The translations under genes were made by a program, and so were the position numbers. Positions 1 through 64,000 of a stretch of 64,000 nt of DNA are shown piece by piece. Origin of the DNA: Glandiceps talaboti (lineage: Eukaryota; Hemichordata; Enteropneusta; Spengelidae); contig NC_135552.1 of the NCBI RefSeq assembly GCF_964340395.1, positions 13,917,194 through 13,981,193 on the forward strand, given 5' to 3'. Each line of letters begins with the position of its first letter. Positions within the stretch are counted from its first letter, which is position 1. The notes under the pieces were generated by a model. That model was not told the origin of the DNA, did not search any database, and worked only from the letters and a program-made list of their open reading frames with translations.

Positions 1-580
1 ATTTTATGTACTTCTCCAACCACAATAATAATGGTACATATTGTGAAGCGCCCACCACATTGACTGTTGTTATCACAATACTGTACAAATATACCCATGA
101 TCCAGACCTATGATGGCATAATGACCTCATAAGTTATAATGATATCTTCCTCAACTCCCTGGGAAGCACACAATCCATAGCCGCCTCTATAAGCACATAG
201 ATTTGAAGCATTCACATTGCAACCTCTATCCTACCAAGTCTCCAATTAACAGCTGGTTTGACATGGGCACAAACAGTGTTTTAAATCTTGTTGTAGGACT
301 TTAGCCATTCAGAAACAATTGGGAGTTGCAAGGTTCAAAATAGCAACTTGCAGATTCTAGCCAGCCACTCTCTTCATTCAACCATCACTTCTACTGTAGA
401 ATTTATGCTCCAACCATGGATACATCATATTCAAGTCCACAAATCCACGGTACAGTTTGTGTCATTCATATTCTTTTGCTTAATAATCACATTTTCATAA
501 TGCCAATGGATATTGCAAGGTACATTTTAATTTCTATATGTGGATTGATTTATTGTGTTTCATTTCATTGTCTTTTCTAG
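1..580. other. POLR3B intron sequence at the window edge
   Basis: This stretch precedes the first exon seen here and has no recognisable exon. Bases of about 110-400 are a decayed minus-oriented copy of the tRNA-derived SINE also present at 3,034 and 62,590, sharing the blocks around 'caatccat' and 'cattcacattgcaacct'. The rest is AT-rich and shows nothing further. The polypyrimidine stretch and 'tag' at 571-580 form the acceptor of the exon that starts at 581. Confidence 0.6.
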
Positions 581-12207
<11,627 letters not shown>

Positions 12208-12289
12208 TAGCTGGAACGATGATTGTAGGGTCTAAGGACTGCCAAGACCAGGTCTTGCTGAAGACAGGAAGCAGACTCTGAGGTATCTG

Positions 12290-12640
12290 AAGACATTGTG
12301 GAATGAATTAATAGCTGGATAGGATTCTGATTGGATGTGGAGGCCATTGAAGAAGATGTCATACTTCCTTATATGGAAATGATCAAAGTGAAATCCCATG
12401 GCAAAGAATGTCATTGGTTCATGTTGGTTGTGAAAACTTTTGAGGATGATGTCATTTTCCTTATATGGAAATGATCAAAGTAAAATCACAAGAAAGAATT
12501 TCATGGATTCTGATTGGGTATGACCCTTGAGGATGATGTCATGCTTCTATATATGGGAAGGACTTGATTTGGTGGTTCTGATTGGGTATTGAAGCCTCTG
12601 AGAATGATGTCACACATCCGAATATGGAAATGATCCAAAT
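12290..12640. repeat. About 90-bp degenerate tandem repeat in the POLR3B 3'UTR
   Basis: Four diverged units, each with 'gatgatgtca', 'atatggaaatgatc' or a variant, and 'ttctgattgg'. Confidence 0.75.
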
Positions 12641-13543
12641 ATGGCATAAGTAAAGACAACAGCTCTTACAGTACAATCAACAACCTAGCTGTGCGTTTAG
12701 ATTATAAAATGGCTGAATTGCCGCAGGGTATGGCCATGAGACACCAGTAAAACTGGTCATCATATATTTTTGGATTTACAAGAATTGAACCGAAAGAAAG
12801 ATTTGTTATGTGAAATCCTAGGATATCACTTCAGCAGATGAGAAAAAAAGAAGAAGTTCAGCACGAGTGGCACTGTCATGGCACTGTCATCATTGAATGT
12901 TATTGTGATGGTTGACATGTATTGAACATTGCAATGAAAGTAGTATTTGATATTCAGCTCAGAGACTGGACTATATGGACACTTCAGGGTCTTTGTACAA
13001 ATATATTGGTTATGGAATCAATGAATGAATGAATGAAAGTTTTGAAAGTATAGAACATGAAAACCAAGAATCTAGATCATGTAAGCTTACAACTAGACTA
13101 CTGTGGCTGAGGGATCAACCTTATGTATGACTTATATACAAAACAACAAATGCCAGTTTATTTCCTATAATTTCTCCTACATGAAGTTGGGCTGAAAACA
13201 CTACATTTATGCTATAGATGGTACATCATACTTTCTGAACTCCAGTCGGAGTATTATTCATGGCTGCCAGCATCTTAATAAGTTTTGAAAATATGCATAT
13301 TATATGCAAAAATATGCTAATTAGCCATCCTGCTTTCTTGTTCATCTGTTGAAACCATTGTTTAAACATTGGACTTGTCTACCATATGACAATCACATCA
13401 AGAGCTATGTTTGGTATGTTTTGGCAAGAATTTCTACTTGAAAACAACAAATATAAAATTACTGTACCGAGTACAGTGAAGGTTGTACAAGAAATAGGGT
13501 TTTGATAATGAATGTTGTGGTAAGTCCACAAGTGCAAGATGTA

Positions 13544-13549
13544 AATAAA
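13544..13549 (+). terminator. Candidate POLR3B poly(A) signal
   Basis: AATAAA followed within 20-45 bases by the T/G-rich 'gttgtttgattgtgtatttt', a typical downstream element. It is the best candidate within 1.5 kb of the stop codon. Confidence 0.6.
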
Positions 13550-13671
13550 AGACAATTATTTGAGCTATGAAGTTGTTTGATTGTGTATTTTGTTATTGAT
13601 ACTCACTCTCTACACTACACTAAAATAGTACTTTTATAGGAGTCAAATAAAACCATGGGTGGTCACCCTTT

Positions 13672-13822
13672 CAGGGTGCCCTCTAATGATGGCCAAATTT
13701 TATTGTTGCGAGTCAAAATGATAAAACCTGGGATTTCTTGTGAGTCACCACCACGTTGTAAGAGACCAAATTTTGGTGCCTCACTGATAATTGTGTACAT
13801 CAGTGGTTTAGAGGGCACACTG
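13672..13822. mobile_element. MITE family B copy
   Basis: About 150 bp with complementary ends ('agggtgccctcta' and 'tttagagggcacactg') and a near-palindromic 'accaaattttggtgcctcac' inside. The same layout occurs at 19,248, 48,632 and 59,907. Confidence 0.7.
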
Positions 13823-14906
13823 GTCACCACATAGTAAGAGATAGGGGAACACACTCAAATTGGCCTAGACGGCACACCTCACCCTTTTCAGATATTACTG
13901 TGGGGTTCACTCAGTTTAGCTTTTGCACATACTTCAATGATGTTGACTCCACTTCCTATTAAGGTTACATATCAGCTTATTAAAATTATACATTTTAAGA
14001 TTATTAAATTATTAATTATTATTTTAAGATTATTAAATCAATCAACGTTCTACTTTCCCATAATAATACATAATATGTATAAGAGCGAGAAATACACAGT
14101 GTAGTCATAGACCGTTTGTTGTGGAGAGTCTATGGTGTAGTCCAGAATGAATGTATGTATTGGATGTTCCTGAAATATCTTCTTTCATATAAAATGTATT
14201 GGATTGTGAACGATTTACTTACCATGTTTTTAAAGTAAATGATAAAACTGTACATGAAAATAAGGAGTGTATTTCATCTGAAAAAAAAATGAACATTTAT
14301 CCAAAAATAAATTCAAACATTCCTTTATGACTAACTCATTTCATGTTTTTTCAAACTTCGTTTCCAAATCGGATTAATATTCTCTTTATTAATACAACTT
14401 GTAACACCCAACTTAAGCGTTTTCCTTACTTGCCATAATCATTTATATATCATCCATATCAAGTGTAAAATATCACTGGTTTAATTATAAGACTAGCATG
14501 TAGCCTTTCCAACTGTAGTCAATTTGTAAACAATGTTGTCAGCTAACAAACAGCAAACTGATGTAATCATTTACATTGTAATGAGAGTGCTACAACTGTG
14601 ATTATCTACTGCTCTAAGTGAGATGAAGACATCTTGTGACATTTAAGTTTACTCTGATCTCCAGTCATTTTATGACTAACTTGTTCTTTGTAGTGGTAAC
14701 ATTGTTTACAGATTGATTACATTTAAGAGACACTACATACTGGGCTTAAAGTAAAATTAACAGTATACTTTTACGCTTGATATGGATGCTATAAACGATT
14801 GTGACAAACAGAGAAAACCATTTTAGTTGTCTGTTACCCAGACAAAACAATTTTTCCAGATTGCCAATGAGCTCAATTCTGAAATATTAAAAGCATTCTA
14901 GTTCCC

Positions 14907-14962
<56 letters not shown>

Positions 14963-15113
14963 TTAAGGGCTTTGCATAATAATCTTTATTCAAAGAGTGA
15001 ATACTCTGAAACTATTGATTCTATACAAATGTAACTTTCAGTACTTAATGCACATGTCTTTAAAACTTTTAAAATTCACAACAATTCTGTTTACCATAGT
15101 TTCACACTCAATT

Positions 15114-15490
15114 CTTAAAGGGATATGGTCTGCAACTTGTAAGTATTTTTCAACATTTTTGTTTCCAAATAAAATTTTTTTTATATTTTACCCTTCACTG
15201 TCACTTGTCTAAAGACCAACAGCCACTGATAGCCAAACGCCTACTGTATAAACTGCTGTGATACTGTACATGTAGATATTACAGTTGAATAAAATGACAT
15301 CATTTTGTTCATACACCATAGTATGTGAATACAGAATCACAGCAGTTAATCTGGTGGGAGTTCCGTCGGTGACTGCTAGTCACTTTATTAAACAAGTGAC
15401 ATTGAAGGGTAACATACAAATAACCCTTTATTTGGAAACAAATATAAATGAAAAATACTTACAAGTTGCAGACCATGTCCTTTTAATTTG
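15114..15490. mobile_element. Foldback (long inverted repeat) element
   Basis: The left arm has 'aagggatatggtctgcaact' and 'tttccaaataaa'. The right arm has the complement, 'acaagttgcagaccatgtcc' and 'tttatttggaaacaaa'. The arms are over 100 bases long around a centre near 15,300. No open frame is needed to explain it, so a non-autonomous DNA element is likely. Confidence 0.7.
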
Positions 15491-15899
15491 CAACACTGAC
15501 CAGGGTTGCAATTCTTTGGATATAATATAATAATGATAATAATGAAGTTAATGTATAATATCTTATCACTTAGATTCTCTTTGGAAAGAGTTTGCGTCAT
15601 GGACTGGTTTTGACATCTTTCAACTAGTTCTTGAATACTTGGTTCTTCAATGTAAGAATCTTTTAATTACACAAACTGAATGACTGAAATTTAACTGTGA
15701 TATATGTTATCAGCAGAGAGGTTGCTGACTATTCAAATTATGGAATGCTAATGCAGTTTTTTTTTTTAAATCAAGCCATTTTCTTGCCTAGGTTTTAGTT
15801 TTCAGCCTATTTAAACTTTTTCTGTTCAATTTCTGTGAAATCAGAGATAATTAATTGAATGGATAAAGACAGAAAGGCATGGCAGATAATTCATACGAC

Positions 15900-16225
15900 T
15901 CTGGTAATTCAGTCTTCGGTTTACTGAGATAGACGCAAACTAAAACTATTGTTCTTCAATGTGGTAGATTACACAAGTGAGTGATAGCGGTTCCTCTGCT
16001 GTGCAATTCTAATCACCATAATCAAGATAGTGTAAACATTGGAGGTACTGAAACAGTACACTGCACGGAACTCTAAATATACTAGTTTTCAGACATGCCT
16101 CCCTACTGAGACTATAATGAAACCCACGCCCAATCAATAGCTTATCATTGTTGTATAAATATGTTGTGACAATAGTTTTAGTTTGTTTCAATCTTAGAAA
16201 ACTGAAGGCTCAACTACCAGGGTAA
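15900..16225. mobile_element. MITE family A copy
   Basis: The left end is 'ggtaattcagtcttcggttt', with 'agacgcaaactaaaactatt' inside. The right end is 'aaactgaaggctcaactacc', complementary to the left. Full length, intergenic. Confidence 0.75.
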
Positions 16226-19200
16226 TAACACTGTCTGAAATACTTCTATATCATCATATCATTTGTTAATTTTGTTAAAATTCCCAACAATATAGCAATA
16301 CAAAAATGGTTAAAAACTCTGACCGGGTCTAATAACAGTTGCGTCTTTATGACACTAGAAAACATGCATTAATTATGATATTATTTGAGATTTAGTCTAA
16401 CTTTAATTCTTACAAAAAAAATGATGTGAAGTAACTTCATTTTTCTGTCCAAGACCAGAAGTTCATTCAAAACTTGTAGTTGTTGCAAGATATACTAAAA
16501 ACTGTTGATGTATCAAGAATACTGTATGTAATAATGAATTTGTAGTGAACCTGGCTGTCAAGTATTATATAAAACATTTGAATGTATTTACTCAAAATGT
16601 CTTTAATTTGTGGTCCACCTTGCCAGTTTGGGCACAGGGGACAGGAGTTTCTTGAACATAACAGTCGTCTGAGGTTTTGGCTCAGACTGAAACACGTACT
16701 TGATAAATATAGCTAAAATGATGTTGGCTTGGTGTTTCACTCATGGGACATTATGTTTTTGACACAAAGATAGACATACTGCAACTCTAGACTAACAATA
16801 AGAGAGAGACACAATAAACAGAGAAGAACCCTTGCCTAATCACATTGAACACTGATAAGGATTGCTATTCTTTCAGTGTAGTAAAAACAGGCTTCTAATG
16901 AAAACATTACATATGAACACGTTGATTTTAATGTCTGCAAATGTTTATTTTCTGACTGATAATCTGACTACTTCTACATCCCCACTATGCACAGTCCTTA
17001 GTATGCAATTGTTTCTTTTGCATTAGAAGTTATCTGAGGCATGTTGCATGAGTGAAATGCCAACTTGAAGCCAACATCATTTTAGCTGTAGTTGTTGCTG
17101 GATGTTGTGGCCATGTCAAAATTGTAAATAGAACATACAACACTATCCAGTAAATGACCCTAAAGAATTGTGTCCACTTGAGTTGAAAACTTGTCGTAAT
17201 TGTACTATGCTGATCAGTTTGAGGCAAAAGTTTCCATTGTATTACAAACACATAAAATTTTGACTAAAACTATTTCTTGCGGACGATTCTGTTGGAAAAA
17301 TAATGCTTATTAAACAGACTTTACGAGTTCATTAAAACTTGTGATTATTGTTCATGTCAAATATAGACTGAGACTCCATAGAAAGTGAAATGTAAATGTT
17401 GCAGATAATACTGAAAAAAATATGCACACTTTTATCTTGATTATAAACACAGATTCTGATAACTACCATTATTATAGACATAGTCGGACGGAAAAAACAT
17501 ATACGACATATTAGAAAGCAATACTTCCATCCATCCATACATAGATGTCGTATAGTATAGCTGAAATTTATACACACTACAACTTGAACTCAATAGCTTT
17601 GTACTTCAGAATGAATATACACAAAGTAAGGTATGCCATGATGGAGCGCCTGAACCTGGGTGATGGTGGAGCAACACAACATATCTTAGGTCTAACAGTC
17701 TAGAGCAAGCCGGTGAGGGCCTGTATAGCTCTAGTCACACATACAGCAATGTCCAATCTGCAGTACAACTAAAAAAGCTCTCTTCTCACAATCCATTTGG
17801 TATGTCCCCTATCTAAAGATGGGGTAGGAATGCTTTCATTATATATTCAGTACAGTTGTATGTGCATGCATGGTAAAGTAATAGTATTACATTGTTTATC
17901 CATGCAAGATAAATTTTGGAAACTGGGCATTCAAATGATGTGTATATCATGGAATGCTTGCACGTTTGTTTGCATGCAAATGTCATTTGGACTAGAATCA
18001 AAAGTTTTGTTTATCGATCACAGTGATAAAAAAATTCAACCCTAAAGTTTATGGGTAACTATGAAGTTTTGATAACATTTTTGCCACGTACAAATCTAAA
18101 CTGGTCTTGTCCAAATTACATATGCAGCAGAAAATTTGACAGCAATCTGACATCTATAGTCTCCCAGTAGAAGAGAAACATATACTAAACTCTAATGAAC
18201 AGAGGGACGGCTACAACACAAGGTCCGTAAATCACTTATAATGTAGTTAAAAATTGGGAAGGTAAAATATTGGAATAAAACATAGATTATTATAAGTATG
18301 TTTTAACTTTTAACATTTTGAATTTTATAGTCCATCAGATTTGTTGACATTCTATCGAAAGTTACAATACATGATAAAGCATTGAAGAGAAATAACTTTT
18401 TGTTCAAATTCCATTTGAGTAAAACAAGAACGATAATGTTCATCGCGCAATATAATTTTTACCAACACTAAAGAATTAAAGCATCTGGTATGTGCAACTT
18501 GATAAAGGTAAAAATACACTAAAAGTTGCAAAGCCAATGAATATTCAACATTGCTAACATGTCATTATCATAACATTTGAATAAAAATTAGCATAAATGA
18601 ATACTAATTACCCCCATGCTTCTTGGATTCTGTAGGGAGATTATACCCTTTAACACAATCAGTACTTACAGTTTGTACACTATACTTATCAAATCCAATC
18701 AATCACACCTTGAAATCATAATTTTTCAAATTTCCCTGTCCAGCAGGGCAATCTCTGTCTCTGTCTAAATAGTTAGTGCGGTGAACAACTGATTAAAAAA
18801 ATTGGACGTTTCACTCTCTTCACCATATTGCATTCAGACAGATTTATATATAAACATGCACTCTTCTCAAATCACATAATTTCAAATTTAACTTTCTCAA
18901 GCTTTTTTAAAGTACTGTTCCCACAATTAGTTAGTTAGTAAGTATGTACTGGTACACTAATTTGTGTTTCTACTAAGACTAACATTACTGATGCACTCAA
19001 TAGGGTGAATCTAGTACTGACATATACAATTTGTGAAGGCACTTTTTTTTTAAAAAAGGTATCTGAAAAAATTATCAGGTGAGACTTATGAAAATGTAAT
19101 TACTACATTGTCATCACTACTTTGTGAAAACTTTCCAAAATATTACAATATTCTCTGTTACCATCACAACATACAGTGTATTGATGGTTCCTTCGTAACT

Positions 19201-19247
19201 CTGACTAACATAACAGTTTCTGAAGACACTGAAATGTAGCATAGATT

Positions 19248-19409
19248 AGTGCACCCTCTAGTGATAGCCAGATTTTGTTGTTGTGGGTCAAAATGATAAA
19301 AACTGTCATTTCTTGTGATTCACCACACAGTAACAGATAGGGAACACCAAATTTTGGTGCGTCACTAGAAACTGTGTGCACATCAAATTAGCTTTAGAGG
19401 GCACACTGG
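19248..19409. mobile_element. MITE family B copy
   Basis: Ends 'agtgcaccctcta' and 'tttagagggcacact', with the central near-palindrome 'aacaccaaattttggtgcg'. About 160 bp. Confidence 0.75.
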
Positions 19410-19573
19410 TACAGGTATAGATTCCTGGTCAGTAACTCTGTATTAATCAAACAGCACATACTATTACAGTTTGCTACCTTGGATTGATGTCTGAATGTTC
19501 TTGAGAAATATCACAAGAATGTATTTTGGTAGAAACTTCAATTTCAAAACACAGTCAGCTGTCTGCTATCTGT

Positions 19574-19629
<56 letters not shown>

Positions 19630-20754
19630 GCACACAGACAAGTAATATTGAAGATTAACATTCAAGCCTTTTCTGTCAATACAGATTATATCTAGTTTTT
19701 CTTACGATATGTATAATACACATAATTCAAACTGTGCTTTCTTTGCACTTGCTAATCAACATGAAATGTAAATGCCTGTACAATTAAAATACATAACTTT
19801 GTTACCAAATTACCACAAATCATATTTCTATGAAATTACTGTTTTTACTTTTCTGTAATCTATAAACGTTAAGCTTACTGAAAATAACTAGTAATAATTG
19901 TAACTTAAGTAGGTCTTGAAATAATAATTTAAAATTTTTTTTTTTTGAAATGCAGTTTAGTTTTCAAATGTTTATCAGAGTATAATGATAGTCAACATCA
20001 AGCAAATGTGATGAAGAGTTAATTTTTATGTCAAAGCACAGAATTTTCTGTAGACATTAAAAATAAAATTTCACAAAAACATATTAAAGCTCTAATTACA
20101 TATTTGTGAGCTGTGATTGAGTTTGATATCACTTTGATGAATGATTGATGATCCCTTTGAGTTAAACTAGTGTAAATCTCATTTATTAGAGAAGTATTCC
20201 AATTCACCCAAGCCCATCCACCCCCACTTACCCACCCACCCACCCATCCACCCACCCATCCACCAATACGTTTCAAAAGCACCATATTCCAAAAAGATTG
20301 TGCTCAATAATGCTGAAAGGTTAATCCACACTTCCTTGAATAAACACATCTTCAACTAGCTCTTCCGAATTTCCAGGTTTGTAGTCTGTCTTGTGTATAG
20401 GGGGAGGAAATTCTAAAGTTTATACCGGCAATAATTCTGTACTTTTGTAGTGAGTAATTACTATTATAAAAAATAAATCCCCTCATGTCAACGGATTTCA
20501 TAATGTAGATTCTTGTTTGTAGAATTAATCCTCTATAAATGCATCACAGTCATACAATATAATTATTTGAAATTAATTATCATATTTAAATGACATAATT
20601 TTGAAACTGATGTCACCGGCTAAATAATAATCTGAAAGGTACGCCATGATGGGGCGCCCTCACACATCGGTCAACCTCTTTCATTGGATGACAGGCTGGT
20701 GAAGATGAAGTGACACGATGTATCTTACAGTCTTGTTAAATATCTACTGGACCT

Positions 20755-20880
20755 GTAATAGTCTACATCTATCAGAGAAGTACCTGGTCGTTCTGCCATA
20801 ACAGTCTACGTCTGTCAGAGGGGTGCCTGGTCGTTCTGCCTTAACAGTCTACATCTGTCAGAGGGGTGCCTGGTCGTTCT
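20755..20880 (-). repeat. 43-bp tandem triplication spanning the receptor stop codon
   Basis: Three units, each with 'gtcagaggggtgcctggtcg' or a close variant and 'cagtctacatctgtc'. The unit nearest the gene encodes [12 protein letters not shown] and the stop of the U-box gene. The other two lie past the stop in the 3'UTR. Confidence 0.85.
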
Positions 20881-21911
20881 GATGGATCATCCCTTACATC
20901 CCTTTTCCGTTTATCTTTTTGCTCTCTGCGGTATCTCTTTTCAGCCTTCTTTCTGAACCTCTGGATTTCTTTTTCAAGTTCAACATTAGGTGCAAGACCA
21001 ATATCATTGAGTGGTTGACCAGTCACTGGGGATGTATGTGCTTTTGCAAACCATTCTGAAAACATAGATTCATGGTGAAGTAAGTCATACACTTTGACAA
21101 AAACAGAAGATTTTACAATTTGGCCACTAGGGGTGGTATCTGACAGTGGATTTTTTACTGTGTAGTGGGCCAGATTTGTTCTGCACTGTAGCAAACTTTG
21201 AAAATAATACTTGCCCAAGGTTTCATAGTTATATTCATGGCAAATGTCGACAACATGTATAGTTGATTTTCCGGTTCCAGGATGCATTGCGCGAAATGAC
21301 GTTGCTTATGTTGTTAGATTTAGTCTTGTTTTGTCTTTATTACATTTGAAAAAAAACCATTTCCATTATGAAACAATGGCAAGACATGTTGACCTCTTTA
21401 ATTATGGGTGATTTTATAGAACAAAGAGTGAACGTTCTACGGCATCGATGATAGAGTGGGATTTTACGGGTAAACCCAGGGTACCGTCATGTGACAACCA
21501 TCCCCCTGAGTAGCACGTGCAAACCCCTCCACGCATACAGAATACATAGCATTGCATGTAGAGACGCGCAATGCATCTTGGAATCTATTGTAATTAGTTT
21601 CAAATAGTTCCCCTTTTTTTCGTTTTCAATTGTGCAACTTTTAGTTTTGAAAACTGATTTTATTATTACTTCATGCATTTGTCATGTGTTTAGCACGCAT
21701 CATATTTCCCATACTGCACCATTCAAGATGGCCAGTGTGCTAGTTACCTATTCCATAATTTGTAGGAATTTGACTCACCCATGATATTGGTTCTTTCATA
21801 TGTATTACCGTCTGTTGCAGTGAACGGGTGAACCATAATGTCGTTGGTGATTGGACAGCGATATTTGCTTGGAATCTCAAAGTCACCTTGGATAGTGTCA
21901 TACATGTGATT
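20841..21911 (-). CDS. U-box domain and basic C-terminus (two exons)
   Basis: Exons 21911-21779 and 21055-20841. The U-box begins [20 protein letters not shown] and, after an intron inside the Glu codon before Trp, continues [16 protein letters not shown] and [14 protein letters not shown]. The E2-facing residues are all there: Ile of CPI, the Trp of EWF and the Pro of SPVT. A charged, probably helical tail ([17 protein letters not shown]) and [12 protein letters not shown] end the protein. Human WDSUB1 also pairs SAM with a U-box, but behind WD40 repeats, which are absent here. Confidence 0.9.
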
Positions 21912-24900
21912 CTGAAACAACAGACAATGAAATATTCCGTAAACAAACAAACAAACAAACAAACAAACAAACAAACAACTATTACGACAACACACTGAGA
22001 AAGCCATATTTCATAAATCCTTTTAATTCCACTGCTCTGTTAATCCAACCTCTGATTTCCTTACATTATTCATTCAAAATATAATTATTATATTAAAATA
22101 TTCATATTACTGTTTAAATATTTACTTCTCGTAATCCACCACTGTGACAATATCTTTATAACTTTATAATTACTTGATAATGAAATGCAAAATTAAAACC
22201 AAATAATTTCTTGTAAATAACCACAGTTTGGGACGATTACACAATGTCCCACAAACTCAATAAACAAACTTCTTTTGTTTAGGTCAAAACTCCCTCCTTT
22301 TTCCCCTTACCCTAAATAAACACAAATGTGACATCGACATGTCTATATATCATGTAAACCATAATGAAAATTGTAGTGGTCACACCACTATGATCGATGC
22401 AATGCAAAAACATGTAGAAACACATCAAAATAGTAACTTATCAACATCTCAGTAGTAAATACAAAACCTGTTGTCATTGAAGGCGTGAAAGTTTTCAAAA
22501 TTTGGTTAGAAATAGAAGTGCAAAATGAAGTTCAGCAATCGCTTTGATGCCAGACCCCCTCCCCCCTTGAAATGAATGAAGTTCACTTATAGAGCTTGTG
22601 TGACATTGTGTGATCAACCTTTAGGTTTCTAAGAATTTTTGAAGCTATACAACATGACTAAGGGTACAGTGGTATAATTGTTAACTATTCACTTCTTCAT
22701 AAAATCTAACACCAGTATGGTGAAGTAGAGAACTTATTTTCAAAATAAATCAGCAGTCTTAACTTTCCAAACACCATCACCACATGAAAGCATGTTGCAA
22801 GATTATGTATTGTCACATGTATCAAGCAACATACAGACAAAAACTCAGGTGCACCTCTCCACAAGTTGCACATGCAAAAGTAAACACATTTCCATTATAC
22901 ATTACTGTGACATTTGCCATGTTCCTCTTATTGTAAGCTTTGGTTTCATGTTGGCATAATATTAATCAATGTGTACTACTAACTACCTCTGGTGTTGATT
23001 TGACTTCAACTTGGCGTACTTGCACTGGCTGTAGGTAATGTGAAGGTGCAGCAGAGTAGCGATTCTGTGTGTTTTTATAAAAAAAAAATACAATCATGCA
23101 ATCTGAGTCTACCATGCATACTATAGACAACATAATAGACAACACTGTGTAGACCAATATTATAGACTACATTGTAGACTATATTATAGACCACAATAGA
23201 GACTATATTAATGACCATGTGTATGTACATATAGACAATGTTAGGGCATCTATACTGTGCACTGACTATGAACAAAGATTGGACACTTCAACATGTTGAT
23301 GGGTATTTGCCACTTGGTTGCCCAGAGAATTGGCTATTTGGCTTGACAATATCATTCCAGTATGCTGTGTCAGATAGCCATGACAAGTCTTTGGGCTAGT
23401 TATTTCGAGGAGAACAGGGTAAACTTATCGGGGTAAGTCAGATGTGGGATTGTACTATATAAGAGGCGTGATACATCCTTGGCTGGTAAAACTATTCAAG
23501 TAACATGTTTGAAACAATAGAATAGTCCAATACAATGCCATGTTCTCGTAAAAATAAACTTAACCCACAGATTCTGACATTCCCATAATTAAAAGTTTCT
23601 CAAGCCAGGTCACATATAGATGAACCCTGACACATTGTCTATACTTCTTCGTGATACATCTTTGAGTTTGTATTAATTTCTGTGACATTACAGATACTGA
23701 CATGCATGATAATGTACATAACAGTTACAGGACAGTTTCTGTAATACCGTAAACACAAGATGCTTGTCTGATCTTGCTTCCCCATTGCATTTGTCATCAG
23801 CACTATCAACTTGTACAGGAATCTTGCCGTTGCTTTCTGGTTCCTCAACTATTGTGTCCTGTGGCTGTGTCTTTATGTTTTGGGGAAAAGGAAGCAATGC
23901 GACAGGTTAAAGGTAAGGTGAAGCATTTTACAAGGTTCATCTTGAGTGGCTGTATAATAATGTAAGGCATTTATAAGGCTCATCCTGATTGGTTGTATAA
24001 TGTGAAGCATTTACAAACCTCATCCTGATTGGTCGTATAATGTGAAGCATTTACATGGCTCATCCTGATTGGTTGGATAGTGTGAATCAATTATAAGGTT
24101 CACAGTAATGGTTTTATAATTTGAAGTATCTACATGTTCTATTTGTTTTCCTGTGCCAACAGTATCATTAAGTTTCAAATGCACCTCATTACCTCTGTCA
24201 GAGGTTATGTTTTAACCCCAATTTGTCTGTCTGTTGGCAACATCTCTACAAAGTTATGGAAAAATTGCTTATGAAACAAGAACCAACAAGCTATATTTGT
24301 ACATCAACTTGATTGTAGCAAACCAATGGCATTACTAGCATCAGTCATTTATCTCCAACACTCAAGGGCACCCTTCATTATTTTTTTGTTTGGTTTGGTT
24401 CGAAATTGAATGGTGCTATGTTTTCACACCTTTCTTTGGTTTTTGATTGGTTTGAAGTTGGAATGGGAGTAAGTTTTCACCACGAGAACTGCTCACGATC
24501 AGTTTTTACAGAGGACTCAGGTATGTGCTCTATCAACTGCACTCTAGTTTCAACTTATACATTTGCCATCAAATATCTTCTAGATTTTAGACAAATATTT
24601 AGTGTACCTTTTCAGATCTCCTTGAGATCCTCTTCAACCTTTTCAAGATTCTCTTCGTAGGTCCCATTGGTATACCCATATTTCTCAAATCTTTGTCAGT
24701 CAAAATAAACAGGTCATCATACTTGATGTCCTCCTTGGCAAATATGTCAGCAAGCCCTTCTACATCCAGGTCAAGTAAGAACTGGTATACTTGTTTATCT
24801 AAGAAGTGTTAAAGATTCAAAATGGTAATTTTGTAGATTGTCACAGCAAGACCATGTTTAGTCATGACATGAAAGTAAAATGTCCACAATCATTCAAATT

Positions 24901-27900
24901 ATGATGAAAAGGTGACTTTTTTTTTTTTGGGGGGGGGGGGGGGGCTAAAACTCTTCATCTATTTTAATTAATTTTGTATATTACTGTCCCAATAAGAGTA
25001 TTTGCACATGAGGATCAGATGGTATTCTGCCCTAACTGGGCAGGATGGAATGATTCAAAGGTGTTAATGATCATATCGGGGATGGCATATTTTTATTACA
25101 TGCCAAACTGGTGGCAAATTTATGATTTTTGTAGTTATGATTATCTCTGGTCAGCTGCAACTATGGAATTTGTCATTCTGAAGAGATCAGTCGACCACGA
25201 CAGATTGAAAATCTTGATGCTAAAAACTTTCAACTGCTTGTGTTGTTATAACCTTTGTAAATCATTTGACCTACCAAGATGAACATTTTTGGTCATGTTT
25301 CTATGGTTACATTGTCGGAATTTGAGAATATCTTGTAATAAAAGTTACAGTGTACATGAAGGACGTCAAAAACTCAACTTTACTTCAATTGCAGACAGAT
25401 ACAGAAGATTAAATCTCCAAGTAATTGATAAAATTCAAGTTTAATTTTATTTCACCCAATGAAATATAGTCACTTTGAAACAGTCATATTAAAACAATTT
25501 TACTCTTAGAACCATGAAGAATATATTTTCCTATTACTTTCATACACTTTCTCTTTAGTTACCATAGAAACTTACCCATTGCTGGAGGTGCATTTGGTGC
25601 TCCCTCTGGAGGCAAATTCACATATGCTGAATCACCCATTGGCAAGCCGGCACCTTTCTTGATATCATCATCATTTTGATTACCTAGTTGATTACTTGGA
25701 TTAACAGATCTCATTGCCTCATACTTAGTTTTCTCCTCTGTAGTAAAGAATTGTGGTCTTTCGTAATCACTTCTCGGTGTCTGAGCAGGTATGGTATAGC
25801 CGTCATCATCCTGGTGTTGATTTCGGTTTGTCTGTGGTTTTTCATAATTAAAGTGGTGTATTGGGGCAGATTTAGGTGCTGGGGGTGCCGATGGAGCACC
25901 TGGTGAGTACAGCACTTGACCATGACCTTGAAATGATACCTGAACATGACTTCCAATGTCTGGATGTGAAGTGTATGGAGGTGGTGGCCCTGAGAAGATA
26001 AAAATATTAGATTGTCACTGGAACTTCAATCCATTAATATTAAATGATTTGCAGTTATATGTAAGATTTTAATAATCAAGAAGATGATTATGTAGATAAG
26101 AGAGTGAACATGTGTGTATTTGGGTCAGAGGTTGGGGTGGGGGATGGGTGGGTGGGGATTTGAAGCCCTTGGAAAGTCCCATTATCGGAATACTGGTATA
26201 CTTTCTTGTTACAATTAATTGTACTTTTATTGCATGGCTATGTGGGCACTAGCAGATGTCTATTACCCCAAGGTCTGTTATAAGTGGCAACTGCTATTTC
26301 CGCCAAGGAAATTATTTGCTACAGGCAATAAGTGTTTTATAACACATCACATTCCAAGGCACATATTCTTTCCAGAGAGAAAGAAAATCACTGGTAGGAC
26401 TAGTCTCGTGCTACTGTAATAGTGCCCTAGGGAAAATAGAAAATGGGTCACTAGTCCATACCATGTGACACTGTCTAGGCCAATCACTGAAAGGTGTGTG
26501 AAACTAAATATGTTACAACATTATGTAGTAGCTGAGACTAAATAAATAAAGTCAATAATTGACCATAATTTGCTATCGTGTTATTTGGGATTAAAAATAA
26601 GAGTAGTTATAATTATATTACATCTCATTGATGTTTTTCAACTTACCTGAGTACACTGATGACCTTCCATCAATTGTAGCATATACATGTTCAACAGCTG
26701 GACGTGCTCCATGGGTTGTTATTTGTACTGTAGACCCCATACTTTGATTTTCAAAATCATCATTCCCTTCATCCTCATCATGTCCTGCATACCGAGACTG
26801 TCTGTTGTTATCTTTGCAACCAAAAAGGTCAGGAAAAGGCAGTCTATGAAACAGAAAATATTACAGTTACCGCATTCACCTGTTCTGTTTAATACAACCA
26901 TGCAGCAACCAATAAGAAACTGCATGTCCTAGACTACAATAGCAAGATTGCAATTTCTTGCTACATTTTGTCTACCTGGTATTCATTAAAATGTACTGCA
27001 ACTAGACATAGCCATGTGGGTGCCAATGTTTTGACGTCTGCATTTGATGTGTGCATGGGGGGGGTACTTGAGTTCATTTTGTTTACACAAAGTGTCGCAA
27101 TAAACTGCATTCATTCAATCTTGCCATCAAAAAAATAGCATCATGAGCAGTTTCTTATTGTTTCTGCATGGTGGTATCAAACAAGGCCAGTGAGCTGTAA
27201 ATTGAAATGGGGTGCATTAAATATGGCATCAGTTTCCTATCAAAACATTCCTTGGGTTAAAACAAATCACACTTTTGAAAATCACTTTTAATTCACACAC
27301 AGTGCTCACAGGGCTTTACAATTACTGTCCCTGACATGGCCCTATAGGGATATTATGATTCTATATACATGTACATGTACTTCCCCAACTTCCTAGGGAG
27401 CATACAATCCATTGCAGCATCTGTAAGTGCATAGCATTAAATCATTCATATTGCAACCTCATAGCATTTTGAGTGTAGGTGATAACCACCTGTGTGCACG
27501 GCATGTTGAGTGCAGATGGTAACAACCTGTCTGGACAGGATGCTATTTTTAACCTGTAGTGTCCATAATCATACACTGTTACCTGTTTAAATCAATCATA
27601 GTACGGTCCAATCACAGCTGGTACATTTATTACCTTTTGTTTTTGTGCTTCATGTATCCAACAGTCAGAAGGATGACAGCAATAATGATTAAAAGAACTG
27701 TCACAAAACCAATGGCAATTGCTCCTCCATTACTTTTGTCATCATTAGGAAGTGGAATAGGTCCATCTGTATGAGAAAATGTTTACATGCATCTTTGGTT
27801 TCATTTGTTTTGAAATATAAAATTGCTATCAAATATTGATCAATATGCTACATTTTTTTCTATCCCCATAAAACTCCTTTGTTGTATTGAATATCTTTCT

Positions 27901-30900
27901 TGCAGGACAGTGACATTTAGCAATATAACATGTTATGGTACCATAATAAAGTGGAGTTTGAAAACAATTTTGTGAAATCATTTGGTATCATGTACAACAC
28001 TAGTAATCCAGCCTTCTGTTTACTAAGATAGACGTAAACCAAATCTATTGTTCTTCAATGTGGTAGATTATACACAAATGGGTGATAGTAGTTCCTCTGT
28101 TGTGCGATTCTAATGACCATGTGATCAACATAGTGTAAACATTGGAAGTCCCAAAACAGCACTGAAAGTTCATGGAATTCTAAATAAACTAGTTTCAGAG
28201 ACACCTCCCTACTGAGACTATAATTAAACCACCATCTGGCCATTCAATTGCTTAATTATCATGGTTTTATCAACATGTTGCGACAATTGTTTTAGTCTGT
28301 GTCTATCTTTAGTAAATTGAAGGCTCAACTACCAGGGTAATAGCATACTGTTCAGCCTCTTACTTAACATGTAACAATTACATGACTTGATATCTTAAAG
28401 CAATATTCTCTTAAAATATGAATGGCAATGGTAATTTGACTGAATCAAATGTACATTTGATGGTGTGTAGGGGTTTACTCGACTTTCAGTATACTGTAAA
28501 AATACTAAATTGTCACTGGTAATTTATTTCCAGTGTTTTTTGCTGGTGGTTTTCCACTAAACGAAATGCTCTTGAAAATACTTTTTATTCAAATGACACC
28601 ATGCATATCTTCCAACTAGGGGTAGGGTGGGGGTTAATAAGGGAAAATTAGTGCCAGGAAATCCAGGAAATTTTTCGTTTCAGTAAAAATTAAATCCCTT
28701 GAAAATAATCGTATTTGACTTTAAGCAAAAATGTCAGTATTATGCCCAAACACCAGGAATAGGTTTGAGTGCTGCCAAAAACAAGTAATGGTTAAGTTTA
28801 TGCTAATACCAGTAAGTACAAGTACATTTTCATATGTAACAAACCCCTCCCCCATCTAACCTCTAAGTCAGTATTAACTCTTAATAGTCAGATACAATGT
28901 ATTACAAGATATGATATGCCAGGTATTGCTGGTCTATTCTTAGGAAAATAAATACCTTCCTGTCCTTCATATTCCACTATGAATCCATTGCCTTGATTTA
29001 TACCATTGGTGGTAAATTTCATAACCACTACGTTCCTTGTACTTTGTATTGGCTCAACATCAGATGACCGTTTTCTTCTCCTCATTTCACCAGTGTACTC
29101 TCCTAATACATCGGCACTGACACCTTTACCATCAAACATAGCAAGTTTATCATCTTTTATGTCTAGTTCTGAAATTGTCATGGTAACCTTCTGGCTGTCA
29201 TTAAGCTTGACCATCCATCCACAGGAGAGATGGCTAAGATATCTCTTAGGGTGGCCAGGAGATTTAATAGATCCCTTTTCAAAATTGCCGTCATACGTGT
29301 CATCAAAGATTTCATCAGATGTTTGCTCACAGCATTCTGTTGATGAAGTTATATAAATGAGAGAACTAGTTAAACTAGGTAAACTCTCTATGGATTCTGT
29401 GTTTATTTCACTAGGGTTCCATTCTAACATTTGGGTTTCAAGTACTGTACAGTTTTTGATTTTGTATTTGTGATATTATGTATCCATGTAGGAGTATAAT
29501 CTCAATAAACAATGCCACCAATATATAACTTACTCTGTGTAACAGGTCCAAATAATAGTTTAGGCAGTGGGTCACCTGAAATATAAAACAAGACATAATG
29601 TATTAAGTCAAAAACCTTACATGTACGTCAGTTTGTTTGCAGTACATCCACATTAAAGGAAAATTAAATTAATGTTGTATTTTTTGAATTAGGATATTAT
29701 TTGAAATAATTTGATACTATATGGTTAACTATGCTGATACTGTTCAAATAGAGAGAACTCTAAACTTGTGTGGATGTTGCATGCAGGTGCCGTGGTAACC
29801 ACTTGTGTGGACAGCATGTTGAGTGTATGTGGTAACTACCTGTGTGGACAGCATGTTGAGTGCATGTGGTAACTACCTGTGTGGACAGCATGTTGAGTGT
29901 AGGTGGTAACCACCTGTGTGGACAGCATGTTGAGTGCATGTGGTAACTACCTGTGTGGATAGCATGTTGAGTGTAGGTGGTAACCATCTGTGTGGATAGC
30001 ATGTTGAGTGTAGGTGGTAACCACCTGTCTGGATAGCATGTTGAGTGTAGGTGGTAACTGCCTGTGTGGACAGCATGTTGAGTGCATGTGGTAACTACCT
30101 GTTTGGACAGCATGTTGAGTGCATGTGGTAACCACCTGTTTGGACAGCATGTTGAGTGCATGTGGTAACCATCTGTCTGGGTAGCATATTGAGTGTAGGT
30201 GGTAACCACCTGTGTGGACAGCATGTTGAGTGTAGGTGGTAACCATATATCTGGGGAGCATGATGAGTGTAGGTGTTAAACCATCTGTCTGGGGAGCATG
30301 TTGGGTGTAGATATTACATGTATTAACCATCTATGTGGACAGGATGCTATTTTAAACCTGTAGTATTCATAATCATATACTGTAATATGGTGTTATCTGT
30401 TCTCACTTTCAAAAGTAATAGACAGGTGGTGTATTAGTCCGGGCAGGATAAAGTTATTCAACATACCGTGAATTATACTATTATAATCTTATGTGAAAAT
30501 ACCAAGTTACTTACTATTCACTGATAGGAGTAATTTAAAACCTGTACAAATCTGATTATTATCACTTTCAAACGTAACATAGAGGTGACGACCAGTAGTC
30601 CGCACAGTCTCCAGGAACTGTACTCCAGAATAGCTTCCCAGTTCTGTTGCATCATCAGAATCACCATCATATAATTCAAGTTCATCATGATCTTCAGTGT
30701 GTAATGCTGTAGTAATTAAATACACGAAACAAACAATCAACAACATCAAGATAATATAGTACGATCTATAGTGTGTAATATAGACTGTAAAATATGTCGT
30801 GTTGGTAATCCCTATCAGGTTGTACTAAACTGACATTATCTTGCACACTGCAACTAGATTTGGTTGCAGCCAATCAAATACTGTTATGCTAGCCCTGTAA

Positions 30901-33900
30901 GAGGTGTTAAAATGACCATGATGTCAGCTTTTCAAAGTTGTTGAGTCATGATGGGCAAATGGTTAGAGTGGCCGGCTTGGAACCTGCAGTGGCAGGTTCG
31001 AGCCCCATTACTGCCACTTGTTTCTGAATTTACTAAAGTCCTTAGGCAAGATTTGAACCACGATTGTGCCTCAGTCACCCCAGCTGTATAATTGGGGACC
31101 TGGTAAGATAGAGGTTGCAATGTGAATTCTTTAATCATATGTGCTTATAGAGGCTGCAATGGATTGTATGGTGAGAGTCGAGGAAGTAATGGGCAATTGT
31201 GCTGCTATAGATCTATGCCAGGGGTACTAATTGTAAAGCGCTTTGAGCATTTGAGCATTGAAAATTGAATGTTTCAATTCAAAGGACACCTACCTTCAAA
31301 CTGTATAGCTATGGTATCTTTTAAATTCAAAGTTACTGTCCAGGCACAGTCCAGATTATTGTCATATGACTGTGGGTAGTTGGGTGACCAAATGTAAGCC
31401 TTCCTATCACCATAACTATGGGTTACTGCTCCAGAATCACAACCTTCAATTGTATGAAATAGGACGAAGTGTTTGAAAAACAAATATGAACCCAGCACTA
31501 GATAATTACAAAAATTCGTGTTATTAGCTCACAATAAAGAATAATGTGACTAGATGGAAGAAATTCAATTGAGAAAATGTTATCTGGTGAGTCTAATCCC
31601 AACAAATATTTGACAGACAGACTTTGTATACAAGTAAAACTACTCAATTTGTATGATTCAAAACACATTGTTCAAAACAAATCTGAAAATGTTAAGTATA
31701 AAATTGAAATACATTCAATAAACAAATATATGATCACAAATATGATTCAGACAAAAATAAGATTGAAATGGTTTTTATACCATACACAAGCAAGGATATT
31801 GTCATTGAACAGAAAATATTGATTATATACCCTGGTCATTCTATGTCATGAAACCTCATATCTACATCACAGGTTCTTTAGAGCTTGAAAAATGAGTTAA
31901 AACATTCCAAATCACCATTATTTTCCCCAATTTTTCATTAATTATGCTTGAAGAAGTATAATTACATTATTCCTCAATATTTCACTTCATTCAGCTGGAA
32001 AATACTCATGACCTAAGGGTTTATCACTTAACTCATCTAGCAACTCATAGTGACAAGGCCCCTTAGGTCATGAGTATTTTCCTTGGCTGAATGAAGAAAA
32101 ATATTGGGGAATAATATCTGATCGTCACTGTTTCTTTTTAGTATCAAATATTACTGTTTTCAAATCTGTAATACTGTAACAAATCCATTGTATAGAAATC
32201 AACTGCAAGTCTGACTGAAATAAATAAATACAGCCCATTTCAAGTCAATGTTTGACAACCTCATCTGAGACAACCATGGATAAATTAATTCACAATTTGC
32301 AATTTTGCAAGTTCTTGCTTTGTCTAATTGAAATAAACCATTTATCAGGTACTAAATGGCAAGCACCAATTTTTTGACATATGAATATGATATTTTCATC
32401 AGGTCTGCATGGTGGGACATTTCAACAAAGTGTAACAAGAAACTGTATTTTTAAATAATCAATCATGCTATCTTTGTAGCATGTGCTGTTTCTTATTGGT
32501 TTCTGTATCAAACAGAGTCACTGAATGGTAACTTGAAAAGGACTGTAATTTTGTACTTACCCCCTTCTATTGTGAAGACACTTCCACTAGGTACAGTATG
32601 TGTATCTGGTGCTGTGACGACTGTATGTGTTGTTTGTGGTGGTATGGTTGTGGTTGTTCTTACTTTGCATACTATCTTAGGATCACTAGTTGAACTACCA
32701 CATTGAGATCCAGAGGCAGGTATCCAAGCATAGTCTGTACAATCACTTAGTCTTGCTTCAGTACCACTGCATGATGGCTAGTTTTTGGGAAAAAATGAAG
32801 GGGGGGGGGGGGCAAGAGGGAGACAGACAGATAGGGTCAGACAGACAGAGAGATGCATGAACATTAATGAAATCTCATGATCAAAGCTTCAAATGTGAAG
32901 TTGACAATTGCAAAAAACATTTTTATCAACCTGCAATTTACCGAAATTTAGCCCTTACACATCCTTATTGCATTTATGGATGACTTAATTTACATAATAT
33001 AATCAAATCAAAGATCATTTGTGTTTTTGTGTTACATTAAAAGATGAAGCCAAACTCATAACAAAGAGGTAGATTCAGTATTCAGTGACCATTTCAGTCT
33101 TTGTAATGATGATAACCAGCATTTAAGAACATGTTTTATCGATACATTATGCTAATTATTCGAAACATAACCATCAATAGTATTATTCAATGAAGGTAGA
33201 ATGTGTCTGAAGGACCTATTTCCCTAAAATCAAAGTTATTCAATTCTCTCTAATGTATAAACTTTGCCATATGAATAGAATATTCAGCAGCCATATTGGA
33301 TTTGGTGGCCATATTGGATTTGGTGGCCATATTGGATTCTAAAATGCCTTTATATTGATATCATTCTGACCTCTATTTCAAAAACATGTAACCCTCTGTT
33401 TTCTTTCTTTATTTTAGCTCAGAATCAGTTTCAGTTTTCAAGACCTAAATATCAGTAAAAGTTTAAGATATTTATTTTTAAAGCCCATTGTATGTTACAG
33501 TGAGAGCACAAATTTCTTTCCAGCATTTCAAACAAAACTATAGATTTAAGTACTTACAAATGCAATCATCACTCTTGGGTTTCCAGTTGAACATGTGGAG
33601 GAGGTATCAATTGTTTCATAGCCGTCAAATCCCAACTGATGACAAATCACAGTTTTGGTTTCATCTGATAAACCATTTAAACAGACTTGTTTTTTCTGTG
33701 GATGACTTTCAGACATTAACTGTACACATCCCTTATTACCAACTGTATCTTCCTCCACCAAAGTTAAACTATGTGTTATAGTATCTACATTGAAAATAAA
33801 ATCAAGTATTAAATTATTCGTACTTGCAGGGCTCAAAATTAACTTCTTCCTTTGGTAGTCCCAGTGGGCTACCAATTTCAGAAAATGGTAGCCCAAGAAT

Positions 33901-36900
33901 GGTGACCAGTAATCCCATATTCCTGAACTGAAAACACACTTCCCTCTGGAAATATGTGTGTGTTACACTCTTATCAAAACACTTTTATATGTCAGTAAAT
34001 CTTCCAACCTTAAATCATCGCATAATCAGTGGTAGCCTATTTGAGTGGGCTGCCAGCTACAAATTATGGTAGCCCCATGACAAGAATTGGTAGTCTGTGG
34101 ACACAGGACTACAGTTGAGTTCAAGCCAAGATTTGTATTATTTGATTTGATCTAGAGTGACACAACAATATGTAAATGTTCATCATTGCATAATGCTTTA
34201 CCTTCAAATAAGCTATAATGTGACAGAACCCCACGAGTGCATACTTAGGGTATTTGCATGAGTGCTTGCAGTGTTTTCTGTGGCTTTACTTGCGAGTGAA
34301 AATGCAGTAGAAAACACTGCAAACACTCGTGCAAATACCCCCTGAGTATATAGATAGTGTACATAGTGTACGAGTACAAATACTCTTCAGAATCCACAAT
34401 TAAAAAATACCCTGGTGTCGCATTTCCCTTTAAGGTGATGAGTAGAAATGGGATGATTTGATAGTCCATGTTCTTATATAAGAAGAAAGTTGAGTGAATA
34501 GTTAGAGATTGACATTATAGTCTAACCTGTACACTCAATGCCAACATCATGGCCAGTAGAGCACTGATAATCTCCCCAAGCACCATGGTCACAGTCAATT
34601 AAGTGCCGCTCATCGCCTTGGCAACCGACCTACAAAATTTTAACAAAACAGACATCTCAAATAACTGTTATACACCAACAGGGTACTTTCTGACAAATTT
34701 CAAGTTAACAATTTGCATTTCTTTTGTTTTTTCAAAAATAAATTCTATCAAAATTGATAATAGAGAAACAAAATTTTCCACTGTGATTGCGTTAATACTA
34801 ATTTTATAGATTGCTATACAGTTACATGTAAAAGATGTGCATTTTGGACTTAAAAAGATAATGACTGACAAATAGTTGACATTTTGCTAAAAGTAAATTA
34901 TTTTATATTTTGTCATAATTTGCAACCTCACAGAGCACATATATAATGGCATTTTTCACCAAAACATTCCAAGACAAAATACTATTCAGAAGAGGTCACT
35001 GTCTCTCTCCAATGCCTTTTGCAGTAAATGCTGCTAAAACCAGGTTATCATTTGCAGTCAAAAAACATCAATGCTGATAATACCATTTTCAACTACTTAC
35101 TTTGTTAAGATGTGTTTTTCCACTTCCCTGTCCGAACTCATTCGTCAAGTAGACAAGAGCAGAGCGAAAATTCAATTCCCGACATGCTACATATGCATCA
35201 TTTATACTCCATTCATTTGAGCAGATCTGAAATGAAAAAAGTTTTGGGACTCTTTAGAAAAGTTCTAAAATTTCTGAAAGTTTGACTTTGACATCAAAAC
35301 AGTTATTTTTACATGAATTTTTGTTGCAATCATAATGTTAAACAAGTTATACACCCACGAATACTAATACAACTTGTAACATCCAACAACAGCAGTTTCC
35401 TTGCTTGCCATAATCATTACCACTTGTATCATATTGTTAATTGTCAACTTCTATTTTCCACAAATTTTGAATTTTGAGAGTAGAAGGGAGTAATTTTTTT
35501 ACATACATCCCTCAGATGCTAAGCCCTTGCATGAGAACTTTGTGTGTCTGAAGCACCAAACTGCATGACTAAAGGAGTGTATTTGGAGTGAGTACATATA
35601 CTTACTACACCCCACTGGGAGTCTTGACAAATTTCTAATCTGTGTATTTGGACTGAGTACATATACTTACTGTACCCCACTGGGAGTCATGATAAATTTC
35701 TAATCTTCCTTCGTATGATTCAGTCCCATGTTTCAAATATGTAATTCCTTCTGGTGGATGATCATCCGCTGTAAACAAAATTAAAACAATGTTATGATTT
35801 AGTAACTCACTCTATACTGTAACCTAAAACTTTTTACTACTAGAAAATTTTGTGATTTTACAGTCTTCAGATAATTCTTAAAGGCTAATTTTCACTAATA
35901 ACCAGACTCTGGTACACTGTGTTCATGTACGAAAATATATGTTTGCATTTAAATATTTTTGTTATTTTTGTTATTTTTAGAGATATTAACGAAAATTAAC
36001 TCTTTCACCACCATTGGCCTCATGGGATTGAAACATCTGCCATATTTAGATTTGATCTTGTGGGCGAAAAACGCACATAAAATTACGATCGCTTGTCATT
36101 TGGATCGTCACTGTAGATATCATTCACTATCATACGTTCAAAATGGCAGGCTAGATAAACAAGGCTAATACGTATGTGTGGAACTAGTAATGGCAGCAAA
36201 TTTTGCAGCAATAGCTGCCTTTGAACAGTTTTACGGCAAGATAGGTGAATGAACTTTGGCGTCCTGGTATACCGGGTTCTGGTGGTCGCCTTAGCATGTT
36301 CTGGTATACTGGGTACTGGTGGTGAAAGGGTTAAGTGAAAATTATCAGGTATATAGTATTACAGATTAGGTACACCACACTTGTATACAAACACTAAACT
36401 ATATATTACTTATATGTGTATTTATATATCACATTCCATATATATTAGCAAATTGTCATGAATATTTGATGAACTTTACAAAATGTTGTATTCACTGATT
36501 CAGAAGTAAACTCTGGACAGGATGTTGCATATATGTGCTGTTACAATATGTCAAGTGGTTACTTTTCAGTTGTTTTCACAAATCCTGTGAGACCGGCTGA
36601 CAAACAGACTGAGACAGTACTGTACCATGATTAGAATAAGCATCTAGTACTACTGAGACCCTAGCTCAGTTTTCATAATAATGAAATACCAGATCTGTGA
36701 ATAATACCAAGAAGCCTTTTTTGCTGTGCACACTACATTCAAGTCTGGATGGCATGTAAAAGACAAGACATATCCTGTAACTTAACCCTTATGATGTGGC
36801 TTGCTTTACTTGAAGTATCCCATTTGCCAAAACCAGACACACTGTTGTTAATATTGTGTTTTAACCTTGCTGTAATTTACTTACTACCAGGAAACTCAAT

Positions 36901-39900
36901 GAAATTTGGTATTGAAGTAATCATGGGCCACTAGAATACCATAAAACTTGCATCAACTATATAACGTGTCCAGTCAGTACAACATACTCCAAATTATTAC
37001 TGTGGTATTTTGTGCTTCAGTTAACAAAGATAGACACAAACTAAAAGCATTGTTGCAAACATGTTGATACAAAAGTGATAAGCTATTGAATGGATGTTGG
37101 TTTAATTATAGTCTCAGTAGGGTGGCACACTGAAAGCTAGTTCCATAGACATTCAGTGTACTGTTTTGGGACTTTCAATGTTAACACTATCTTCATCACA
37201 GGGTGATTAGATAACAAAGGAAGTGCTATCACCCACCTATGTAATCTAGTAGACTGTGTAGAACAACAGTAGTTTTAATTTTGTGTCTATCTCAGTAAAC
37301 CAGAGTCATAAATGATTCTTGTTGATTAAAACAATGTCATTGTCTGATTGTGTTTACATGTACAATAGCATTGTCCCCTAGGACCTCCAGGGCTGTCCTA
37401 TTGGACACCAATAGGATTGCCCTCTAGGACCCACACAGCTGTCCTATTGGACACCAATAGGATTGTCCTCTAGGACCCACACGGCTGTCCTATTGGACGC
37501 CAATAGGATTGTCCTCTAGGACCACACAGCTGTCCTATTGGATGCCAATAGGATTGTTCTCTAGGACCTACTGGGCTGTACTATTGGACATCAACAGGAT
37601 TGCCCTCTAGGACCCACATGGCTGTCCTATTGGACACCAATTGGGTTGTCCTCTAGGACCCACACGGCTGTCGTATTGGACACCAATAGGGTTGTCCTAT
37701 AGGTGTCATGTCCAAAACCCTCATAGGACTCCCTATATGCTGCCCTTTTAAACTGTCCTGTAGGATTACGTAATAAGATCATATAGGATCTTTTCGTAAG
37801 TGTGCACTATGCTATATGTTTTGATGTCCTGTGGTGACACTTGCTTTGATACATTTCATTGAGTTCCCCTAGTTAACTGGTTAAAAACAACACCATTTTC
37901 ATCACAATGTATCAGGTTCTTGTCAAACTGTACACTTCAAAGCAATCGATTTTGTCAAACATACATCTACAGATGACCCCTGCATCCTGACTGTGGTCAC
38001 ACGTTGAGGTTGTATTCCAGGATGAATGACGACATAGTGACAGAGACAATTCTGATCCGCAACAATCCAGATAACTTAGATGTATAGAACCACTACCAGC
38101 TCCAAAACTTTGAGGCCGATAAGCACCATCATATCCTAGCTGTTTACAAACAACAACTTAAAAACAACAACAAGATATTACTATTAGTTGAACTAACAGA
38201 AAATTAATGTTTAACTTTCTGACCAGATATAACTTTCATAATTAAATTATGGTAATGTAAATTATTCATACCTCAGGGTCAATTGAAACAGCACTAGTTT
38301 CAAATTAAAATCTTAATTTATTCATTACATTGTTTATCATCACAAATTTGAAATATGTAAAATATGTCTACCCAGCTGATAAATACTGATATTTAATATA
38401 AAAAAGTCATACAGTTCCCCAAACAAGGAGTAAAATCACATGCTGCAATTGAAAGTTCACATAACTCATTGGCTATTTCTGAAGAAAAAGTGAAAAAGTG
38501 AGAAGAAGGTGCCTTAGAATATATGGCTATCCATAAGTTGCCATGTTTTATTGCTGATTTGCATAATATTTGAATTTTAAAAATTCTCAAAGTTGAAATA
38601 AAACAAATGAACTGTTAAGCAGCCAAACATGGACTTACTTGCTTCATTCAAACCAAATGTTGTATTGCATACAGTGCCCCATTGACCACCATGGAATATC
38701 TCAACTCTGCCTTCAAATGGAACGTCAGTACGACCACCTGTTAATCTCACTGCTTGACCAGATGTTTCTAGATATACAATCAATCAAAATGCAGGTTGTG
38801 AAAGTTATGACTGTTTTACCGGATCTGATCATCAGTACAATTATATTGAATTAAGGTATTAAAATTGAAATAACTTATTTTCAAATATAATTTGAAATAG
38901 AATTTATTCCAATTTTTCTTGATTAGACTATAGTTATACAAATGGTGGATGACTCCAAAGTCTTACAAAATAGGTTTACCTGTTTTATCACATATGACTC
39001 CCACATCGTTGTCATGGCTACAACTTGTTGTGCCGGTACTATGGCTGCATTCTAACAGTGAATTTTCATTTCCTGTACATCCGACATTTGTCATCCATAT
39101 TTGTCCAGACCCTTTCCCAAAGTGACCTCCTCTCTTGACCTCAAGCTGTCCTTTAAACCCTGTGTAAAGAACACATCCATGTCACAAATAGTAGTTCAAT
39201 TAATACCATGTATCTGAAAAAATTTGAATTTGTATCTATATAATTATATATAAAGGTGTTGAAATGTTCAGCAAATGCCTTTCCCATATTAGTTGTTACC
39301 ACGACTATGCTAGTTTGTTACTGAAAATTTGAATTTTGCATTACTTGCTTACATTTAGGCAAAAGTTTTTCTTGCTGAGATGCTGAGGTCTGCAACTCAA
39401 GAATCAAATCGAAAAAAAAAAATTATATGTGTGTGTGTGTGTCATAAATTTAGTAGATGTCGTAGGAAATTACCTTCAGTTCAGATTCGGATTAACATTT
39501 AGATGTGAAAAACAGTTGTCTGACAGAGCTGTAGAAAAAGTTGGTCAGAAGGCTAATCCTCTAACCGTCACTGATAAGTGTCTCAAGAGGGCACCCCACA
39601 TGAACAAAAGTGAGGAGAAAAAATTACACAAGAGTACACAAAGAAGTCAATAAAATGTATAATGTTTTGACTTTTCTAGTCAAACACTGAGAAATGATGA
39701 ATTCCTTCAAACAAATTATTAGTAAACGATTACTAGTACATGGCCCTCACTTCTGGTCCAAAAGCCGTTTCCAAACAGCACTCCTAGTGACAACCTATAG
39801 CTTCTTTTGTTTTTCTAATAACCCATATTATTGGCATATGAAATTGAAATGTTCACCATTAGAGAGAACTTCACCTCCTCCTCCTTATTCCTTGTATTTA

Positions 39901-40065
39901 TTTATTTATTTATTTATTTGTTTGTTTGTTTGTTTGTTTGTTTGTTTGTTTGTTTGTTTGTTTGTTTGTTTGTTTGTTTGTTTGTTTGTTTGTTTGTTTG
40001 TTTGTTTGTTTGTTTGTTTGTTTGTTTGTTTGTTTGTTTGTTTGTTTGTTTGTTTGTTTGTTTGT

Positions 40066-40148
<83 letters not shown>

Positions 40149-40165
40149 TTCATTCATTCATTCAT

Positions 40166-40200
<35 letters not shown>

Positions 40201-42840
40201 CATACCTAACTGTTTACATACAACTCCGGCATCTCTTGAATCAAACCCGTTTGTAGTATCACAAACAGTTCCCCACTGTGAATTTTTGAAGACTTCAATG
40301 CGACCTTCACTGGAATCATCACCGTCTACTAAACGAACTCCTTCAGCCTCATCAGATGGTAATAGATCTTTTTAAAGAAAATGATAAAAAACATCATTAA
40401 TGCCCAAATCTTCCAAGACTTTGTTTAGTTCTCAACAACTAAATCATAACACCGACCACTGGTGGCGCTCAACTACACAACACTCCTCAGGAACATTTGG
40501 GAAATTACTAACATGAACACAGAATTCTCATAAGATTTCTTTTTTCTTTTTAATTTTAGTTTTGACATTAATCAAAAAATCATGTTGTTGTGGGTGCTCT
40601 TTGACTGAATCCCACATATAATTTTTCTGATAAAAAGAAAGAAAAATGTTTGTTTTTCACCAGAAATATGACAGCTGCCTACCAGTCTGAACTTCACAAC
40701 CCTCACTGAAGGATACATCATCGATAGCAATGTCACCTTTTCCTTCATTGTCATATCCACGCATGGCTCGCAATATTACCTAGGAAGATATCAATTTTAA
40801 TATTTTATGTAAATCCTCTGTAATCTTCACTGATAAGTGTCACAAGAGGGCGCCCCACACATGAGCAGAAAATTACACACTGTCGAGTACACAAAGAAGT
40901 CAATAAAATGTGGCTAAAATGAGAAAACAACTCAGTTCCCAAAAAATGTTGTAGAACAAAATTAGAATAAATGTTTTGACTCAAATTGTTGGATGTAAAT
41001 TTGTCAAGTTACCTCACAATGTTAACTTTAAAATATCAATTTTTGACACGTTGTCGTTGTACACTGTTATTATACACATAGATAGAATCCTCGCTATATC
41101 AAAGAATTCATATTGGCTTGGTTCCATTTCCCATAAAAAATTTGATTATGTCATTTAATATTACATAGATTGTCGTATGTATATTTATCACGTATAGCTA
41201 ACACACATCATTGTACAAAAATGTTACTGTTGACACATACAGAAGACTTGCTAGGTCAAAGTATTGATATTAGCTTAATAGTCCACCCTTCTATTAATAG
41301 CTGGATGCAACTTGAGTCTCAAGCAAAGGCATGAAAATACAGATGTACTATCATATTATCCTTTGAGTTTCATTTACCACATCTGGTGAATGAATCAGAA
41401 ATCAAGATTCATGGATGATCTATTATTTACTTTGACACTATTTCAATGTAATACTTATACCATGAATTGACGTCAGTTGATGTAAAAAAAAAGTAACTCA
41501 AATCTCACACTTTATAAAATTGGACAGATGTCAAAATAGCTGAGTCAGAAAAGTTACACGAATCTCGCTCTACAGATTGAAAATAGTCGGCCAGAAAAGT
41601 TACATGAATATTTTTAATCTCACACTGACATATGCAATAGTTCAGCATAAAATTGAACAGATTGAAAAGGGTTTGGAATTTCACACTAAAATAAAATCTG
41701 ACATATGTGAAAGTTTGTCCAGTAAAGTTACACGCATCTCACACTATATTAAATTTGGTGAATTGAAACAAGTTTGGCCAGAAAGCGTACACGAATCTCT
41801 CACTAAAATAAAATTGGCCATATGTAAAATAGTTATGATAACCATGAGTGTTCTATCTGTGAAGTCATCGAGTACAAAAATGACTGCTATGTCTGACTAA
41901 ATACCACACAAATGCTATATTTCTCTCTCCTCATTGGAAATTTCCCATATCATTGATATAAACATCAACTTCGATGATTTAAAAAATTTCATTTTTACAA
42001 AATTTGAAACAGATAAAGTCATAACTGATCATAGTAATGAACTTCAGAAACACTTTAAAATATTGCAGTTTACATTTTGAAATGATTACTAAATTTTTCC
42101 TCACTCCTCTCAGGTTCACACGCTTTGCAGTTTATTTTTGTGTCTGTGTGCACATTATGACTTTTGTAAAGGACTATATCATAATACTTAGGTTGACCAT
42201 ATGACAGACGAAATTTACTTTGGTTAGGTTGGCCCAAGTCTGCCATAATTTGGTAGGGGAACCTAGTCATTACCCCTAGTATTAAAACTAAAAACACTGA
42301 TGTCTTTCAAAGGCTGATTTGTTACTTTCTTATATGAAAGATTAGGATGAAAAAAAAAAAGTTTCACTTTATGTCTTTCGTCAACATAATTCATTGAAAC
42401 ATATGTTTATAGAATGTAGAAGCAACTGACAAAGGGAAACGTGCAATGAATGATTTTTATGGTTATCATTAATATGAAAAGTAGACAAGAATGTTATAGT
42501 TTACTTCCTTTCTACAAGCTATGATTTATAAAGAAGCGACTGAAACTGCAACTCTACTCTGAAAGTATTTTATTTTTATCAGAATGTTCTCTGTACATCT
42601 GTCACAGAGAAAGGAGTACAATGGACTAAATTTATAAAAAGATTTCACTCAATATGTAAAACTATATTATACACTGTACACTCAAAAAACACTCTGACTG
42701 GTAAAGGGGGGGGGGGTGAGGTGCTGATATCAATTCTTAAGGAGCACTTTTTAAAAGTGATTGAACTCACATCAACACACACACACACACAATAGACAGA
42801 TGAACACAAAGGCACTACAAACTGGCAGACATACACAGAT

Positions 42841-42935
<95 letters not shown>

Positions 42936-45900
42936 AAGAGAGAGAGAGAGAGACAGACACTTTTATCATTCCTATACCACTACTAATTTTTTAATTCAAT
43001 TGTGTTTATAATAAAAGTTGTGTTCCTTACTTCAAACTCAGCATAACTGTTTTGGAGATCCACTGATGCAAACTGCCACTCGTTACCTTGGTTACCAGAC
43101 TCAGACCATTTTTCAACTGAAGCACTTGACATGACATCTTTCACTATGACTTTCAGACTGCCTATTCCAGTTCCATACATATGATAGTAGAACCTTAACT
43201 GTAATGTTAAAAATTGTACTTTATGAAATCATTACAGTTATATAATATAGAATTTTAAAGCCTTAATTATACTAATGTTATAAGGATTGAGGGATGGAAA
43301 TATCTTTTCGAGAACTTTTGCTGTAAAGGTTAAATAGATTTTCATTCAAGTATTAAAATAAAAAAGTTACTACTGGTACTGTAATATGGTTTTGGATAAG
43401 AGGAAAGAAGTACCACTCTGTGACTAAATGCTAGAGGGGGCTATTTGCAGAACAGGTGTGTTGGTGAACTTATTAAACTAAACAAACGAGTTATGGTAGT
43501 GGATAAGAGAAAAGAAGTACCACTCAATCAGATTGTATTCTGTGCCTGGATGGTAGAGGGCGCTATTTGTTGAAAAGGGTTATAGTGTACTTACATAGCA
43601 TGGTCTATCAACTGAAGCTGACCACGATGTACTGACCAGATCAGCTACTTCTCCTGGATTTTGGTTTGATGCTTCAATATAGGCATAATAACCTGAAAAA
43701 AAACACGAAATGTGAAAAGATACTTTTTATACCACATAATCATGCAATCGATGTTGTGTATGATGAATAAACTGTATATTACAAAAATAAAAAGATGAAT
43801 CAATGAAAATTTCTTCTCACAGAGTCAAAAATTTTCTTTGAAGCAAATCCCAAATTATAGTATACACCTGGCAATGCTGATGAGATGTGGGATTTGCTTC
43901 CAATTTTTTATCTGTGAGTAGAAATTTCATATTATGACACCATGAACCTAGAATACATGAATGTTCATTCTTGAAAAGATAAATCATAACCTCTGCTGGT
44001 ACGTGCCACCCTTTATATATATATGATGTCATAATGGTGATAATTAAAGGTACAGTATAAACTAACTGGGTAAAATCCTGCCTTGAGACATTATTTTCCA
44101 TATCACCACAGAATTTATACAATCCATGGGCCAAGCTGAACAAAAAATATGGAATATATATACTCTTGTCGTTCTACGTTACGACAACGTGCATCTATGT
44201 CACTATAACGTGTGTCTACATCACTGGTTCTGCTGGGTTTGAAATATGAGTCAAAACGGGTTCAAAATTGCCATTACTTTCCCTAATTTTTTTTTGATAA
44301 TTACCAATGCCAGGATAATATTTATGACCTATGTGTTGGCTATTAAAGGCCAATAGGTCACTCATATTTTCCTTCCCTGCCTGAACGAAGAAAAATATTG
44401 GGTAATAATATCTAAAAGTACAACTACCTATACATGTATCATATATTCATATGCAGTCCTCAAACTGTCCAGCTGTTGGGCTTAATTTCCAGAATGTTTT
44501 TGTTCTTTTAGATTAGATTATACAATCAAGAACAGTCACGATAAAACGTTTACACAAGAGTCTGTGCCAGTGTCGCACCCACATGCCCTTTTAATATGCT
44601 GTTTGTTTATTTTGTACAAGGTATGAGATAATGTAATAGTCGGCCATTTTGGGTGATGATATATCCATTCAGGGATGATTGTACTCAACCAATGAGGGTG
44701 GAGAATTTGTATAGCCTAATACACAGTACAACATGGAATGTGCAATGCATGGTATTCTCATCAAATTTTACTAACTGTGTCTCTTGCTTCAATGTCCAGC
44801 GTGGTTTTCAGGGTGACCCTATTTTTTTCTGTTTCTCAATACCAGACCGACCCAAATTTCCAGCTCCAACGTCAAAATTAAAAAAAACAATTATTTTTGC
44901 CTGCCTTTGATATTTTGGGGAACGATGCCCTCTCTGGCAAGAATAAGCAAGTATCTGGACTGTCATCTACAGTCATGGCGGCTGTAGCGACACTTGTTCA
45001 TGAATGGAGCACATCTTTCATGATGGAGATATTCAAGTGGGCGGGGGTGTGGGGGTGGTGCTGAGAACATGTCGATTGTATAGAGAAGCTGGGACAGGGC
45101 TTGTTACCAGGATTCCAATAAAAAGAAGATAGAGGAGAGGAGAAGGAGAGGCAGAAAAACAACTGGAGAAAAATGAAGAAGATGACTAAAATACTAAAAA
45201 GAAATCGACCAACTGACCCATAGTTACTATGAAAAAGGAATGAGACACAGAAACATATAGGGTCACCATTATGACTACAATCAGTTGTGAATGATTGGGT
45301 ATATTCAGAACAACTTCATACCTAGAATGTTTTTCAAAGTGTGGTCCTTTGATGGTCCTGTAGAAGTTGTATCTGTATCCCACTTGTTTCTCTTCCAATC
45401 AAAGTCATCAAAACAGCTTTGATCCCAAGAACAGAAATGATTCTGGAAATCACATATACCTGGTCCTATAGTCAGAGTGAAAGAGGGAATATAAATAGTG
45501 TTATTCAAGATAATTACAGAAATGTAAAGTTTACTCTGGTTCAATCTGATTAAAATCTGATGTAGAGAACACAGTGAGACTTCTTTTTGGCTGTTACGTT
45601 TACTGGCATTTGTTCTAACTCTGGTTGCATGTTTAATATTCAACACAAAGTATAGAATTGTAAAATTTACTTGGGATGGATACTTACACCTGATCTAGCC
45701 ATATTTATTGCTCAACATAATATTACTCAACTAAAATGATTGAGATGTAAAATTTACTCAGGTTCCCTACTTCTCGCTTTTCATCCTATCCACCGATATT
45801 TATAACTCAACAAAATTTACAGCGATGTGAAACTTACTCGGGTTGCACACTTCTAAACTTTCATCCTGTCTAGTCACTGACATATTGATTACTCAACAAA

Positions 45901-48900
45901 CATTAAATCATTGAATCAATCAATCAGTGAATTCATAAAGTTTCCGTTACAATGTAGAGTTCAGAGGTGCTGTACAGTTAGAATGCTCTGGAGAATAGAT
46001 ATGTCTTCAAGTTCTTTTTGACAGTATTAGCTTTTTTTGTATTTTAGAGAGACAGTGCCATAGACAGGGTGCAGTGTGGAAGAATGCACATCCATCATAG
46101 TGATATAAAACTATTTAAATACTCAGCTTGTATTTGTTATTCAACAAATATGATAAAGATATAAAATTTACTAGGGTTGCATATTTCTTGTCTCTCATCC
46201 GATCTAACCATATCAACCTTTATTGCATAACAACATGCCATAGCAAGCACGGTACAGAATACAAAAGTAAAATACACAAATAAAGTGAATACTATACAAT
46301 CCTTTAACCAGCTGCAGGAGGACTGTTTACATCAATAAGAAATTCACAAAAGGAATATCGTCTGAGGTCAAAATATTCAAAAATTTACTCTTGTCATTTA
46401 AGGAATGAAATTTGAATTATTTAATGACAAAGATGAAAAAAAGTACCTTTCTTTCATTTGTATAATGAGATCAAACGAATTATATAATGAAATTCATTAC
46501 TCCACAAAAATTGTAGGGAAGTAAGTACTCTGGTTGAATTTGTAAGTCATTAAAATTATGGCGATATAAAACTTACTTGGATTGCACACTTGTGGACTTT
46601 CATCTGATTTAGCTATATTTAGACTCAACAAAGATTACAGAGATGCTAAAACTTACTTGGGTTGCATTTACTATTCAACAAAAGTTATCGAGATATACAA
46701 CTTACTTGAGTTGCATACGTCTGGACTTTCATCCGAACCATCTAAACAGTTATGATGGTAGTCACAAGTGTGATCAGCTAAGATACATTCTCCAGTATTT
46801 GTACAGTTGAAGGTTGGTTCATCATCATAGTCACAAGTACCATTGGCTGTCAAATAAAGTAACATTATCATAATTATCACTTTATTGTATGAAACTTTTG
46901 AAATATTAAATTCATGAATTGTGAATAATGATATAGGAATTACAATTGGATCCAAAAAGTAAAAAAACAAGTCATTGAGAATGACATAGTCCCTGCTATG
47001 ATTGGGTTTTAAGGAACTGGCAGTTTATGTTGTCATTTTCTTGATATCACTACTCTGATCACGCAACAACACTTGTGAACCTAAATCAAACAGACTGCTT
47101 GTTGGACATGGAACATGCCTACTCATGTTGTGTCTCCTCGTTGGACATGGGACATGCCTACTCTTCAAGATGACATGATGGAAAAAAGCATTCAACAATA
47201 AAGAATGGGTCTGTATCGGATTGTATCACAATGAAAATAGATATGCACATTTATGTCATAGAACACTGTCCTAATACCAACTTTGAATGAGATCTGTTCA
47301 AGCATGTCTGAGTTATGGCTTTGGACATGGAAAATTTGCAAACAAAATGGCTGCCAGGCAGCCATATTGGATCGTATCACGACGAAAATGGATATGCACA
47401 TGTATGTCATAGAACACTGTGCTAATACCAACTTTGAAGGAGATCTGTTCAAGCATGTCTGAGTTATGGCTTTGGACATGGAAAATTCGCAAACAAAATG
47501 ACTGCTAGGCAGCCATATTGGATCGTATCACGACAACAACGAATATGCACATGTATGTCATAGAACACTGTCACAGTGCTAATACCAACTTTGAATGAGA
47601 TCTGTTCAAGCATGTCTGAGTTATGGCTTTGGACAGAGAAAATTCGCAAACAAAATGGCTGCTAGGCTGCCATATTGGATCGTATCATGAAACAAATTGA
47701 CTTGCATATGTATGCTATTGTATGTTGCCCCAGTACCAAGTTTGAAAAAAATTGGTCCGGGCATCTCCAAGAAACGGCTCTGGATGGACACACAGATGGA
47801 AGCCAATCCATAAGACCCCACCCTGGACTTCGTCCGGCGGAGACTAAAAAATACTCATAGAGAAATTACAGCAAAACTGATGGTAATGATATGTTTCCAT
47901 TTAGGTCAAAAAAAAAATTGTGTGGTTCCGATAACACCCAATTTCAAAATAGGGTGGGTAGGTAGGATTTATTAATGTAGAAGAAATCCATACTATGCAA
48001 TCAACTGTGCTAGCAATGCCAGAAGACACTTGTAATGTCACAGAAGGCATACACTGACATGAACACTATCATTATACATATACTTTAATTAAGGTTTCAC
48101 TTTAAAAAATGCTCATAAACTCAGTTTGTACCTCTTAAAACCCCCTACCTGCTCTTCTGTGGGGCACACAACTATGGTATTGTCTGTGACTCATAAATCA
48201 AACAGGTGAACACAGGTATACATAAAGTACATTGTCTATTTTCAATGACAGATAAATGCACTAAAATATTCCTGGCATTTTAATAAAAGACATTACTTTG
48301 AGAGTCTGGTATAACCATCTTTTGTTAAAATTTAATCAAGCATCAAAAAATATTTCTACCTATGTTTACTTTAATTGGCACTTACACATGCTGCCTTGAT
48401 GTTTTTGAATTCTTAAAACTTTGTAACCTTGGGCAGTGATTGTTAAATGTTTTTTTCTCTCTCCTTCTTTCATGTAAACAGCAACTGTTTTTCATCATAT
48501 TTTCTAGAATCAAGTCATAATTTCACATATCATATAACTTTTCTGTGCTTGCCAAGAAACACCAAACTGAAAGTCTATTTTACCTCCATCATTCTAACAC
48601 TGGTCCATTTTTGCCTCATAGGACTAAGCAGCAGTGTGCCCTGTAAGCCAATTTGACATGCCACTGATGTACACTATTTCTAGTGACGCACCAACATTTG
48701 GTGTTCTCTTATCTCAAGTTACTATGTGGTGACTCACAAGAAATCCCAGTTTTTATCATTTTAACAACAAAATTTGGATATCATTAGAGGACACACTGCT
48801 TAACAGACATACATATGCATTAGATGGCCACACTGAATATGCATGATAATTCATCTAAATATAATAAGCACTTAGGAACCATAAATATTCATCCAATGAG

Positions 48901-51900
48901 GCAACGTTTTTCCTGTGTGAAAACAATACAGGTGAAATAGAGAAACTATTTCAATTTGGTGATTCTTGACAATAGAGCAAAGTTTATGTGATCTGAAATA
49001 ATTTACTCTCAAGAACCCAAAGTTTATGAAAATACCTATATTTCTTGTAGTGATGTTGCCCTTGGAGGTATATTGAATCATGTTAGTTAAAGTAGGTTTG
49101 TAATGTAAGTTAAAGGAGAATGATCCAATTCCATAAATTTTAAATGCACCCTTATATATTTTGACCTGTGGCTAGTTATGACATAACAAAAGCATCTGAC
49201 CCTATGTGTTAGAGATAATAATAGGAGTTACACCTGACTGCCCTTTTACTTCAGTGTAGACCATTGTGTGTGCCGAATGATTCATTTACTAAGAGAAGGG
49301 TCAACAGTCTGACGATGTTTGCATGAGTGTACTTGTAAAATTGTACAATTGTATGAGTAAACATTTGGGTGAGGATAATTAGATATTATTCTCCAAAATT
49401 TTTCTTCTTTCAGCCAAGGAAAATAAGAGTGACCTGAGTGGCCCTTGTCCCTATGAGTCACTAGACTCGTAGTGACAACCCTTTAGGTCAAGAGTATTTT
49501 CCGGCTGAATGAAGAAAAATATCGGGGAATAATATAATTACACCATCCCCAGTGAAAACAAAGAAAGATCTGTGAAATTGATGGCAATTTGGAATGTTTT
49601 GACTCATACTTCGACCACAACAGAACCAATGACATAGACACATGAATTGCCATGACATAGAACGACCAGAGTATAATATATTCCATATCTTTCGTTGACC
49701 CTGGCTCATGCATGGTATACCATGGCATGGTTTACGCTTGTTTCAAAAAATAAGTTTATGAGATAAACTTATAAATTTATCATTCAACCTCTTTTTAAAC
49801 TATCAGGAAATTTCCTGTTAATATTTTTGTACCTTTTTTTTTAGTTTTCAATCAACTTTTCTACATTTTGTGTTTATTTCAGCATACAATGACAGAAATA
49901 ATCATTACTTAAATTATGAACTCAATGTTATAATTTATATTTGCAACAGATAATGAAAAAAAGATTAATAAATGTAAATTCTTTATACATGTAGTCACAT
50001 GTTGTTTTGGCACTAGATTTATTTTAGGCTCAATGTAAACAAACATTTTTTCTGCAGAAATAAGTCCAGCTAATATACTTTAATTTATGAGTTGTTGTAT
50101 TTGTAAATTAAGCTGTAGTGAAAAGTGTCAAGAACAGCTGCACTGAATACATGGGCTGACTGGATGACTTATTTTCAAGTAGTGTCTATAATTTTGTAAT
50201 ATGTCATTAAGTTTGGAATGTATACTGCCTTGTAGGTGACTGTGACAAAGAAGAGTTCAACCTGACAATTAATGCTCCTTTCCAACTGAAGGTATTATAA
50301 TGATCAACTTAGGGAGTTCAGAATCCAATATGGCTGCCATATGATTTGGCTATATGTTACTAGCTTTAAAGACTTTAAGCAAACAACTGAAATGAAAATT
50401 GAAACAATGAATCCTTACATAACTTCCATTTTACAAACGCAAAAAGCTTTTATAGACCAAGTTCAGATTAGTATTAAAATTTATGGATGAAAAACAGCAG
50501 ACTGCTGTCCAGCAGAGATATAGAAAAAGTTTGGACAAGAATAAAAGACTAATCCCATTTAATCCTTATGACTCCACTGATAACACTAATATATAAGAAC
50601 CTGGGATTGAAACCCTGGCCTTTAAGTCACCTCCATGATAATGCAGTACAACCTACCTAGTTCACAGCCAAGAGAAAATGAGATATCATCAACAGAGATG
50701 TCTCCTGCATCACTACGTCCAATTTCCCCTTCAAAGTATAACTGAAAGCTCTCTGCATTACTGAGTGTTATGAGGGTAAACTTCCAATCATTGCCTTGTG
50801 GGGATGACTCTAGCCACACTGTTGATATGGCATGGGAGGTTGTGGACAACATTTTGAGTCTCAATACACCGACATCATTGCCAGTCATGTGGTAGTAAAA
50901 ACGGATCTATAACAAAAGTACCAAAAATGTGGATTGGCATTTCAGGGAAAACAAATGATATCATAGCACATATGTCCATTATATTATAGCACGTCACGTC
51001 ACGTCACGTCACGTCACGTCTCATCTCATCTCGTCTCATCTCATCTCATATCATATCATATCATATCAAATCATATCACATCACATATATATCATTTTAT
51101 CATATCTAATATAATATAATATAATATCACATACTATCATATCATATCATATCACCTTACCTTACATAGTCTATCTGTTTTAGGTCATCTGTAGTAGGTA
51201 TATAAATGTCTGTGGTAAGGCCAGTCTGGTTCTAATCAACTTACCTAACATAGGTCGTCTGCTGTGGAATGTCTGTGGTAAGGCCAGTTTGGTTCTGATC
51301 AACTTACCTTACATAGGTCATCTGTTGTGGAATGTCTGTGGTAAGGCCAGTCTGGTTCTAATCAACTTACCTTACACAGGTCATCTGTTGTGGAATGTCT
51401 GTGGTAAGGCCAGTCTGGTTCTAATCAACTTACCTTACATACCCTGGTAGGTCATCTGTTGTGGAATGTCTGTGGTAAGGCCAGTCTGGTTCCAATCAAC
51501 TTACCTTACATAGGTCGTCTGCTGTGGAATGTCTGTGGTATTGGCCAGTCTGGTTCCAATCAACTTACCTTACATAGGTCATCTGTTGTAGGTAGGAATG
51601 TCTGTGGTAAGGCCAGCTTGGCTTTATCATATTGTGTTCTACCTGTTGCCTCCATCAACATATAGTATTTGTCTGAAAACAAATGCATGTGACATGTTTT
51701 ATTGCATCAATAAGGAGTGGGCATTCCCTCATATGACGTCAACTTTTGCATCACTGCTTCCCGGAATAGAAGACTGAAAGAAAACGACCCTTGTAGCAGT
51801 GTTTAAGGTCCATTCTATTGACAGACTGTATTTCAATTTCATTTTTGTTTTTCACTTGAAGAGCTCAGCTCAAGACCACAGCCCAGGTTTTAGTATATAC

Positions 51901-54678
51901 CTACTAAAAGTGTATTAAAAGGGAAGGCCCATATTACAGTATTAACATGTGGTTGTGAAAAATTTAATTATCATACATATCTCAATTACAAAGGTTATAG
52001 AGTTACACTATCTGATAATACACAGATCTGCATGGATAAAGTTAATAATCCTAAAATAAATGAAGTCAACTGATATTTCAAGATTTAAACCACTCCTCAG
52101 AGCAAATAATATGACATACCAGACATGCCGTTATGATCACCATCTGGCCCAGTGTTTGGTGTCGGGGTGGAACCTTTTTGTCTGGTCCAATCAAAATCAT
52201 CGTTACTTGGCTGGATCCAATTACATAAATCATCCTGGAAGTCACACCTACCAGGGTATGAATCTGTCAAGCAAGTAAATTATGTCAAGGATCGGCACAT
52301 GATGAGATACAATGGCATCAAAGCTGGGTCATACCAACAAGCCATAATTAGCTACTGAGTTCAACCATGTGTAGGGTCTATGGTTTAACTATAGTGCGCA
52401 CTTATCATCACCCTCTTCAACAAGTGCTAACCAATCATTAACTAGCTAAATAAGGCTAACTAATTACCACCTAGCTCAACAACAACTAGCCAATCAAGAT
52501 CTAGGTAAAACAAGTTCTAACTATAATCATCACCTAGCTAAACAGGTGCTGACCAATCATCAATCAGCTATACAGGTGCTGACCAATCATCAATCAGCTA
52601 TACGGGTGCTGACCAATCATCAACAACCTACACAGGTGCTGACCCATCATCAACTAGCTACAGGTGCTGACCAATCACCAGCTAGTGACACAGGTGCTGA
52701 CCAATCATCAAGTAGAGGTGCTGACAAATCATCAACTAGCTATACAGGTGCTGACCAATCATCAATCTGCTAGCCAAACTAATTAAGTGCTGAACAATCA
52801 TTATCATATCTCACTCATCAAGTGCTGATCATCGAAACTCAAAATGTTCACACTATTAATCAATGAAATCACATCTCAAGTACATGAACAATATACTCTC
52901 AGTCAGTCAACTGTCAAAACCTTACCGCATAATGAGATGTGTTCATCACTAGCATCACCACAATTGTCTGTGTAATCACACAGTTTGCCATTAGACACAC
53001 ACATCTCATTGGAGCAGATGAATTGATCTAAGTGACAAGGTGGTGGCGCCATATCTGGAGGTTGAAAAATACACTAAATATAAATTATATCATACACTTA
53101 ATCAGGAACAACAGGACACTACTTGATTTTTAAAAAACTAATTGTACATTTATGAAATGTTGATATGAAGCATGAAGACTCACTAAAAGCGGAAAACGCC
53201 ACGCCATAAAATAGAAACGTTTTCATAAAAAGTGGGTTCTGGAAAGTAAACATTTCATGATTTTACATCACCTACAATTGTCTGTGATTTCAGAGAAACA
53301 GTAAGATCGGATCTTGAATGTGCATTCATAATTGTACTTTAAAACAGTCTGAATGACTTAGAAATGACAATTAAAATCATTTTATTAATTTAAAATTAAT
53401 TCCCAAATTTCAGCAATAAATGATAAATGTTCACTCAGATACATGCTCATGGGTTTGCCATCTGACAATCAGTGACATTGTGGTTTTTTTTTGTAATCTT
53501 CATTTTTTTTTCATCAGAATGAAGAAGTACTGGGCCGGCTGGTCGGGTCATAGGAAACACAGAATTAACTTAGATCATCCTCATACCTACCTGTGCATTT
53601 TACTGCTACATCAGTGAAACGCATGCCTGGTGCTAAACATTGTGAGCGTGCAACACCCCAACCGTCATTAGAACACTCTGTTAACAATAGCTCTGTTCCA
53701 GTACAATCTACATTGTCAAGATGTACCGGTACACTATGTGATGGAGGGTAAAAGCTTGTTGCATCTTCAGCACTCTGATATCCAAGTTGTTGACAGATGA
53801 CCTTTCCTTCAGTACTCTGATTCCAGACTCCATCATATTCACAAATGGTTCCCCAAGTGTTATTATAATAGACTTCAACTCTTCCTTCATTTGGTGAACT
53901 CGAGGATCCGTCGTTTACTAACCGTACTTTACCATCCTCTGTGAAATATTAGGACTAATGAGTTTAGTGACATCTTCATGTTTCAAGTAAAAAAAAAAAT
54001 GAGTAAATTCGACCAAGCATCTGAGTTTGCCTGTCACAATTCAGTTGTACTAAATACTATCCACTAGTGATGAACTTCTTAGTTCAGTTGTGCTACAAAA
54101 GTATTTTTTCATTCAAACCTCAAAATCTGAAAACATCTTTAAGGTTTAGATGCAGGTGTCTTCATCATCTCTAACACTTTATTTAGAAATCTATAATATG
54201 ACAGAACGTCATGTCACATAAGTGTAAGTGAAACTGTAGCACACTCGGGTTATTTGCACAAGTGCTTGCAGTGTTCTCTGTGCCCAATATGTTTATCTGA
54301 AACAGTGTAGCGAATGATTGCATCCTCATTTGCATATAATTTGCATGCAGGTAAGCAAATATCTTTTCGGTATTGCACTTCAGTGAAAATACCACTAGTA
54401 TGCAGACGTGCACCAGTGCAAGTAATCTTTGGTACATATGTAATAATCTTACAGTACCTCCTTTGAAACAGCCATCTGAGAAAGAAGTATCGTCTAGTGC
54501 TATGTCACCTCTGACCCCATTACCAACAACACCCTCTATGATAATCTGAAATGTAAAATATTAAATTTTATCAATTACAATCTCTGAACACGCTCTGAAA
54601 AAGTACTAAAGATAATATCAACAACTATGGACCTATGAATAATTCATACATCTTCTGCAATAAAGGAGTACAAAGATG

Positions 54679-54710
<32 letters not shown>

Positions 54711-55283
54711 TGTATGTATGTATGTATGTATGTATGTGTATTATAAATTTATCTATGTACATGGTATGTATGTATGTATGTATGTATATATATATGTAGA
54801 AAGAAATGCATATGGAACTTGTAAGTCAGTCCGTATATGTAAAATCCGACGTTTCAAATAAAAATTCTTTTTCAAGGTATAATCGGTGAGCTTTAGACAT
54901 GTTAGGTAAACACCTGAACACATCTGAATGTTATGGAACAGAACGACAACCGCGCGTGATTAACGGTTATACGTGTGAAAAGTTCTAATATTCGCACATA
55001 CCAAATAGAACCCAATAGAACATGCCATGTATGTATGTATGTATGTATGTATGTATGTATGTATGTATGTATGTATGTACGTACGTACGTACGTACGTAC
55101 GTACGTACGTATGTATGTATGTATGTGATTTTAGACATCTGACAAAGTTTTACATTAAAGTATGCTTCAGCGGGGACTTCAAAACAGAATAAACAGTGAT
55201 ATGGGTTAAAACAACAGTTCAATTTGCAGAGTTCTTGCCTTATCTTGTCATGTACACTTTAGCACTCACAAACACATGCACGT

Positions 55284-55366
<83 letters not shown>

Positions 55367-57291
55367 TACACACACACACACACGCAGAAACTATACCATG
55401 CAATAGCACAATCGCACTATTTGTACCGTTATGCAGTTGTGGTAAAACTCTGACTGCAGATATCATATACAGTAATGAACAACTTTGAGTATTTCCAAAA
55501 GCCTTATATTGAGAGGGAAAATGAAAATATTAACTTTAAACTTATTACAAAAATGAGGTTATAACTGAAATGAACGGAAAATCTGACAATTAAAGGCACA
55601 CGTTGGATTTGGATAAAAATTTGGGGGATTTGAAAAAAACAGTTGCCTGACAGAACTATAATAAATGTTTAACCTGAACATAACAGCCAGATTCTATCTA
55701 TCATCATGAGCTCATACTTATGACAGCACTAACGTGAAAATTGTGGGATTCAAACATTGGCCTTTAAGTAGTACAGCTAAATAAGAAATGACATACCTGG
55801 AATGGATGTTGCATACTGAGGAATGATACAGTGCCATCAATCCAGGAATTTCCTTGTGACCCATTTATTGACCACCGTAAATCTTCAACAGTGGAACTCA
55901 CTTCTTTGGAGTAGATATTAAGACTGCCAAGGGCATTCCCATACATGTGATAGTAAAAGGAAAGCTGTTGACCATGAAAATAAATGAAGTTTAGAAAATT
56001 GAGAAAGTTACAGATACATCAGTGATGAGCAATTGAAATAGGGATGCAGTTTATAAATAAAAATATGCAAATAGTGCTATACTTATAGTAATGACAATAG
56101 TTATTTGCTCTTAAATCTTCCTCCCAGCATAAAAGAAATTTTAAAAACATTGTCATAGACTGAATGAAAAAATTGTACAAAAAATATGAAGGAATATGAA
56201 CCCAACCAAGCAATATTGATTCCCACTCAGTTTGCTGATTTCTGAAAAGTACTTTGAATTGGTATCGAGTTAAAGAATGGTTGACATTCTACCTGGTAGG
56301 ACAGTCTTTTATGATACCTGTCTTTACTTTGTCATATCCACTATCCCTCAAAGATCTATATAATCCTTGTGTATGGACATGTACACACAAACTAAGAACC
56401 CCCATGAAACCGTCAACATTTCAATTTTTGTACTTAAATTTCCAGGCAAGCAAAAGGCAAAAGTCACTTTGTTTAGCTACATTTCTTGTGTTTAGAAACT
56501 TCAAAGCAACAAGAACCCATTTTTACCTACTCTGAGGTGACTACGTCATCTCTGAAATAGAGATATGCAAATTGTCAAATCTTACTCAAAAGAGTTCTGT
56601 TTTGCACTGGGGTGGTGCATCATGGGTAATAACAATGTCAGGAACTTCACACCTCTTGAATCTCAGCCCAAATTACGCCGAGGCAATGGAGAATCTGTCA
56701 TTGTACACTTCCACATGATACTTTGTGCCAGTGTACATCAGGTCTCTTCCAGGCCAGATTTGCCAGTATTTATAATTGTAACTCTAGTACAGATAAGTCA
56801 TGTGCTGCAGTGGAAATTAACAATATCTGAGTCTTCATATTTCAGCACGAGAAATGCTACTTTAGACAAAACCACCACATATCTTGTTCCCTTTCAAGTA
56901 ACATCATAAAGTGTTCATTCACTTCATAAATTGAGGCAATGTTTGCTATAACTGATCAGTCTGCATGGTCACAAGTAGAGCCTCATTTTCTATCTCTTAT
57001 ATGTATATAACATCGCTCAAGAGACCATAATACTTACTGTACAGTCATCGCTTTCTGATGGGTTGATATAGTTACTGATAAGTCTTGCATCTTCATCTTC
57101 TTTTCTTGGATATGATGTCTCTATGTAGATATAATGCCCTGATCCATCGCCATTGGTGTGATCGCCTGTTGGTCCTGTACCTGAAGTTGGTGTACTGCCA
57201 TTCTGTCTGATCCAGTCAAAATTGTCAGCAGTCATCTGTACCCACTGACACAGTGAGCTTTCAAAATCACATGGCAACGGATAGACAAACT
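20841..57291 (-). CDS. Scavenger-receptor-like membrane protein (MAM/SRCR/LDLa/CUB) with cytoplasmic SAM and U-box domains
   Basis: Predicted single-pass surface receptor with an intracellular E3-ligase-type end, 5' incomplete. Thirty-four exons in transcript order: 57291-57038, 55964-55797, 54545-54458, 53938-53591, 53054-52926, 52263-52120, 51672-51569, 50906-50657, 46846-46706, 45465-45322, 43692-43595, 43198-43031, 40779-40683, 40367-40206, 39159-38980, 38767-38639, 38156-37965, 35768-35671, 35226-35101, 34629-34527, 33784-33558, 32777-32561, 31443-31294, 30706-30515, 29575-29534, 29336-28956, 27766-27634, 26801-26647, 25989-25576, 24798-24608, 23870-23748, 23064-22987, 21911-21779 and 21055-20841. 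Every exon has GT-AG ends and the frame closes through all of them, about 1,920 codons. Most module borders are phase 1, typical of shuffled extracellular exons. The outside resembles pattern-recognition or endocytic receptors. The ligand is unknown. The signal-peptide exon was not found. The least certain steps are tail to SAM, where only phase supports the join, and the weak donor after 23,748. Confidence 0.8.
21944..21978. repeat. (CAAA)n microsatellite
   Basis: About nine tetranucleotides just upstream of the acceptor of exon 21911-21779. Confidence 0.9.
22987..23870 (-). CDS. Linker exons between SAM and U-box
   Basis: Exons 23870-23748 ([20 protein letters not shown]..) and 23064-22987 ([20 protein letters not shown]..), both phase 0-0, with no known fold. 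The donor of the first ('acg|gtatta') is weak. An in-frame ATG at 23,897, just before the acceptor, could start a shorter U-box-only product. These two are the least secure exons in the model. Confidence 0.55.
23900..24130. repeat. About 44-bp tandem repeat
   Basis: Five units with 'gtataatgtgaagcatttac' and 'ctcatcctgattggt', in the intron between the SAM and linker exons. Confidence 0.8.
24608..24798 (-). CDS. SAM domain exon
   Basis: About 63 residues matching the sterile-alpha-motif pattern: [17 protein letters not shown], an acidic turn [13 protein letters not shown], then [16 protein letters not shown] and a basic end [16 protein letters not shown] domains mediate self-association and scaffolding. 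Entry is phase 1, matching the tail exon. Exit is phase 0 at 'aaag|gtacac'. If that donor is not used, a stop follows after VH. Confidence 0.85.
24919..24946. repeat. Poly-T/poly-G run
   Basis: Homopolymer runs in the intron between the tail exon and the SAM exon. The rest of that 0.8-kb intron (24,799-25,575) shows nothing recognisable. Confidence 0.85.
25576..26801 (-). CDS. Cytoplasmic tail with tyrosine and proline docking motifs
   Basis: Exons 26801-26647 and 25989-25576, about 190 residues, acidic and proline-rich with no fold recognised. Short motifs in order: HVYATI, a WW-type PPPPY, YEKP, YTIP and YERP (YxxP, Crk/Nck type), YEAM (YxxM, PI3-kinase p85 type) and YVNL (YxN, Grb2 type). 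The exon ends in AM plus one base at a perfect 'gtaagt' donor, so a phase-1 exon must follow. The first one downstream is the SAM exon. If the intron is kept, translation stops five codons later (GKFLW then stop). Confidence 0.88.
26217..26485. repeat. Dispersed repeat family D, copy 2
   Basis: Same block order as 8,655-9,000: 'gggcactag..gatgtctattacccc', 'aggcaataagtgtttta', 'cacatcaca', 'cacatattctttcca', 'accatgtgacact'. Confidence 0.65.
27290..27465 (-). mobile_element. Partial SINE
   Basis: Only the tail half remains: 'gctttacaattactg', 'agggagcatacaatccattg', 'attgcaacct'. The head is missing, and the sequence runs directly into two to three units of the 37-bp minisatellite. Confidence 0.65.
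27466..27600. repeat. Short second locus of the 37-bp minisatellite
   Basis: Two to three units ('ttttgagtgtaggtgataac', 'ggcatgttgagtgcagatgg') followed by 'aggatgctatttttaacctg' and 'cataatcatacactgtta'. The same right flank ends the large array near 30,340-30,390. Confidence 0.8.
27634..27766 (-). CDS. Transmembrane helix exon
   Basis: After a short acidic juxtamembrane stretch ([11 protein letters not shown]) comes a hydrophobic helix beginning [16 protein letters not shown] and ending near LLTVGY, then the basic stop-transfer MKHKNKR. The orientation is type I: CUB side outside, basic side inside. It ends in phase 2 and joins the tail exon at 26,801. Confidence 0.93.
28003..28337. mobile_element. 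MITE family A copy
   Basis: Ends 'agtaatccagccttctgttt' and 'aaattgaaggctcaactacc', with the inner 'gaccatgtgatcaacatagt'. Full length, in the intron between CUB2 and the transmembrane exon. Confidence 0.75.
28956..29336 (-). CDS. CUB domain 2 with a furin-type site
   Basis: Single phase 1-1 exon. Hallmarks: [49 protein letters not shown] loop carries RRRKR followed by SSD (codons at 29,068-29,082), matching the furin consensus R-X-K/R-R. It is the domain nearest the membrane. Confidence 0.9.
29790..30310. repeat. 37-bp minisatellite in the CUB1-CUB2 intron
   Basis: About 14 units of 'gacagcatgttgagtgtagg' plus 'tggtaaccacctgtgtg'. Because 37 is not a multiple of three, long open frames with a 37-residue period appear on the minus strand. 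They are not genes. Units contain the palindrome 'ggtggtaaccacc'. Confidence 0.95.
30515..31443 (-). CDS. CUB domain 1 (two exons)
   Basis: Exons 31443-31294 ([30 protein letters not shown]) and 30706-30515 ([36 protein letters not shown]). CUB landmarks SPNYP, the CxW of strand C and LYDG are clear. A 42-bp exon (29575-29534, [13 protein letters not shown]) links to CUB2. Confidence 0.92.
30944..31255 (+). mobile_element. tRNA-derived SINE, plus orientation
   Basis: Best-preserved head in the window: A-box-like 'tggttagagtggccggctt' and a consensus B box 'ggttcgagcccc' at about 30,995. The body and the 'gtaaagcgctttgagca' tail match the other copies. It lies in the CUB1 intron. Confidence 0.85.
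31817..32118. mobile_element. MITE family C copy
   Basis: About 300 bp. The half 'tattcctcaatatttcactt' through 'aatactcatgacctaagggt' is the complement of 'ccttaggtcatgagtatttt' through 'aaaaatattggggaataata'. The outer part 'ctatgtcatg..ctacatcac' matches the copies at 44,144 and 49,384. Confidence 0.75.
32561..33784 (-). CDS. Divergent SRCR domain 5 and Thr/Pro-rich linker
   Basis: Exons 33784-33558 ([38 protein letters not shown]) and 32777-32561 ([18 protein letters not shown]). The SRCR fold is recognised from [19 protein letters not shown] and the last cysteine, but the first half lacks the usual GRVE..WGTVC pattern. The second exon runs on into [12 protein letters not shown], a likely O-glycosylated stalk ahead of CUB1. 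Confidence 0.8.
33270..33340. repeat. 18-bp triplication
   Basis: 'ccatattggatttggtgg' occurs two to three times in tandem in the SRCR5 intron. Confidence 0.8.
34527..35768 (-). CDS. SRCR domain 4 (three exons)
   Basis: Exons 35768-35671 ([15 protein letters not shown]), 35226-35101 ([32 protein letters not shown]) and 34629-34527 ([27 protein letters not shown]). It has one more intron than the sister SRCR domains. Confidence 0.93.
35600..35735 (-). repeat. 65-bp tandem duplication of the SRCR4 exon end and donor
   Basis: The block 'atacttactgtaccccactgggagtc..gataaatttctaatct', which contains the exon end [13 protein letters not shown] and its 'gtaagt', is repeated 65 bp further into the intron as 'cttactacaccccactgg'. 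The copy encodes a close variant of the same peptide. Confidence 0.88.
37003..37310. mobile_element. MITE family A copy
   Basis: Left arm 'agatagacacaaactaaaag', with 'ttgatacaaaagtgataagc' inside, and right arm 'ttttaattttgtgtctatct'. Worn at both tips. Confidence 0.65.
37390..37720. repeat. 46-bp minisatellite of CCAAT-containing hairpins
   Basis: Seven units, each with 'cctattggacaccaatagg' or a variant: 8-bp arms around a 3-base loop, so each unit carries an ATTGG and a CCAAT facing each other, followed by 'tctaggacc'. It lies in the receptor intron between exons 37965 and 35768. Confidence 0.9.
37965..38767 (-). CDS. SRCR domain 3 (two exons)
   Basis: Exons 38767-38639 ([27 protein letters not shown]) and 38156-37965 ([42 protein letters not shown]). 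Confidence 0.93.
38980..40367 (-). CDS. SRCR domain 2 (two exons)
   Basis: Exons 40367-40206 ([33 protein letters not shown]) and 39159-38980 ([29 protein letters not shown]). The donor of the first exon sits a few bases from a 300-bp TTTA/TTTG repeat in the intron. Confidence 0.93.
39893..40201. repeat. (TTTA)n-(TTTG)n-(TTTA)n tract against a splice donor
   Basis: About 308 bp: a short TTTA run, roughly 40 TTTG units, then TTTA with a TTCA interruption. It ends within five bases of the minus-strand donor of exon 40367-40206. The open frames of FVCL or YLFI repeats across it are artefacts of the repeat. Confidence 0.97.
40683..45465 (-). CDS. MAM domain 3 (four exons)
   Basis: Exons 45465-45322 ([20 protein letters not shown]), 43692-43595 ([14 protein letters not shown]), 43198-43031 ([29 protein letters not shown]) and 40779-40683 ([22 protein letters not shown]). 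Introns fall at the same places as in MAM1 and MAM2, plus one extra. Confidence 0.93.
42776..42952. repeat. (AC)n and long (GA)n microsatellites
   Basis: A short AC run at 42,776-42,792 and a GA run of about 105 bp at 42,842-42,952, in the intron 5' on the plus strand of exon 43198-43031. Confidence 0.95.
43400..43600 (-). repeat. Two-unit repeat running up to the MAM3 donor at 43,595
   Basis: Blocks 'ggataagag(g/a)aaagaagtacca', 'gtagaggg(g/c)gctatttg' and 'gt(g/a)aacttatta' or 'gtgtacttacata' occur twice, about 100-120 bp apart. The unit next to the exon begins exactly at the donor, so the junction may have been copied as in other exons, but the older unit is worn. Confidence 0.5.
44144..44411. 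mobile_element. MITE family C copy
   Basis: Contains 'cttgtcgttctacgttacga', 'ttcaaaattgccattacttt' and 'gaagaaaaatattgggtaat', in the order of the 31,817 copy. Confidence 0.7.
45660..46705 (-). repeat. Degenerate array copying the LDLa2 exon end and donor
   Basis: Units of roughly 80-120 bp recur near 46,650, 46,570, 46,165, 45,830, 45,745 and 45,660. On the minus strand the best preserved (near 46,575-46,605) reads [11 protein letters not shown] and then 'gtaagttttat', matching the true exon end [11 protein letters not shown] and its donor. Older units keep 'gatgaaagt' and the Cys-Asn end but have worn donors. Confidence 0.85.
46706..46846 (-). CDS. LDL-receptor class A domain 2
   Basis: Single phase 1-1 exon: [40 protein letters not shown]. 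Six cysteines and the SDE calcium site are present. Confidence 0.93.
47200..47860. repeat. About 155-bp tandem array with a diverged end unit
   Basis: Four units, each with 'ggatcgtatcacgacgaaaa', 'tgtcataga..cactgt', 'gatctgttcaagcatgtctg' and 'gttatggctttggacatgg'. The last unit differs and ends in 'acttcgtccggcggagacta', which looks like the true edge of a dispersed element. It lies upstream of LDLa2 in a receptor intron. Confidence 0.85.
48632..48799. mobile_element. MITE family B copy
   Basis: 'cagtgtgccctgtaagccaa' at the left, 'cattagaggacacactg' at the right, and central 'gcaccaacatttggtgtt'. Confidence 0.75.
49384..49686. mobile_element. MITE family C copy, opposite orientation
   Basis: Starts 'tattattctccaaaattttt', has 'ctatgagtcactagactcgt' in the middle and ends 'agaacgaccagagtataata'. 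Complementary in order to the 44,144 copy. Confidence 0.75.
50657..52263 (-). CDS. MAM domain 2 (three exons)
   Basis: Exons 52263-52120 ([23 protein letters not shown]), 51672-51569 ([26 protein letters not shown]) and 50906-50657 ([37 protein letters not shown]). The middle exon's 3' end and donor are tandemly copied into the following intron. Confidence 0.93.
50991..51155. repeat. Pentanucleotide tract grading CGTCA to TCATA
   Basis: Starts as pure 'cacgt' units, drifts to 'ctcat', 'catat' and 'ataat'. It abuts the 63-bp MAM2 array. Confidence 0.9.
51150..51672 (-). repeat. 63-bp array copying the MAM2 exon end and its splice donor
   Basis: On the minus strand each unit reads as the exon end, peptide (L)ALPQTF then TTDDLCK, then 'gtaagttgat' and about 20 intron bases. 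The true donor adjoins 51,569. Further intact donors ('caacttac' on the plus strand) end at 51,504, 51,433, 51,370, 51,307 and 51,244, mostly 63-64 bp apart, and a worn copy lies near 51,160. Using a later donor adds TGA in frame right after the first junction. Confidence 0.92.
52540..52775. repeat. 30-bp minisatellite
   Basis: About eight units of 'caggtgctgaccaatcatca' plus 'atcagctata', in the LDLa1-MAM2 intron. The unit is a multiple of three, which explains the open frame across it. Confidence 0.9.
52926..53054 (-). CDS. LDL-receptor class A domain 1
   Basis: Single phase 1-1 exon with six cysteines and the calcium-cage motif: [13 protein letters not shown], then [14 protein letters not shown]. 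Preceded by a short MAPPP linker. Confidence 0.92.
53591..53938 (-). CDS. SRCR domain 1 (single exon)
   Basis: One symmetric phase 1-1 exon. It has [57 protein letters not shown] and a final VKC. It is the only SRCR in this gene not broken by introns, so it may have been copied in separately from the other four. Confidence 0.93.
54458..57291 (-). CDS. MAM domain 1 (three exons)
   Basis: Exons 57291-57038, 55964-55797 and 54545-54458. MAM hallmarks in order: [58 protein letters not shown] and [17 protein letters not shown] domains are about 160-residue extracellular beta-sandwich adhesion modules. The first exon begins in phase 1, so at least one coding exon must precede it. Confidence 0.93.
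54677..55126. repeat. (TATG)n and (TACG)n microsatellites
   Basis: TATG runs at 54,677-54,735, 54,766-54,790 and 55,027-55,126. The last contains a block of eight or nine 'tacg' units in its middle. Confidence 0.95.
55287..55383. repeat. (CA)n microsatellite
   Basis: About 45 dinucleotides with two interruptions, in the MAM1 intron. Confidence 0.95.
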
Positions 57292-59059
57292 CTGTAAAAA
57301 CACAAGTCGACATCAATTACTGCTACCACCGTACATATGATTTTTGGATAATAAAATAACACTTTTGTAACTTCTATGACTTTGAAATGTTCTAAAGAAG
57401 CCCTGTGTTCTTCTATTTTGGTGATTTCCTGCAAGGGTCTATGGGAAAACATTGTCTCAAGTGACATTTTACCACAAGCCCTTGCAGGAATGAAAGATTA
57501 CACTGTGATCAACAGAGAAACTTGCTGTTAGTAGGTAGTTTTAGAACAGCTTGAGACAGGCTAAGAGATATAGTTGGTTGAACATTGTTGTAGTGAAGGT
57601 TTTAATCAAAGACTTAGTGTTTCCAACCATGCACTTCTCTACAGAAATAGATTTAATGACTTTTATTGGTGTAGGTCTTTAATACCACCTGTTGAGCAAG
57701 TTATATGCTACTGTAACTGTGCAGTACTATTGTTTAGTGCGTTGAGTTCCAACTACAGTGTAGAAACATCGTTACAAGATCACCACGAAAAATCTATAGT
57801 ACAGTTTTAAATTAAATGAATAGGAAATCATGTCCTGTCATATATACAAGTTTGAAACACCGTTACAAGATAAATATGGCAAAATAAAAGGACAGAATTC
57901 TTTTACGATTTTATATTAGTAGATGGGAACTCATGTTCCACGTACCTCATATAGTATACATTTTTACATGACAAATGAAGACATTTCTGATAATGACTTT
58001 TTACTTCACATAGTTATATTTAGTAAGATTCACAATGACAGATGATGCAGTTTTTTTTCTTCATAGTGATCGAAAAGATGTAATTTACAAAGACCCTGAT
58101 TTAAACATTAACATCACGTTGACATGTTTTGTTACTTACAACATGTTATGGAAAGCATGGCATAGTAAACACATAGACAAATTGTCATGTTACAGCACTC
58201 ATAAAATTAGCTACTGGAAGGTTCTGTTTTCATTTACATGTGTCAGAAAGGAATTTCGCAAGTGAAAATTTATCATCTGAACTACCACTATACAAACAAA
58301 TTTCTTTACTATTTAAGGTATGAAAATGAGCACATTTATATATAAATGACATAGAATCCAAATAATATCAATGACAGTGATATATGGACAAACTTAAAGG
58401 ATCACTCAGAGTCTGGATTAGGATTAAAATCTAGTTGAGATATCATGGTTGCTTGGCAGAGCTGTAGAAAAACTTAGTCCAGAACAAAAGAAATATTGCA
58501 TGTAATCCTTAATATTAAAGATAAGGTGTAAAAAAAAAATTGTGTGGTTCCGATTACATTCAATTTTAAAATAGGTGGGGTAGGTAGATTTTTTATTTTG
58601 TTACATTTTTTTTTCATGTGTATCTAGTTCAGGTTTTCCATTGTTTTCCAAATGGTCTCTGTTTTGTTTATTTCTTCCTATCAGATGCACAGCCATTACA
58701 GATTGGAAGAATAGTTTTATATTGTCTTTTTAAGTTGATGTCAGTTTCCGCACCCACTCTTTCTTGCGAGACTTCATGATTTTCGCGATTTTATTATTAT
58801 TTTTCTCGAATATGTAAAAAAAAGTTTAGGGTCAGTGTGAAAAACTAGGTGGGGTCGGGTAACCGGAACCAAAAAACTTTTTTTATTTGACCTAACACTA
58901 ATACGATGACATGGGATAGGAAGATAGCCCTTTAACAACTTTTCAAAGTTATTTTTGGGGTGAGAGTTCAATGATCAACTTCTTTGCTTTCCTAAAGGTA
59001 ACACTGTACAGGATAGCTAGCCCAGAGTCTTGCTCTGTGAAGATAACTATCTTAAGAAT

Positions 59060-59215
59060 CTCTCCACATGTGGTGCTCTCCACTCGTGGTGCTCTACGTG
59101 GTGCTCCACATGTGGTGTTCTCCACATGTGGTGCTCTACGTGGTGCTGAGTCGCCACACATGGTGCTCTCCACACATGGTTCTCTCCACACGTGATGCTC
59201 TCCACACCACTGAGG
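59060..59215. repeat. Minisatellite with CCACATGTGG palindromes
   Basis: Units of about 14-16 bp built on 'ctccacatgtggtgct', many containing the palindrome 'ccacatgtgg'. Confidence 0.85.
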
Positions 59216-59234
59216 AGAGCTTCTTGACTACCAA

Positions 59235-59237
<3 letters not shown>

Positions 59238-59316
<79 letters not shown>

Positions 59317-59374
59317 TATATATACATATATACATACATACATACATACATACATACATACATACATACATACA
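59238..59374. repeat. (TA)n and (CATA)n microsatellites
   Basis: About 37 TA units followed by 'tatacat' and about 12 CATA units. Confidence 0.95.
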
Positions 59375-59906
59375 AATATAACTAAGTTTTTCAAAAATTT
59401 GGCAAGCGGAAGATGATATCGCATAATATTTAAATTAAAGATTAAATTTCTATTGATACTACTAATTGTTACATCACAGATAATAATAATAATAATATGT
59501 TGATTAGTATGTCAAATTTTCAGAAAATTGAAAGTTGACTTCATTTTTCAAAGGATAATAAATACATACAAATCATAAATACTATTACAGTATTCGATAG
59601 CTTTTATTGAAAATGAAGTTATACATTAATATACTATCACATGATCTATTACTCCTGATACAAAGTAGTAATTGTCTGCCAGACTATATCAATCTTTAAT
59701 ATATTTTGCCAGTATCATGCTTCATCAGGCTAGTTGTCATGGTAACAACCTCCTTGCATATTACATACATCAAAACATTCTTTTAATTTGTTCCAGACTA
59801 AACAACTCCCAACTTGTATTTATCAACTGTGTATGATATATATAATCACCATATTATGTTTACTACATGACCCGAATTAAGCTAAAATTAAATCGCATGT
59901 CAATTG

Positions 59907-60086
59907 TAGTGTCTCCTCTAAGCCAATTTCATTTGCCACTGACCCGCATCAATTGGTTGTAGGACACCAAATTTGGTGTTCATGTACTCATAGCTTACTG
60001 TGTGGTACTCACAAGATAACACACTACAGTTTTATCATTCTGACCAGAAACAAAATAATTTATCTTTCATTACAGGGAACACTCAT
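59907..60086. mobile_element. MITE family B copy
   Basis: 'tagtgtctcctctaagccaa' at the left, 'caccaaatttggtgtt' in the middle, 'acagggaacactcat' at the right. More worn than the other copies. Confidence 0.65.
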
Positions 60087-61559
60087 GTACACTCTCTCTC
60101 AGTCCTCGGAGCATCACATCGCTAAAATTGCTGTTTTGTATGTACCGATGTGAACGGCATAATTATACTGTGGGCCCTCATCCACTACACAGGGATAATC
60201 TTTGTTGATGCGTTATTGCGATGCTCTGGGAGCATCTCAATAACACAGATCTGAGTCACAGTAACACTTCAACAAATGATTACCCTATGTAGTCAATGAG
60301 GGCTCACAGTACAAGGATATTCTAGTACAATTATTCGGTAGATATTGGTACATACACAACAGCTAATAGCGATACTTCTGAGGACTGGTGAGAGAGTCTT
60401 ATAAGCACACTGGTCACTGACTCATCACGTTACACCCATATTGAAATTTATCAATGTCATATGTGGGTGTGTAACATAATACCAGTGTATATATCTCCCT
60501 AATCTATTTCTCCCTGTCTTATTTCATTATATATAACTTGCTAATTTATTGACCAATAGTGGAGTTCAGTTAACATTCACAGACCACAAACTTACAACAA
60601 AGTTTTACGGTTTCAAACCCTAATTATGTTGTCAAAACAAATTCATTTTGTGCTTTTAATATTAAAGCGGCATGTCACTCCAGGAAATAAAGGTACTATT
60701 GCGTTCATGACAGTCATTTCATGATTTCACATCACATAAATTTCATGCAATTACCACAAAACACCAAATTGAAACTCTATTTCACCTTCAGTGTTCTGGC
60801 AGAGGCTCACTGTTGCATCATGGGACTTTGCAGGTCAGCATATGTATGAGATGAAAAATGAATATTCATGACTCCTCCTAAGTGCTTAGTACCTTCAGAT
60901 AAATACAAGGTAGTTGTGTTTCCTTTACACTTGAAACCCAATTTGTGGAAATGTTAATATTATCCCTTGTTGGTGTATACATCTGGTAATTATAAATTAT
61001 ATGTACACATAAAGATGTCTTTGTGATATTGATGCTTAGCATTAACACCAGGGGTGAACAAATCATTTTGTGCACGGGTGGTCCTGGACCAGTGCCTTAA
61101 AAAATCCAGTGGTCCTGCTGAAAAAATTAGTGGTCCAATGTCCCGCTAATGTGAAACATTAAATCTTGCCTATGAATCTGTATATTCAGATGACTTTTTA
61201 ACATAGTTATTAACAGTAAGGTACTGGTCCAATGGACCAGACAAGGTAAAATTTAGGTGGTCCGCCAAAAAAAATCGCTAGTCCCGGACCCAGGACCAGT
61301 GGATTTGTTCACCCCTGAACACTAATTAGCTTGGTTGACAAACTCTCCTGTAAATGAGAATTTTGAGGATCAGAATGGAGTTACAGGAAGTTGTACAACC
61401 CAGAAATGTCACCCAAACCAAACCACACCTATAATAAAAACAAATACTGTCTACAGTTGGGTGGACCTTTTGATATGGGCGAAATTATTATGACAGATTT
61501 CTATTTTTATTTTGAACTTTCTGTTATTGTAGGAAAAGGTCAAAATAAAGCTTTGTGTT

Positions 61560-61870
61560 TAACTCCTCAAGACTCTATGTGTACACTGGGTCAGGTACAC
61601 TTCTGTGCTATTTAAATTTCCTCAAGGCTGCACGATTCCATAATGTACACACAGGGTCTGCAGGTAAAGTTCTGTGTTCATATTTACAATTACATTCCTC
61701 AAGGCTGCATGATTCCATCATGTACACAGGGACCTGGGTACTAGTAATTTGTAAGGTAATATTAAAAGCATTTCAACAAATTCCCCAAGTTTGCATGACT
61801 CCATCATGTACACAGGGTCATGCAGGTGAAGTTGTGTGTCAAATTCCTCAAGTGTGCACTCTGAAACTGA
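61560..61870. repeat. Loose tandem repeat of about 100 bp
   Basis: 'attcctcaaggctgcatgat' and 'ccatcatgtacacagggt' recur three to four times, with another fragment at 62,350-62,400 ('gactccatcatgtacacagg'). Confidence 0.7.
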
Positions 61871-62589
61871 GGTCCTCTTGGGAATCGTTAGTGCCGATCA
61901 TACCATTAACAGCTAGAATATTATTTGCCTCCTTGCAGAGAGATTTATTTACAACTGTATGTCAGGGATCATTCCAATTTTTAACATTTTATTAGAAAAT
62001 ATTAGATATTATAGACACGTCTTGGTATGTTTTTCTAATGAACCCATAAGGCAAAAATGATGCATAGCAAGTCTCAATGAATTTTTGCTATAATTTTTTT
62101 TCTTTCTTTTATTTGCTGCTGGAATTTAGAATCAACAATTAATGCAATTACTACTGGTAAAGGTTTTGTAATTTTTCTTAAATATATTTTTTTCCCACAG
62201 TATTGTGGTTTTTTTCGTGTCGTATTCTTTTCTTGTGATCTGTGAACCTTTCTTTTTTATATTTCTTCGTCCTGGGTCTGTCTTCTGCTTTTGTGAAATA
62301 TTTTCTTTGTGAATGTTCAATAAACATTTTTAAAAATAGAAAAAAGAAAAAAAGTGTGCATTCGTGACTCCATCATGTACACAGGGTGAGGTGAAGTTCT
62401 GTGCCAAGTGCACATGACTCACTACATTCAGGCATACAGAACAATGGAAACTTTGACCTTGAATACACACAAGTGTATGACCTTGATCTCCTTGGTAGTC
62501 ATTGATCTTTGAAAAATTTAACAATTTATCAAACTTAGTATATTTATTAAATTATTAAACTTAATGTATATTTATTTGCTGTCACAAAT

Positions 62590-62945
62590 ATAATATTAAT
62601 AATGTTGGTTTTTATATAGCATTTCCCACTTTGTGCTAAGCACTTTACAATTATTACCCCTGGCTCGGATCTATAGGTGCACAACGGCCCTAAATTTGTA
62701 CTTCCTCACTCCCTGGGGAAGATACAATCCATTGCAGCCTTTACAAGCGCATAGGATTAAAGCATTCACATTGCAACCTCTATCCTACCAGGTCCACAAT
62801 TATACAGCTGGGTTGATTGAGGCATAGTCGTTGTTCAAATCTTGCCCAAGGAACTTAGCCACTCAGAAACAAATGGGCTTGAACCTGCAACCTGCAGATT
62901 CCAAGATGGCCACTCCAACCATTCGCCCATCATGACACCGCAACC
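62590..62945 (-). mobile_element. tRNA-derived SINE, minus orientation
   Basis: Tail 'tatagcatttcccactttgt' and 'taagcactttacaatt' at the left, body as in other copies, head at the right with the complement of the B box ('gcttgaacctgcaacctgca'). Confidence 0.8.
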
Positions 62946-63240
62946 TGCAACCTGCAAATTCCAAGCCGACCACTCCAACCATTCACCCATCATGACTCCA
63001 CAACCTGCGACCTGTAGATTCCAAGCTGGCCACTCCAACCATTCGCCCATCATGACCCTGCAACCTGCAACCTGCAGATTCCAAGCCGACCACTCCAACC
63101 ATTCACCCATCATGACTTCACAACCTGCAACCTGCAGACTCCAAGCTGGCCACTCCAATTATTCGTCCATCATGACTCCACAACCTGCAACCTGCAGATT
63201 CCATTGAAGCCGCCCACTCCAACCATTCGCCCATCATGAC
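62880..63240 (-). repeat. 60-bp tandem array made from the SINE head
   Basis: Six copies of 'aacctgcaacctgcagattc' plus 'caagc..gcccac..ccattc(g/a)cccatcatgac'. The unit covers the A-box to B-box part of the SINE at 62,590, so its tRNA-like promoter has been multiplied in place. Confidence 0.9.
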
Positions 63241-64000
63241 TTATTTACGGTATATTAATTGTAAAGTTATTGTCAACAGTCTTTTGCTAATGGCTAGTAA
63301 CCCCGGCAACAGCAAGGGGTAAATCTGGTAAAACTGGCATAGTTTCCCATATGTTTTACCATGATGGTAATATTGGGGGGAACTCTGGTAAAATGACAGT
63401 GAAAGTCAGGTAGATTTTACCTGCTTACCTCCCTTACTAAAAACACTGATCAATGTATGTTGAAATAGGAGACATGTGTTACACTTATAGGCAAATTTTG
63501 ATATCTAAATCTGGCTTGTGCATTGTATAATCAGTAAAATAAGATCACGTCATTCCGTCCCTGTATTAGATATTGGGTCATGTCACCATATCACTGTGTT
63601 AGCCAACACTCAAGTAGTTAGCTGACAGGATTGGCATGTACAACAAATTTATATCTTTATGAATGACAGTTTAATCTTGCCGACTATTAAACATGGTGCC
63701 TGCAGACAGCCTACCATACCACCGAGATGGCACCACACTCAAAATAGTCAATTCACATGTATACATATTGTAATTTGGAATCAGGACACCTGTTGATCTA
63801 GGTCAAAGGTCAGACATTGTATTATATTTGTATAACCTCCCACCGTTAAATTACCCTTACTTTTCAACAGATTTTGTCTGAAAAATGCAATTTCATACAG
63901 TGTCACCCCAGTTACAATACATAGTGGTGCAGACCATCTCAGGTGTCGATGGAGTACACTAGGAAAGCCTATAATCAAGAGTTATTACTAGTATCTGGAT

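What the first reader, a model, noticed from the sequence alone, without database searches (positions are those of the whole stretch)
20841..57291. A scavenger-type receptor that appears to carry its own SAM and U-box E3 ligase
Seen: 34 exons on one strand keep one frame from MAM/SRCR/LDLa/CUB modules through a transmembrane helix and a Tyr/Pro tail into a SAM domain and a U-box. The tail exon ends at a perfect donor in phase 1, and the next domain exon downstream (SAM) enters in phase 1. The U-box keeps its E2-contact positions. Known: U-box proteins recruit E2 enzymes, SAM domains oligomerise, and WDSUB1 combines SAM with a U-box in a protein with WD40 repeats. Inference: ligand binding outside could cluster SAM domains and switch on local ubiquitination, giving a one-piece receptor-ligase. 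I do not know of an animal transmembrane protein with this layout.
Basis: partly seen in the sequence, partly recalled or inferred. Interest (0 to 1): 0.88.

Follow-up and report, generated by a model that had tools for sequence, protein, structure and literature searches.

The report
Scavenger receptor with built-in ubiquitin ligase
An acorn-worm gene is predicted to encode a cell-surface scavenger receptor whose inner end carries its own ubiquitin-ligase domain, a layout also predicted in a second acorn-worm family, so that sensing outside and protein tagging inside may sit in one molecule.

Summary
The window is from the acorn worm Glandiceps talaboti. 34 minus-strand exons keep one frame from MAM, SRCR, LDLa and CUB domains through a transmembrane helix and a Tyr/Pro tail into SAM and U-box; a likely 35th exon outside the window adds a signal-like start (1966 aa). 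The disputed tail-to-SAM join has outside support: (1) NCBI's G. talaboti model (389 aa) is letter-identical to mine from the end of the TM exon through tail, SAM and U-box, skipping two in-frame linker exons; (2) a Ptychodera flava model (1947 aa, another family) matches end to end at 50% identity; (3) a degenerate inverted copy on the same contig has the same order. It is not WDSUB1, which sits on another contig. Caveats: the NCBI G. talaboti isoform starts after the TM helix, so a soluble product is possible; no transcript was seen; ligase activity and clustering are inferred. One 2016 paper mentions, in one sentence, cnidarian DMBT-like predictions with a U-box. I read the gene as a membrane-anchored, probably clustering-responsive E3 ligase.

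The parts
54458..57291 (-). MAM domain 1 (exons 57291-57038, 55964-55797, 54545-54458); first exon enters in phase 1 from the candidate signal exon outside the window
   Evidence: P. flava match
53591..53938 (-). SRCR domain 1, single exon
52926..53027 (-). LDLa repeat 1 (acceptor uncertain, may lie near 53052)
50657..52263 (-). MAM domain 2 (exons 52263-52120, 51672-51569, 50906-50657)
46706..46846 (-). LDLa repeat 2
40683..45465 (-). MAM domain 3 (exons 45465-45322, 43692-43595, 43198-43031, 40779-40683)
38980..40367 (-). SRCR domain 2 (exons 40367-40206, 39159-38980)
37965..38767 (-). SRCR domain 3 (exons 38767-38639, 38135-37965; second acceptor uncertain)
34527..35768 (-). SRCR domain 4 (exons 35768-35671, 35226-35101, 34629-34527)
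32561..33784 (-). SRCR domain 5 and Thr-rich linker (exons 33784-33573, 32777-32561; border uncertain)
30515..31443 (-). CUB domain 1 (exons 31443-31294, 30706-30515)
29534..29575 (-). 42-bp linker exon ([14 protein letters not shown]), shared with P. flava and the paralogue
28956..29336 (-). CUB domain 2
27634..27766 (-). transmembrane helix and stop-transfer exon ([31 protein letters not shown]); P0003 starts at the Met in MKHKNK
26647..26843 (-). cytoplasmic tail exon 1
25576..25989 (-). cytoplasmic tail exon 2: PPPPY, YxxP (YEKP, YTIP, YERP) and YVNLPPE motifs; donor phase 1
24608..24798 (-). SAM domain, single exon, acceptor phase 1
23748..23870 (-). 123-bp in-frame linker exon, absent from NCBI isoform X2 (cassette)
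22987..23064 (-). 78-bp in-frame linker exon, absent from NCBI isoform X2 (cassette); acceptor chosen by hand, the automatic chain began it at 23028; not independently confirmed
21779..21911 (-). U-box 5' part ([14 protein letters not shown]...[11 protein letters not shown])
20841..21055 (-). U-box 3' part with EWF and SPVT, basic C-terminus, stop codon; P0003 confirms the acceptor at 21055 (the automatic chain chose 21157)

Best explanation
The gene encodes a type I membrane receptor: a signal-like N-terminus, then MAM-SRCR-LDLa-MAM-LDLa-MAM-SRCR x4-CUB-CUB outside, one TM helix, and inside a Tyr/Pro-rich disordered tail, a SAM domain, an alternatively spliced linker and a C-terminal U-box. 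SHOWN: the exon chain, the conserved join, intact SAM and U-box by profile, and a U-box fold by model. INFERRED: the ectodomain binds multivalent targets such as microbes or debris; engaged receptors crowd together; SAM-SAM contact packs the U-boxes side by side; the U-boxes recruit a UBE2D- or UBE2N-type E2 and put ubiquitin on the receptor's own Lys-rich C-terminus and on nearby proteins. This marks the complex for uptake or builds a ubiquitin signalling platform, while pTyr (YxxP, YVN) and PPxY motifs bring in further partners. Skipping the two linker exons would couple SAM directly to the U-box.
For: Open 35-exon frame with consistent phases. Pfam SAM_1 and U-box over cut-off. P0003, NCBI G. 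talaboti LOC144434539 isoform X2, on a record of 29,028,597 bases, the length of contig C5, is letter-identical to the end of the model minus two exons. P0001, P. flava 1947 aa, aligns 5-1946 to model 16-1965 at 50% (53% in the MAFFT alignment) and holds the same Pfam domains in the same numbers. The paralogue has MAM-SRCR-CUB-TM-tail-SAM-U-box in order. U-box CPI, W and second-loop P align with PUB12/OsCIE1 (that these are the E2 contacts is recalled). AlphaFold blocks for SAM and U-box mostly pLDDT 80-90; Foldseek matches U-boxes crystallised with E2: CHIP chains TMt 0.77-0.86, CIE1 0.77-0.79. Nearest solved SAMs by sequence: USH1G, ANKS4B, DGK-delta, tankyrase; that the last two polymerise is recalled. 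The window copy has fewer unique changes than the paralogue: SAM 3 vs 10 of 56 columns, U-box 6 vs 10 of 61.
Against: No transcript, protein or assay was seen. NCBI isoform X2 of this species lacks TM and ectodomain. P. flava's record is an automatic model, and SRCR models are known to be wrongly split or merged (PMC13228809, passages). Only one full-length relative was found by three searches, none outside Hemichordata. No SAM chain is among the 50 Foldseek rows shown; the whole-model scores are low (mean pLDDT 55, pTM 0.29). No ligand, E2 or substrate evidence. The paralogue's U-box, as I join it, has lost the Trp and Pro, so ligase function is not kept in every copy. Pairwise dN/dS with the paralogue is about 0.47, only moderate constraint.
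Confidence: 0.6

Rival explanations
1. Two products from one gene: the receptor ends in the tail or stays low, while an internal start near the TM exon makes a soluble tail-SAM-U-box protein of about 389-456 aa that works in the cytosol.
For: NCBI's isoform X2 starts at the Met right after the TM helix. The tail exon read-through stops within a few codons and polyadenylation-like hexamers follow (AATAAA at 25451 and 25097; not tested against chance in this AT-rich DNA). No G. talaboti protein of 1046-3328 aa was found.
Against: The Met has a weak start context (TACATGA) and neither P. flava nor the paralogue has a Met there, whereas the candidate signal-exon ATG has a strong context (AAAATGG) after an in-frame stop. 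'Isoform X2' implies another isoform not seen; lengths 606-1045 aa were outside both searches. P. flava's model is full length.
Confidence: 0.2
2. Receptor with a pseudo-ligase scaffold: the U-box folds and binds partners but does not transfer ubiquitin; SAM and U-box are assembly modules.
For: The paralogue's U-box, as I joined it, scores above the Pfam cut-off (39.9 bits) without the Trp and Pro, so the profile match can persist without them. No activity data.
Against: Window and P. flava U-boxes keep CPI, W and SPVT and score 52.6 and 65.8 bits.
Confidence: 0.12
3. Annotation artefact: a scavenger receptor gene lies next to an unrelated SAM/U-box gene and exon chaining, mine and NCBI's in P. 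flava, merged them.
For: SRCR gene models are prone to wrong splitting and merging; phase agreement alone is weak.
Against: P0003 joins the TM-exon end and both tail exons to SAM and U-box. Order is conserved in two families and in an inverted paralogue. The open frame round the SAM exon holds no ATG before the domain; I made no systematic search for another start exon. The tail motif YVNLPPE before SAM is shared with P. flava.
Confidence: 0.04
4. A WDSUB1 that lost its WD40 repeats and sits by chance beside a receptor.
For: The U-box is nearer to G. talaboti WDSUB1 (alignment score 142, 43%) than to the four other U-boxes compared from outside its own family (scores 94, 70, 78, 78).
Against: A WD40-SAM-U-box gene is present at C17:1472.8-1477.9 kb. 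SAM identity to it is 29%, and in the automatic chain the introns inside its SAM and U-box lie elsewhere.
Confidence: 0.03

Closest known systems
Ptychodera flava 'SRCR domain-containing protein DMBT1-like isoform X2' (P0001, NCBI automatic model)
   Same: Same domain order end to end, 50-53% identity, same tail motif YVNLPPE, SAM, U-box and C-terminus TP(M/L)TDVD
   Different: 1947 vs 1966 aa; different Tyr/Pro repeats in the tail; the record's name mentions neither SAM nor U-box
WDSUB1 (WD40-SAM-U-box)
   Same: SAM followed by a U-box; in HEK293 cells WDSUB1 raises ubiquitination of the membrane protein USH2A through the scaffold WHRN (PMC10238197, passages), a two-piece analogue
   Different: WD40 repeats instead of ectodomain and TM; present separately in this genome; SAM 29% identical, other introns
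Act1/TRAF3IP2 with IL-17 receptors (recalled; listing; passage in PMC3087547)
   Same: A U-box-type ligase acting at an immune receptor
   Different: Separate protein recruited through SEFIR domains (recalled); divergent U-box
RNF43/ZNRF3 transmembrane E3 ligases (starts of abstracts)
   Same: One-piece membrane ligase whose turnover is controlled from outside by R-spondin
   Different: RING instead of U-box, no SRCR/CUB/MAM ectodomain, no SAM (all recalled)
Cnidarian DMBT-like predicted proteins with 'UBOX' (PMC5119243, passages)
   Same: SRCR plus CUB, with MAM, fibronectin and UBOX named among the accompanying domains
   Different: One sentence and a figure key; the passages seen say nothing on SAM, a TM join, conservation or function of these; sequences not seen

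Membership tests
Animal U-box ubiquitin ligases | Complete U-box domain | tested here: met
   Pfam PF04564 52.6-56.7 bits, positions 1-72 of 73; Foldseek to CHIP, E4B, PUB
Animal U-box ubiquitin ligases | Hydrophobic residue in the first loop, Trp-type helix residue and Pro in the second loop for E2 binding (recalled) | tested here: met
   CPI, EWF and TSPVT aligned with PUB12/OsCIE1 and P. flava; the paralogue, with its last exon placed by hand, fails W and P
Animal U-box ubiquitin ligases | Ubiquitin transfer activity | not testable with these tools
   needs an assay
WDSUB1 | WD40 repeats before SAM and U-box | tested here: not met
   No WD40 in the model; a WD40-SAM-U-box gene is at C17
SRCR superfamily receptors | SRCR domains over the curated cut-off | tested here: met
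   Five SRCR stretches, 303.2 bits in all
SRCR superfamily receptors | Membrane anchor with ectodomain outside | tested here: inconclusive
   Hydrophobic stretch in exon 27766-27634 and a signal-like candidate first exon; no dedicated topology or signal-peptide predictor was run
RNF43/ZNRF3 and PA-TM-RING ligases | Protease-associated ectodomain and RING finger (recalled) | tested here: not met
   No such Pfam match at E <= 0.01
Polymer-forming SAM proteins | Self-association of SAM | not testable with these tools
   Nearest solved SAMs USH1G, ANKS4B, DGK-delta, tankyrase at E 2e-6 to 3e-3

The most novel reading that the evidence does not exclude
A one-piece ligand-gated ubiquitin ligase: a pattern-recognition receptor in acorn worms whose ectodomain clustering polymerises its SAM domains and directly activates its own U-box, with splicing of the linker setting the gain and a degraded copy as possible decoy. 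It would be a membrane class of animal U-box protein beside the seven main human-type genes, doing in one chain what receptor, adaptor and ligase do in others.
Probability: 0.35. Interest if true: 0.88.

Novelty: new variant of a known kind. Interest (0 to 1): 0.72.

Why it matters
A survey of animal U-box genes lists seven main human-type genes, and words beginning 'transmembrane', 'membrane' or 'receptor' do not occur in its text (PMC3087547, passages). A receptor that carries its ligase covalently would let one ask, with one gene and one ligand, whether clustering alone can switch on a U-box, and whether scavenger uptake is steered by ubiquitin written at the receptor. It may also show how invertebrate receptors gain signalling ends by exon joining.

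Tried and rejected
Considered and rejected: a mere phase coincidence (P0003 and P0001 cross the join); WDSUB1 degeneration (a separate WDSUB1 was found); the paralogue as clean second proof (it carries a frameshift in its SRCR exon and lacks the middle of the ectodomain, so it counts only as evidence for order). In one search the automatic chain stepped round that frameshift with a false intron, took up a simple repeat and ended in a wrong last exon; I placed the paralogue's last U-box exon by hand (weak BLAST match, E 0.007), so a missed small exon that would hold the Trp and Pro is not excluded. The first low-penalty chain took up simple repeats and was dropped. Per-exon dN/dS with the paralogue is weak evidence: short exons, and the SRCR row there is spoilt by the frameshift.

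Led nowhere: Saccoglossus immunity paper PMC10210618 (word search only: no occurrence of scavenger, SRCR, ubiquitin, domain architecture or SAM domain). The listings of ten paper searches showed no paper about this gene; 'transmembrane U-box' and three variants gave 0 papers. The library holds open-licence papers only. Cnidarian sequences of PMC5119243 could not be read (no supplements allowed, no protein searches left).

Not settled: which U-box genes the C22 and C16 matches are; whether other hemichordates such as Saccoglossus have the gene; the neighbourhoods of the other SAM matches were not examined.

Full report
WHAT AND WHERE. The window lies at C5:13917194-13981193 of a 590-Mb genome in 47 contigs. 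A protein search returned 'uncharacterized protein LOC144434539 isoform X2 [Glandiceps talaboti]' on a record of 29,028,597 bases, exactly the length of contig C5, and it is letter-identical to window exons. The genome is therefore that of the acorn worm G. talaboti (Hemichordata, Enteropneusta, Spengelidae).

THE GENE. An exon-chaining script with splice and codon scores gave chains of 36 and 31 exons on the minus strand, by intron cost. Codon scores were trained on exons of this same gene, so the chain is not independent of them. From the 36-exon chain I dropped two exons (52720-52679, 37570-37481) that lie in tandem repeats and are bridged without an insert in P. flava, and moved two acceptors by hand (to 23064 and 21055). 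That leaves 34 exons in the window, 57291 to 20841, among them the 42-bp exon 29575-29534 which P. flava and the paralogue share. On the version without that exon and without the first exon (1902 aa), Pfam lists MAM (3 stretches), SRCR (5), CUB (2), LDLa (2), SAM_1 and U-box, all above cut-off. The TM exon 27766-27634 holds the run [26 protein letters not shown] followed by KHKNKR. No topology predictor was run.

THE START. A scan of the 57 kb upstream for ATG-led stretches with a hydrophobic run and a phase-1 donor printed 12 rows, some of them alternative starts of one stretch. The second-ranked, at window-equivalent 73242-73095 (L015:9095-9242), reads MAIESTSC...YGWMFFFSAFYVVFAGVSSEGPTLPPDY|E. 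P. flava has ...IIFTMVFQSVQSQVAPTLSPNHE at the same border. Its ATG context is AAAATGG with an in-frame stop upstream. I chose it over the first-ranked row for its resemblance to P. flava. The whole model is then 35 exons and 1966 aa.

THE JOIN. Tail exon 25989-25576 ends CAATGG|gtaagttt in phase 1; SAM exon 24798-24608 enters in phase 1, its only open frame. Three lines go beyond phase. First, P0003 (389 aa) runs from the last codons of the TM exon through both tail exons, SAM and both U-box exons, and equals the end of the model minus exons 23870-23748 and 23064-22987; these are 123 and 78 bases, phase 0, so a pair that can be skipped in frame. Second, P0001 of P. flava (family Ptychoderidae) aligns from residue 5 to 1946 of 1947 with 16-1965 of the model at 50% identity and 1840 bits, through YVNLPPE, SAM and U-box to TP(M/L)TDVD. 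Third, on the same contig, about 145 kb beyond the first exon and on the other strand, a shorter copy at C5:14135614-14150743 has, by BLAST match to P. flava and by reading, MAM, three SRCR, two CUB, a TM exon with the same phases (in 1, out 2), a short tail, SAM and U-box. No other copy was seen: all 7 matches to P0003 in the genome (15 candidates scored) lie in these two genes.

LIMITS OF THE THREE. P0003 lacks the TM helix: its first Met is the one in GYMKHKNK. Either an internal start makes a soluble isoform, or the model is truncated. The Met has a weak context (TACATGA), and P. flava and the paralogue have none there, so I lean to truncation; but 'isoform X2' also says that more isoforms exist, which I could not see. 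P0001 is an automatic model, and a recent preprint warns that SRCR models can be split or merged wrongly (PMC13228809, passages). The paralogue has a frameshift in its SRCR exon, and its U-box, with the last exon placed by hand, reads EY----DISLISG where the window has [13 protein letters not shown]; it is probably decaying. Compared with P. flava, unique changes are 3 (window) vs 10 (paralogue) over 56 SAM columns and 6 vs 10 over 61 U-box columns. Pairwise dN/dS is 0.46 (outside) and 0.47 (inside).

IS THE U-BOX INTACT. It spans profile positions 1-72 of 73 and aligns with PUB12/OsCIE1 over CPI, the W of the helix and the P of the second loop. That these are E2 contacts is recalled. AlphaFold of P0003 with P0001 as the only other row gives blocks mostly of pLDDT 80-90 for SAM and U-box and a disordered tail; mean pLDDT 55, pTM 0.29. 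Foldseek has 27 matches at E <= 0.001; they are U-box proteins and one RING-like domain, among them CHIP and CIE1 in complex with E2. No SAM chain is among the 50 rows shown.

WHAT KIND OF SAM AND U-BOX. The genome search with the U-box family gave 12 matches. By reading frames I place C6 (two) as CHIP-like and C23 and C10 (three) as UBE4-like, by recall of those families; C4 and C7 hold a U-box by Pfam; C17 (two) is WDSUB1; one is the paralogue; C16 and C22 are unassigned. The SAM family search gave 39 matches of 134 candidates; one of them lies beside the C17 U-box. The C17 chain has WD40, SAM (77.0 bits) and U-box (80.4 bits) by Pfam. The window U-box scores 142 (43% of 65) against WDSUB1 and 94, 70, 78 and 78 against the C4, C7, CHIP-like and UBE4-like ones; its SAM is 29% identical to that of WDSUB1, and the introns inside SAM and U-box differ. 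The nearest solved SAMs are USH1G, ANKS4B, DGK-delta and tankyrase. So the U-box is nearest to the WDSUB1 type, the SAM is not, and the gene is not WDSUB1.

HOW IT MOST LIKELY WORKS. Shown: architecture and conservation. Inferred: ligand binding outside by SRCR, CUB, MAM and LDLa modules; crowding; SAM contact; U-box pairing; ubiquitin on the receptor's basic C-terminus and neighbours; uptake or signalling. The tail holds PPPPY, YEKP, YTIP, YERP and YVNL; P. flava has PPAY, YETP (2), YERP (2) and YVNL. YxxP as an SH2 (Crk-type) site and PPxY as a WW (NEDD4-type) site are recalled readings. A two-piece parallel is known: in HEK293 cells WDSUB1 raises ubiquitination of membrane-bound USH2A, more so with the scaffold WHRN (PMC10238197, passages).

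WHAT IS KNOWN. Three protein searches (2 hits of 4841 candidates; 1 of 575, the query itself; 2 of 4316) gave P0001 and P0003 as the only hits with SAM and U-box; P0002 and P0004 have a U-box without SAM by their listed Pfam domains. The searches are limited by length and shared words, so absence outside hemichordates is not shown. PMC3087547 (passages) counts seven main animal U-box genes plus Act1, and mentions a few sequences with just SAM and U-box, two of them from sponges. PMC5119243 (passages) says that cnidarian DMBT-like predictions combine CUB and SRCR with other domains 'including MAM, fibronectin, UBOX'; this is the nearest prior mention that I saw and lowers the novelty claim. The SRCR survey of 29 metazoans (PMC10855680, passages) has no occurrence of U-box, ubiquitin or hemichordate in its main text.

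VERDICT. The finding is real and unusual: a conserved, predicted transmembrane scavenger receptor with its own SAM and U-box. I rate it a new variant of a known kind (U-box ligases; transmembrane E3s), not categorically new, because one-piece membrane ligases exist and the mechanism is untested.

Noticed in passing
L035:4730-4999 and 6960-7283 (C4); also L006 (C7:8984803-8985000): At C4 a stretch with part of a ubiquitin-conjugating (E2, UQ_con 43.4 bits, positions 26-70 of 140) domain lies about 2 kb upstream of a U-box stretch on the same strand; C7 holds a related U-box (53% identical). Possibly an E2 and a U-box E3 in one gene.
   Followed up: partly
C5:14135614-14150743 (L030, L031): Inverted, shorter, probably decaying copy of the gene about 145 kb beyond the first exon: frameshift in the SRCR exon, U-box apparently without the Trp and Pro that usually bind E2; a possible natural ligase-dead version or pseudogene.
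   Followed up: partly
51205-51616, 35577-35706, 20756-20881: Tandem repeats (units of 63, 65 and 43 bp; 6.3, 2.0 and 2.9 copies) that overlap exon ends of this gene: a MAM2 exon end with its splice donor, an SRCR exon end with its donor, and the last codons with the stop codon.
   Followed up: partly
29792-30310: Minisatellite of 14 copies of a 37-bp unit in the intron between CUB1 and the linker exon; open in several frames and taken for coding by the most permissive exon chain.
   Followed up: no
25451, 25445, 25097, 24968 (minus strand): Polyadenylation-like hexamers (AATAAA or ATTAAA) in the intron after the tail exon, where read-through stops within a few codons: a possible receptor isoform without SAM and U-box. 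Not tested against chance.
   Followed up: no
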